Shown here: piece after piece, positions 1 to 64,000 of the stretch
Layout: every line of letters begins with the position of its first letter
Position numbering within the stretch: the stretch's first letter is position 1
Assembly: GCA_009746045.1 (NCBI GenBank)
Contig: RPFO01000103.1
Location: 2,085,857 to 2,149,856, forward strand
Source of the DNA: Mesostigma viride
Lineage: Eukaryota; Streptophyta; Mesostigmatophyceae; Mesostigmatales; Mesostigmataceae
Direction of reading: 5' to 3'
Length of the DNA stretch: 64,000 nucleotides
Notes under the pieces: generated by a model
Databases searched by the model: none
What the model saw: the letters and a program-made list of their open reading frames with translations, nothing else
What the model was told of the DNA's origin: nothing
Program-made: the position numbers and the translations under genes

Positions 1-2208
1 TAGGATACGAGGTCATAGGATGCGAGGTCATAGGATGCGAGGTCATAGGATACGAGGTCATAGGATGCGAGGTCATAGGATACGAGGTCATAGGATACGA
101 GGTCATAGGATACGAGGTGGGTAGATACGAGGTCATAGGATGCGAGGTCATAGGATGCGAGGTCATAGGATGCGAGGTCATAGGATACGAGGTCATAGGA
201 TACGAGGTCATAGGATGCGAGGTGGGTAGATACGAGGTCATAGGATGCGAGGTCATAGGATGCGAGGTCATAGGATGCGAGGTCATAGGATATGAGGTCA
301 TAGGATACGAGGTCATAGGATGCGAGGTCATAGGATGCGAGGTCATAGGATACGAGGTCATAGGATACGAGGTCATAGGATACGAGGTGGGTAGATACCA
401 GGTCATAGGATACGAGGTCATAGGATACGAGGTCATAGGATACGAGGTCATAGGATACGAGGTCATAGGATACGAGGTCATAGGATGCGAGGTCATAGGA
501 TACGAGGTCATAGGATACGAGGTCATAGGATACGAGGTCATAGGATACGAGGTCATAGGATACGAGGTCATAGGATGCGAGGTCATAGGATACGAGGTCA
601 TAGGATGCGAGGTGGGTAGATACGAGGTCATAGGATACGAGGTCATAGGATACGAGGTCATAGGATGCGAGGTCATAGGATACGAGGTCATAGGATACGA
701 GGTCATAGGATACGAGGTCATAGGATGCGAGGTCATAGGATACGAGGTCATAGGATACGAGGTCATAGGATGCGAGGTCATAGGATACGAGGTCATAGGA
801 TACGAGGTCGTAGGATACGAGGTCATAGGATACGAGGTCATAGGATGCGAGGTCATAGGATACGAGGTCATAGGATACGAGGTCATAGGATACGAGGTCA
901 TAGGATACGAGGTCATAGGATACGAGGTCATAGGATACGAGGTCATAGGATACGAGGTCATAGGATGCGAGGTCATAGGATACGAGGTCATAGGATACGA
1001 GGTCATAGGATGCGAGGTCATAGGATACGAGGTCATAGGATACGAGGTCATAGGATACGAGGTCATAGGATACGAGGTCATAGGATACGAGGTCATAGGA
1101 TGCGAGGTCATAGGATACGAGGTCATAGGATACGAGGTCATAGGATACGAGGTCATAGGGTACGAGGTCATAGGATACGAGGTCATAGGATACGAGGTCA
1201 TAGGATGCGAGGTCATAGGATACGAGGTCATAGGGTACGAGGTCATAGGATACGAGGTCATAGGATACGAGGTCATAGGATGCGAGGTCATAGGATACGA
1301 GGTCATAGGATACGAGGTCATAGGATACGAGGTCATAGGATACGAGGTCATAGGATACGAGGTCATAGGATGCGAGGTCATAGGATACGAGGTCATAGGA
1401 TACGAGGTCATAGGATACGAGGTCATAGGGTACGAGGTCATAGGATACGAGGTCATAGGATACGAGGTCATAGGATGCGAGGTCATAGGATACGAGGTCA
1501 TAGGATACGAGGTCATAGGATACGAGGTCATAGGATACGAGGTCATAGGATGCGAGGTCATAGGATACGAGGTCATAGGATACGAGGTCATAGGATACGA
1601 GGTCATAGGATACGAGGTCATAGGATACGAGGTCATAGGATACGAGGTCATAGGATACGAGGTCATAGGATACGAGGTCATAGGATACGAGGTCATAGGA
1701 TACGAGGTCATAGGATACGAGGTTATAGGATACGAGGTGGGTAGATACGAGGTCATAGGATGCGAGGTCATAGGATACGAGGTCATAGGATGCGAGGTCA
1801 TAGGATACGAGGTCATAGGATGCGAGGTCATAGGATACGAGGTCATAGGATACGAGGTCATAGGATACGAGGTCATAGGATACGAGGTCATAGGATACGA
1901 GGTCATAGGATACGAGGTCATAGGATACGAGGTCATGGGATACGAGGTCATAGGATGCGAGGTCATAGGATACGAGGTCATAGGATGCGAGGTCATAGGA
2001 TACGAGGTCATAGGATACGAGGTCATAGGATGCGAGGTCATAGGATACGAGGTCATAGGATACGAGGTCATAGGATACGAGGTCATAGGATGCGAGGTCA
2101 TAGGATACGAGGTCATAGGATACGAGGTCATAGGATACGAGGTCATAGGATACGAGGTCATAGGATACGAGGTCATAGGATACGAGGTCATAGGATGTGA
2201 GGTGGTTA
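1..2208. repeat. 15-bp minisatellite, about 147 copies
   Basis: The unit is TAGGATACGAGGTCA. The main variant changes TACGAG to TGCGAG, and a rarer one replaces the TCATAGGA part by GGGTAGA. The array keeps perfect 15-bp register: every 60-base row holds exactly four units, with no indel visible. Because 15 is a multiple of three and the unit has no stop in the + frames, long spurious reading frames result. It continues past the left edge of the window. By position it should lie in an intron of INTS6 upstream of the first visible exon (inference). Confidence 0.97.
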
Positions 2209-2221
2209 GATTAGGGATGGT

Positions 2222-2300
2222 TCGTGAGTGTCAGGTGATGCTCATCATCAATTGATGAGTGTCAGGTGATGCTTATCATCAAGTGATGAGTGTCGGGTGA
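2222..2300. repeat. Short tandem repeat, about 37 bp x 2
   Basis: GATGAGTGTCAGGTGATGC..TCATCATCAA occurs twice in tandem and then starts a third time (GATGAGTGTCGGGTG). Each unit contains a partly self-complementary GATG..CATC segment. It sits between the 15-bp array and the C-rich stretch preceding INTS6 exon 1. Confidence 0.8.
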
Positions 2301-2787
2301 AAGGTCCCTGCCATGGCTGGGCATTGTGGGAAACTATGGCGCGCGCATGGGTGGGTGCGGGGTAGTTATGCCGCCGTACGTCCCAGCAGATACAAACGGG
2401 TTGAGTACGGCGGTGTGGATGCTGGCTGTGACTATATTCATATCGCATATGGACGGGGTGGTGGAATAGGATGGCCATGCCATGTATGCCGCTATGCTCC
2501 CTCCCTCCCTCACCCGTGTGCCCTCCCTCACCCTCCCTCCCTCCCTCCCCTGTGCGCCCTCCCTCACCCACCCGTCCCACCCCCGCGTTCGCTCCGTCGC
2601 GCGTGCTTTACCGTCTCACCACACATGCCCCTGTTGCCCCTGCCTGCTTGCTTCCCACGACTTTGTGCTCCTGCACCCTTCTTCTTGCGCGCCGCCTCAC
2701 CTGCCACTCTTAAGCACTTCTGCTTCCTCACCCGACATGCCCCGCATGCCTCTGCCTGCTTTGGCCGGCCTGGGACCCGGTTGCCAG
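2301..2787 (+). other. Intron stretch before first visible INTS6 exon
   Basis: No exon is recognisable here. The right half is rich in CCCTCCC runs (2500-2600) and would supply a pyrimidine-rich tract before the acceptor AG at 2786-2787. Short open frames here have no recognisable protein character. Confidence 0.5.
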
Positions 2788-2894
2788 CTGGAGAGCTGGA
2801 GCGGCACGTCCCTGGCAGGCTTCCCTAGCAACTGCTTCGACGTGTTCATCGACGGCAGCAAGGGGCCGGCCAAAGGGCTGGGCGACCCTTTTGG
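2788..2894 (+). CDS. INTS6: INTS6 exon 1 of the window
   Basis: Acceptor TTGCCAG before 2788, donor GTGCGT at 2895, ending in phase 2. It encodes window residues 1-35 and two bases of codon 36. [22 protein letters not shown] here corresponds in my recollection to the CWQVYVSNS..LGHPFG stretch of animal INTS6. The start is an acceptor inferred from alignment; the true exon could begin a little further left. Confidence 0.8.
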
Positions 2895-5800
2895 GTGCGT
2901 TGTGTCCCCTTTACGTGAAAACTGTGTTATGTTCGATCATCTCAGCCCTGGGCGATTCGTGATCTGCACATTTTGATCATCACACCACGAGGCGATTGGG
3001 AGGCTTTGCTCGTTGGCTGGGTGATCCCGTTAGGCGCGTTAAGGCTGATTGATCTGCAAGCTGGGATCAATTTGAAAAGTAGTCAGGTGTCAAGGAATGT
3101 GGGACGCCAGTAGTGAAATAGTTTGGTACCATACCGGATTCGAACACAGGACCTCTTGCATGATTTCGCGGCTGTAGGGGTCTCCTGATCCGAAGGCATC
3201 CCAAGCGATAGCCCACTGCGAAAAAGCTCTTTGCCGGAGAGCGGTGCAGGTGCGTTCGAAATTCTCCAATACCAGTGCCAGTAGTGTTCGTTTGTCGGGT
3301 GACCCCTCTGGGTTGGCCGAGGTTTAACGTGGTTTTTATTGTTATGTGATTTCTTAATTTTTATTAATTTCACATTACCTGAAGTAAATGATGGTCTATT
3401 CAAGTCGAGCTGTATCACCTGGTGTTGATTGAGTCGAATAAGTATATACTACTACTACTGTATATACTACTATGTACACTGTATTGTGATTTCAATACAC
3501 TAGTAGAGTAGCAGGTAGTTAACCAGCCAATGGAGGGTTGCTCTTGTTGTCTTTCCTCTGGGGCATATATACTATTGTTTTCCTTATATGTACTACTTTT
3601 AGTATATGGTTATTGAGAATGATAAGTTACGGAAATAAGACCGGCATGCAACATAAGGAAACTGGCCATGTCAACTCTCTGGCCATGTCAAAGGGGAAGG
3701 ATCCTAAAGAAAAGAATCACCATGGCAGGCAAGGATCAAGCCAGCACTAGCGTGCAACTATACAACTACATGCAGCAACACCCCTGCCGACCCACCAGGC
3801 CGGGGAAGTGACCTACATGCACCGCCTGGGTCGCGACAAAGTCGGCCCGGACGCGGCGGACTAACACATCAGCCATCGTGCGAGTGAGGGTGAGGGACAG
3901 GCGCTGCCGCCAATACAAGGACCGTGTTTGAGCAGACCACGGGGCAGTCTGACCCTCGAGGTCAAGGCGGTCTTCCCGCTGCTGGCAGCACTCGTGAAAA
4001 AACTCCGCCGTCTTAGGTACTGGTATATATATATACATATACAACTATGTATTCATTGAGAATGATAAATTACGGAGGTGAGATTGGCATATATATACTT
4101 AGGTACTGGTATATATCTGGTGGGATGCAGGGCGTTGGGTGAGTGCGGTACCTGTGAATCCTTTGGATAAGGTTTCCAATGTTGTGATTAGATAATTACC
4201 TAGCTTGGGATATCGTCGACATCCCTCCCTGTCAGTCCCTCCCTATCAGTCCCTCCCTATCAGTGCCTCCCTATCAGGCTGGTGCTACAGGCTGCTGCCT
4301 CCGGCGTGTGTCTGCTGTGCTGCTGCGTCATACACACCGCCCGTGCCTGAGTAGCATGTAGGCAGCCAGCCACTGCAATTTCCTGCAATATTCTACTTGG
4401 TCTCATTGTGTGCTAGCATCACACTCATTGAAATGCTACTTGTATTCATGAAATGCTACTTGTATCTCTCATGGCTTCTTAGCCAGTTCATATTGCTTTG
4501 TGACGTTTTTGTTGGTTGGTAGGTTCTTACGTATAGTATACTAGGCCATCTTGGTAATTCTAGTAGGATGATTTTTGTTGCACGGAGGTCGACAAACTGC
4601 ACAATGTCATGGCATAACCCCTCTAATGGAGGTAGCGACTGCTATGTGGCACTCCGCCTGTTGCTGTCGTAATGGTGCTGGTGCTGTGTGCTTATGCCTT
4701 GACATGCGCAGGTTTATCAAGATGAAGACAGCACAGACGGCGACGCTGCACGTGCTGCCCTACAACTACCGGGTAAATCTGCAATGGCTGTTCTCTGTCT
4801 TTGAAAGGGCTACCTCATTTCTTTTCTGTCAACTGTTCTGTTCTGTCATGGTTTCTTGATGGTGTCGCCTCGCGTGGTCCCCCTGTGACATCTTCACACT
4901 ACTAGGCTTTGCGAGGGCAACCCCTTCTTTACCTAGTTCTAGCCTAAGTGAGGCGCTATGCAGCGGGCGCATTGGGGAGAGCCGGGGCGGGCAGGGGGGC
5001 TAGTCACGTGCATGGATGGATGTGGCTACATGCATTTCTAGGGTGCGCTAGCCAGACATGGCCTTGACGATGCGTAGAGAGATCCATGTACCCGTGTATG
5101 CCATGATCCATAGAGATCCATGCATGCCGTTATCTTATCCTTTGTGCACAGCTGTATGCCGTTATCTTATCCTTTGTCTGCCCTGTATGCCGTTATCTTA
5201 TCCTTTGTGCACAGCTGTATGCCGTTATCTTATCCTTTGTGCACAGCTGTATGCCGTTATCTTATCCTTTGTGCACAGCTGTATGCCGTTATCTTATCCT
5301 TTGTCTGCCCTGTATGCCGTTATCTTATCCTTTGTGCACAGCTGTATGCCGTTATCTTATCCTTTGTGCACAGCTGTATGCCGTTATCTTATCCTTTGTC
5401 TGCCGTGTATGCCGTTATCTTATCCTTTGTGCACAGCTGTATGCCGTTATCTCATCCTTTGTGCACAGCTGTATGCCGTTATCTCATCCTTTGTCTGCCG
5501 TGTATGCCGTTATCTTATCCTTTGTGCACAGCTGTATGCCGTTATCTTATCCTTTGTCTGCCGTGTATGCCGTTATCTTATCCTTTGTGCACAGCTGTAT
5601 GCCGTTATCTTATCCTTTGTGCACAGCTGTATGCCGTTATCTTATCCTTTGTGCACAGCTGTATGCCGTTATCTTATCCTTTGTCTGCCGTGTATGCCGT
5701 TATCTTATCCTTTGTGCACAGCCGTATGCCGTTATCTTATCCTTTGTGCACAGCTGTACGCCGTTATCTTATCCTTTGTGCACAGCTCTGTATGCCGTTA

Positions 5801-8800
5801 TCTTATCCTTTGTGCACAGCTCTGTATGCCGTTATCTTATCCTTTGTGCACAGCTGTATGCCGTTATCTTATCCTTTGTGCACAGCTGTATGCCGTTATC
5901 TTATCCTTTGTGCACAGCTGTATGCCGTTATCTTATCCTTTGTCTGCCCTGTATGCCGTTATCTTATCCTTTGTGCACAGCTGTATGCCGTTACCTTATC
6001 CTTTGTGCACAGCTGTACGCCGTTATCTTATCCTTTGTGCACAGCTGTACGCCGTTATCTTATCCTTTGTGCACAGCTGTATGCCGTTATCTTATCCTTT
6101 GTCTGCCCTGTATGCCGTTATCTTATCCTTTGTGCACAGCTGTGTGCCGTTATCTTATCCTTTGTGCACAGCTGTATGCCGTTATCTTATCCTTTGTGCA
6201 CAGCTGTATGCCGTTATCTTATCCTTTGTGCACAGCTGTATGCCGTTATCTTATCCTTTGTGCACAGCTGTATGCCGTTATCTTATCCTTTGTGCACAGC
6301 TGTATGCCGTTATCTTATCCTTTGTGCACAGCTGTATGCCGTTATCTTATCCTTTGTGCACAGCCCTGCCACCCTGTGTCTGCCCAACTCAACAACGCTC
6401 GCCTGTTCTGTACCTTGTCGTCGATACGTGTCTCGCACACGCTTCGTTGCATATTGTTTCCCCCAGCTTCCTCAAGCAGTTGCTTTGAGTGGGTATTTGG
6501 GGTGAGGGCTGATGGACGTACTCCATCGCAGGGGATACGGGATCTACCGGTCGGCATCAGCATGGGCATGTCGCCACAATCCCCACATATCCCTGGGAGG
6601 CAATTCAAGGCAGCCTTTGCTCCCTGTGTTACTCGACGGCCCCTCCATCCCCAAAGGACGAGGAGTTTGCTATCGATCTACCACACAGACCGCGTCATAT
6701 CCCGTTTGCCCTACAATATGCTCGTCCCTGGCGTCAGTTGAAATGACAGAGTTATTGTAGAACTGCATCCATGGACGTGACGAATCTATTACGATGCCTC
6801 CACGCTTCCTTCCCTGCTGCGCGGCAGCTATTCTGTTCTTCCCTCGACCGCTGGGCCAAGCTCCCGCCCAAGGTCAAGTCGATGCCACCCGCGGCGGTAT
6901 GGCAGGAGATGGAGCAGTACCTGCGGTAGGTGCCATAAATAGATCACGTACTAGCACCTAGCTACTGCATGTGTTTGGGGCAGTACCTGCGTTAGGTGCC
7001 ATAAATAGATCACGTACTCGTACCTAGCTACTGCATGTGTTTGGAGCAGTACCTGCGGTAGTTGCCATAAGTAGATCATGTACTAGTACCTAGCTACTGC
7101 ATGTGTTTGGGGCAGTACCTGCGTTAGGTGCCATAAATAGATCACGTACTCGTACCTAGCTACTGCATGTGTTTGGAGCAGTACCTGCGGTAGTTGCCAT
7201 AAGTAGATCATGTACTAGTACCTAGCTACTGCATATGGCAGGAGATGGAGCAGTATCTGCGGTAGTTAATATAATTATTGAAGTGAAGCGACATATATGG
7301 TTACCTGGGGTAGGAAGCTTGCTTACCTTGGATGATTATGATTGTTGTATGTGGCAGGAGATGGGGCAGTACCTGCGGTAGGTGGCCTATACTTCTTAGT
7401 ACGCGCTTACATCAAGTAGATAGCAAATACAGTTACTGCATGCGGCAGGAGATGTAGATGAAGACCTGCGGTAGGTACCTCGACTTGACGGTTCCGCAGA
7501 AGGGGTGGTACGATGTCACATTGACGGATTTTTCATGCTCAGTGGCGAGGATTATCTCTGTTGAAATTATAGTGAAAATTAGTAATATAGATAATATTAA
7601 TGATAGTAATAATAATAGTAATTGCTGCTATCGGTGTTGGTGGGCAACTGGGCATGCCAGGTGGATGTGGCCCAGTGTCTTGGAACACTTTCCAAAAACC
7701 CTAAGGAATGTGTGGCAACCTGAGGTGGTATCAAGTGCTTTCTACTGTCGCCTGCTACGAGTATGCCACCGTGGTATATAAAGCCAGTTATTGGTATGTA
7801 TATTTAATCCTAGAAATGGAGCTAGTTATTTTTTTTTTCTATGCTCCAACTGTTTGCATTAACGAATACTGTGCTCAGTGCGGTATGCCACCTAGACACG
7901 CGTCGTGTGCTTGCAAATGCTGATATTGATCATTACTTGTAACGAATGGACAGACCAAGTGTCAGGCATGGATCATACTGGCTTGATTGAAAGGGCGCCC
8001 TTCTGCCCTGCCTCCCCCCCATCCGCCCTTGCACCGTTCCCACCCCCCCATCTGCACTTGCACCGATCCCACCCCCCCATCCGCCCTTGAACCGTTCCCA
8101 CCCCCCCATCCACCCTCCGGTTTCCCCCCATGGTGGGAATGGCATCATTAGGTGGTGATACTCCTGATGTGCTATCACCAAACTAGTACTAGTGACTATC
8201 ATATCATGTGGTGGGGATACTCCTAATGCCCCACCACCAAAATAGTACTAGTGTGACTTCACGCCTATGCCATCTCTGACTGACTGTCTGGCTTGTTATT
8301 CATCAATGGTCGGTACATCACTGTCGAGGTTATTAATCAATGGTCCGTAGATCAATGCCGAGGTTATCAATCAAGGGTCAGTAGATCAGGTCAAGGTGAC
8401 TTATTGAGAGATCAGAAAGTTGACCTTGCGTCTGGGATGCGGTTTGGGAGACCGTTTGCCTGATTGGTGTTCACCTGATCGACACTGATTAGCACAACAA
8501 GCGTTCTGTTTATTGATGATTCCGTTGATGATTGCATTGCCTCTTTGTCGGTTGCATGGCCGGCGTCCCCCCAGCGGCGTGCCCCGATACTACCTGCCCC
8601 CCCTGGCCCGCTTCCTGCACACCCTGGGCACGCCCTTCTTCCGTGTGGTTGACGCGCTGGACAACCCAATGCAGCCGTCTGTCACCGCCCATCTGGCCGA
8701 CGCGCGCATGCGCTCCGCCGAGTGGGTGGAGATGATGCGGGTGGGTGGCAGTCAATGGTGGTGATGATGATAGTAATAATAATAACAATAAGAATAATAG

Positions 8801-11545
8801 CAATAAGAATAATAACAACAATAATAGCAATAAGAAAAATGCACTCCGAGTGGGCAGAGATGCAGGTGATCGGCAATAAATAGAATAGAGAAGATAGCAA
8901 TAGTAGAAATAATTAATCGTAGCAATATGCGCCGAGTTGAAGGATGTGATGCGGGTGGGTGGCGATAAACAACTGCAATAAAATGTACGCGCCGAGTGGG
9001 TGGAGGTCATGCGCGTGGGTGGCAATATGCAGTGAGTGGGTAAGGTTATTGCTGGTGGGTAGCGGCGGCAATCGGGGGCGGGGGCATGCAGGTGGGTAGC
9101 AGGGCTGGCGCCATCCCCAGGCTGCTGCCCTGGCTGACTTCACGCCGCCATTCTCCCGGAAGGGTCACACTTGCCAGGGGTCAGTTGAGGCATTATTGAG
9201 GTGAAGGGGTAGGGTTCGTGAGCCCTATGTGTGGCTAGGGGTAGGGTTTGTTCGTCCTATGTGTGGCTTGGGTTTCGGGCCTAGTGCTGCCATCATCGCC
9301 CTTTGGTAACAGGTTGCCCAACAGGATATCCAGCAGCTTACCCAGGGTGCCTTTGTGGGTGCACGTTTGTGGTGATGGCGCAGGCTACTAAGCCCACCCT
9401 CAAAAGAGCACGCAGCATAATGTCCTTGGGGATATGAACGGACAATGGACAAGATTAGGAGGCAAATGGGAATCGGTTAGAGAGGAACAGCCTGCGCCCT
9501 TATTTTGGAAAGGTCACTTTTATGGCAGTCACATGTGTCGATTCAGCCCAGGGGCTGACTGTGGGCTGAATGAGCCCGCATGATCGCCAGCTCAACATCT
9601 TCTATGTATTGTGCGATGCACTACTGGATGGTACAAAGCAGTGCTATCTGTCAGCTAGCTTGGTCACATATAGGGCTGCCGTAGCACGCTTGGTCTCAGA
9701 TAGGGCTGCCGTAGCACGCTCGGTCGCAGATAGGTCGCACGAAGCACCTTCCTGCCTGACATGTCCTGATGCATGGTCACATATACGAGACCATATCCCA
9801 TACATGACCATATCCCGTACAAGGCCACATCCTAGTAGCATACAAGACCATACCCTCTGCAAGGCCGTACCCTCTGCAAGGCCGTACCCTTTGCAAGGCC
9901 ATACCCTATGCAAGGCCGTACCCTATGCAAGGCCATACCCTATGCAAGGCCATACCGTCTATAAATCAACCGTCTCCCTTATTTGTTCCACCTTCTCCTT
10001 CCACCACCTTCCCTGAGACACACTCGCGCGTGCTTCCTTGTGCGTTGGACGCCACCACCGGGGAACCACGATCTGAAAAAGTCGACGGTGCGTGTCAGCT
10101 GACAGCGTAGCTCTGCCATCGCCATTTCTCTCTGCCACGCAACCACCATGCCACGCAACCACCATGCCACTTGTCAACCAAACAGGCGTTCCTGGAGGAA
10201 GGCGTCCTACCCACCACAGGACCCACCACCCACCCAGGGCCAAGCTCCAAACCGGACCTCCAACTCACCCAGTCTTGGCCCTCGCTGTCCCTCCCCCCTC
10301 AGGCCCCGCAGGCCCCCCTGGCCACTATGGGGTCAGGGGTCACCCCTGAGGGCAGTCGGGTTGGCCCAGGGGCCAGGGCACATCATGGTCCCTTCTTGCC
10401 TGGCGCCGCCACTCTCGCCGCGGAAAGTGATGCCACTGCCAAGCCTGCTGCCCTCTCGGCCACTGGCACGGCGCCAGGTGGCGGCGGCGCGGCTACGGAG
10501 CCAATCGGATGCGAGGACATGTCTTTCCGGAAGTTCCTTCGCAGGAGCGCGGGGGGTCGAGCAGGGGCGAGGGACAAGGCGGGGGTGGGGGCAGGGGCCG
10601 CCCTCCCCAATGTGGACACGTTCCCGATCTTCACAAGCCGAGCCTCCTGGGGGGCGCACCCATGCACCTGGGCTGCCCCTGTGGATATACAGGGGGCTGG
10701 GGCAGCGGCCTTGTCAGGTGCGGATGCGTGGAGGGAGGGCGATGGATCCGAGTCTGGCCTTGGCACGGCTGCTGCTGCTGCTGCCATCCCGGCAGGCACA
10801 GCTGCCTTGAGTCTCCCCGCCTGGGCCTGTGGGTATGGGGACACGGAACCTCCCCCGCCTCCCCTTCCTCCCCCGACTCCTCTCGCAACCCCCTTTTCTC
10901 TCCCTCATCGTGCTGGCGATACCACGGCCGCCGCGCAAGGCATCCCCTCGCAGCCCTTCAGTAAGGATGCTGTCAAACGCCACGATATGCCCCCAGGTAG
11001 CGCCACCCTGGATGGCTTCCCTGTGCCAGCACATGGGGCCTCCGATGCTTTCACCGGTGGGGCCTCTGGTGGTTTCACGTTTGGTACGTTCGAAGGGGTC
11101 ACCGGAGGGCTGGCCCGTCCAGGGGTTCCCCCACCCGGTGCAGCCGCTGAGATACCCCTTGATCTGCCGATGCATGCGGAGATTGCCACCGCACCCTCTA
11201 TGGGAAATGCACAAGGGGCCGTGGCGCTGCCACCTGGCGCTGCACCCGGACAGCTGCCACCTGTCAACATTGCAGTGACGTTGCCAGGGGAACGTTTGGA
11301 GGGGCAGGCTGAGGATCCTTGCGTTGCCGGCAGGGAGCGGGTCCTGGGCGTGGACGCGGGCGGCCAGGGAGGGCCCACGGGGGCCGTGCCAGGGGCCCAG
11401 GTGGCGCGTTTCCCAGCTACGGATGCGTGGCTGGGTGCACGACCCAACCCGAGTATGGCATCAGCGTTGATGACATCATCACCATCAGCGTTGATGACAT
11501 CATCTGCATCGCCATCAAGGACGTCCTCGTTGGCATTATCATCAT

Positions 11546-11589
<44 letters not shown>

Positions 11590-14500
11590 CACCACACCCC
11601 TGCGCTCCTATCTGCCAGGTCCCTGGTGGACGCGGCGGCGGCATCAGAGCGACCCCACGGCGTTGCCCTTCTTTCAACCGTCGCGCTGCCATCGTCACCA
11701 TCCCCGCCGCCCGCACCGGGCGTGCCGGTGGCCAATTCTCTTCGCCGGATTGTCGGCACGGGAATCGGTGGGCGAGGGGTGGGGTCAGGGGCGGGCGGCG
11801 GTGCCACTGCTCCAGGACCGGCTGTGTTTCGGAATGTGTTTGATGTCTCCAGGGAGGACCTGCTGCGGTACGCGATGGTGGATTTGTAATCAGGCTCGAC
11901 GAGAGGATAAATAGCACATTAACTAGCAGCCCATATGATGTCTCCCAGGAGGACCTGCTGGGGCAGGTGGCTAATTGATTAACATATTTGGAAAGAGGTT
12001 CAATAACGGGTTAGGTAATATCCTTTCTATTCGATGTCTCATGGAGGAGCTGATGCGGTAGGTGGTGGAATGATTTTAAGATCAGAAACCTCAATAAAGT
12101 TCTCCTCGGTAGTGCTTCCGTAGATGTTGAACAACTTTTTAGATCACCAGTCGTTGTGTTTGGCGTGCTTGAGAAGAACCTGCTGCAATACTGGGATAAT
12201 TGTAGTAATAGATCATGTTATAGGTTCTCCTCGGTTGGTTTTGTTTACGCACCCACATTGTTGTGCCCGCATCATGCCATCACCCACATCATGTCATCAC
12301 CCACATCATGCCATCAACCACATCATGCCATCACCCACATCATGCCATCACCCACATCATGCCATCACCCACATCATGCCATCACCCACATCATGCCATC
12401 ACCCGCATCATGCCATCACCCACATCATGCCATCACCCACATCATGCCATCACCCACATCATGCCATCACCTACATCATGCCATCACCCACATCATGCCA
12501 TCACCCACATCATGCCATCACCCACATCATGCCATCACCCACATCATGCCATCACCCACATCATGCCATCACCCACATCATGCCATCACCCACATCATGC
12601 CATCACCCACATCATGCCATCACCCACATCATGCCATCACCCACATCATGCCATCACCCACATCATGCCATCACCCACATCATGCCATCACCCACATCAT
12701 GCCATCACCCACATCATGCCATCACCCACATCATGTCATCACCCACATCATGCCATCACCCACATCATGCCATCACCCACATCATGCCATCACCCACATC
12801 ATGCCATCACCCACATCATGCCATCACCCACATCATGCCATCACCCACATCATGCCATCACCCACATCATGCCATCACCCACATCATGCCATCACCCACA
12901 TCATGCCATCACCCACATCATGCCATCACCCACATCATGCCATCACCCACATCATGCCATCACCCACATCATGCCATCACCCACATCATGCCATCACCCA
13001 CATCATGCCATCACCCACATCATGTCATCACCCACATCATGCCATCACCCACATCATGCCATCACCCACATCATGCCATCAACCACATCATGCCATCACC
13101 CACATCATGCCATCACCCACATCATGCCATCACCCACATCATGCCATCACCCACATCATGCCATCACCCACATCATGCCATCACCCACATCATGCCATCA
13201 CCCACATCATGCCATCACCCACATCATGCCATCACCCACATCATGCCATCACCCACATCATGCCATCACCCACATCATGCCATCACCCACATCATGCCAT
13301 CACCCACATCATGCCATCACCCACATCATGCCATCACCCACATCATGTCATCACCCACATCATGCCATCACCCACATCATGCCATCACCCACATCATGCC
13401 ATCAACCACATCATGCCATCACCCACATCATGCCATCACCCACATCATGCCATCACCCACATCATGCCATCACCCACATCATGCCATCACCCACATCATG
13501 CCATCACCCACATCATGCCATCACCTACATCATGCCATCACCCACATCATGCCATCACCCACATCATGCCATCACCCACATCATGCCATCACCCACATCA
13601 TGCCATCACCCACATCATGCCATCACCCACATCATGCCATCACCCACATCATGCCATCACCCACATCATGTCATCAACCACATCATGCCATCACCCACAT
13701 CATGCCATCACCCACATCATGCCATCAACCACATCATGCCATCACCCACATCATGTCATCACCCACATCATGCCATCACCCACATCATGCCATCACCCAC
13801 ATCATGCCATCACCTACATCATGCCATCACCCACATCATGCCATCACCCACATCATGTCATCAACCACATCATGCCATCACCCACATCATGCCATCACCC
13901 ACATCATGCCATCACCCACATCATGCCATCACCCACATCATGCCATCACCCACATCATGCCATCACCCACATCATGCCATCACCCACATCATGCCATCAC
14001 CCACATCATGTCATCACCCACATCATGCCATCACCCACATCATGCCATCACCCACATCATGCCATCACCCACATCATGCCATCACCCACATCATGCCATC
14101 ACCCGCATCATGCCATCAACCACATCATGCCATCACCCACATCATGCCATCACCCGCATCATGCCATCACCCACATCATGCCATCAACCACATCATGCCA
14201 TCACCCACATCATGTCATCACCCACATCATGCCATCACCCACATCATGCCATCACCCACATCATGCCATCACCCACATCATGCCATCACCTACATCATGC
14301 CATCACCCACATCATGCCATCACCCACATCATGTCATCACCCACATCATGCCATCACCCACATCATGCCATCACCCACATCGTGCCATCACCCACATCAT
14401 GCCATCACCCACATCATGCCATCACCCACATCATGCCATCACCCACATCATGTCATCACCCACATCATGCCATCACCCACATCATGCCATCACCCACATC

Positions 14501-17500
14501 ATGCCATCACCCACATCATGCCATCACCCACATCATGCCATCACCCACATCATGCCATCACCCACATCATGCCATCACCCACATCATGCCATCACCCACA
14601 TCATGCCATCACCCACATCATGCCATCACCCACATCATGCCATCACCCACATCATGCCATCACCCACATCATGCCATCACCCACATCATGCCATCACCCA
14701 CATCATGCCATCACCCACATCATGCCATCACCCACATCATGCCATCACCCACATCATGTCATCACCCACATCATGCCATCACCCACATCATGCCATCACC
14801 CACATCATGCCATCACCCACATCATGCCATCACCCACATCATGCCATCACCCACATCATGCCATCACCCGCATCATGTCATCACCCACATCATGTCATCA
14901 CCCACATCATGCCATCACCCACATCATGCCATCACCCACATCATGCCATCACCCACATCATGCCATCACCCACATCATGTCATCACCCACATCATGCCAT
15001 CACCCACATCATGCCATCACCCACATCATGCCATCACCCGCATCATGCCATCACCCGCATCATGCCATCACCCACATCATGCCATCACCCACATCATGCC
15101 ATCACCCACATCATGCCATCACCCACATCATGCCATCACCCACATCATGCCATCACCCACATCATGCCATCACCCACATCATGCCATCACCCACATCATG
15201 CCATCACCCACATCATGCCATCACCCACATCATGCCATCACCCACATCATGCCATCACCCACATCATGCCATCACCCACATCATGCCATCACCCACATCA
15301 TGCCATCACCCACATCATGCCATCACCCACATCATGCCATCACCCACATCATGCCATCACCCACATCATGCCATCACCCACATCATGCCATCACCCACAT
15401 CATGCCATCACCCACATCATGCCATCACCCACATCATGCCATCACCCACATCATGCCATCACCCACATCATGCCATCACCCACATCATGCCATCACCCAC
15501 ATCATGCCATCACCCACATCATGCCATCACCCACATCATGCCATCACCCACATCATGCCATCACCCACATCATGCCATCACCCACATCATGCCATCACCC
15601 ACATCATGTCATCACCCACATCATGCCATCACCCACATCATGCCATCACCCACATCATGCCATCACCCACATCATGCCATCAACCACATCATGCCATCAC
15701 CCACATCATGCCATCACCCACATCATGTCATCACCCACATCATGCCATCACCCACATCATGCCATCACCCACATCATGCCATCACCCACATCATGCCATC
15801 ACCCACATCATGCCATCACCCACATCATGCCATCACCCACATCATGCCATCACCCACATCATGCCATCACCCACATCATGCCATCACCCACATCATGTCA
15901 TCACCCACATCATGCCATCACCCACATCATGCCATCACCCACATCATGCCATCACCCACATCATGCCATCAACCACATCATGCCATCACCCACATCATGC
16001 CATCACCCACATCATGCCATCACCCACATCATGCCATCACCCACATCATGCCATCACCCACATCATGCCATCACCCACATCATGTCATCACCCACATCAT
16101 GCCATCACCCACATCATGCCATCACCCACATCATGCCATCACCCACATCATGCCATCAACCACATCATGCCATCACCCACATCATGCCATCACCCACATC
16201 ATGCCATCAACCACATCATGCCATCACCCACATCATGCCATCACCCACATCATGCCATCACCCACATCATGCCATCACCCACATCATGCCATCACCCACA
16301 TCATGCCATCACCCACATCATGCCATCACCCACATCATGCCATCACCCACATCATGCCATCACCCACATCATGCCATCACCCACATCATGCCATCACCCA
16401 CATCATGCCATCACCCACATCATGCCATCACCCACATCATGCCATCACCCACATCATGCCATCACCCACATCATGCCATCACCCACATCATGCCATCACC
16501 CACATCATGCCATCACCCACATCATGCCATCACCCACATCATGCCATCACCCACATCATGCCATCACCCACATCATGCCATCACCCACATCATGCCATCA
16601 CCCACATCATGCCATCAACCACATCATGTCATCAACCACATCATGCCATCACCCACATCATGCCATCACCCGCATCATGCCATCACCCACATCATGCCAT
16701 CACCCACATCATGCCATCACCCACATCATGCCATCACCCACATCATGCCATCACCCACATCATGCCATCACCCACATCATGCCATCACCCACATCATGCC
16801 ATCACCCACATCATGCCATCACCCACATCATGCCATCACCCACATCATGCCATCAACCACATCATGCCATCACCCACATCATGCCATCACCCACATCATG
16901 CCATCACCCACATCATGCCATCACCCACATCATGCCATCACCCACATCATGCCATCACCCACATCATGCCATCACCCACATCATGCCATCACCCACATCA
17001 TGCCATCACCCACATCATGCCATCACCCACATCATGCCATCACCCACATCATGCCATCACCCACATCATGCCATCACCCACATCATGCCATCACCCACAT
17101 CATGCCATCACCCACATCATGCCATCACCCACATCATGCCATCACCCACATCATGCCATCACCCACATCATGCCATCACCCACATCATGCCATCACCCAC
17201 ATCATGCCATCACCCACATCATGCCATCACCCACATCATGCCATCACCCACATCATGCCATCACCCACATCATGTCATCACCCGCATCATGCCATCAACC
17301 ACATCATGCCATCACCCACATCATGCCATCACCCACATCATGCCATCACCCACATCATGCCATCACCCACATCATGCCATCACCCACATCATGCCATCAC
17401 CCACATCATGCCATCACCCGCATCATGCCATCACCCACATCATGCCATCACCCACATCATGCCATCACCCACATCATGCCATCACCCACATCATGCCATC

Positions 17501-20500
17501 ACCCACATCATGCCATCACCCACATCATGCCATCACCCACATCATGCCATCACCCACATCATGCCATCACCCACATCATGCCATCACCCACATCATGCCA
17601 TCACCCACATCATGCCATCACCCACATCATGCCATCACCCACATCATGCCATCACCCACATCATGCCATCACCCGCATCATGCCATCACCCACATCATGC
17701 CATCACCCGCATCATACCTTCAACCACATTATCTCCCTCCAATTCCAAGCCTGTGTCCTCCATCTCTTCTATTGTCAAGCTTCCTCTACACCGAAGGTTT
17801 TGAACCCTAATTTAATCTTACGCCAAACCTCTTTCCTGGACCCTTTCGCTCCCTGGGCCCCGCAGGCAGGTGGACATATTCAGGCTCCGCCTGCATGACA
17901 CCCTGCAGCAGCTGCAAGCAGAAAGCGCGCCTTCAGTCCCCGCGGATGTGGGCGCGCCACCATCCGGCACCGCCTTGCTGGCGCACACACATGGCCTTGA
18001 GCCCAGGCGCAAGCTCAAGCGCTCTCCCTCCTTCTCGGCCAAGGGCATCGGAATCGGACGGGACTTGGAGCAAATTGAGGACGCGGAGCACTCAGTTCCC
18101 ATCAGCCAGGTAAGGGGGGGGGGGGGGAATCACTCTTAGCCCATCAGCCAGGGTAGGGGGGGGATATGATCACTCTTAGCCCATCAGCCAGGTAAGGGGA
18201 AGGGGATCACTTGGTTTTCATGAGCCAGGTAAGGGGGGGGGCAATGGGTGCCCATCATCCTGGTGGGAGGGAGGGAGGACAGGTTGGGGGGTTGCCACAG
18301 CTGTGCAAGGTGCTGTAAAGGAAAACTTGGAATGTGACAACTTCATTCAAGAGTGCTTGCTGTGGCTAGGGAGGCCAGTATGGGCAAGCGGGGGGGAGAG
18401 AGGGGCCAGCTCCATTCATGTCAGCGCGGGGGAAGGACAGATGCCAGCATGTCGGTGATTTTGGTAGCCTTGCCTGCAAATACATCGGATACCCACATGG
18501 GGGTTCAATGACCATGGACTAGGACTGCAGCCCACATGAGGGGTAAAGAACCATCTACTAGGCTAGCCGCCCACACCTCGCTACAACAGCCATTAACTAG
18601 GGTAGCCGCCCACACCTCGCTACAACAGCCATTAACTAGGGTGGCCGCCCACACCTCGCTACAACAGCCATTGACTAGGGTAGCCGCCCACACCTCGCTA
18701 CAACAGCCATTGACTAGGGTAGCCGCCCACACCTCGCTACAACAGCCATTGACTAGGGTAGCCGCCCACACCTCGCTACAACAGCCATTAACTAGGGTAG
18801 CCGCCCACACCTCGCTACAACAGCCATTAACTAGGGTAGCCGCCCACACCTCGCTACAACAGCCATTGACTAGGGTAGCCGCCCACACCTCGCTACAACA
18901 GCCATTGACTAGGCTAGCCGCCCACACCTCGCTACAACAGCCATTGACTAGGGTAGCCGCCCACACCTCGCTACAACAGCCATTGACTAGGGTAGCCGCC
19001 CACACCTCGCTACAACAGCCATTGACTAGGGTAGCCGCCCACACCTCGCTACAACAGCCATTGACTAGGGTAGCCGCCCACACCTCGCTACAACAGCCAT
19101 TGACTAGGGTAGCCGCCCACACCTCGCTACAACAGCCATTGACTAGGGTAGCCGCCCACACCTCGCTACAACAGCCATTGACTAGGGTAGCCGCCCACGC
19201 CTCGCTACAACAGCCATTGACTAGGCTAGCCGCCCACGCCTCGCTACAACAGCCATTGACTAGGGTAGCCGCCCACACCTCGCTACAACAGCCATTGACT
19301 AGGGTAGCCGCCCACACCTCGCTACAACAGCCATTGACTAGGGTAGCCGCCCACACCTCGCTACAACAGCCATTGACTAGGGTAGCCGCCCACACCTCGC
19401 TACAACAGCCATTGACTAGGGTAGCCGCCCACACCTCGCTACAACAGCCATTGACTAGGGTAGCCGCCCACACCTCGCTACAACAGCCATTAACTAGGGT
19501 AGCCGCCCACACCTCGCTACAACAGCCATTGACTAGGCTAGCCGCCCACACCTCGCTACAACAGCCATTGACTAGGGTGGCCGCCCACACCTCGCTACAA
19601 CAGCCATTGACTAGGCTAGCCGCCCACACCTCGCTACAACAGCCATTGACTAGGCTAGCCGCCCACACCTCGCTACAACAGCCATTGACTAGGGTAGCCG
19701 CCCACACCTCGCTACAACAGCCATTGACTAGGGTAGCCGCCCACACCTCGCTACAACAGCCATTGACTAGGGTAGCCGCCCACACCTCGCTACAACAGCC
19801 ATTGACTAGGGTAGCCGCCCACACCTCGCTACAACAGCCATTGACTAGGGTAGCCGCCCACGCCTCGCTACAACAGCCATTGACTAGGCTAGCCGCCCAC
19901 GCCTCGCTACAACAGCCATTGACTAGGGTAGCCGCCCACACCTCGCTACAACAGCCATTGACTAGGCTAGCCGCCCACACCTCGCTACAACAGCCGTTGA
20001 CTAGGCTAGCCGCCCACACCTCGCTACAACAGCCATTGACTAGGGTAGCCGCCCACACCTCGCTACAACAGTTATTGACTAGGGTAGCCGCCCACACCTC
20101 GCTACAACAGCCGTTTACTAGGCTAGCCGCCCACACCTCGCTACAACAGCCATTGACTAGGGTAGCCGCCCACACCTCGCTACAACAGTTATTGACTAGG
20201 GTAGCCGCCCACACCTCGCTACAACAGCCATTGACTAGGGTAGCCGCCCACACCTCGCTACAACAGCCATTGACTAGGGTAGCCGCCCACACCTCGCTAC
20301 AACAGTTATTGACTAGGGTAGCCGCCCACACCTCGCTACAACAGCCGTTGACTAGGCTAGCCGCCCACACCTCGCTTCAACAGCCATTGACTAGGGTAGC
20401 CGCCCACACCTCGCTACAACAGCCATTGACTAGGGTAGCCGCCCACACCTCGCTACAACAGCCATTGACTAGGGTAGCCGCCCACACCTCGCTACAACAG

Positions 20501-23500
20501 CCATTGACTAGGGTAGCCGCCCACACCTCGCTACAACAGTTATTGACTAGGGTAGCCGCCCACACCTCGCTACAACAGCCATTGACTAGGCTAGCCGCCC
20601 ACACCTCGCTACAATAGCCGTTGACTAGGGTAGCCGCCCACACCTCGCTACAATAGCCGTTGACTAAGGTAGCCGCCCACACCTCGCTACAACAGCCATT
20701 GACTAGGGTAGCCGCCCACACCTCGCTACAACAGCCATTGACTAGGGTAGCCGCCCACACCTCGCTACAACAGCCATTGACTAGGGTGGCCGCCCACACC
20801 TCGCTACAACAGCCATTGACTAGGGTGGCCGACTGCACTTCGCTGAAATGGCCATCTACTGGGTCAGCCATCTGCACTCCTCGCTCCATGTTCTTCCTCG
20901 TGCGTTCCTCGAGGGGTGGTCCTTCATCCTTCCCGCGGCCTCGACTGCCTCCCACCGACGGGCAACGACTTTCCTAAAGTGGATCCACATAATCCATAAA
21001 AATATTTTTCTTGGCGAAATTCTCTTTTTATAAATTATTTACTAAAAAGTTTTGATTTTTTTTCTTAGCTTTTCCTTTTCTTATGGAATCTAAAAGAAAG
21101 CATTAGAAAACTATTTTTATGGCACACAAAAGAAGATATCATGATGTAGAACGATTATTCCTGGCAGAATGGGGGTCACCGGGAGGCCATCGGCGAGGAT
21201 CGCTGTCCATGTTCATCAGAACTCCTCGTTCGCCGATGCTTGGTGCTTGATTCTTCGTCCTTCCCGTGGCCTCGCCGCTCACAGATGGGCGACTACCAGG
21301 AGGCCATGATGCGGCAGCAGGCGCTCCGGGACCCCAGGGTACGCACCCTTAGTGGTTGCGGATATCCATCGTCAGGGTATCTGAAGTTGTCAGGTTAAAT
21401 AAATATTAGTATGGAATCCTGGACGTGAAGTAGCCAGGGTGCCATGTAACGTAATGTCTCTGTGCTTTTTGCTCGTTTCTCCTTCTTCCTGTATTGCTCC
21501 TCTACTTGGCTGCCTGTTCACCCCCACAACAATCTTTTGGCTTCTGTCGTTTGGCGTTATTTTGCGTGTCCAGTATGTTCGGTTCAAATCGCTTGTTGCC
21601 TTTCTCGATGCGCCACCTTCCCTCCTGTACAACATCTCAGGCTATCCCGCTGCCCCTGAGCCACCCCTTTGCACCTCATATGCCCTCCTCATTTCCCCCT
21701 CACTTCCCTCTCTTCCGCCGTGCCCCCTGCTTCCACCACACCTGCACAACCTTGTTTCCTTGGTTCGGTTGCGATTACTCCTCCTCCCCATCGCCCCACG
21801 ACGCCCCGTGCACGCCTCTAAACCGCCCTGCATTACTGCAACGCATGGCCTTCCCTTGGCCCTGATGAACCATATGTATGCACCATGATGAACCATCTAT
21901 GTACGAATGCACCCCCGCGGTGCTGGCCCTGCCTCCCTCTATCCACCTCGCTCAGGCATCCTGTTGTCCTGTCCTGAAGCATTTGTTTAGGCATCCAACC
22001 CACCCAGATAGCAGGGTCTGACGGCACCGAAGCGGCTCCCCGTGGCGCCATCACGCGATCTAATCTTGTTAGTTTTAAATTCAACCCGCCCATGAATTAA
22101 TTCATTAATAATCACGTAGACTGCGTCACGTGGGTACCAATATGGATCCTTCAACCCCTATTCGCAATGAGAAGGAGGGAGGGCACCCTGGCTTCTCGCG
22201 CTGCCCTAATTAAGTGGGCAGGCCACAGAGCACTTTCTCCGCATCATGCCCAGTGCGGCCGCAACTGTGGGTGCAATAACGCTTCGTAGCTTCATAGCAA
22301 AAGCGTGGCAAATGCAGTAGCGATGCCCCGTGGTCCAGAGCCCACAGACAGATAGGCTTGGAACGCATTTAGAGGTGCTGGATTGGGAGAATATAAAGGC
22401 CTCTCCCGGAGAAACCCGCCCATACTCCCTGTTAAGTGCCCTTTGAATATATCTAAAGCATTCAACGCGCCTGTGCACTCTGTTGCCTGTCTTTCATTTA
22501 AACTTCCTTTGAATTATCTAAAGTATCCGACCTGCCCATGCACCCTCTTACCTTGTCCTTCCATTATACTGTTGTATCCTGCATCCATCGTGTTCCAAGC
22601 AGGCCGAGGACGAGGAGCCGATGGCGCGTCTGCGCGCGCAGCTGTCCAGCCGGCTCCGCTCCGCACAAGACGCCGCCACCAACGCCACCACCAACGCCGC
22701 CACCAATGCCGCCACCAACGCCGCCACCAACGCCGCTGCTAACGCCGCCAACAACACCAGCAAGCTGTCGCCCATCACCACCCCCACGGTCGATGAAGCC
22801 GGCGACGCGGAAGGCCAGCCCCCTCGCTCCCCTAGGCCCCGCAAGCGCCGCTCCCCGCTTCTCTCGCCCGCCTCCAACCCCACCGCCAACGAGCCGGCAC
22901 CAAACGTTGGGCCCCAGCCGCCCATTCCTCGGCGGTCGGTGCCCCTGTCCCCTGGCAAGGTCGCTTCCTCGTCCTCTGGTGGTGTCGGCCCGGGCAGGAC
23001 GCCGCGCGCTGGCACCGGCCCTCACTTGGTGATGACCGATGCCCCCCCGCACGCGATTGATGAGGCGGATGGGCGCCCCTTGGGGGTTGCATCCAAGGAG
23101 GCCTCCCTGCCGATGTCCTCTGGGCATGGGCAAGATCCAGGGGGGACGCAGCCGCGGGAGGCAAACGTGGGAGGTGTCCCATTCTCTAGGGAGGGGGAGG
23201 GAGCGGCGGCGCGGCAACACGGGCGGGGCCGGATGGGCGTGCAGCCAGGGCAGGATCCGCTGAGGTCATCGATTGGGGACCTGCTGACATCATCGCTGGC
23301 TTGGGCCGTCGCAGGAGCGCGCGACGATGTCAGCGACGCCGGGGACTTTCGCTCGGACGACCTCAGCGATGCGTCTCTGGCGGGTGGCTGCATGGACGTG
23401 GACGCGTCGCCCTTTCCGTTCGCTGATGCTGAGCTGGCAGCGGGTGATGGCTTTGGCAGCAGCAAGGGAGATGGGTTACTGGACAGCCTGCTTCCGCGTG

Positions 23501-26287
23501 CAGTCTCCGTAACGGATGTCCTTGGTGGGTCGCGACGTAACGGAGGTGCCACGGGGGTGCCTACGTCGGGTGCTTTAGGGAACACTGCCCACGGCGGACC
23601 GATTCCTCACCCTGACAGGGGGCATCCTCCCGGTGGCCGTCCGCCGCCGCTGCAGTACCGTGAGCTAGGCGCTGTGGTCATGGGCGCCGACACGTACGAG
23701 CGCAACAGGTGGCGGGGGGAGGGCGGGGCGCACAGTGACCTGTCGCATAGTGACCTGTTCCTGCGCGGTCCTGGTCTCGGCGGCGCGTCGCCAGATGCCC
23801 TGGGAGGAGCTGGGGCAGGGGGGCAAGCCATGCATTTGGGTGAAGTTCAATCTTGGCCAGACAGCGCCCGCGGGAGAGACATGGATGCAGGAGGCGGGAC
23901 GGCGAGGGATGGGGGAAGGGAAAAGGAGGTGCGTTGGAGAAGAGTGCCGGCCGAGTGGGGCGTCCCACTTGGCGGGGCGGCAGGGCAAGCTGCGGAAGGG
24001 ATGGGCCGGGCTCGACAGGCACCGCCCAGGGACCCTGTGGCCTCCGGGAGGGACACAAATGACTTGTACATGAGAGGTTCCATGGACAAGGGCATGGAGC
24101 ACGGGGGTGGGGGGCGGCGTGACGTCGCCCGGGGTAATCTCTCCTGGGCGCTCGTGCGTGCGGTGGCGGAGGGCCAGGGGTGTACCGGTGGCGCCCTCAC
24201 GCCGCTGGGGGCTGAGTTCCTGTGTGGGCTCATCGGATATGTGCGGGAGAGCCGGGGGGGGGAGTGCGCACAGGTGAGCGCTACGCTTCTCTGCTCTCGT
24301 GTTCAGAACTAAGGTGTGTGTGTGTGTGTGTGTGTGTGTTTGTCATCCACATGTTGATGGCCAGGTGAGCATCTCTTTGTCCACTAGTGATCATTATGGT
24401 CAAGTGTGATTGTGTGCGTGTGTGTGTATTTTATGTACATTCGTGGCCAGGTGAGCCGGTTCCTCAATTGCTGACGACAAAAGGTGTGCTGTGTTCATCA
24501 AAATGCTTTGTTTGCTCTCTATCAAACTCTATCAAACTCTATCAAACTGCTTCTCCGCTGCATCCAAATGCTTTGTTTGTCGGTCCCAGCAGGGGATGAT
24601 CCGCCAAGTGAGCGCGTGTCTCTGTTGTTGTGGGCGACGGGGTAGCTGTCGTTTGTGGCTTTGTGTCTCGAGCATTGTGTGGGCCGCGGCCACGCCATCT
24701 TGCGCGCAGGTGAAGGGGTCGTCGTGGCATCGACAGGGCTGTGCCTGTGTCGCGGCCATCCAGTCGATTGGTAGTGGTGATCTACTCTGTCGGTAGTGGG
24801 CAGGCCATTTCATGGCACAGGTGAGCCGTTTTTTGTACTGCTACCCGCCAACCAGGGTCTCAGTCTTCATGCTCCAGTGCTTTTCACATGATGCCAACAT
24901 AAGCATGTATACTATCATGGTTCAACGGTAAGATAATATCATGGAGAGGGAAGGAGCCGTTCGCTAGGCTGCGGTAGAGAACTGCTGGTTGCTGATTGGT
25001 CATTGCTGATTGGTGATGCTCGACACTTGGCGAGAGTCAGCAGGCAGCGGCGCGGCACGCCCATGCTGCGCTCCCTAGCAACATCCGTTGTGGCCTTTGC
25101 AAGTTTTTTTTTCCTGCTGCCACCGCGACTACCACCACCATGGTGCTGATGTTATTCTTACCAGACACCCGTGTTTAGAGTATAGCTGTAGAGATTTCGA
25201 TTGGGTAGGTTGTTGCTTATCGCAGCTTGTTTTCATCGGTGATGCCTTTCTGGTTTTTGTGTTATACATCGTTCTGAATGGTTAAACATACGGTGCATGC
25301 CCGTGAATGATTATACATTCTGGACTCTCACGTGACAAGTGCCAGTATTCGAGATACGGTTTGCGCATTTGCTTGCTTGCTGACATCTGTGTTTGTTCCC
25401 GCTGACCAACCACCATGCTGCGCAGCTGCTGTCACTTTTGGAGCTTCCAAACTTCCCGACGGAAAAAACCCGGTTCGTCCGCGACCTCATCAAGCAGGTG
25501 AGAGGAGCCAGGGATAGGGATAACAGGGATAACAGGGGTAACAGGGGTAACAGGGGTAACAGGGGTAACAGGGGTAACAGAGGTAACAGGGATAATAGGG
25601 GTGATAGGGATGACAGGTATAATAGGGGTAATAGGGATAACTGGGATAGTAGAGATCAAAGGCCAGTATGTTCGTTCGTTGGCGTGTTTATCGGCAATCA
25701 TCACCACCACCACGGCCGCCGCCGCCACCACCACCACCACCACCACCACCACCACCACCACCACCACCACCACCACCACCACCACCACCACCACCACCAC
25801 CACCGCCGCCGCCGCCGCCGCCGCCGCTGCCGCCACCGCCACCACCATCATCAGTCATCTGCTTTTGTCACAACCGATTTTACAAGGACGTTTTTGTGGC
25901 ATTAGCGCTGTGCTCCAGCTACACTCTTGTATGCTCGTAGATCTGTATAACACAATACTCACTTTGATATAGCAAAATTGGGTTATACATCTGCGCAACA
26001 TTTATAATTTACTATTTGCTGCCTACCTCTTCGATATATATGTTAATGCTACATCAAGCATGTGTCCTTTGGTTATATGTGAGCTAGAACAAGAGAGCAG
26101 CAAATAGGTCCTGCTCAAGCAGCCCAGACCGGGCAACCTAACCATTCCCACGGGCCCCGTACTCCATTTTTCATACGTTCATATTCCATGTCTCCAGGCA
26201 CGTCGGCATAACAAGACGATCTTGGGAGCCAAACTGAGTGGCTACTTGGCGACGCTGATGCCTCGTATTGTGCAACAGAAAGCTTGA
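2788..26287 (+). CDS. INTS6: Integrator complex subunit 6 (10 exons, 5' end outside window)
   Basis: INTS6 belongs to the nuclear Integrator complex, which cleaves nascent snRNAs and other short transcripts; INTS6 helps attach the PP2A phosphatase module. Joining 2788-2894, 4712-4772, 6828-6925, 8575-8740, 10186-11867, 17866-18109, 21285-21338, 22603-24273, 25426-25497 and 26198-26287 gives one open frame of 1414 residues plus stop, with every intron GT..AG and all phases consistent. Landmarks resembling animal INTS6, in the same order: GDPFG followed by [39 protein letters not shown] joined to MGDYQE, and a C-terminal helical segment ([16 protein letters not shown]) matching the INTS6/SAGE1/DDX26B C-terminal domain. 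Exons 5 and 8 carry long low-complexity insertions (about 560 and 557 residues) absent from the 887-residue human protein; parts could be intronic. The N-terminal VWA domain is upstream of the window. Identity rests on recalled family motifs, not a search. Confidence 0.9.
2895..3060 (+). repeat. Exon-edge echo after INTS6 exon 1
   Basis: The exon 1 end plus donor (GGCTGGGCGACCCTTTTGGG then TGCGTT) recurs in decayed form at 3015-3040 (GGCTGGGTGATCCCGTTAGG then CGCGTT) and more weakly at 2946-2960 (CCTGGGCGATTCGTG). See the finding on exon-edge echoes. Confidence 0.5.
3133..3222 (-). other. tRNA-Arg-like / SINE-head-like sequence
   Basis: Read on the - strand it contains a box-A-like GCAGTGGGCTATCGC, a segment GCCTTCGGATCAGGAGACC resembling a TCG anticodon arm, and a near-consensus box B (TGTTCGAATCC). 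A convincing acceptor stem and T stem are missing and the spacing is too long, so it is not a functional tRNA. A degenerate tRNA-derived SINE head in an INTS6 intron is the likeliest reading. Confidence 0.3.
3766..4044 (-). pseudogene. LINE ORF2 C-terminal fragment
   Basis: The conceptual product contains [33 protein letters not shown] and VRRVRADF. It is clearly homologous to the longer copy at 54962-55471 ([31 protein letters not shown]). This is the type of tail found at the end of non-LTR retrotransposon ORF2. It lies in the INTS6 intron between exons 1 and 2, antisense to the gene, and is truncated at both ends. Confidence 0.6.
4215..4285. repeat. 15-bp tandem repeat, 4 copies
   Basis: CCCTCCCTATCAGT units in the INTS6 exon 1-2 intron, with small variants (TGTCAGT, TATCAGG). 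Confidence 0.8.
4712..4772 (+). CDS. INTS6: INTS6 exon 2
   Basis: Acceptor ATGCGCAG, donor GTAAAT at 4773. It completes the split Gly codon and adds 20 residues, [20 protein letters not shown]. The join DPFG-FIKM and the LPYNY motif are the best landmarks for INTS6 in this window. Confidence 0.9.
5122..6363. repeat. 31/32-bp minisatellite, about 39 copies
   Basis: The unit starts GTATGCCGTTATCTTATCC and ends either GTGCACAGCT (32-bp form) or GTCTGCCCT/GTCTGCCGT (31-bp form); the two forms alternate irregularly. No stop occurs in any + frame, so three overlapping 460-500-codon open frames exist that are artefacts. The array fills most of the INTS6 intron between exons 2 and 3 (4773-6827). Confidence 0.96.
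6828..6925 (+). CDS. INTS6: INTS6 exon 3
   Basis: Acceptor GCGCGGCAG before 6828; donor GTAGGT at 6926; ends in phase 2. It encodes 32 residues ending VWQEMEQYL. The spacing between the LPYNY motif of exon 2 and the RYYLPPL motif of exon 4 matches animal INTS6, in which a Trp-containing helix (KWRQSFESYL in my recollection) lies here. Confidence 0.8.
6911..7475 (+). repeat. Exon-edge echo array at INTS6 exon 3 donor
   Basis: Five 66-bp tandem units begin inside the exon: each starts GGAGCAGTACCTGCGGTAGG or a variant, that is, the last 15 bases of exon 3 plus its donor. Three longer copies follow near 7235, 7350 and 7440, which also include the preceding GGCAGGAGATG. Donor state varies: GTAGGT (original, and the copies near 7376 and 7468), TTAGGT (two 66-bp copies) and GTAGTT (other copies). 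Several copies are therefore plausible competing 5' splice sites. Confidence 0.85.
8005..8118. repeat. About 27-bp tandem repeat, 4 copies
   Basis: CCCCCCATCCGCCCTTGCAC units with variants, inside the INTS6 exon 3-4 intron. Confidence 0.8.
8148..8400. repeat. Two short tandem duplications
   Basis: 8148-8262 holds two imperfect copies of about 57 bp (GGTGATACTCCTGATG.. and GGGGATACTCCTAATG.., each ending AGTACTAGTG). 8305-8390 holds three imperfect copies of about 36 bp around GAGGTTATCAATCAAGGGTC. Both are intronic. Confidence 0.7.
8575..8740 (+). CDS. INTS6: INTS6 exon 4
   Basis: Acceptor GTCCCCCCAG, donor GTGGGT at 8741, phase 0 at the end. It completes codon CG|C and gives 55 residues beginning [20 protein letters not shown], which parallels the animal INTS6 stretch around YYLPPLKKAVRMMGAPN. 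The remainder ([19 protein letters not shown]) would correspond to the following helices. Confidence 0.9.
8741..9112 (+). repeat. Exon-edge echo array at INTS6 exon 4 donor
   Basis: The exon end GCCGAGTGGGTGGAGATGAT, then GCGG|GTGGGTGGC, returns in decayed form near 8846 (CCGAGTGGGCAGAGATGCAG), 8930 (GCCGAGTTGAAGGATGTGAT then GCGGGTGGGTGGC), 8990 (GCCGAGTGGGTGGAGGTCAT then GCGCGTGGGTGGC) and 9030 (GTGAGTGGGTAAGGTTATTG). Copies at 8930 and 8990 keep a GTGGGT donor. An AAT/AAC-rich microsatellite lies at 8766-8835. Confidence 0.8.
9790..9965. repeat. About 18-bp tandem repeat, 8-9 copies
   Basis: CAAGGCCATACCCTATG and variants (CCGTACCCTCTG), in the INTS6 exon 4-5 intron. A weak alternative exon candidate (GCTGCTGCCCTGGCTGAC, 9112 onward, after CCCCAG) lies to its left but has no good donor. 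Confidence 0.8.
10186..11867 (+). CDS. INTS6: INTS6 exon 5 (long, low-complexity)
   Basis: Acceptor ACCAAACAG, donor GTACGC at 11868; starts in phase 0 and ends in phase 2. It encodes 560 residues, rich in Ala, Gly, Pro and Ser, with a Ser run followed by an Ala run encoded by ATC/AGC trinucleotide repeats near 11536-11590 and a 24-bp duplication (GCGTTGATGACATCATC) near 11465-11510. The last residues [14 protein letters not shown] match the animal TFRNAYDIPRRNLL motif, fixing the frame. Only about 90 residues separate the corresponding motifs in human INTS6, so most of this exon is either a lineage-specific disordered insertion or partly intronic sequence that happens to be open. Confidence 0.75.
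11868..12200 (+). repeat. Exon-edge echoes at INTS6 exon 5 donor
   Basis: The exon end GATGTCTCCAGGGAGGACCT then GCTGCG|GTACGC is echoed at 11938 (GATGTCTCCCAGGAGGACCT then GCTGGGGCAGGTGG), at 12031 (GATGTCTCATGGAGGAGCTG then ATGCG|GTAGGTGG) and weakly near 12158-12190 (GTGCTTGAGAAGAACCTGCTG). The second copy has a donor at least as good as the one assigned. Confidence 0.8.
12271..17715. repeat. 17-bp minisatellite, about 320 copies (5.4 kb)
   Basis: The unit is CATCATGCCATCACCCA. Variants are single substitutions (TGTCATC, CAACCAC, CCCGCAT, CCTACAT). No + frame contains a stop, so three >1800-codon open frames run through it; these are artefacts of unit composition. The array makes up about 91% of the INTS6 intron between exons 5 and 6 (11868-17865). 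Confidence 0.97.
17866..18109 (+). CDS. INTS6: INTS6 exon 6
   Basis: Acceptor GGCCCCGCAG; donor GTAAGG at 18110. It begins in phase 2 (CG|G) so that ..DLLR continues as [16 protein letters not shown]. It ends HSVPISQ, which matches the HSVPIAQ that precedes MGNYQEY in animal INTS6. The alternative acceptor four bases later (GCAGGCAG) would shift frame and lose the motif. 81 residues. Confidence 0.9.
18110..18250 (+). repeat. Exon-edge echoes at INTS6 exon 6 donor
   Basis: The junction CCCATCAGCCAG|GTAAGGGGG is repeated at 18139 (GCCCATCAGCCAGGGTAGGG), 18180 (GCCCATCAGCCAGGTAAGGG) and 18218 (CATGAGCCAGGTAAGGGGGG). Two of the three copies keep a perfect CAG|GTAAGG donor. Poly-G runs follow each donor. 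Confidence 0.85.
18556..20835. repeat. 39-bp minisatellite, about 58 copies
   Basis: The unit begins CCATTGACTAGGGTAGCCGC and ends CACACCTCGCTACAACAG. It is open on both strands over most of its length because 39 is a multiple of three. There are no unique spacers, so it is not a CRISPR array. It fills most of the INTS6 intron between exons 6 and 7 (18110-21284). Confidence 0.97.
21285..21338 (+). CDS. INTS6: INTS6 exon 7 (54 bp)
   Basis: Acceptor CGCTCACAG, donor GTACGC at 21339, phase 0 at both ends, 18 residues: [24 protein letters not shown] joined to the preceding HSVPISQ reproduces the animal HSVPIAQMGNYQEY motif. Too short to be noticed as an isolated open frame. Confidence 0.9.
22108..22480 (-). 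mobile_element. LINE 3'-end fragment (family with CACGTGACGCAGTCACGTG tail)
   Basis: On the - strand the fragment ends in GTACCCACGTGACGCAGTC followed by an ATTA-rich tail (22085-22110). The stretch around GTGGGCAGGCCACAGAGC and GAGAAGGAGGGAGGGC is shared with 54765-55460. It lies in the INTS6 intron between exons 7 and 8, antisense to the gene. Confidence 0.55.
22603..24273 (+). CDS. INTS6: INTS6 exon 8 (long, low-complexity)
   Basis: Acceptor TTCCAAGCAG, donor GTGAGC at 24274, phase 0 at both ends, 557 residues. It starts [18 protein letters not shown], then a 12-bp tandem repeat encodes Asn/Ala/Thr units (22678-22750), followed by a long Gly/Pro/Arg/Ala-rich, probably disordered stretch. 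The end ([25 protein letters not shown], 24138-24261) looks like the first helices of the INTS6-type C-terminal domain, which continues in exons 9 and 10. Confidence 0.8.
24274..24840 (+). repeat. Repeated donor-like sites downstream of INTS6 exon 8
   Basis: CAGGTGAGC-type sites recur after the true donor (GCACAG|GTGAGC): at 24361 (GGCCAGGTGAGCATC), 24447 (GGCCAGGTGAGCCGG), 24605 (GCCAAGTGAGCGCG), 24707 (GCGCAGGTGAAGG) and 24816 (GGCACAGGTGAGCCG). A GT microsatellite lies at 24313-24340. Confidence 0.65.
25426..25497 (+). CDS. INTS6: INTS6 exon 9
   Basis: Acceptor TGCTGCGCAG, donor GTGAGA at 25498, phase 0 at both ends, 24 residues ending [10 protein letters not shown]. This corresponds to the TRLIFLQNVIKEASRF region of the animal C-terminal domain. 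Confidence 0.85.
25510..25645. repeat. 9-bp repeat (AGGGGTAAC)
   Basis: About 14 imperfect copies of AGGGGTAAC / AGGGATAAC directly after the exon 9 donor in the last INTS6 intron. Confidence 0.85.
25699..25852. repeat. CAC/CCG trinucleotide microsatellite
   Basis: About 27 CAC units flanked by GCC units. It lies wholly within the last INTS6 intron (25498-26197), so the His, Pro, Thr or Val homopolymer frames it creates are not protein. Confidence 0.95.
26198..26287 (+). CDS. INTS6: INTS6 terminal exon 10
   Basis: Acceptor TGTCTCCAG, stop TGA at 26285-26287, 29 residues starting [20 protein letters not shown]. Joined to exon 9 it gives [17 protein letters not shown], parallel to animal INTS6 IKEASRFKKRMLIEQL, and so completes the C-terminal domain. 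No clear polyadenylation signal is seen in the next 500 bases. Confidence 0.85.
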   Translation, partial: ARRHNKTILGAKLSGYLATLMPRIVQQKA

Positions 26288-26850
26288 ATGGAGAAAATGA
26301 GGTTTCAGCCGATTCAATCTGAACAGACGCGCATTTGCAGGCCACATTCTGCACATTCAGCTCGCTTGATATCAGGGGCGCAATGTAGACTGCACCCCGC
26401 TGTCCACCTCCACCTTGTTTTTGAGCTGAGTGTTGAGTCGGCGATACGTGTGTGCGTGGCCGGCTAGTAACAATGAGACAACGTACGTTTGCAGAGGTGC
26501 AAGCTTACATGGTACCTATCATAGAAAATATTGCAGGCAAATCCTATATGTTCATTTTAATTAATGTATAGTCAATGCGATTTCATAAATCTTTCCTCTC
26601 GATCAGAAAACTATTATAGCACTTCCACGACGTTGGAACGTGCCATGCGTCAAGGAACAATTGTCTCAACTGGCTGCCTAAACTTGCTGGGACAATTGGC
26701 AAGTTTCTAAATGTTTAAACTATGGGTTTTTTACTCTTTCATTGCAATGGGACTCTCACACTCCGTAACATTCCCGTTTCAAGCACCGCCATACGACAGA
26801 GCAAAGAGCAGAGTTGCTGCCATTCTCTCCAATTCCCTAGATTCGGACCA
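26288..26850. other. INTS6 3' flank
   Basis: Presumed 3' UTR and AT-rich flank. No gene or repeat is recognised. An AT-rich stretch at 26520-26630 could mark the gene end. Confidence 0.4.
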
Positions 26851-27575
26851 ACAGTACACCAAGGGTAGGTGTGCAGGGGCTTGCGCCAATATAAAACCCT
26901 CTGGCGTAACCCCTGGGCAAGCGGGAGAACCAGGACCTCTTCAAGGTCCTTGTCTGGTGCCGAGACATGGACCCTCACAGTCAAACTCGAGAAAATGCTG
27001 GACGGCGCGGTCACCAACATGCTGCGGTCAATCCGTGTGGGCTATATGCCGCACACGTTCTCAAGGAGGAATTGTACCTAGGCATGCATATATTATCACC
27101 AGCACCATCAAGCAGCGTAGACTGCACCTAGTAGGGCACTTAGCTCGCACCAGCCAGGTAGACACATCTCGTGGCCCCTCCGCCGGGCTGCAACCTGCTC
27201 AGCCGGTCAGGCACCTCACGTGGAACAGGCCCAGCCATGCTAGACGCCGCAAGGCCCGCACTTTCAAGGAGCACCTAGTATAGAGGGCATGGGGGGCCTA
27301 GGCCTCTCCGTGATTTGGAAAATTGGGTGATGGACAAGGTCAAGTGGGCTCAGGTTATAGAGGACAAAGACTCCCATGCCATAGTGGTTAAGCCGCGTGT
27401 TTGCAAGCGCGGGAAGCATGCTAGGCAAGACCGGCCCCTAGGGGCTGGCTCAATCTAGATAGAATAGACCGATAGGATCGTGTGCAACTAGATAGAATAG
27501 ACCGGAAGGATTGTGTGCGATGCACCGAGACTCGCCAACGGGAGCACGAGTTTAATTCATTAATTAATTAATTTA
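26851..27575 (+). pseudogene. LINE reverse-transcriptase 3' fragment
   Basis: Broken frames show SGAETWTLTVKLEKMLDGAV.. (26955-27020) and RRLHLVGHLARTSQVD (27112-27165). The - strand LINE at 36.2-38.0 kb has the same order: LTYGAETWTLTQEPVEQRLV then RRLGLAGHLARTDQVD. This is the region after the reverse transcriptase domain. The fragment ends GGGAGCACGAGTTTAATT followed by an ATTA tail (27545-27580). Confidence 0.7.
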
Positions 27576-28069
27576 GTTAAGGGTAGGTGGGACTATCCGT
27601 ACTCCGCGCCCGCATTATTGGCAAGGAGAAGGGTGGGCTGCCATCTGTGATAAGCACCTTCCCGAGGGGTATGCTTCTATTTTCTCCCCGCGGCCCACTG
27701 CTAGCCAGGGTAGAAGTCCGCAGGTGGAGGTTATTGCCCCCGAGGATTCAGGATAGCCGCTACTGCCTCGTCTGCCATTACAGTAGAGGACAGCTTGGAT
27801 GAGGGTTATTATCCCATCGACCTAGTGACTAAATGGTTGGGGCATCAGTGTTGCATGGGGCATGATGCAGACAATATTAATATTGTAACTTTTGCGTGTA
27901 TTTATTTTTCTAATGAGATTAGCATAGTACTCCGTGGCATGCCCATGCGCATGAGACGCTAGTACTTACTTCGTTAATACCTAAGAATAATTAATTAAGA
28001 ACATACCTCCGTGCTTTGTTTAATTGCCTTTATTTTGCCTGGGCAAGCCACGAGCCACGAGCTACGTAT
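27576..28069. other. Intergenic, nothing recognised
   Basis: Short open frames only. AT-rich patches at 27880-28020. Confidence 0.4.
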
Positions 28070-29665
28070 ACGAGAAGTAGCCATGGCTGACAGCGGCCCC
28101 CATAACTTTCACGTACTTTCAGGCACCAAATTTCGCCGCGGCTATCACAATCGATTCGTCTTTCTAAGGCGCACATGCTGATATATTTTGGCCGAAGCTA
28201 TTACGCAATATTATGGCGATCAAACGCACCTCGATGCAGCGCAGTCTGGCGGCTGTGCTGAGCCCTGAAGCTACGTCTCAGTGCAGCTACACCTCCCGGG
28301 CCCAGATTAAGGCAGCAGTGCCACTAACCAAGCTTAATTAGTGGTATACTCGGCTCCTCCTGCGGCCTCGCCATCGGCATCGCCTGAGCCCAAACGCAGT
28401 CGCCCTGCAGTGCCCGACCCGTCGGAGCTGGGACGAGCACGACTTTGACGTCGGCTAGCCCGGATTTCTTCAACAACCTCCCCGAGAACTCCCGTGATCG
28501 AAGTGAAGCACGTGTTCTATGGCCCGGTCGGCTGGCCTCGCTCATCTTGCACTATGCAAGCTCTTCCACCACCGGCGAGCCGGGCGTCGGCAGCCTCCGG
28601 GAGCCTGGGGCCGGCTCTCCGCTGTGCTTCGGCTGAAACAATTGCAGCATTACAAGCTCGCCCCCACCTTCAGATCAGTCTGGGCCCTCTTTTCCCTCCT
28701 CCAGCTCACCGACGTGGAGCTCTGGGCTCCCCTCCGCCATAACCACCCCACCACCACCACCGCTGTGACCGAAGCCACCTTCCGCTCCCCCTTAAGCCTT
28801 AATTCGAACAGCACGTGACCCCCCTCGCTGCAGCCCCGATGGGAGGCACGCTGACTGCCAAGCTCCCCCTTCTCTCCACGACCTGACACCTCCACCGCTG
28901 CCGCCACCTCCGGCACCCTCCTCGCCGCCACCTCCAAAGCCGGCGCCACCGCCACCACCGATACCATCAAGGACAACGCCTCGACATCGACAAGCGCCTC
29001 AAGGACAACGCTATCACCCATTTGAGTGCCTGCAAAGCACCACAGGCCTCACTGCCCTTCAGGCGGCGAAGGACCTTGCCGCCTGGCCAGCCCCTGCTGG
29101 CCCAGCCGGCGACTGTCTAGGCACCTTCCACCCAGATCTAGACCTGGGCAGCCATGCTGATGAAACACACCACCACCACCATGCACCGGCTCCGCCATCG
29201 CCGCCCAGCTCAAGCAACAGATGCGTAACGTCATTGTCAAGCACTCACTGCATTGTCGACCTGCTGAAAGGTGAGAACTCCGAGAAGCTGGCCATAGTGT
29301 TTGAAAACAAAATCCAATTGCCCCCATGGCCCTCAAGGATTATTCGGTGAGCTCAAGCTGGAGGCTATCCGCCTTCCGCGCTCCCGGGGCAAGGCTGGAC
29401 CGCCCCCGCTGCTGCTCACGTTTGAGCACTTGGCGGACTGAAGCTGCTGTTTCTCAAACGTCGCAAGCGGCTCGTCCGCACGGTAGCTATGGCCGACCTA
29501 CCTCCAGCTTCGGCAGACAGCAGGGAAGAAGCCGCTATACTGGAGGCCGGGCGGTCATCTTGAGTAATAACGTCGACCACAACCCTGGCAGGCCGGACCC
29601 CCGCGCACCACCCCAGCAACCCCAGCCTCAGGGGACTATAGCAACAGTGAGTGTAGAATACTAAG
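28070..29665 (+). pseudogene. L1-like ORF1 element, degenerate copy A
   Basis: Homologous throughout to copy B (33710-35445): shared start (ATGGCGATCAAACGCACC against ATGGCGAGCAAACCCACC), shared middle rich in CACCACC and Pro codons, and shared end (GGCAAGGCTGGACCGCCCCC; a decayed LQLRQ..ARGKPVYWRG-type stretch). The end resembles the C-terminal part of ORF1-like proteins of algal L1-type elements. Frames are broken by many stops and frameshifts. Confidence 0.55.
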
Positions 29666-29745
29666 GCTTAGCGGGCGCGGCCATGTTCATGTACGCATAT
29701 GATAATATGAATTGGGCCAGATTATATGCATTAGCTTAATTATGT

Positions 29746-32043
29746 AATTAAGGGGACGGGACACCCCCGAATTTTTTGGCGCCAAAAAATTCGCGCCGGA
29801 GCCGAAGGTCACAAATTTCACGTGCACGGTGCGCGCACCCCTTGCGGAAGTGGCCATGGCGACTGCGTTCAGGCGAAACTACCACACTAGGGCAGGCGAA
29901 ATGCAAAAATTTTACTCGAATCTAAAAGGAGATGAGTTTATGATGTTAGTTTGTGGCGGAAATCAGCTGGTTTACAATATCGCTGTTGTTTTTTTATGCC
30001 ATCGGCATGGGGGGTAATCTGAATTTTTTGGTCGCGCGGAATGAAATAGAATTCATGATAGCGGCTGTAAAATAGCGGTTTTGGGGGCTGTTCTGACCTT
30101 GAAGCAGGCATTAATATCGGTTGCATCGAATTCTAAACCGAGCTGGTGCTTTTTGCCAGATTTTCGGCCATTATCGGTAAGTAATTGTTCAGACCTGCGC
30201 AGTGCGTGTCTGACCTGTCCATGGAAGAACGGCTGTTGTTGCGCGCCTGGGCGAGGGATTTACGAGGGCAAGGTACAGATTTGTCGCGAACGTTATCTGC
30301 TATCGGTGCTTTCTTCTATGAGCTCATCGTTCGAGGTTTTTTGCGTTCTTTTTGGGCAGTTTCCGCCAGCTAGCTCGCCGTCGCTTGCCGTTGTGTTGTC
30401 GAATACCTGGCAGCTTTAGATTGTTTTCGTTGATGTCGTGATCAGGGCCGCTTCAGTCGCAGCCTATAGCTCTTCGGGAAGGTATAAGGCATTTCATAAA
30501 ACGTGTTCTGGCAAGGATGTTGTGCGTATGGACGCTTCTTGTTGTTTGAGAGTGACGCACCCTCTCCTCACAGGCCGCAGCGGCATCACAGCGCTCATGC
30601 GGTGAAGGGCCGCCAATGGTTTCTTTGCATTTTATCGTGCAGGGATGGAAGTGTTATAGTGATGATGATGTTGGAGATATTGCATTTGTGTGACTGCATG
30701 TAGATAGCTGGCACCAATGGTTGTTTGAGCTTTCCTTTGTTATGATGATGTGACAAGACTACAATGTGCTGAGCCAACCATGGTTGACATGCATGACTGC
30801 ATGCAAGCTATATATACCATGTTCTTACTTGGTTCCTTGCCCTCCATAGTCCCAGTTTGTCATCCATGCCGGGGAGGACAGTTTAGGAGGTGTTGTTGTG
30901 TTGATTAGCTTGGTTGGCATCAACCTTACACTCTAACCTGGGAGAAACATAGGAAATGCTGCTTAGGCATGTTAGGGCTACCATCGTCAAGGCTATGCAC
31001 ATATTTACAAGGCTGGCCATGCTGGAGGGATGATGAAGACATATGAGGTGCGTGGCCACCCCTTTGTACTTTGTAAACATACTCTGCATGGTTTTGGTGC
31101 ATGTTGGATGGCATATTAAGTGGCACTGTGGGGTTACTAACTTACTGAGTGGTCCTTAGCGCCTTGTCATGTGGTCATATAGGAAACCCATCAACTTGAG
31201 CAGTTCTTGTCGCAATGACCCCCCACATTGAGCATGCGTTGCCGTCAGCGTGCAAGAGTTGATTATGTGTGCTTTGGTCAGTTTGCAGATGTCTTTGATG
31301 AAGAAGGAGGTGCTAGTGTGGCTAAATGGTTACTCTAATTTCCTTGTAGCGTCTACATGGGTGGCCGTCTTGGAATGGTTGTAACTTGGGCAGTTCTTGT
31401 CAGAATGGCGTCAAACCTTGAACATAGGAGGTACCATATGTGCAGAGAATGGTAGTATGTGGTTTGGCCAGTTTTCATGAGGCTTAGATGTATAAAGGGG
31501 TGTTAGTGTGGTTAAATACTAGCTAAAACCTCCCTTAGCTTCGTCACAGGTGGCAATCTAGGAATATCCATCAAATAGGGCTGCGCTTGTCAGAATGACC
31601 TGAAAATTTGGGGCTGCATGTCCCCCCTCTCTAGTATTTGGGAATATATGATTTGGCACTATTGCATGTGTTTATGATTTGTTTTATTTTTTTTTGTTTA
31701 AAAAAGGACCCTTTTTGCGGGAAAATCCATCAATGTGTCTAAACATCATTATTTTGTGCTCAAAATTAGGCAGGCTTTCTCAAAAGTGGGGGAACTATGC
31801 GGGAATATATGATTTGGTCCCAATATGTTTGCCCATTGTCCTAGGAAAAATGTGACTAAAATAGCGTCTTTTTCTATTTTTAGCGCGTAACCGGTGTATG
31901 GTGGGGGCTAGTACCACCCCCAAGTGGCTGGAATTTTTTTTTTTAATCATATTTATGGTCCCCAATCATCATTGGATTTTTAGCACATGCATAGGTATGG
32001 TTTCCAGAAAAGTGCCCTTTAGGGGTGTCCCCTCCCCTTAATT
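29746..32043. mobile_element. DNA transposon with terminal inverted repeats (2.3 kb)
   Basis: The left end AATTAAGGGGACGGGACACC and the right end (reverse complement AATTAAGGGGAGGGGACACC) match over 22 bp with one mismatch. The flanks are AT-rich (TTAATTA on both sides). No transposase is recognisable, so it appears non-autonomous or decayed. Confidence 0.65.
31170..31660. repeat. Degenerate tandem repeat, about 190 bp x 3
   Basis: Three diverged copies share GGCAGTTCTTGTCAGAATG-like cores (near 31200, 31390 and 31585), preceded by GTGGC..CTAGGAA-like and followed by TTTGGCCAGTTT-like sequence. They lie inside the 29.7-32.0 kb inverted-repeat element. Confidence 0.6.
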
Positions 32044-32168
32044 AATTAAACTCATGCATTAGATCAGCTTATATTAATTCATTAACCCAGTTAATAAAAA
32101 AATTAATTAATTAATTAATTAATTAAACTCGTGCTCCTGTTGGGGAGTCACGGTCGAGCATTGACCCC
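32044..32168 (-). repeat. ATTA-rich tail and retroelement end
   Basis: AATTAATTAATT runs (32040-32125) are followed by AAACTCGTGCTCCTGTTGGG then GAGTCAC. The same end, in the other orientation, closes the LINE fragment at 27.5 kb (CGGGAGCACGAGTTT) and in this orientation starts the element at 38.07 kb. Confidence 0.55.
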
Positions 32169-32968
32169 GATGGATGGATGGATGGATGGATGGATGGATG
32201 GATGGATGGATGGATGGATGGATGGATGGATGGATGGATGGATGGATGGATGGATGGATGGATGGATGGATGGATGGATGGATGGATGGATGGATGGATG
32301 GATGGATGGATGGATGGATGGATGGATGGATGGATGGATGGATGGATGGATGGATGGATGGATGGATGGATGGATGGATGGATGGATGGATGGATGGATG
32401 GATGGATGGATGGATGGATGGATGGATGGATGGATGGATGGATGGATGGATGGATGGATGGATGGATGGATGGATGGATGGATGGATGGATGGATGGATG
32501 GATGGATGGATGGATGGATGGATGGATGGATGGATGGATGGATGGATGGATGGATGGATGGATGGATGGATGGATGGATGGATGGATGGATGGATGGATG
32601 GATGGATGGATGGATGGATGGATGGATGGATGGATGGATGGATGGATGGATGGATGGATGGATGGATGGATGGATGGATGGATGGATGGATGGATGGATG
32701 GATGGATGGATGGATGGATGGATGGATGGATGGATGGATGGATGGATGGATGGATGGATGGATGGATGGATGGATGGATGGATGGATGGATGGATGGATG
32801 GATGGATGGATGGATGGATGGATGGATGGATGGATGGATGGATGGATGGATGGATGGATGGATGGATGGATGGATGGATGGATGGATGGATGGATGGATG
32901 GATGGATGGATGGATGGATGGATGGATGGATGGATGGATGGATGGATGGATGGATGGATGGATGGATG
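32169..32968. repeat. Uninterrupted GATG microsatellite, about 200 copies
   Basis: Pure GATG/ATGG over roughly 800 bp with no visible substitution. It is inserted between two short unique segments (..CATTGACCCC and GGGACACGCAATCC) that resemble the retroelement end at 27.47-27.55 kb. The Ser-Ile-His-Pro and Met-Asp-Gly-Trp open frames it creates are artefacts. Confidence 0.98.
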
Positions 32969-33073
32969 GGGACACGCAATCCTACTGGTCCCAGCTTATA
33001 TGCATTATAGCTTAGCTGTGCTTTGCCCATGCTGTTGCTCTCTGCTGAGACGCCATGCCCTAGCCTTTGCCTA

Positions 33074-33492
33074 GCCATAATCATCTTCCATGCACCCCAT
33101 GCCAGGCCTTTCAGGCGGTACGATACATCATGGTGGACGTGCAGCAGGTGCACCTTGTGCACCCATGGAGTATAGGTGGCCTCCCCCACCTGCAGGTTGT
33201 AGCTCAGAATACATTACAAACCATATGCCCCTTCTCAGGGATATGTGTTACATATGCTCCCCACGAAGATTAATTAATTAATTGAATAATACCTCCGTGG
33301 GGAGGCTATACATAACACATATCCCTGAGAAGGGGATTATGGTTTTTAATACATATTCTGAGCGACAACCTGCACGTTGTTGGTGGCTGTAAACTGCACC
33401 TACTCTGGGTGCACAAGGTGCACCTGCACCACCATGGTGTATTATCATTAACCAAAAGAGGCCTGACATGGGGTGGAAGATGATCATGACTA
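33074..33492. repeat. Inverted repeat of two retroelement 3' ends
   Basis: Arms 33074-33275 and 33288-33492 are reverse complements with moderate divergence, for example CCCCTTCTCAGGGATATGTG on the left against CACATATCCCTGAGAAGGGG on the right. The centre is TTAATTAATTAATT. Single copies of the same sequence lie at 35600-35850 and 54240-54440, so this is a head-to-head junction of two element tails. Confidence 0.8.
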
Positions 33493-33709
33493 AGCGATGG
33501 CTACTACTAGGGCATGGTGTCTCAGCAGATAGTGGCTCTCTGCATGCATGGACAAAGTGTGGCTTACTACTTAAACACTATAATACATCATCTGGTACTC
33601 GGGCGGGGACCTGCACAATATCAGCAAGCTATGAGGGCAAGATATGGGTGCCACCCACGTGACATGCAGGATCGATCCATGATGTCTATACTAGGTTCAG
33701 GTAGGGTTG

Positions 33710-35850
33710 CGTCGCCACGAGCCACGAGGTAGACATGGTGGCTGACGGCGGCGCGCCCGTAACTTTCACGTTTGGGCACCAAATTTTTTGCTGCGACTAG
33801 CACTGTCAATCGATTTGTCTTTCTAAGTCGCACACACTGCATGGTATATTTTCCCGAAGCTATTCCGCAATATTATGGCGAGCAAACCCACCACGCCGCA
33901 ACGCAGCCTGGTGGCAGCGCTGCCGCTGAGCCCTGCATGAAGCTACGTCTGAAGCTATTAGCTACGCCTCCCGGCCCTGAAGGCATGAGAGTTGGTCTCG
34001 TCTGGCTTGTAGATGAGTACGAACTTCAACCGCAACCGCGTGGCCCCGGCTGCAGCGGTGCCACTTACCAAGCTTTAGTGGTATCCTCGGCTCCTTCTAG
34101 TACTGCCTCGCCATCGGCATCGCCTGAGCCCAACCGCAGTCGCCCTGAACGGAACGTACCGAGCTGGAACTAGTTCAATTACTTTGACGTCGACCGGCCC
34201 GGCTATTTTCAAAAGGACCTATACACACTCCTGGAGCACGTGTTTTATGGGTCGCACACGCTCGCTTTTTGAACTGTGCAAGCACTTCTGCCAACGGAAC
34301 TGCCTCCGCGAGGGTGGCGAGGGGTTCGAACTCCTTTACTACGGCTGAACGCCTGCATAGCTACTCTCGCCCCCGCCTTCAACTCTGCGCGCCCTCTTCT
34401 CCCTCCTCAATTAGTGCACCGACGTGGAGCTCTGGGCTCGATCCCCACCACCACCACCACTACCGCCAAGACCGAAGCCACCGTCCGCTCCCTCCGTAAG
34501 GATGCCTTCGAGCAGCACGTGACCCCCCTTCAGTGCTGCAGATGTGGCAGCCATGGGAGGCACGCTGGCTGCCGAGCTACGGCCCTTCTCTCCACTACCT
34601 CCACCGCCGGCCGGCACCTCCGCGCCGTCCTCGCGGCTCCACCTCTAAAGCCACCACCGCCACCACCGACGCCATCACTTGCCCAGCTCCTCGAGATCAA
34701 CAAGCAGCTCGCGGATAACGCCATCGCCATCACATATGTGCCTGCAAAACACTGCAGGCCTCAGCGCCCAGGCGCTGAACGGGACATTGCCGCCAGGCCA
34801 GCCCCCGCTGGCCCAGCCGGCGATGCACCTTCCACCTAGACGTGGGCCGCCATGCTGCAGAACCATACATACCACCTCCACCACCTGAGTCCGCCATCGC
34901 TGCACAGCTCAAGCAGCAGACGCTGGACCTCCGCGAGGAGGCCGAGCTCGACAAGCGCAGCCACAACAGTCATCGTCAGGCACTTCGACCAGCTACTGAG
35001 CTGCCAGGTGCAAACTTCAAGTCCCTTGACTTTGAGAAACACATCCTTGTCCCCATCGCTCTCACCGGTGAGCTCGATCCGGCTGGAGATCTTGATTCCG
35101 CCTTCCCCGCTCGCGGGGCAAGGCTGGACCGCCCCCGCTGCTCCTCACTTTTGAATACATGGCGGACAAGATGCTGTTTCTCAAGCGCCGCAAGCGGCTT
35201 GTGGGGACCTCCTACACGCTGGACGACTCGACGTGAGTGACCCTGGCGCAGCAACAATGGCGACAGGAGCTATGGCGGCCTACCTCCAGCTCCGGCAGGC
35301 AGCCAGAGGGAAGAAGCCGGTTTACTGGCACGGGGGCCGGCCATCTACGTCGACCACAAGCCATGGCCAGCGGGCGACCCCCGCGCACCAGCAACCCCCG
35401 CCAAGGGCCGGGAAGTGGGAACTATAGAAGTAGTGTACCCTAGTAAGACTTAGCTAACGTGGCCCACGCTCATGTGTAGTATGTCTGCCGGCCTATGATG
35501 GGATCCCCACCAGACGATTTATTAGCGTTTAAGTAGTTAGCCATGCTTTGCCCACGCAGAGAGCCACTCTCAGCTGAGAGGCAATGCCCTAGCCATTGCT
35601 TAGCAATCGGATCATCTCCCACCCCATGCCAGGCCTCTTTTGGTATGATACATCATGGTGGTGCAGGTGCCCCTTATGCACCCAGAGTAGGTGGCAGTTT
35701 ACATTCCCCCACTCCTACAGGTTGCATGTAGCCCAGAATGTATTAAAAACCATATGCCCCTTCTCAGGGATATGCGTTACGTATCCTCCCCACGGAGATA
35801 TCAAGGAGACAACCAGCGCAGGCCACGGAGATATGTTTTTAATTAATTAA
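33710..35850 (+). pseudogene. L1-like ORF1 element, copy B with 3' UTR
   Basis: Best preserved of the family here. A short frame begins at 33875 (MASKPTTPQRSL) but stops early. The body (34276-34839) is Pro/Thr/Ala-rich. The end carries a fragment near 35160-35400 like the C-terminal ORF1 motif seen at 53850-53970. The 3' part (35450-35850) contains AACCATATGCCCCTTCTCAG and ends in an ATTA tail at 35840. No intact long frame remains. Confidence 0.55.
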
Positions 35851-36205
35851 TTAATTAGCTAATGTGTGTTGCGTGATGTTGATGTATTGCTGTATGGCCT
35901 AGCCACCTGCATGGCCTTCGCAGCACCATGTATGGCTCAGCACTATCCTAGCTGGCTACCTTTAGTTAGTTCAGCCTATGCACCCGCACACTTCAGTCTA
36001 CAGTTTCATGTCTTCAGTTTCATTGTGCCAGACAATGCCCCCACCATGTCACCCCACGCACATTTCAGCATTGGTGCACCTACAGTTATGCCAGACTGTC
36101 CTCGTGAGTAGTTTAGATTGCAGCTGTGGCTTGCCTCCGTGCATGAGGGAAGACAGGTGTCTCTGCCCACTTCCCAGTGTGCGACATTAATTAATTAATT
36201 AATAG
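35851..36205. other. Intergenic, nothing recognised
   Basis: Only short frames. It ends in an ATTA run (36186-36204) that belongs to the tail of the - strand LINE to the right. Confidence 0.4.
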
Positions 36206-38010
36206 ACACGTGACTGCGTCACGTGAGCATAAATCCTCAGTGGGAGGGGAACATGGGATGGAATGGATGGTGTAAGCTATCTAGGTCCTAGTTACAGGAC
36301 TGTGGGCACCACGGCCCGAATCGCTATGAATGCCATACGCGGTCACACGCGGAGCCCCCCACAGACTTGGGGGTGGTCGCCTTCATCACTACTTGCCATC
36401 TATCCTTGCGTGCCATCTGCCTCCATATTACAGACAAACCAGGAGGCTGCCTGGGTGTGAGCCCGTCACGTCTAGTGTAGCACATGTCCATGCCGAGTCT
36501 ATCACGATCGAAAAGTCCACGGGTGGCGGGCCTGCCGCGCGCGGCCTGGGGCACGCCAGGCGAGGACATATCGCCCAGGCTGGGCGGGCTTGGTGCCAGC
36601 TAGTCTATCTGATGTGTCTACCTGATCTGTGCGGGCCAGGTGCCCGGCTAGGCCCAGGCGCCTGTGCCTAAGAATGCGGGAAACATAGGGCAAATCAGCC
36701 TACAAATCCTCAGTACTAATGTGGCCTGTACTTACCAAAGGGGCCTTGCGCAGCATCTTGGTGACGTTGCCTACGAGTCGTTGCTCCACTGGCTCCTGCG
36801 TCAGTGTCCAGGTCTCGGCGCCGTAGGTCAGGATCGTCAGGATGACGACCTTGAAGAGGTCACGCTTGACGATCCGGGGTAGGGCGGGGTTGCTCCACCA
36901 GCGACGGTGGTCATGGAGGTGCGCCCACGCCATGCCGATCCGTGTCGTCAGGTCGTCCTCGCAGTCGGGAAGCCAACTGCCGAGCAGCTTCAGTGAAGCG
37001 GCCTGAGGTAGGGTAGTTGACCTCGGTGTCGTCTAAGAGGCGGAGTGTCGGTGGGGGCCCTGCCATGCCGAGGGCCAGGGACTCTGTTTTGGGGCTGATT
37101 TCTAGACCAACCGCCCGAGCCTCGAGCTCCAGGCAGTCCAGCCAAAGTTGGGCAGACTCCGGCTTCTCGATCATGAGCGTGATGTCGTCGGCATAAATGA
37201 GGTCAGCTAGTAAATTCTGCTTGTTAGTCGGCCCCCCTTCCCCAAGCTCGTTCCTGATCGCTAGGCCAGGGGCACGGCCTGCAATGCTAGCAAAGCGAGC
37301 ACGTGCCTGGCGCATAACGTAATCCACTACAATAATAAACAGGTACGGCGACAGGACGCAACCCTGCCAGACGCCGGTCTGCAGTGGACATGGCGGGGTA
37401 AATTAGCCGTGTTGAGTGCGCACCGAAGTGGTCGACCCCTCATACAGCGTGCGGATGACGGTAATCAGGGGAGTGGGAACGTAAGCGCGAGCAAGGACAG
37501 CCCATAGAGCGTCCCAGAGGACAGAATCAAAAGCCTTGATGAAGTCGACGAAGATTAGGATGGCGGGAAGCTCACCAGGTTGCAGGAGAGCGATTTCCTC
37601 GATCGAGAGGCGGCGCGCGACGAAGATGGCTATGACGGTGTTGCGCCCAGGACGAAAGCCCATTTGACTTTCCCCTAGGTGACGGTCGAGAGCAGAACGA
37701 AGGCGGTTGAGGATGATGCGCATGAACAACTTGAGTGCAGCGCTCTGGATGCAGACTCCTGGGTAGTTGGCGGGGTCGTCAGGGGAACCTTTGTTTTTGT
37801 ACAGCATAATACGGTAGCTGTGCTGCCACTCAGGAATCGGCAGCACGTCGGCAAGCAGGATCCGGTTGCAGACGTCAAGCAGAAACCCCGTGAGCGCCGT
37901 CAGCTTAATCACCAGGGCGGGGAGCTGGTCAGTCCCAACGGCGGCGTAGAAGCGGAGTTGCTTGGCCGCGGTGCTCAGCAGTGTGCAACATACAGGGATG
38001 AAAAGCACTT
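36206..38010 (-). pseudogene. Non-LTR retrotransposon (LINE) reverse transcriptase, broken
   Basis: Read on the - strand from 38008: a reverse transcriptase fragment (GTDQLPALVIKL.., SYRIMLYKNKGSPDDPANY, GFRPGRNT, FVDFIKAFDSVLW) interrupted by a stop near 37403; then the YADDITLMI catalytic motif (37195-37170); then LTYGAETWTLT (36815) and RRLGLAGHLAR (about 36635); then a 3' UTR ending CACGTGACGCAGTCACGTG and ATTA repeats at 36180-36225. The domain order is typical of RTE/CR1-like LINE ORF2. The endonuclease is missing, so it is 5'-truncated as well as broken by at least three stops or frameshifts. Confidence 0.85.
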
Positions 38011-38059
38011 GAACTTCGTACTAGTGTGCTCTGTGACTCCCCTACGGGAGCGCGTGTTT

Positions 38060-38190
38060 CATTAATTAATTAACTAATTAATTAATCATCAGGTGTGGAC
38101 CCCATGGTAGGCATACATACACATGGGCGTGGGCCACGTCCGCTAAGCCTTACTATGCTACACTACTACTACATTTCCTTAAGGGTAGGC
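38060..38190 (-). mobile_element. Retroelement 3' fragment with ATTA tail
   Basis: On the - strand the sequence AGTAAGGCTTAGCGGACGTG matches the region just downstream of the ORF1 element (35440-35460 and 54030-54050). It runs into ATTA repeats at 38060-38085. Confidence 0.5.
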
Positions 38191-39009
38191 GATCCTCGAA
38201 ATCGATGAGACTACAAGGCTGCAACTTAAACCGGGGGGGATGCAGCGCCTCTGCTTTGTTTGCCTCATGGATCCAAACAAGCTGAGCCACTGAGCCACCA
38301 AACAGAGCCGATAGAACCCAAAACAATCTTGCTGCATCGCCTTATGCCTTGATTATGAACATGCAGCAGCATGCCTGGACCCAGCAGTGGCCTATACTCA
38401 TGGTGCACACTGGTTGTACTCGCAAGCATGATTCCATGCTCAGTACCCAAACCGGCTGGGCTTTCCGGTCAGAAACGGCTGCCGTCTAGCAAAATCGGCC
38501 GCAAGAGGTGGGCAAATGATGTATGGAGTGCCCATTGCCTCTTGCCCACACACTTACACTCGTCCCATCGCCGAACCGGATAGATGCTAAAATCAGACCC
38601 AGATATATGTTAAGATGCTCGGATCAGACCCGGACACTTGCTAATAGTCGACCATGATACCTACTGGACGATGCTCCATCCTTTACGGGACATAGCCCCG
38701 CAGGAACCAGCGATCCACCGCCGGAGGGCGAGTGGGCGCGCTGTATCTTACAACACATCATCCGCGGGGAGGGGTGATGCGACTCCTTGATAGGGAGGCA
38801 CTGCACCTTCCCCCCCATGAAAAAGGAAGCAAAGGCACAAGCCGGCATGGCAAGGAAGGCTTTCGCGACCCTCCGTGGAAGCCCAGCGTGCCCAGAGGCG
38901 TCCTGAGACAAGGCCCCATGTTGACTTTTCTCTCACTTCTCCCGGTCACAGGTGATGAAGCCAGCTTGACTACAACCTTCTTGAATGCCACTCGTAACCT
39001 CGGGCACCT
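38191..39009. other. Intergenic, nothing recognised
   Basis: Short frames only. No repeat family or protein recognised. Confidence 0.4.
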
Positions 39010-39123
39010 TAGCCAGAGAGAGCACCTGATTAGGGCATGTTGGCCAAAGTGAGCACCCTATTAGGGGATGTTGGCCAGAGAGAGCACCCGATTAGGGCAC
39101 GTTGGCCAGAGAGAGAGCACCCT
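39010..39123. repeat. About 33-bp tandem repeat, 3-4 copies
   Basis: Units like TTAGGGCATGTTGGCCAGAG followed by AGAGCACCC, just beyond the 3' end of the SWIB gene. Confidence 0.8.
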
Positions 39124-39544
39124 GCCCCCCAGCAACACGCACACATCATTCCTTGGGCATGACGCATCATTCGCGTTGCTACTTGTAGATACTTCCTCCC
39201 TTGGCCGCGGAAACAGGTGCATAAGCTCATGGTCTCATCTGGATGCTCTCGTTCCGATGCTGACATCCCTCCAGGGGAAAGAGCAGAGCCTGCAAAAGTC
39301 AGCCCTAAAGAGTGTAACCCGTTGGTTTCGCCCAAGGACCATCCCCAGCTGAGAGCCAGCGGTGACTCCGCCGATGCCTCCACCCGGGAGCGGCTACAAG
39401 GCACTTCCCCCGGTGCTTCTGCAGATGCCCTCGCCCGATCCCTTGGTGGGAGCAGACGAGTGTCTGCAAACACTTGGCATGTGAAGCAGAAACCTATGTT
39501 CCTAAAGCAACTGCCACCCATGGTGTGAAAGGAAAAGCTTTCCG

Positions 39545-39672
39545 GCAGGATGCCTTCGCCCTTCCAGCGAACATGAAAATGTCTGCACAAGCCTTCACCA
39601 TTCCAAAGGGAATAGGAATCGGGCTGCCTTGCAACGCTAAACAAGGCACCTGCACATGCCTTCACCCTTCCA
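39545..39672 (-). repeat. Echoes of the SWIB gene stop region in its 3' flank
   Basis: On the + strand, ATGCCTTCACCCTTCCAGGG (39656-39675, containing the stop codon complement) recurs as AAGCCTTCACCATTCCAAAG (about 39590) and ATGCCTTCGCCCTTCCAGCG (about 39550). This is the exon-edge echo pattern applied to the end of the coding region. Confidence 0.65.
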
Positions 39673-39787
39673 GGGGGGTCAGGTGCTTCTTCAGGTACTT
39701 CATCATGCCGAACCCCTTGAAACTGGACACGTTGAGCAGCGCCTCCAGCTTGTCGTCGCACTTGACGATCGACTTGTCGTTCTCATT
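39662..39787 (-). CDS. SWIB gene exon 5 (terminal)
   Basis: Acceptor CCACCAG (complement of 39788-39794), stop TGA at 39664-39662. It encodes 41 residues, [19 protein letters not shown] then [17 protein letters not shown], the second half of SWIB domain 2, ending TPLEG. Confidence 0.95.
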   Translation of the reverse strand, partial: NENDKSIVKCDDKLEALLNVSSFKGFGMMKYLKKHLTPLEG

Positions 39788-42700
39788 CTGGTGGGTGCAA
39801 GGGCCGCATTCACGTACCAAAAGTGGACACAGTAGGTTAGGTATGATTCATGCTTCTCGCTCTCGCTCTGGTGGTGGGGTGATGGGGTGGAAGGGTGGGG
39901 TTGGAAGTTGGGCCGTGGATCACCGAAAATTTAGAAAAAAGTATTAAGAAGGAAGGAACATTGTTGCTTTCATTCTGGTGGCGGTGTGAAGTGTAACCGT
40001 GTGTTTGTGAGTGGTGCTGCTGGAGGTGTCCATGGATACGGGGGGGAGGTGTCCATGGATACGGGGGGAGGTGTCCATGGATACGGGGGGGAGGTGTCCA
40101 TGGATACGGGGGGGAGGTGTCCATGGATACGGGGGGAGGTGTCCATGGATACGGGGGGAGGTGTCCATGGATACGGGGGGGAGGTGTCCATGGATCGGGG
40201 GGAGGTGTCCATGGATACGGGGGGGAGGTGTCCATGGATCGGGGGGAGGTGTCCATGGATACGGGGGGGAGGTGTCCATGGATACGGGGGGGTGGCGAGG
40301 GAGCATGGGATTCACCAAGGGACGTGCTTGCCATTCTCATTTAGCACCTGCCGTTTTGTTTAAGGGGAGCGAGACGCGTCGGCGTGCGCAAGGGGGGCGC
40401 GGCCAGGGAACACGAACAGGAACAATAACCTACTCCAATCAATTTGAATCAGACAACAGAAAAAATAATGGGGGGGAAGCCATGTGGAAACATACAGAGG
40501 TATTGATACAAACAAAAGCGACCACATGAAGTTTCAGCCAGCCCCCATGGCTATGCATGTCCCCAACTTGACCAAAGCACGCTTACCATGGCTAGCAAAC
40601 ACCCGTCTACCAACATGACCATGCTGCCCTTCTTGGCAGGCCATTTGGTATGCAGCATCGCATTTAAGCCATAGACTTCCTTTACTACTCTACCTCCTAG
40701 GTACCATGACCTCCTCCTATCTACAATGCTTAAGTCTCCCATCTTGAAGTACAGCACCCTATACACCAATGGTACCCTATACACCCTCCAACGCCAGTGG
40801 AGCACCAACTGCACCTCCACGCCGTGCTCCTTGACATCAAGTAGACCCCCCTTGATCTCAATGCTCCTTGATATAGCTCCACCCCCCTTGATCTCAATGC
40901 TCCTTGATATAGCTCCACCCCCCTTGATCTCAATGCTCCTTGATATAGCTCCACCCCCCTTGATCTCAATGCTCCTTGATATAGCTCCAGCCCTCTTGAT
41001 CTCAATGCTCCTTGATATAGCTCCACCCCCCTTGATCTCAATGCTCCTTGATATAGCTCCAGCCCTCTTGATCTCAATGCTCCTTGATATAGCTCCACCC
41101 CCCTTGATCTCAATGCTCCTTGATATAGCTCCACCCCCCTTGATCTCAATGCTCCTTGATATAGCTCCAGCCCTCTTGATCTCAATGCTCCTTGATATAG
41201 CTCCACCCCCCTTGATCTCAATGCTCCTTGATTTAGCTCCACAGGTGCTTCCTTCGCCCACAAATAGCTTCCATGTGTAGTTATATAACCACACCGCTGA
41301 TATAACCACACCCAGCACGCACCTGCAGGTTGTGCTCCTTGATGTAGTCCCACATGTGCTTCACGAGCGCGGGGCGGGGGATCTCCTCCTGCCCATCAAG
41401 GAACTGCACAAGCTCGGGCGAGCACCGTTGCGGCTTGCTGAACTGGGACGGCCGCTTGGGCTTGTCCTCATCATTCCCCCCGCGCGACACCCGCGGCCTC
41501 TTCTCTTTCTTGGCAGCGCGCGGGTGAGCCGAGGTCGACACGGGTGGTGCCCCGCGCTTCTTGCCGGAGGATATGCCCTTGCTAGCCCCTCCCCCGGCGC
41601 TCGCTTTCTTGGGCTTGTCTTTTTCCTTGTCCCTCTTGCTCTTCAGCGGCGGCGATTTCCGCTTTTTGCTGGCTTCTGCACCGCAGCAACATAATTATAA
41701 TGGCTGCGTCAGTACTAGTGAACATCTTCCCAGGACACATATCATGGTCATCAAGGAAAAGCATCAGTAAAAAGTAAAGTTAACCCATAGTCCGCTAACC
41801 CCCCGACCTGTCGGGGGGTTTGACTAACAGTCGAATTTCGTGCCGCGCCGCGAGCGCCGCGCCACTTGTGACGGAGGAAAGTTGTCCGGTGGGTCCGGGA
41901 ACACTTAGGTACGAAGGTGATGCATAGGTTTGGGGGGTATATTCGCCATAGCCTGGTAATTACAACGTGCATTGAGAATGTATCACGTGACTTTGGCGGG
42001 AAATTTTCGCTCGCGTGCGCGCGTAATGAGATATGGCTGCCAACGTGCCGCTGTCACGAAAATTTTGCGTCTCGCGGCTTGAAACGGTTCAGAATGTTGC
42101 TCAGAATGACGATGCATGATTTTCGTAGGTCAGGCACGGCCAGATTTATAGGGTTGGGAAAATACAGGTAGGAAAATAGAAATTTCTTGGTCGTCAGTTC
42201 CAGAAGAGTCATAGCTTATCAAAGGTCAATTTTCTCCCTATGGCCGGGCAATCTGCGCCAGCCCGGGCATCCAGTTTGGGTAAGGGACGTCAGCTGCAGC
42301 GTTTGCTGAGAATGCCGACTTGTTTCGTGGCCATCTTTGCACAGAACATCAACCTGGTAGTCATGGCGGATCATGCAGTATGCGGCTATGGCGACCTTTG
42401 CCTGTAGAGCATCAGTATGTGTGAGATATGAGGGTCCCGGCCAGCGGAATCCGGGTAGGGCATGAACGAGCCAGGTACGACAGCGTATTTGCGTGTTGTT
42501 TGCAGCGCAATACGTATCCCATGCATTATAAATGACGATTTTATGCATGCATATTTCATCAAGCTTCCATGCCTGTTGTAAAGAGTGGTATTAGCCCTGA
42601 AAGTGCCCAGTTTATGGCATTTCTTTGGAGTTTATCGCTCCGTCAGTGCAGGTACGCAACGTGTTTGTATTCCAGCACTTTTGGCAGCCTTTGGTGCAGT

Positions 42701-45700
42701 GCTTCTACTAAGGGTTTTTGTCATTCGTCAACTTGTTGACTATTTGCCTCGGCACTTCGTCAAATGGTTGACTATTTGCCTCGGCAATTCGTCAAACTGG
42801 TTGACTATTTGCCGTGGCGCTTCGTCAACCCTGGGGGGGGGGGGGAGGAAGCTTTATTTCTTCATCATTAACTTAAGGTCGCTCACGCCTCACACACGCA
42901 TGTAATGCATGTGGATAAAACACAATATCACTTGGTGGTTGTTGACAACTGCATTAAATACAGAATAATGACTAGTATCCTTCACAGCTAGGCCAGAGTC
43001 AAGTGTGCACAGCACGAGGCCATTAAACAACCATCACGTCCTCCTCACTGATATCAACAGGCACTACTGTCACAGTTTTGTCCGAGCTTGGCCCAGAGCT
43101 GCCGTCATCATCGGCCTTGCTCCTTTCTGTCTGGGCCCCCTCCTCGCCAGATTCCTCCTCGACAGAGTTTGAGGCGCTGTCAGATGATGCTGACTGGCCG
43201 CCATCTTCCTCTTCCTGCGCATTAGACCCATCGTCTTCCTCACGCTCTACTCTCTTGCGTTTGTCGCGACCCTGCCTGCCCTCCTTTCCATCTAAACTGC
43301 GGCCTAGGTCGACGATATTTTCCGTTTCTACAATTTCTCCAGCTTGCTTCTTAAACAGAGCATCTAAGGTGCTAGTCTTGAAACCTGCCAAACCGTTTTT
43401 CTTCGACATTCTCTAGCTCATGCAACACTACCTAAACATCGCCGCCGCCATTATCGAAACAATTTCGCATGCAATATTTTATCGCACATGAAAGTCGCCA
43501 GACGGCCTGAGGTCGTCACGTAATTAATACCGCCATCTTCCTCTTCCTGCGCATTAGACCCATCCTCTTCCTAAAGCTCTACTCTCTTGCGTTTGTCGCG
43601 ACCCTGCCTGCCCTCCTTTCCATCTAAACTGCGGCCTAGGTCGACGATATTTTCTGTTTCTACAATTTCTCCAGCTTGCTTCTTAAACAGAGCATCTAAG
43701 GTGCTAGTCTTGAAACCTGCCAAACCGTTTTTCTTCGACATTCTCTAGCTCATGCAACACTACCTAAACATCGCCGCCGCCATTATCGAAACAATTTCGC
43801 ATGCAATATTTTATCGCACATGAAAGTCGCCAGACGGCCTGAGGTCGTCACGTAATTAATACCATGATTGCCCAGGGCGATTACAGGTCTTTACATGTAG
43901 GGATAATTTTTTCATGCCCTGGTCGGCTCAAGTCCTGCCTTGCTCGTCTTCAGTTTTGGTACCCGAGAATCGTTTTGAACCGTACTGACGTACTGTCTTT
44001 CCAAACCAACTCCAACTGCAGCGTACCTAGGATTCAGATGGTACGGGCTGACGGCCTGACGCCGCGCCGCTGGACCTTAGGTCTGGCCTTCAGGACTTAT
44101 ATGGTTGACGAATACCCTAAACATTTCGTCAAACCGGTTGACGAACTTCGGAACATATTCGTCAATTGGTTGACGAATTGCCGAGTTGGTTGACGAATGT
44201 GGTTGACGAATTGCCCAAAATGGTTGACTATTTTACTACTATTTTCAAAATTCGTCAACCGGTTGACGAAATAGTCCCGTTAGTAGAAGCACTGCTTTGG
44301 TGGCTTGTTATAATGCATTACTGTGTTGCATGTCATAGATAGCTGTTTACACGCGCGTAATCCACACACATGTATGAGCACGTTATATAGGGGTAATGGG
44401 TTATCCGGGTGGTCTGACCCAAGGAAACCACCATTGGACTATCCAACTAAGTTGTCCAATGTTGGTATTGAGATTCCCTACCCTTCCTGGGAAGTAAAGG
44501 GGGGGTAGACTTTTCCTTGGGAAAAAAAGATCGTCTTTTGGCCAACTTTGAGTAGAGCTATCATCCAAATGCTTTGATAAGCCCGTGGTATTATTGCACA
44601 TTCTGAAAGCCCTTGAAGTGTAGATACTCCTAGCATCTTGGTTGGGGGTATTTGGAGTTGTGGCCTGTGAGTTATGATTTTTTTTCATTTTCAGGGGTAT
44701 GAAAGTGCCAAAAATGGGTCAGCGGACTATGGGTTAAGTGAAGCAAAGTTTTAGCAAGTACAGGGAACACATACCGTGCGCACACACGCACCGCCCGGCA
44801 GCAGTTCATGGGGAGCTAAAGGAGCATGGACATGTCCCAACGCAAGCGCTCGCACCCAAGCAAGCCTTTGGCGGCCAAGCAAAACACACACAAGGCCTTG
44901 CAGCCACACCCTCGCGCCGCTTTGTTGGATGTCTCAGAGCCCAGGGGGAGGGGGGTCGGCATGCCCACACACAGAGCACGCCGCCGAACAGGGCGACCAC
45001 ACGACAATAAGTGTAGTGCGACGTTTGTACGGCGACCACGCGATTGCTTTCCCTTTGGAAGGGAATGGGAACCCACCCAAAGGCAAGCCATGGGGGGCTT
45101 AGCGAGTTTTTGCAACCGCCCAACAATGAGTTGCGGCCCAAGGAGGTCCAACTGCCCATGCAGCTATGTGACCAGCTGTCCCCGCGAAGCAGGTGCAGGT
45201 CTTGCTACAGGGCTATGCTACATGGTTTCTATGGCTGGCGTGCTGGCGCTGCGGCGCAGCACGTGCTGTTATGGCCAGCCATGCTCCCAACACTCCAACA
45301 AAAAAACTTAATAAAAAAATACAAAGTTCGTCAACACCGTGCCCCCCCCCTCTCCCCCAGTTGTGGCCCCAACAACCCCTTATGGCCCCAACAACCCCAG
45401 CAACCCCCACTTCTGCGACCCCTTATGACCACATGACCCCTCCCACCCTGTGACCGGGAGACGTCCCCCAGCCTGCGTCTGCCTTGCGCCCTCCCCCCAG
45501 TGACGCACACCCAGACATCCCCCACTTACTAGGCTCCTCCGCCTCCTCCTCCTCCTCCTCCTCCTCCTCCTCCGATTCCTCTGCTTCTGATTCCTCCTCC
45601 TCCTCCTCCACCTCCTTGGCCTTCCGCTTGGGTGGCCGGCTCCTCCCCTCCTTGGCCCCGCTGCCGTCCCTCGGCACGTAGAAGACGTGCTTGGCGAGGT

Positions 45701-48700
45701 GCTTGTTCATGGAGAGCATGTTCATCTCAGCTGGGAACACGGTCTGCATGCGCTCGTCACACAGGATCCTGCGCCGGTCGGTCGGGCACTGGAGCCCGTG
45801 CTCCTTGATGTACTTCCACATCTCCTTGACCACCTGGGGGGGGAGAAAGGGGGGGGGCCACCGACGACAAGCCAGCCACCATGGTGCAGAAAAGTAGGTT
45901 TAGGTTACCACATTCCATAATTTGTGTTAAGAGAAACCCAATAGCAGCGTTTTTCTGGGTCTGGTTGGCGCCGTTGCATGGCAGTCCACGACATATGGTC
46001 TGGGGGACAAGAACATTGGTCAGAGGAGAGCCCATGTGATTATCGTCATCGTGCCTACACGCTGCGATCACGTGCCGCCCAGACAGCAGATTCACCTCCC
46101 AAAAAAGCTTCACGCTGGCGCCCCTGGCCAGGTCTGACGTCCATGCCTCCAAAGCCCTTCGCTAACCAGCAACCCCAGTGCCATAGGTATGCGCATCATA
46201 AACCTGGCGGCTGCAAACACTGCGCCTACGGGGAATTTGGCGCCACAGCACACAGGACCCTATAGGCGAGCTGAACAAGGCATCTGTTGCACACCTGCCC
46301 ACACACCATCATCTCTTCCCAAACATTCATGAACAACCGCCAACCTTGAAGCGCAAAGGTGACCCTGACACACACCTACCCTACGATACAGAGATTATAC
46401 TACCACACCCCCAGTACACACCTGCCCGCGCGCCATTGTCTCCACCCCCAGAAACGCGGCGAGTGCTGGTGACAGCTGGCAGGGCTGCTGGAAGACACTG
46501 CTAGAAAATGCCGGCAAATGGTGGCGGTGATGCCCGGTGACAGGGCGTGAGTGGTGGCGGGTGTCGGCAAACCGTCAGGAATATTGGCAGACAAATGAAT
46601 TGATAGCAGCATCCGCCCTTACTGGTGGCATAAACTCAACGCGGCAACGGCATAGCGGTGCGTGGGTGCGAGTGGGTGTGGGTGTGGGCGGGCGTGCGTG
46701 CGGGCGGGCAGGCGGGCGTGCGGGCAGGTGGGTTAGTGGGGAGGCGGGCGTGCGGGCAGGTGGGTTAGTGGGGGGCGGGCGGCGGGCGGACGGGCGGGCG
46801 GGCGGGCGGGCAGGTGGGTTAGTGGGGGGCGGGCAGTTGGGCGGGTGGGCGGGCGAGCGGGCGGGCGGCGGGCGGGCGGGCGGGCGGGCGGGCGGGCGGC
46901 GGGCGGCGGGCGGGCGGGCGGGCGGGCGGGCGGGCGGGCCGGCGGGCGGGCGGCGGGCGGGCGGGCGGGCGGGCGGGCGGGCGGGCGGGCGGGCGGGCGG
47001 GCGGGCGGGCGGGTGTGCGTGCGTGCTAAGTACGGGTGGGCGGGCGGGTGGGCGGGCGGGCAGGTGGGTTAGTGAGGGGGCGGGCGGGCGGGCGGGTGGG
47101 GGGGCGGGCGGGTGATTACATAGCCGCAAATGTGGCCAATACCAGCACAACAATTACTCTTTGCAGCTACTATCGAAGACAATGTCACATGCGCTGTCAA
47201 AAGCATCTGAGGCACGCTGATTGAGTCAATCCAGCTGTATCGGTCAGAGTATGAGTCGGGTCGTCACCGCAAGACAGGCATAGCAATGCGCACAGCGAAC
47301 CCTTTAACCTTTGTCGGTGGCCGAATATTGTTTGCTGATTCATCCCAGCTAGCTATCCACGAACGAGCGCATACGCCCACCCATGGCAGTAGCTGTGTGA
47401 CGTCCCCCCACTCTCCTGGATAGACAGCAACCGAAAATCTCCCGAATCTTGTAGAATAATTCCCATAGCAATTCTATTAATACCTCCCTGCAATTCTACA
47501 ACCTTTTGCTTCCCAATTCTTTTATGACCCCCCTTGCAATTCCATGACAAAAATTCCAATAATTCATTAAACAAGACTACCCCCCCCCACACCCCTCTTA
47601 TTTGACTTGAAAAAGTACCTATAGCCTTCATACAGGCATATCTTTGATCTGTGTCCTATCTTACGTACGCGATTCGCTAATCACGACTTGGCTGCATGCC
47701 TGCACTAGCTGCCATGCCTTTTCGGTGCGCCGGCGTCAAGCTCAGGTGGGCGGGCCTACCACAACCTGGAACAAGCTAGTACATCCTAGTACAGTATAGT
47801 ACATCCTAGTACATCCTAGCACAGCCTAGTACAGCCTAGTGTGGTGCAGTACAGCGTAGTACAGCCTAGCACAGCCCGGTAGCTTAACTTCAAAAGCCTT
47901 GAACTTGCTTCATGATTTACGCTCGGACATCCATATCTTTGCAGCCACGTGAAGCTCCAGGTGTGAATGACTGCGTAGTGAAGCGAACGTGTGTGCTAGC
48001 AGCCAATAAGATATGCTAGCATTATCATGGATGGCATCACTACACCAGAAATGCTAGCAACTACCTTTCCAGGCACTGAGCAACTAAGCGGCCATCAATG
48101 ATAATAATGATTATTAATATAAATAATAACAATTATTATGACAGGAAACAGCAAACCGCTTGCCATAAGTATCTTCCCTTTATCCTCTTACGGGTGGGGT
48201 CGGGTGGGGAGTAAGGGTGGTTGGTAAGGGCTGGGGGGACGGTAACTTAACAATAGGCACCACGCCTCCCAAACGCTACGTTTCGCCCATGGTGGCTCTG
48301 CATACACACCGCAACCGAAGATCCTAGAGTAGTGCTGGCCAGATCTAAACATACAAACGACTCAGCGACCAATTACCTGCGCTTGGGTTTTTCACCAGCG
48401 GCATCCTCCTCCTCGGAGGAGGACTCTTCCGCTCCTTCCTCTGATCCTGCTTCCTCCTTTACATCCGCATCTTCTTCCTCTTTGTCGCTGTTTTCCTCCT
48501 CGGCCGCCGCATTCCTCTCGTCAAGGAATGCCTGCACCCCTGCCTTGATAAAATCCTTCTTATCCGACATATCCACACCCAAGTCATCCTGCAGCCTCTC
48601 TCGCAGAGCGCGGGTCGTGGTCGTCGCGAGGTCAACCGTCTCCAGCAGCTCCCTAAGACGCTTAGCGATGACATCGTCCGTGACGCCATCATTTTCAGAT

Positions 48701-48711
48701 TTGACCTCCAT
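39662..48711 (-). CDS. DEK_C plus double SWIB/MDM2 domain protein (5 exons, complete)
   Basis: Exons 48711-48377, 46497-46422, 45833-45530, 41675-41323 and 39787-39662 join into 397 residues with all phases consistent and GT..AG introns. Residues 13-64 are a DEK_C domain ([20 protein letters not shown], ..[21 protein letters not shown]). An acidic stretch follows (70-105). SWIB domain 1 is about 115-190 ([44 protein letters not shown]). A Glu then Lys-rich linker covers 194-311. SWIB domain 2 is about 317-393 ([45 protein letters not shown]). DEK_C-SWIB-SWIB proteins are a known plant/algal family related to SWI/SNF BAF60 and yeast UAF30, acting on nuclear chromatin. The start ATG at 48709-48711 has A at -3 (ACGACATGG). 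Confidence 0.95.
39788..39990 (-). repeat. Acceptor-side echoes of SWIB exon 5
   Basis: The - strand acceptor CACCCACCAG|AATGAGAAC is echoed as CACCACCAG|AGCGAGAGC (about 39865) and CGCCACCAG|AATGAAAGC (about 39972). Both copies keep the AG and a similar first exon codon. Confidence 0.6.
40023..40297. repeat. 22/23-bp minisatellite, about 12 copies
   Basis: The unit is GTGTCCATGGATACGGGGGG with 6-7 Gs before GAG; one variant lacks TAC (GGATCGGGGGG). It lies in the SWIB gene intron between exons 4 and 5 and puts regularly spaced G-runs on the + strand. Confidence 0.95.
40851..41236. repeat. 36-bp minisatellite resembling the adjacent SWIB exon
   Basis: About 10 copies of CTTGATCTCAATGCTCCTTG plus ATATAGCTCCACCCCC. 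The segment TGCTCCTTGATATAGCTCCAC matches 18 of 21 positions of the exon 4 sequence at 41332-41352 (complement of the codons for WDYIKEH). The array ends about 90 bp from that exon's donor, within the SWIB exon 4-5 intron. Confidence 0.9.
41323..41675 (-). CDS. SWIB gene exon 4
   Basis: Acceptor CGGTGCAG, donor GTGCGT (complement of 41317-41322). It starts in phase 1 and ends in phase 0. It encodes a Lys-rich, NLS-like linker ([27 protein letters not shown]) and the first half of SWIB domain 2. Confidence 0.95.
43023..43409 (-). CDS. Acidic 128-residue protein of unknown function inside the nested element
   Basis: ATG at 43409, stop at 43025-43023. It begins [20 protein letters not shown], then a basic segment (DKRKRVER) and a long Glu/Asp/Ser-rich tail ending EEDVMVV. 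No catalytic motif is recognised. STLDALF loosely resembles a PCNA-interacting box but lacks the Gln and the double aromatic. It may be a captured fragment of a nuclear host gene. The first 56 codons and the upstream region are tandemly duplicated (next entry). Confidence 0.45.
   Translation of the reverse strand: MSKKNGLAGFKTSTLDALFKKQAGEIVETENIVDLGRSLDGKEGRQGRDKRKRVEREEDDGSNAQEEEDGGQSASSDSASNSVEEESGEEGAQTERSKADDDGSSGPSSDKTVTVVPVDISEEDVMVV
43571..43741 (-). pseudogene. Tandem partial copy of the acidic ORF, stopped after 56 codons
   Basis: The 332-bp segment 43201-43532 is repeated at 43533-43864. In the second copy the ATG is at 43741 and the frame is the same as in the first copy until a TAG at 43573-43571 (RKRVEL then stop). 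The upstream sequence CTCATGCAACACTACC is duplicated as well, so both copies have the same putative promoter region. Confidence 0.8.
44738..45529. other. SWIB gene intron stretch between exon 3 and the transposon
   Basis: No exon recognised. A CCCCAACAACCCC-rich zone lies at 45340-45425. Overlapping frames at 44740-45300 on both strands have no recognisable protein character. Confidence 0.4.
45530..45833 (-). CDS. SWIB gene exon 3
   Basis: Acceptor TCTCCCCCCCAG, donor GTAAGT (complement of 45524-45529), phase 0 in and phase 1 out. It encodes the second half of SWIB domain 1 ([20 protein letters not shown]..) and a Glu/Ser run encoded by an imperfect CTC/CCT trinucleotide tract at 45537-45610. 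Confidence 0.95.
46422..46497 (-). CDS. SWIB gene exon 2 (76 bp)
   Basis: Acceptor TTTTCTAGCAG, donor GTGTGT (complement of 46416-46421). It completes the split Ser codon AG|T and encodes 25 residues, [20 protein letters not shown] then MARGQ. It supplies the missing first half of SWIB domain 1, and its phases fit exons 1 and 3 exactly. Too short to show as an open frame. Confidence 0.92.
46655..47118. repeat. GGGC/GGGT-rich array
   Basis: Irregular GGGCGGGC tract with interspersed GGCGGGCAGGTGGGTTAGTG blocks (four or five). It lies in the first intron of the SWIB gene, so the transcript carries the complementary CCCG sequence. Long Gly/Arg/Ala or Pro/Ala/Arg open frames here are artefacts. 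Confidence 0.95.
47119..48376. other. First intron of the SWIB gene, remaining part
   Basis: No exon recognised. A 10-bp repeat (ACAGCCTAGT / ACATCCTAGT, about 11 copies) lies at 47775-47882, and AT-rich sequence at 48100-48150. Confidence 0.5.
48377..48711 (-). CDS. SWIB gene exon 1 (DEK_C domain)
   Basis: ATG at 48711-48709; donor GTAATT (complement of 48371-48376) after AAGCGCAG, phase 2. It encodes 111 residues: DEK_C domain at 13-64, acidic tail, and a basic end (EKPKR). No in-frame upstream ATG is evident in the adjacent sequence. Confidence 0.93.
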
Positions 48712-49439
48712 GTCGTTTTACCAGTGATAATTAGAGCTCTGGTTAGAAGGATATACTGAATGGGGAACGCATGGATGGCTCAAACAAGACAAACGACGTC
48801 CTTGTCGAATTCCTTATGCGAACGCAGCATACAGCCTAGTCGAAGGGAAACAAGACGTCCACAACCACACGGCCAAGTACTTATTGATAAGCTCTTACTG
48901 CATTAGCAAAGCGGCAACAAAGCCGTCTGGGGGCTACAGGGGGTCAAAATTTCAGATATTCACTGTGTCCGTGACAGACATGGCAGTGCATTGCACTGCA
49001 TCGACACCACTAGGAAAGATGGTTGAGGTAATCCCACACAATTGCCTCGAAAAATGACCGAGCAATGCCCTGGTGGCGATGTTGCTACTCCATGGCCCAA
49101 TATCCGCCTGGTGAGAAACGCGAAAAACGCTAAGGGGCTGGCGGTTTCGGTTTGGCGAAGGGATGATGCGCCTCCTTGTGTGCCTCACCTCGAAACTGAG
49201 TCGACTCGCGCCCGCGTCGAATGGCAGTTCTAGCCACCCCGGCCCAAGCAGCGCCATTTCCAGTCCTTGTTGAGTTGTTGTTGTTGTTGCCCACGCCGCA
49301 TGTGGGCAGCAGAGATTTGGTAACTTGTGAGTTGTGACAACCAAATGTACTGTACTCTGTAGTCTGTAGTAGCCGCCGCTTAACTTTGGCGGATAAAGAA
49401 CCCTTCGTCGCGCCCCTCAGGCCCTCACCGATGTGCGGC
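48712..49439. other. 5' flank of the SWIB gene
   Basis: Presumed promoter region on the - strand. No TATA-like box is obvious. No other gene recognised up to the inverted-repeat element at 49440. Confidence 0.4.
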
Positions 49440-50404
49440 GTTGAGTTGAGTTTATTCCCACACCTGGTCAGTTGGTAACCAGCTGGCCGGGTCGATACGT
49501 GGTACCTCTTAACCTAACGATGTTCCTAATGGTTAATAAAAATACCCATTTACCCAGGATTTACCCGGAAAAAAAGTTTATTCCCACACACACTGAGTTT
49601 ATCACCTATCACACTGCACACATTGCCGGGTAACCAACCGTGGTCGATACGTGGTACCCGGCCCCTTCACCTAACGACGGATATTCCTAGTATCATTGGT
49701 TAATAAAAACACCCATTTCAGACCCGGAAAGTTCATTATTCCCGCCCACTGAGCGACGCGTCACGGAAGACCGGCTCCTGCGGACGACCGTTTCGGCGAC
49801 GTCAACCGACTAGAGCAGTCATCGGTGATAGGTGGTTCTACTGATCATGCGGCCGGCAACTGATCTGGCGTGAGGCCGGGCCCGGCCGGCCAGTCTGGCC
49901 CGACCGGGGAAGTAATCACTCCAGGCTACCCCTAATTGGACTAAGCCCCAACCCCATTGGGTAACCCCGCAGCAAGGTTTTTCCCCTGCTGGGCCCTATC
50001 CCGGCAGGTTTTCCATTATGGCGCCGCACAGCCCGCATGTAGATACTGATAGGTCGGCATACCGTCCCTGTTGACACGGCGAGCCGAACTCCTAGCGACC
50101 AGCAATCGGAGAATCCAGCACTTCAGTTCACCGGCCCCTTGGGGGCAATCAATCCTGTTGTACTGTCTGCAGCTGCTCTGATGTTTCAACGCACTTGGCT
50201 CTGATGTAGCTAGGCCCGGCAACATGGGTGTTAGCCGCGTAGCTAGGCCTAGTATATGTAGGGGTCAAGTATCTCACCGCTCTCACCTTGTTTGCCACCC
50301 CGGCCCGGCCCATAAGGCAGGACCAGCCGTTGAATCCGCTATTAATAACCCTGTCGGTTCACCGGCAGTGGGAATAAACTCAACTCAACTCAACTCAACT
50401 CAAC
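49440..50404. mobile_element. Element bounded by inverted repeats ending in GAGTT units
   Basis: The left GTTGAGTTGAGTTTATTCCC and the right reverse complement GTTGAGTTGAGTTTATTCCC are identical over 22 bp; the right end has two more GAGTT units. Inside, 49490-49770 is an imperfect tandem duplication of about 185 bp (GGTCGATACGTGGTACC, then TTAATAAAAA..CCCATTT). The last 180 bp (50220-50390) recur inverted at 51430-51600. Confidence 0.6.
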
Positions 50405-50554
50405 GGCGACATGACTCAGGTCCACTGGCTTCCCTGGTCACATAACGCCCCCTATTCAGTTAGCCCTTCACCTTTCACCTTCACACCAGTGTGTGACCAC
50501 CTTCATTTAGGATTCGCTGATACTCATTTCCCATTTCACCTCTCTGGTCCATAA

Positions 50555-50830
50555 TTGGGTAATAAATATCAAGGAGACAACCAGCGCGGGCCAGAAATCG
50601 AGAGAATCCGGACCATGGTAGCTCGAGCCTGCCGTTATCTAGTCCGCGTGTTCGAGTCGTTCAGGATGATGAAGATGAATGGAGATGGAAATATGTGTGT
50701 ATCCTTGTGCATTGAAATTATGGCTGGCTTACGTGTAGAGCGACTAGATGACCTAGACGGCGGGGCCGGAAACAGCATGCTTGATCAGGGCGTGTGTTTC
50801 GAGCCTAATTGGCCGGGAGTGTCTAGTGGT
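50555..50830 (+). repeat. Dispersed repeat, copy 1
   Basis: Shares about 235 bp with 53165-53405 (for example GGACCATGGTAGCTCGAGCC, GTCCGCGTGTTCGAGTCGTT, GCTTGATCAGGGCGTGTG). Probably the untranslated part of a retroelement. No intact frame. Confidence 0.7.
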
Positions 50831-50999
50831 GAGAACCATTGCTGCGATCGCTCTCCTAATAATTATCGCTCTTCTAATAAATATACCCATTTCCCCGAAT
50901 TAAAGTTTATTCCCGCGTTATTCCCGGTGTTTGGCTATTTGTCGGATACCTGGGTTAACTTAACTTATATGGAAATTAAAAAACACCCATTTCACCGGA

Positions 51000-51335
51000 A
51001 GTTTATATTCCCCCGTAGACTTTTCGTGATAGACTCGGCATGGACATGTGCTACACTAGATCGACGTGACGGGCTCACACCCGGGCAGCCTCCTGGTTTG
51101 TCCTTAATATGGAGGCAGATGGTACGCAAGGATAGATGGCAAGTAGTGATGAAGGAGACCACCCCCAAGTCTGTGGGGGCTCCGCGTGTGACCGCGTATG
51201 GTATTCATAGCGATTCGGGCTGAGGTGCCCACACCCCTGTAACTAGGACCTAGATAGCTTACACCATCCATTCCATCGATCCCAGGTTCCCCTCCCACTG
51301 AGGACTTATGCTCACGTGACGCAGTCACGTGTCTT
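51000..51335 (+). mobile_element. LINE 3' UTR copy
   Basis: Inverted copy of 36210-36510: CGTGATAGACTCGGCATGGA, GGAGGCAGATGGTACGCAAG, CCTAGATAGCTTACACCATC. It ends GCTCACGTGACGCAGTCACG then TG and an AT-rich tail, exactly like the end of the 36-38 kb LINE. Confidence 0.75.
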
Positions 51336-51429
51336 GGTAATGAACTAATTACTTAATTATTCCCGCGCGGGTTTGCTGATACTCATTTCCCATTTCACCT
51401 CTCTGGTCTATAACTGGATAATAAATATA

Positions 51430-51600
51430 CCCATTTCCCCGAAAAAGTTTATTCCCGCGCCGCCCCGCGGCGCCGGTGGTCCGACAGGGTTATTAATAAT
51501 AGTGGATCCATATAGGCTGGTCCGACCTTATGGGGGTGGCAAACAGGTGAGAAATGGACTTGACCCCTACATAAGCTAGTCCTATTGCGCACGGTACGGG
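51430..51600 (-). repeat. Inverted copy of the end of the 49.4-50.4 kb element
   Basis: On the - strand TATGTAGGGGTCAAGT, TTTGCCACCCC, TAAGG..GACCAGCC and ATTAATAACCCTGTCGG occur in the same order as at 50255-50360, followed by GGGAATAAAC. Confidence 0.7.
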
Positions 51601-53104
51601 ACACAGTCCTGGTTTAATCCAGGTCGAGAAGGTGTGGGGGGGGGTTGCTGACAAATGTTTAGCTTTGGTACCTAATTTCCAACTCCACTCATCTCCATAG
51701 TGCATATAATGTCTGAACGACTCGACAAAATGTGGATAAGTTAACGGCAGGCTCGCGCTACCCGATGGTGGTGGCACCACTCAGCCTGCCACTGACCACC
51801 CTGCCTTGAGAGCGCTTCCTGCATCCCGCTTACTCTGCATAGTCTTAATTCGCTGCCCGCATGCATGATGATGGGAATGCTCGAGAGCCTTTGCAACTGT
51901 TTGCCATGGTGATGCTTGCGACTGTTTGTCGGTGATGCAACCTGCGCCTCCACCCTGTACGATCGAGGAAGTACTCGCCTACTCTGCAGAGTTCGTCAAG
52001 CCCTCACCAAGATCCTGGGACGCGAGGCGCTGAATGGCTTCACAGCAGCAGATCGAGTTGCAGGGCCTTGCGCAGGATATCTCTCCGCCCAACGGTTCCG
52101 GAGCGCGGCGCAAGACGACCTGTGTGAGGCGGGCCTCCGGCCGGCACTTGTCGATGCCGCAATACTTTTTGGTGGGCCCACGTACGTTCTCGTAATGCCC
52201 GCGTTAGTAGCTAGAGGTTGGTATCATTGCTAGGGTGCCCGCGTTTGCAGTCAGTAGTTTGTAGTTAGTACTAGCAGTGGCCCCGCATGGCATTGCTGTC
52301 TCCGAAACGTCGCATGTTGGCGGGCTAATCAGCCCCTGAGCTGAGTTTCGGCACCCCGTTTTGTGCATCACTCAGACACTCACACTCTCAGGGCCCGGGG
52401 TTTTTCATGCCCATTATGCCTTGAGGATGCACGTGCCAGTTTCATCTGTCACGTGAGGGGCTTGCATGGGATGCACATGGCCTGACAAGCATGTGCCATG
52501 TGGCACGCCTTGTGGGAGCGGCCGCGTGCTCCGTTCCCCCACACATGGCTTGCGCGCCCGTCCCCTTCCCTCCCTCTTGACGGAATGCACCTCACCCGTA
52601 GTAGCCCCCCACGTGCCTCTGAACGTCAACAGGGCGCCCCATGTAATATGCCCTTGATTGCGTGAGCACTGATGCGCGCACAAACCACAGCCGCGTGCAT
52701 ACTGAACACACCGAATCGGCTGCCACATGGCGGCTGGCCAGCTGCTGATTTTATCACGGCCACACACCAGCCCCAAGTTCTCTTCCAAATGCGCCCCAGC
52801 GTACTGTCATGTCACGCTGCGTGAATGCATTGCCCGCCGGCCAGTGTGCCCCTTGTGCGAGGATCGGTAGCAGTTAGTAGTGGCCCCGCATGACACCTCC
52901 ACAAAGACATGGCTCATCGGGTGTGCCCCAGGCCTTGCGTGTGGGTCGGTAGCACGCTTTACCTACCAAGGCCCGCCATGCAGGTCCCGTTGCAGGCGCT
53001 ACCCTGCATGAGCCCAACAGCTGCAGTACGTGAGCAACACGACACGCATGGCAGGGAAGTGGGTGCTTTCCAAGGTATTGTCTGCACGAGAATGTAAAAG
53101 AAGA
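51601..53104. other. Intergenic, nothing recognised
   Basis: Several frames of 60-125 codons, none with recognisable character. 52240-52300 and 52865-52900 share AGTTAGTA..AGTGGCCCCGCATG, a small local duplication. Confidence 0.4.
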
Positions 53105-53410
53105 ACGATCAAAGTACGTGACTGCGTCACATGGGTACCAATAAAAAAACTTTCAAGCACTCTATCGAGGCCAGACAACCAGCGCAGGCCAGAAATCGGA
53201 AGAATCCGGACCATGGTAACTCGAGCCTGCCATTATCTTGTCCGCGTGTTCGAGTCGTTCAGGATGATGATGAATATGAATGGTGATGGAAATGTGAAGC
53301 CTTGTGCATTGAAATTATGGCTGACTTACGTGTAGAGCGACTTAGAGATGACCTAGACGGTGGGGCCGGAAATAGCTTGCTTGATCAGGGCGTGTGTTTC
53401 GAGCACTCTA
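53105..53410 (-). mobile_element. Retroelement end and dispersed repeat, copy 2
   Basis: Begins (+ strand) with ACGTGACTGCGTCACATGGG and TACCAATA, the complement of the shared LINE-type tail, then carries the 235-bp dispersed repeat also found at 50.57 kb. Confidence 0.6.
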
Positions 53411-53456
53411 TAGCCAACAAGGAGGGAGGGCGCCCAAGCTTATCTCACTAGTCAAG

Positions 53457-54497
53457 TACACCCCCCCTTTGACGTTTAAGATTCCCAGGTTTAAGATCTT
53501 GAGACCATGGATTTTGAAATTTTTGGTTTAAGATCGCAGGGATGGTTTTGGCAAAAAGGTCTTAAGTACTGGCACCAACGGATGCCAAGTAGCGGTCAGT
53601 GGTATGCGAGGAGGGGTTAATTGTGCCAACTTCATGTTTAAGATTTTCAACCCTGTCCAGATTCGATTTTTGGTTTGAGATCGCAGCCCTGTTACTCACT
53701 GGTGAGCTGGACATGTCGGCTGTCCGCCTCCCCCGCGCGCGGGGGAAGGCTGGCCCGGCACCCGTGCTCCTCACCTTTAAGTACATGGCGGACAAGCTGG
53801 CGTTCCTTAAATGCCGCAAGAAGCTCTCGGAGACTCGCTTCACGCTGGACGACGACTTGACCCTGGCCCAGCAACAGCGGCGACGCGAGCTATGGCCGAC
53901 CTACCTTCAGCTCCGGCAGAGCGCAAGGGGGAAGCCGGTATACTGGAGGGGGGCGGTCATCCACGTTGACCACAAGCCCTGGCAGCCCCCTCCTGCCACC
54001 TCAGACTAGGAATATATATACCAGTAGTGTAGATTAGTAAGGCTTAGCCTAGCATGTGGCCCACGCGCATGTGCGCCCATAATGGCCCCCATGGATGTTG
54101 CCTTCAGAATTTAGCCACGCCATGCCTATAATGGGACTCCCATGGATGTTGCATTAAGAATTTAGCCATTCTATGCCATGCAGAGAGATGCTCTCTGTCG
54201 AGACGCCACGTCCTAGCTCTTGTATAGCCATGATGATCTTCCTCCCTCACAGGCATGCTCCCCCCTTACCCGGGCATATTAGCGTGATAGACCATGAGGG
54301 TGCAGGTGCCCTGGTGCACCTAGAGCAGGGGTAGCTTACATTCCCACCCTTGCATGAAGTAGCCTAGAATGTATTAAAAGCCATATGCCCCTTCTCAGGG
54401 CTATGTGCTACATCTACTCCCAACGGAGTGATGTTGATAATTAATCGCAGCCCTGGGTCGGTCGGACCCCATTCTTAAACATGAAGGGGGGGGTGTA
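53457..54497. mobile_element. Miniature inverted-repeat element split by a retroelement
   Basis: Left end TACACCCCCCCTTTGACGTT then TAAGATTCCC; right end ATTCTTAAACATGAAGGGGG then GGGTGTA. Without the insert it is about 277 bp. Its uninterrupted relative is at 61848-62141. Both contain several GTTTAAGATC/TCTAAGATCGCAG motifs. Confidence 0.85.
53680..54455 (+). mobile_element. 5'-truncated L1-like retroelement insertion with 12-bp target duplication
   Basis: ATCGCAGCCCTG occurs directly before (53680-53691) and after (54444-54455) the insert, and once only in the unsplit element at 62 kb. The insert (53692-54443) keeps the C-terminal part of an ORF1-like frame open from 53599 to 54009 (LDDDLTLAQQQRRRELW, RGKPVYWRGAVIHVDHKPW), then the family 3' UTR (CCATATGCCCCTTCTCAGGG), and ends TGTTGATAATTA. 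Confidence 0.88.
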
Positions 54498-54744
54498 CCT
54501 CAAGCGGCAGGCCACAAAGGACTCATCATGTCGCAGGCCCAACTGTGGTGCGAAACAACAAGAAGGAGGCTAGCTGTCAACACCAAGCGATGATGCGCCT
54601 CCGCCTGATGGTGGCGGGTTTGAGTAGAATACAAAGGCCTCTCCCAGGGCCTGAGGGGGTTTAGGTGTCAGTACCCAGAGAAGTAAACAAAATTCTGCAC
54701 GAGAAAATAAACAAGGGGCGACAGAAAGTTTTATGTGATAAGGA

Positions 54745-55465
54745 TCAATTAATTAATATTAATATGCACGTGACTGCGTCACGTGGGTGCCAATACAGAA
54801 GTAAAGGAACCTTCAACCCTATATATTAAAAAAATATAATTACTTACAGCAGAGTGAAATCACTCAAACCAAAGCAAACGCCCAGCTATAAACCTATATA
54901 CAGAGCCATGTCAAAGCTCTATACTACGATAAGACCAATGGAAACGCCTAACGGTAGGAACCTAATAGCCCTGCTGCACCGCAAAATCAGCCCGCGTACG
55001 GCGGAGCATGATGTCAGCCATGGCCCGAGTCAGCGCCACCGACAAGCGCTGACGCCAATATGACGTCCAGGTCCGCGCCGACCATGGGGCCCGCTGGCCC
55101 TCCAGGTCCAGCCGGTCCTCCCGGAGCCGGCAACACTCCTTGAAGAAGGCGGAGGTCAGGGGCCCCATGGCCCCAAACTCCTCCAGGACAAAGGGCACCA
55201 CACGATGGTGCCCGACGTCGCCGTAGGCCAGGAGCTTGGCCCGCTCCGCCCGGTCCGCCGTGTAACCTGCCGTGAGGGAGGCCCCAGCCACGTGGCTAAG
55301 AGCCAAGGTCAACCCTATATACACAGCGAGAAGGAGGGAGGGCGCCCTAGCTTCTCTCACTGCCGCAAGTGGGCAGGCCACAGAGCGCTCTCTCCACAGC
55401 ATGGTGCATGCCGGGGCGCAACACTGTGGGTGCAATACAACCAGTGCAATACCATAGGTAGGCTG
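54745..55465 (-). pseudogene. LINE ORF2 C-terminal end and 3' UTR
   Basis: Frame 55471-54962 (-) shows [38 protein letters not shown] and YWRQRLSVALTRAMAD, homologous to the fragment at 3766-4044. Downstream the 3' UTR ends ACCCACGTGACGCAGTCACG then TGCATATTAATATTAATTAA. Left part only; the reverse transcriptase itself is absent. Confidence 0.7.
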
Positions 55466-55649
55466 ATGCATAGCTTATGCTACAAAGGTGAGGTGGGCTC
55501 AAGACGTCGGCTAAGGCGCAAGCTGATGGCCACAAGGTGCCAGAGCTAATTATTGAAGGTACTACAACGCTGTGCGCTAATATCATTTCAAGTGCCGTAC
55601 TGCCTATATCAGCTATCCCATAATCGATTGCCACCATGCATCTAGACAA

Positions 55650-55850
55650 CTAGCTTGAGTGCTCTACCCCGGGGGGGCCCGGGGGGGCTTCCACAGTTTC
55701 TTGTTGACATATATAGAGGTCCCCGCCCCGCCAGTACACTTGGGGCTTCTCGGGGTTGGTCTTGTGGCGGAATTGTAGTCGGGCCACTGATCGCGCGCGT
55801 TGCTGCTGCTGGGCTGGCGTCAGGTCGTCGTACGTCATGATGAGGATGGG
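55650..55850 (-). pseudogene. ORF1-like remnant
   Basis: TYDDLTPAQQQQRARSVARL then NPEKPQVYWRGGDLYICQQE resembles the ORF1 C-terminal motif of the insert at 53.7 kb (LAQQQRRRELW.. and GKPVYWRGAVIHVD). Short and isolated. Confidence 0.6.
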
Positions 55851-57250
55851 ACAGAGGTCTAGCCAGCGCTCTGTGCCGATGAGGGCATTGAGCTCTGCTG
55901 GATGTCATGACCCATGCGAGCAAGTTGCGTCCCAGCAGAAGGTGTGATTGCCTTGCAATTAGAATTCTGTGATACGAATCGCAGGCTAACGTGGTCGCTT
56001 GCCTCTAAAAAGTCCTCACAGTGTACACCGGACCGCTGGGTGTACACTGTGGCCCAGCACCAAGGTCATTTCGAGCTGCATTTGTTGTACTCACCGGCCG
56101 CACCAAATACATGACGCTATTGCAGGAGATCTTCCCACTCCATCGCCGTAAGGGCAGCAACCTGACCAGTATGGGTTGTGCACAGGCGGGGATGAACCGG
56201 CGCAGCAGCTGCGCTGGAGGTGCATGTGTCCTCGGAAGCGCTCTACTACTGGTCACCGCTTCTCTGGCGATGCTGATGCGGCCATCCTGACGGAGGCTTC
56301 TTCCGCATGCTTCTTGCACCAAACCCAGCGCGGTCTCTTCATCCTCTTCAATATCGAGCCGTCCCTAGACGAGTGCTCGATCCGTATACCCTGCCTTGTG
56401 TGAGTTGCTGCTTGCAAACGTCTTGTCGAGCAGTTTGCAGCCCGTCACGATGCCGACAGACCTGCGGGACGGCTGTTGGCTATACTGGATGGATGGCATA
56501 ACGGTCACGGGTAGCAAGTTTCACTCGCGGGCCTAAGCGGTGCACGTGATCAACCAGCTCTTCAAAGTGGCGGAGGCGCAGGCGAGCGTTGGGTCGGGGG
56601 GGCCTCGAAAGGCTGCCGCAGCGGCAGGTCTTCAGCAGGACATCCCAAATATGATACTGACCGGGAGGCCCTTGCCAGACATCGGTGGCTGCGCGCGCGG
56701 TGGGCAATTATGATGTGGCGGTCTGTGGCATGCTCTGTCTAGCTGGTGCCGCCAGCACATTGTCAATAACAACAATTGCATATTATGTAGCAATTATGGC
56801 GCAGCGATTCGGGCCATGGAGCCCGCAGCCCCGCACTGTTAGCACTAGCTAGATATGCTGTTAGCTAGGGAACTCCCATTCCCCCTCCGCCACGATGGCT
56901 GTGAGGACTAATTCACGCTGCGCAATTTTGTGCTTTTGATTTATTAACTTATTATTATCAACTGAGACAACTATTCCTGGGCTCATGCTGTTCCAACGTC
57001 GTGTAAGGACCTAGGGTGGTACTCTGAGAGGAAAGGCACAAATACCGCGGCAGCCTCATGGCTGTCTGTAGGAAGGCCTGCATGGAAGGATCGAGGACGG
57101 CAAAGACGAAAGGGGGCTGATTATGTGGATAGATTGCACACGGCATGCAACTTCACCATTCACTTCTGGCAAGTGCTGGTTGTTTCATTGATGTTACTTT
57201 GCACTCGAAACAAACAATCAGAAGTATTTACTTTGTTGCGAAATGGGTAA
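55851..57250. other. Intergenic, nothing recognised
   Basis: Frames up to 105 codons without recognisable character. This should include the 3' flank of the TIC62-like gene at its right end. Confidence 0.4.
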
Positions 57251-57255
57251 AGCGC

Positions 57256-57263
57256 CTTTATTG
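57256..57263 (-). terminator. Candidate polyadenylation signal
   Basis: AATAAA on the - strand (in TTTTCAATAAAGGCGC) about 590 bases downstream of the TIC62-like stop. A nearer AATAAAG lies at about 57744. Either could serve; no transcript evidence. Confidence 0.25.
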
Positions 57264-57852
57264 AAAATCTTGTAATAAGTTACTTGTTTTGCCTCTAAAC
57301 ACTAACGCATGCAGCAGAAGTTTCAAAAATTTAAGAATGCTGCATGGCTCACGATCTCATTTGCAAGGTTCTGTGCCATGCGCTTCCTGCTCCCTGCAAC
57401 CCCCCATCGTCCCGAATGCCTCTGCTCTGGTATGTGGCTGCACAGTACCGCGGCTTTACCAGTTAACCAGAAAACTATGCAGACACCCACGTACGTGTGG
57501 CTGTCTTGTCCGAACGCAACGCCGGGGAGCACACCAGGGAAAAGTTGCAGATGCCAGCATATCTCCCAGGGTGTGCAGAGCACGCCCCAAACAGTAAAAT
57601 CACTCACCCCCAAATCTCATGGTCAACAATACACCTCTAATCCCTCAAATCCGTTTCTCAAGCCTCCTCCCTTGATAGCAGGGAACGAGCCTCTCCCCGA
57701 TGTCTCCACATTGAAAGCATTGAACACAGTCACCCTTCCCTTTATTCCCCGTGGCCTCGAAGACCACACCATTAGTTTCCTTCAAATATCCCACGCACGT
57801 GCGCCCCTCGGCAGTCACGGCAACGGCTCCTGGGGACATGCTGGTTTATGAT

Positions 57853-58017
57853 CTACTCCTTCTTGGCCAGGGGCGGCGTCGGGGGGGACGGGATTGGGCT
57901 GGTCGGTGGCTTCAGGCCCGGGTACATAGTGTACGGCGACAGGGGGGTCGGGCTGGGCGGCAGGTCCGTCGAGGACTTGGCAGGGGCTGCTTTTGCAGGC
58001 GCAGCCACCTTGGTCGC

Positions 58018-58056
<39 letters not shown>

Positions 58057-59389
58057 CGACGAGGAGGATGAGGACGCCGACGAGGACGCCGACGAGGATG
58101 ACGACGAGGATGACGACGAGGAGGACGACGATGAGGATTCGGAGGTCTGCCAGGGGAACTTGAAGCTTGACAGCATTTCACCAATCGAAGGGGCGGGGGT
58201 GTCCACGGGGGCCACTGCCGGCTTGGCAGCAGCCGGGGTAGCCGCCTTAGCAGGGGCAGCAGGGGCCGCGGCCTTTGCGGGGGCGGCGGGGGCCGGCTCA
58301 GGGGCAGCCTTTGCGGGGGCAGCCTCTGCCTTAGGGGCCGGAGCCGCTGGCTTAGGGGCTTCCTCCTTCGCGGGAGCGGCCGCAGGGGTCTCCTTCTTGG
58401 CCAGGGGCGGCGTCGGGGGGGACGGGATTGGGCTGGTCGGCGGCTTCAGGCCCGGGTACATCGTGTACGGCGACAGGGGGGTCGGGCTGGGCGGCAGGTC
58501 CGTCGAGGACTTGGCCGCGGATTTAGGGGCCGCGGATTTAGGGGCCGCGGATTGAGGGGCCTCGGGCTCCGCCGTTTGCCACGGCCACCGGAACCCGGTC
58601 GCGGCGGGGGCTGGGGCGGGGGCGGGGGTAGGCTTGGGGGCTGGCTTGGGGGCGGCAGCCGCGGCAGGGGCAGGGGCAGGGGCAGCCTTGGCGGCTGGCT
58701 TGGGTGCCTCCTCCTTCTTCTCCTCAACCTTGGCGGCCACGGGGGCCGGCGCAGGGGCCGCGGGCTTGGGCGCCGCCGCCGCGGGGGCAGGGGCGGCCTT
58801 AGCGACTGGCTTTGGTGCCTCCTCCTTCTTCTCCTCCGCCTTCTTCTCCTCCACCTTCGCGGCCGGCTTGGGCGGCTCCTCCTTCTTCTCCTCCTTCACC
58901 TCCTCCTCAGCGCGCTGCCACGGCCACAGCCAGCCGGTCGACTTGGGAGACTCCACCACGATCGGCTCGTCCTCCACCACCTTGGCGGGGGCGGCCTTGG
59001 CCGCGGCAGCGGGCGCAGGGGCAGCCTTGGCGGGGGCGGGGGCAGCTGGCTTGGCCGCCGCTGGTGCCGGCGCAGGAGCTGCCGCCTTAGCAGGGGCAGC
59101 GGCGGGCGTGGGGGCAGACTTGGGGGCCGGTGGGGGAGGCGCGGGCTTGGGAGCAGGGGGGGCGGCCGCGACGGGCTTAGGGGCCGGGGGTGGGGGTGCT
59201 GGCTTGGCCACCGGGGTGGGCTTGGGGGCCTCCTTCGGCTTGGCCACCGGCGCTGCCGTGCTGGTCTTGACCTGCGCAGCGGACGCAGCCTGCTTGGCGG
59301 CGCGGGCCTTGTCCTCCTTGGCCTTGTCCTCTGCCGCACACTTGGCGCGCACGCTGGCCTCCAGCTCACGCTTCTCCGCATCCGTCAGC
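57853..59389 (-). CDS. TIC62: TIC62 terminal exon with FNR-binding-type repeats
   Basis: Acceptor CCCCCCTGCCCAG, starting in phase 2 (CT|G); stop TAG at 57855-57853. 511 residues: [17 protein letters not shown] first, then Ala/Pro/Lys/Glu low complexity. The two FNR-type repeats (complement of 58508-58393 and 57971-57853) differ at only two of about 120 bases. Aromatic-Pro-Trp-Gln motifs: [11 protein letters not shown] (about 58940-58905), [11 protein letters not shown] (about 58598-58562) and [10 protein letters not shown] (about 58170-58134). A Ser run then an Ala run (58133-58020) is encoded by trinucleotide repeats. Confidence 0.93.
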
Positions 59390-62300
59390 CTGGGCAGGGG
59401 GGGATTCGCGGGGGGGGGCCAATATTAACACCAGATTATAGAGGTTAGCAAAAGAAGCCTCGGTCAGCCTGGGGGGTGGGGGATGCCGGGGGAGGGGGGG
59501 GCGGGGTGGGGGGGGGAGGATTAAGGTGTGTGTAGCAGGGGTGGAGGCAACACCAGGCAAGGTTTAGTCGTATGAGGGACAGAAGCCCCAGTCAGCCTGC
59601 GGGGCTGGGCGGCAGGGGATGTGATATGGCACAGGATGGTCTGCTAGAGACGAGAAGGGGGAAGCATTGAGACCATCAAGATGGATGGGTACGGATGGTG
59701 TCCCTCTCGGTCAGGATGGCGGGCTCTGCCAAGAAATTGCATCCCATCCTCGTTACTTACTTGTGCATAGTGTCTTGTCACCTACTGGAAACTTGTACGA
59801 TGAAGCACACCTTACCGGCTGTACAGGGCACAGTGGCACTCACACGAACATCTCATGGTACGCCAACCGAAAGGCGCGTATGCCTATCCAGCACAGAACA
59901 GTACAGGATGATAGACCATAATTACTGTTACACACATAACAGCATGTAACGTGCCCACTTACAGTCGCTTGGCCTTGAGTGCCTCCAGCGCCTGCGCCTC
60001 GAGCGCCTTGGCCACCGCGGCCTCCACCTCGCTCACGCGCGCCTTGGCCTCCAGCCGCGCCGCCTCCTCCGCCAGCGCGGCCGCCTCCTTCTCCGCCTTG
60101 GCGGCCGCGGCCGCTACCTTTGCCTGCTCGGCCGTGACGGCGTCCAGCTCCTCCTTGAGCTCCTTGAGCCGTTTCGCGGCGGCGGCCTTGCGCGCGGCTT
60201 CATTCTCCGCCTCGATCTTCTGCGCGCGCGTCGGTCCGTCTGGCTTGAGGTCCTTGAGCAGCTTGGCCAGCGGGACCTTGGGCGCGGTCGTCTCGGCGAT
60301 CACCTCGACCACCTTGGACTCGGCGATAGACGGGTTCGTGATGGCCTCTGCCACCAGCTCCGCGACCTGTGATTTATTATTATTATTATTATTTTCGGGG
60401 GGGGGGGGGGGGGGGGGCGCAAGAAGGGGGGATTGGGGCCGAGAGGGGGAGGGGTTTGGGGTGGAGGGCATACGCGGGTGCATGTAGGTAAGTGTGACTG
60501 TTTGTGTTTATGCTTGCATATTTGTGAGAGGGGGAGGGGGGGGGGAGGGGAGGGGGGGGGGGGGGGGGAGGGAGGGAGGGAGGGAGGGAGGGAGGGAGGG
60601 AGGGAGGGAGGGAGGGAGGGAGGGAGGGAGGGAGGGAGGGAGGGAGGGAGGAGGGAGGGAGGGAGGGAGGGAGGAGGGAGGGAGGGGGGGGGAGGGGGAG
60701 GGAGGGAGGGAGGGAGGGAGGAGGGAGGGAGGAGGAGGGAGGGAGGGAGGGAGGGAGGGAGGGAGGGAGGGAGGGAGGGAGGGAGGGAGGGAGGGAGGAG
60801 GGAGGAGGGAGGGAGGGAGGGAGGAGGGAGGGAGGGAGGAGGGAGGGAGGGAGGGAGGGAGGAGGGAGGGAGGGAGGGAGGGGGAGGGAGGGAGGGAGGG
60901 GGAGGAGGGAGGGGGAGGGAGGGAGGGAGGGAGGGAGGGAGGAGGGAGGAGGGAGGAGGGAGAGGGGGAGGGAGGGAGGAGGGAGGGAGGGAGGGAGGGA
61001 GGGAGGGAGGAGGGAGGGAGGGAGGAGAGGGAGGGAGGGAGGAGGGAGGGAGGAGGGAGGGAGGGAGGGAGGGAGGGAGGGAGGGAGGGAGGGAGGGAGG
61101 AGGGAGGGGGAGGGAGGAGGGAGGGAGGGAGGGAGGGAGGGAGGGAGGGAGGGAGGGAGGGAGGAGGGAGGGAGGGAGGGAGGGAGGAGGGAGGGAGGGA
61201 GGGAGGGAGGGAGGGAGGGAGGGAGGGAGGGAGGGAGGGAGGGAGGAGGGAGGGAGGGAGGGAGGGAGGGAGGGAGGGAGGGAGGGAGGAGGGAGGGAGG
61301 GAGGGAGGAGGGAGGGAGGGAGGGAGGGAGGGAGGGAGGGAGGGAGGGAGGAGGAGGGAGGGAGGGAGGGAGGGAGGAGGGAGGGAGGGAGGGAGGGAGG
61401 GAGGGAGGAGGGAGGGAGGGAGGGAGGGAGGGAGGGAGGGAGGGAGGGAGGGAGGAGGGAGGAGGGAGGGAGGAGGGAGGGAGGGAGGGAGGGAGGGAGG
61501 AGGGAGGGAGGGAGGGAGGAGGGAGGGAGGGAGGGAGGGAGGGAGGGAGGGAGGGAGGAGAGGAGGGAGGGAGGGAGGGAGGGAGGGAGGAGGGAGGGAG
61601 GGAGGGAGGGAGGAGGAGGGAGGGAGGGAGGGAGGGAGGGAGGGAGGGAGGAGGGAGGGAGGGAGGGAGGGAGGGAGGGAGGGAGGAGGGGGCACACACT
61701 TTCATGAGCTCCACAAATGACACCAGACGACGGAGAGGATGCCAGAGAGAGCCAATACCACCCGCCCAAGTGACACCGCCGGCCACATAGCACGCATGGC
61801 AGCTTGCCAGCTCAGCGTGGCCAACCATGGTTATACTCAGATGGCTATACACCCCCGGGCCCACGTTTAAGATTCCCAGGTTTAAGATCTTGAGATCCTG
61901 GATTTAAGAATGTCAGGTCTAAGATCGCAGGTCTGGTTTTGGGCAAAAGATCTTACAGTAGGTACAAATGGCTGGTCAGTGGTATGCGATACAGATTATG
62001 TACTCAGGTATACCGCATCAGGTTTAAGATCGCCTACAGCTCTCAACTTTAAGATCGTCAGCCCTGGATTTGATTTTAGGTCTAAGATCGCAGCCCTGGG
62101 TCAGGCGGACCCCAATCTTAAACGTGTGTGAAGGGGGTGTACTCAGGGCTTGCGGGCGGCCGACAACAATCCTCAACGTCGACAGCAGGAACAAAGTAAG
62201 AGAGGCTTGACTAAGATAGGCCTGACTAAAAAAGGCATGACAGACGGCACAAATCCATGGTGGAAGAAAACCAGACACTTGTCAATAATGGTCATTGAAG

Positions 62301-63512
62301 CAGATCTTGAGAAATTCATGGATGACATAAGAAACGTGGCACCCCAGGGCAACCAATGACACCCAGACAAACCACGTAAACACCCGTTGTAATATCTCAC
62401 CATGCGAAGCTCATCATACATTTCAACGATAAACAGTACAGACACCAGCATAAACACATCACCATGGCCAACTCCACGCAACTGCAATACACACACCAGT
62501 GTGAATTTCTCAGACACGCCACGGTCAACCCACCTGCAGACGCGAGACCAGGCCGCCAAAGACAGAGTCGCGCGGCAGCAGCTTGACGTTGTGGGTGAGC
62601 TTGAAGTTGTCAGTCGGCCGCTCCATGCCGCCGGGGCGGATAATCTGCGCACAAGCATGGGGGGGGGGGGGGGGGGGGGCAGGTGCGGGGATAGAGGAGG
62701 GTAGGGGGAAAGGGCTAGGACTGGAGGGTTAAGGGAAGCTGCGATGGGGCCAAAAGGAGGGAAGAGAGGGGCAGGAAAGGGGAAGCATGGGAACCAGAGC
62801 CCTGGACTAGGGAGGAAACCCTTGACTAGGGAGGAAGAAGGGCAGGTGTGTTGCTATGGGCCAGACAGGGGGGGGGGGAGGTTAGCGCTCACACAGGAAG
62901 GTGCAAACAACACCAGGTGGCTGGGTGGCTCGGGGTGTATGCCGTGTGTGTATACCATGTGTGAGCGTTTATACCGTGTGAGAGTGTATACCGCGTGAGA
63001 GTGTATATCGTGTGAGAGTGTATACCGTGTGTGAGTGTATACCGTGCGTGCGTGTATCCCGTGTGAGAGTGTATACCGTGTGTGAGTGTATACTGTACGT
63101 GGATGTATACCATGCGAAGGGACAGCAAGCGCGGACAAAGGCTGGCAGATGGAATATCTGCGGGCGTTCAAGCAGCCCCCGTGGGCACAGGTCGACAGCA
63201 CCCCATCAGCAAACGCATGACGTGGAAACAATGGACCCCCATACAGCCTATTAGATGTCATTAGCGCACTCCTATCGAGGGGAGCAACTCCAACTGGTCC
63301 CTTCTCAACAGCCCGGCACGGCGACTAGCGCGCTGGTGCACGCCCCACGTTGGATGTGGTCAGTGCACCCGCTGGTTTAGAGAGAGGAGCAACACAAAAC
63401 GTTCCCTACTTGGCAGCTTGACTAGGAACCGGCACGCACCGTGTAGCCCATGTTGGACGCAATCAGCGCGTCTTCGGCCTTCTTCTTCCACGACAGGATC
63501 TGGCCAAACACG
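57853..63512 (-). CDS. TIC62: TIC62-like protein (last 4 exons; 5' end outside window)
   Basis: Exons 63512-63440, 62644-62534, 60366-59963 and 59389-57853 join in phase to 707 residues plus stop. Tic62 is a chloroplast SDR-like NAD(P)-binding protein that tethers ferredoxin-NADP+ reductase (FNR) to membranes. Residues 1-61 hold the end of the SDR fold ([18 protein letters not shown] then [31 protein letters not shown]), 62-95 continue it ([36 protein letters not shown]), and about 100-195 is an Ala/Lys/Glu coiled coil. The tail (197-707) is Ala/Pro/Lys-rich with two FNR-binding-type repeats ([17 protein letters not shown] at about 490-528 and 667-707) and three W/F-P-W-Q motifs. The N-terminal transit peptide and nucleotide-binding Gly motif are outside the window. 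Confidence 0.93.
59390..59962 (-). repeat. TIC62 intron with acceptor-side echoes
   Basis: The acceptor region (+ strand CCGTCAGCCTGGGCAGGGGG) is echoed at 59473 (CGGTCAGCCTGGGGGGTGGG) and 59593 (CAGTCAGCCTGCGGGGCTGG). On the coding strand each copy reads ..CAG|GCTGAC, so three near-identical 3' splice sites lie within 220 bp. Confidence 0.7.
59963..60366 (-). CDS. TIC62: TIC62 coiled-coil exon
   Basis: Acceptor AAATCACAG, donor GTAAGT (complement of 59957-59962), phase 0 in and phase 2 out, 134 residues. [20 protein letters not shown] then [20 protein letters not shown] corresponds to the conserved end of the Tic62 SDR domain; a heptad-like Ala/Lys/Glu coiled coil follows ([20 protein letters not shown]). 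Confidence 0.93.
60533..61690. repeat. GGGA/GGA array, 1.15 kb
   Basis: GGGAGGGA with frequent GGAGGA interruptions. The + strand is all purine; the coding-strand transcript would be all CCCT/CCT. Six-frame Gly/Arg/Glu and Pro/Ser/Leu frames are artefacts. Confidence 0.98.
61848..62141. mobile_element. Intact miniature inverted-repeat element (294 bp)
   Basis: Ends TACACCCCCGGGCCCACGTT then TAAGATTCCC, and CAATCTTAAACGTGTGTGAA then GGGGGTGTA: imperfect inverted repeats. It is the unsplit homologue of 53457-54497, with the undivided ATCGCAGCCCTG at about 62086-62098. Confidence 0.85.
62534..62644 (-). CDS. TIC62: TIC62 exon with the RPGGMERPT motif
   Basis: Acceptor TTGTGCGCAG preceded by a C18 run, donor GTGGGT (complement of 62528-62533), phase 0 at both ends, 37 residues: [20 protein letters not shown] then [17 protein letters not shown]. 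The RPGGMERPT and FGG.VS.LQ motifs are diagnostic for Tic62-type proteins. Confidence 0.95.
62645..63439 (-). other. TIC62 intron with 16-bp repeats
   Basis: A tandem repeat of GTGTATACCGTGTGAGA and variants (about 11 copies) occupies 62935-63115. Poly-G runs lie at 62660-62678 and 62869-62878. No exon recognised. Confidence 0.75.
63440..63512 (-). CDS. TIC62: TIC62 exon, first visible
   Basis: Acceptor CCCCGCCAG, donor GTGCGT (complement of 63434-63439), phase 2 in and phase 0 out. 24 residues, [20 protein letters not shown] then MGYT; plant Tic62 has W..KAEEALIASGL.YT here. Confidence 0.92.
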
Positions 63513-64000
63513 CTGGCGGGGGGAACGGGCCACCGTGGAGGGGGAGGCAGGTACAAAGTATTACAGTGAGCCGAGAAGGACGTTGGCAAACAGGCTGTGT
63601 GAGGGGGGGGAGGCGGAAAGGGCACAAACAGGGGGACGCCACGTCCACGAGGAGAGAGGGGACTACGGGGCAGGAAGGTCAAGGACAACACGGTGAGCCG
63701 AGCGGGGGATGGGCTTCATGGTTAGCGCCTTCACGGGCAATCAGCAGCGGGTAGAGCCCATGGGCAAATTAGGGCATAACAAATAAGCGCGGTCAACCAT
63801 GAGCCCAGTGGGCGATCTCGTTGGCGACCTAGCAGCGGGAACCAACAGCTGTACAAGCAATCAAAAGGATATGAGAAACGGCATAGTCAACGGGCAACCA
63901 AAAGGGTGACCTTATGCAGGGGTCCTGGTGTAGTAAACATCATTGTTATTGATAAGTGTAGAAAAACATCATTATTGATTGCACGAGTGTTTGCACCCCT
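63513..64000 (-). other. TIC62 intron or upstream exons, nothing recognised
   Basis: No further Tic62 exon could be identified before the window edge. The earlier part of the SDR domain should lie beyond 64000. Confidence 0.4.

Follow-up and report, generated by a model that had tools for sequence, protein, structure and literature searches.

The window, a stretch of 64,000 nucleotides of Mesostigma viride DNA (contig RPFO01000103.1), carries on its plus strand a series of exons of an INTS6-like gene. The joined peptides of exons 1–4 match PDB 7cun_F (Integrator complex subunit 6) with an E value of 1.3e-6, and they match the INTS6 beta-barrel family of Pfam (PF25462) at 28.4 bits, barely over the cut-off of 27. 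Exon borders were placed by reading frame, phase and splice sites, and are predictions from the sequence alone. One of the minus-strand genes of the window contains a SWIB domain (PF02201, Pfam). Its exons lie within 41323–48690 and include, by eye, a DEK-C-like exon (48394–48690) and a second SWIB-like exon (41323–41655). Two reverse transcriptase (PF00078) reading-frame pieces on the minus strand at 36914–38020 resemble part of a non-LTR retrotransposon, and positions 60500–61700 are occupied by about 1.2 kb of a GGGAGGGA-type purine repeat that is strand-biased and open in several frames. The exons and the repeats associated with their edges are collected in Table 1.

Table 1. Predicted exons, exon-edge copies and arrays in the window.
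Feature	Position	Strand	Remarks
15-bp minisatellite	1..2196	+	146 copies in the window; by pattern the array runs from window -2606 to 2179
INTS6 exon 1 (first in window)	2788..2894	+	weak echoes 3015-3040 (20/26), 3297-3313 (14/17)
INTS6 exon 2	4712..4772	+	without echo
INTS6 exon 3	6750..6925	+	
66-bp tandem array	6910..7234	+	starts within exon 3, spans exon 3 donor
Three more exon 3 edge copies	7234..7475	+	7234-7274, 7352-7389, ~7444-7475; spacers dissimilar
INTS6 exon 4	8575..8740	+	
Exon 4 edge copies	8839..9102	+	8839-8880, 8930-8963, 8990-9024; weaker ~9034, ~9086
INTS6 exon 5	10186..11867	+	
Exon 5 edge copies	11936..12197	+	11936-11963, 12030-12069, 12155-12197
INTS6 exon 6	17866..18109	+	
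~40-bp exon 6 edge array	18131..18275	+	copies 18131-18163, 18168-18197, 18198-18241, 18248-18275
INTS6 exon 8	22603..24273	+	intron: only CAGGTGAGC; GT at 24365, 24451, 24608 (1 mismatch), 24821
36-bp array	40851..41204	-	downstream of SWIB-type exon end 41323, like its edge; nearest echo 41251-41222; later copy 40848-40801
SWIB exon edge echo (24/31)	46290..46320	-	exon's donor starts 46421
3' side echoes of exon start at 59389	59453..59605	-	59478-59453, 59605-59580; carry pyrimidine tract and CAG

An earlier note on this DNA had described copies of the exon end and its donor, here called echoes, in the introns behind INTS6 exons 1, 3, 4, 5, 6 and 8. Each exon edge (−45 to +15) was compared with the 1 kb of intron that follows it, and the best local score was judged against dinucleotide shuffles. 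Scores of 64, 58, 46 and 56 were obtained for introns 3, 4, 5 and 6 respectively (z 11–15), whereas none of these edges scored above 32 in any other intron of the set. The description therefore stands firmly for exons 3 to 6. The echo of exon 1 is weak (score 28, p 0.02), and the comparison of edge and own next 1 kb revealed no significant echo in introns 2, 8 and 9. What recurs after exon 8 is the 9-base donor CAGGTGAGC, found three times exactly and once nearly in +10 to +600 (0.10 in shuffles), without exon sequence. The repeat strings that had been quoted could all be located: GCAGTACCTGCGGTAGG occurs without mismatch at 6914 and again at 7366, with near copies in the interval, CTGATGCGGTAGG lies at 12050, and CATCAGCCAGGTAAGGG lies at 18100 and 18182. 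Most of INTS6 intron 5 consists of a 17-bp minisatellite with 321 copies at 98% matches (12266–17729), where exon-edge likeness was examined to +600. A 9-bp array of AGGGGTAAC (25516–25645) begins 19 bases past the exon 9 donor and has GTAAC motifs, with no exon-edge match.

When a 40-base query was moved across each of 13 donors, eight from INTS6 and five from minus-strand genes, z exceeded 4 in none of them at −200 to −80, in one at −60, in five at −40 and in six at −20. A minus-strand case is the SWIB-type exon ending at 41323: its echo lies 71 bases inside the intron, and a 36-bp array similar to the exon edge comes next. The search was extended to 50 kb on each side of the window, with exons called by a codon model and donors by a small weight matrix. 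Among the predicted donors of window and flanks 13/50 showed an echo at z > 4, four inside the window and nine outside, although model and matrix had been trained partly on window exons and some of the codon-model segments are surely false. With better-supported exons only, the figure is 10/23. Mid-exon controls gave 1/50 and, for the better-supported exons, 0/23. The new cases in the flanks include further INTS6 exons as well as genes which, by eye, we take to be eIF3a-like, metal transporter-like and acyl-CoA synthetase-like.

To go beyond this locus, exons of two protein families were sampled from the whole 440-Mb genome. Kinesin profiles gave 129 matches, from which 30 and then 40 loci were drawn; of 58 chaperonin matches 20 loci were taken. 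The 40 kinesin and 20 chaperonin loci were picked roughly by rank, leaving out matches ending at the profile end and duplicate contigs. The first 30 kinesin loci yielded 18 donors and 27 acceptors for testing, the next 40 yielded 36 donors and 39 acceptors, and a joint run over all 70 comprised 55 donors. Echoes were present at 8/18 kinesin donors in the first sample, at 12/36 in the second, with mid-exon controls at 0/18 and 0/36, and at 21/55 in the joint run. For chaperonin donors the count was 7/20, with 0/20 at mid-exon, which brings the mid-exon controls of both families to 0/74. Kinesin edges gave 0/55 against shuffled introns and 1/55 against the intron of another exon.

These counts contain some dependence. 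Five of the 40 loci of the second sample (L080–L084) belong to one gene whose self-repeats had already been seen, and without them that sample stands at 9/31. L045 and L048 share one array, L030 and L036 lie on one stretch, and some paralogues are not independent of each other. Weak positives are included, namely L040 (z 4.0), L036 (two separate pieces) and the acceptor of L037 (poly-C). Contigs C622 and C2 (L043, L044), considered as possible alleles, are 99.97% identical over 6034 bases and are an assembly duplicate. It might be thought that the pattern stems from chance matches, mistaken exon calls or errors of assembly, as donors were predicted by a small weight matrix and false segments occur among those of the codon model. 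We regard this as very improbable in view of the shuffled and foreign introns, of the many contigs on which protein families defined the exons, and of the divergence of most copies, which is unlike that of assembly duplicates. Exon-edge echoes are thus real and common across the sampled genes of this genome. The comparison with chance that the earlier note had called for, made here on samples, leaves its pattern in place, while the idea that the pattern is peculiar to INTS6 has to be given up.

The echoes are also found at the other end of introns. In the INTS6 edge set the acceptors numbered 4 (p 0.010) and 2 (p 0.033) were nominally significant as well. Kinesin acceptors with an echo amounted to 6/27 in the first sample and 6/39 in the second, a total of 12/66 when a hit with either of two queries was counted. 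At one kinesin exon (L038) the pyrimidine tract, CAG and start of the exon recur three times upstream. A rule confined to 5' ends, which the INTS6 edge scores had suggested, was dropped once these 3' echoes appeared. Donors nonetheless echo more often than acceptors in kinesins (20/54 vs 12/66, p 0.024). This may be because a spare acceptor sits upstream of the real acceptor and, if used, would lengthen the mRNA, whereas a spare donor sits downstream of a donor that works. With locus L027 read as its reverse complement, the kinesin intron has at about +215 to +290 past the donor what appears by eye to be a decayed copy of the start of the following exon (VELYNEF-like reading).

The frequency of echoes has to be seen against the background of local copies in intron interiors. 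Control positions were set several per intron, in kinesins 60 to 240 bases past the donor, and some of them may be echoes themselves. In kinesin introns a local copy was found at 67/384 interior positions vs 21/55 edges (p 0.0009), and in chaperonin introns at 15/60 interior positions vs 7/20 edges; pooled, the values are 28/75 for edges vs 82/444 for interiors, a ratio of 2.0. At z > 8 the kinesin edge excess (11/55 vs 10.7%) was not significant (p 0.07). Around the window the contrast is larger, with 10/23 edges vs 4.5% of 1056 repeat-unmasked noncoding positions. Among all 1500 random noncoding positions there, 26.5% have a copy, a figure that differs from the 4.5% because the repeat-unmasked filter drops recognised arrays. 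The strong junction hot spot to which 10/23 vs 4.5% had pointed is weakened, since matched intron interiors give only an approximately two-fold difference. Two decaying copies diverge twice as fast as one copy compared with a frozen exon, and it can be reasoned that a uniform process therefore predicts just such a two-fold edge excess.

Our preferred reading, to which we assign a probability of roughly 0.7, is uniform local tandem duplication combined with a frozen exon copy. Local tandem duplications, with units of very roughly 40–150 bp, would be frequent throughout the introns of the genome. Selection would purge duplications lying inside exons; those straddling a junction would be tolerated, since they keep one exon edge and its splice site intact, and would leave a spare copy in the intron. 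As the exon copy would be frozen by coding constraint and the intronic copy would decay neutrally, junction copies should remain recognisable for about double the time of intron-only copies. Some arrays would be homogenised or expanded into minisatellites, and introns would grow partly from their ends. At the DNA level slippage or staggered-break fill-in would be responsible; small tandem duplications arising from break repair were reportedly described by Vaughn and Bennetzen in 2014. The first, exon-proximal donor is presumably the one used. The echoes most likely arise as a harmless side effect of local duplication, which is frequent and lengthens introns, and not as a working array of rival splice sites.

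Several results count against uniform duplication, and most of them bear on an alternative in which splice junctions are duplication hot spots (e.g. through nicks or R-loops) with filler between the copies. The exonic part of the echoes is short, with a median start at −28 and 36/42 alignments (several per intron) between −14 and −44; this is unpredicted by random units, while a clustering near 28 bases would suit a hot spot. If whole units decayed evenly, the spacers between copies should mostly be more similar than they are: significant homology was found in 2/13 comparisons, whereas in most of them the exon parts match at 19/28 to 28/28. To that extent, even decay of complete tandem units mostly disagrees with the data. 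Dissimilar spacers between well-preserved exon parts are what the hot spot leads one to expect; they could represent repair filler, later inserts, or exchange limited to the exon part with partial homogenisation. The donor excess over acceptors, the strong contrast around the window and the p of 0.07 at z > 8 likewise tell against uniform duplication, and the contrast with repeat-unmasked sequence and the kinesin excess of edges over interiors speak for the hot spot. We consider the hot spot unlikely, because a two-fold excess is the prediction of one frozen copy and because the interiors are themselves rich in local copies.

Returning to uniform duplication with a frozen exon copy, the changes accumulated in the echoes look neutral. 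When each exon was compared with its best echo in 22 introns, codon positions 1, 2 and 3 differed in 20/191, 24/194 and 38/191 cases (p 0.008). An even 10–12% with an excess at mostly silent sites fits an echo that drifts freely and an exon that drifts only silently. Coding selection on the echoes was rejected, as positions 1 and 2 change evenly and most indels are of one base. The GT is retained in 28/34 copies aligned at the donor, 26 of the 28 lying beyond an in-frame stop, a count biased toward identity in that the aligned copies are the best or good alignments from introns chosen for having an echo. At about 11% divergence per site the neutral expectation is about 79% (0.89 squared = 0.79), and the echo donors are not kept above it.

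The earlier note had proposed arrays of competing 5' splice sites, and a version in which selection keeps the echoes as decoy or alternative 5' splice sites, e.g. for U1 binding or stop-containing isoforms, was considered. It could explain the strong donor-like sites at +10 to +600 of 13 introns, of which 10 were sense and none antisense vs 2.5 in shuffles (the row for intron 5 is void, its donor having been placed two bases early). It could likewise explain the retention of the donor motif only in INTS6 intron 8, the better preservation of exon parts than of spacers, and the paralogous kinesin loci L027 and L030, which have an echo region in common (score 51 vs 25.4 in shuffles, sd 3.9) in introns that otherwise differ. 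A sense-strand excess is, however, expected from duplication itself, the loss of GT in 6/34 copies is near neutral, codon positions 1 and 2 change evenly, and acceptors echo too. The proposal thus finds no support in these data, and we hold selected decoys to be quite improbable.

As the earlier note had it, these introns do carry duplications made across the exon border, and such copies can give rise to long arrays. Complete head-to-tail tandem units are seen in INTS6 introns 3 and 6 and in L045 and L048. Similar units joined head-to-tail, as in a minisatellite, characterise introns 3 and 6 and the 15-bp and 36-bp arrays, the other echoes having unlike spacers. Upstream of the window, the edge echo of an INTS6 exon runs directly into the 15-bp minisatellite of the first 2.2 kb. 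Two echoes, each a single case, appear to have seeded minisatellites: this one, and the 36-bp array after the SWIB-type exon.

The paralogous kinesin genes L045 and L048 have in common a 70-bp array composed of the exon edge and two echoes. Within each gene the units compared are nearly identical, spacers included, with the exon matching its own echo at 38/39 and 36/39; between the genes the spacer matches at 25/31 and echo to echo at 33/39. The two exons differ silently (TCC/TCT), and their echoes carry the same difference. The simplest reading of this one pair is that the array would be older than the paralogues and was later homogenised within each gene, exon included, although independent duplication at the same spot is possible. 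This would extend uniform duplication to exon-anchored arrays evolving in concert, in which the exon rewrites intron copies and these return silent changes, and in which junctions seed minisatellites and intron length genome-wide. The evidence for such concert comes from two paralogue pairs, L045/L048 and L027/L030, and we put the idea forward tentatively, doubting it somewhat more than we believe it.

Intron growth is usually ascribed to transposons, and in introner-type elements a repeated sequence enlarges or makes introns genome-wide. The echoes resemble introners in that repeated sequence lengthens introns, but each echo matches its own exon and there is no shared element: foreign introns gave 1/55 and INTS6 edges scored low in them, so that one element common to many introns was not found. 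What is found are direct tandem repeats with exon sequence and splice site. Tandem duplication across an intron–exon boundary is described, in the part of the report on a potato RdRp gene consulted here (PMC4974935), as a route to intron gain in single genes; the same part cites the Rogers model and the ATP2A1 and fission yeast cases. As in potato, a direct repeat over the splice junction enlarges intronic sequence and adds splice signals. In that part the potato case concerns a new intron in one gene, whereas here existing introns lengthen, at more than one third of the sampled donors.

In human segmental duplications, according to the sections of PMC2812944 at hand, internal tandem repeats alter genes, and minisatellite units averaging about 30 bp lie at exon–intron boundaries, as they do here. 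Those sections treat recent primate duplicates only and not a general intron feature, unlike the present case. Fill-in at staggered breaks makes tandem duplications below 100 bp (excerpts of PMC8355091) and is a plausible source of the echoes, although the excerpts give no link to splice junctions. Word searches of open-licence papers returned no description of exon-edge echoes as a genome-wide trait or at such prevalence.

As far as the evidence goes, the mechanism is ordinary and its extent unusual. At more than one third of the sampled donors the exon edge has copies whose age can be roughly estimated. One can thus trace, intron by intron, how introns lengthen, what becomes of spare splice sites and a possible exchange between coding and intronic sequence, and gene finders applied to such a genome should be expected to meet many near-perfect false donors.
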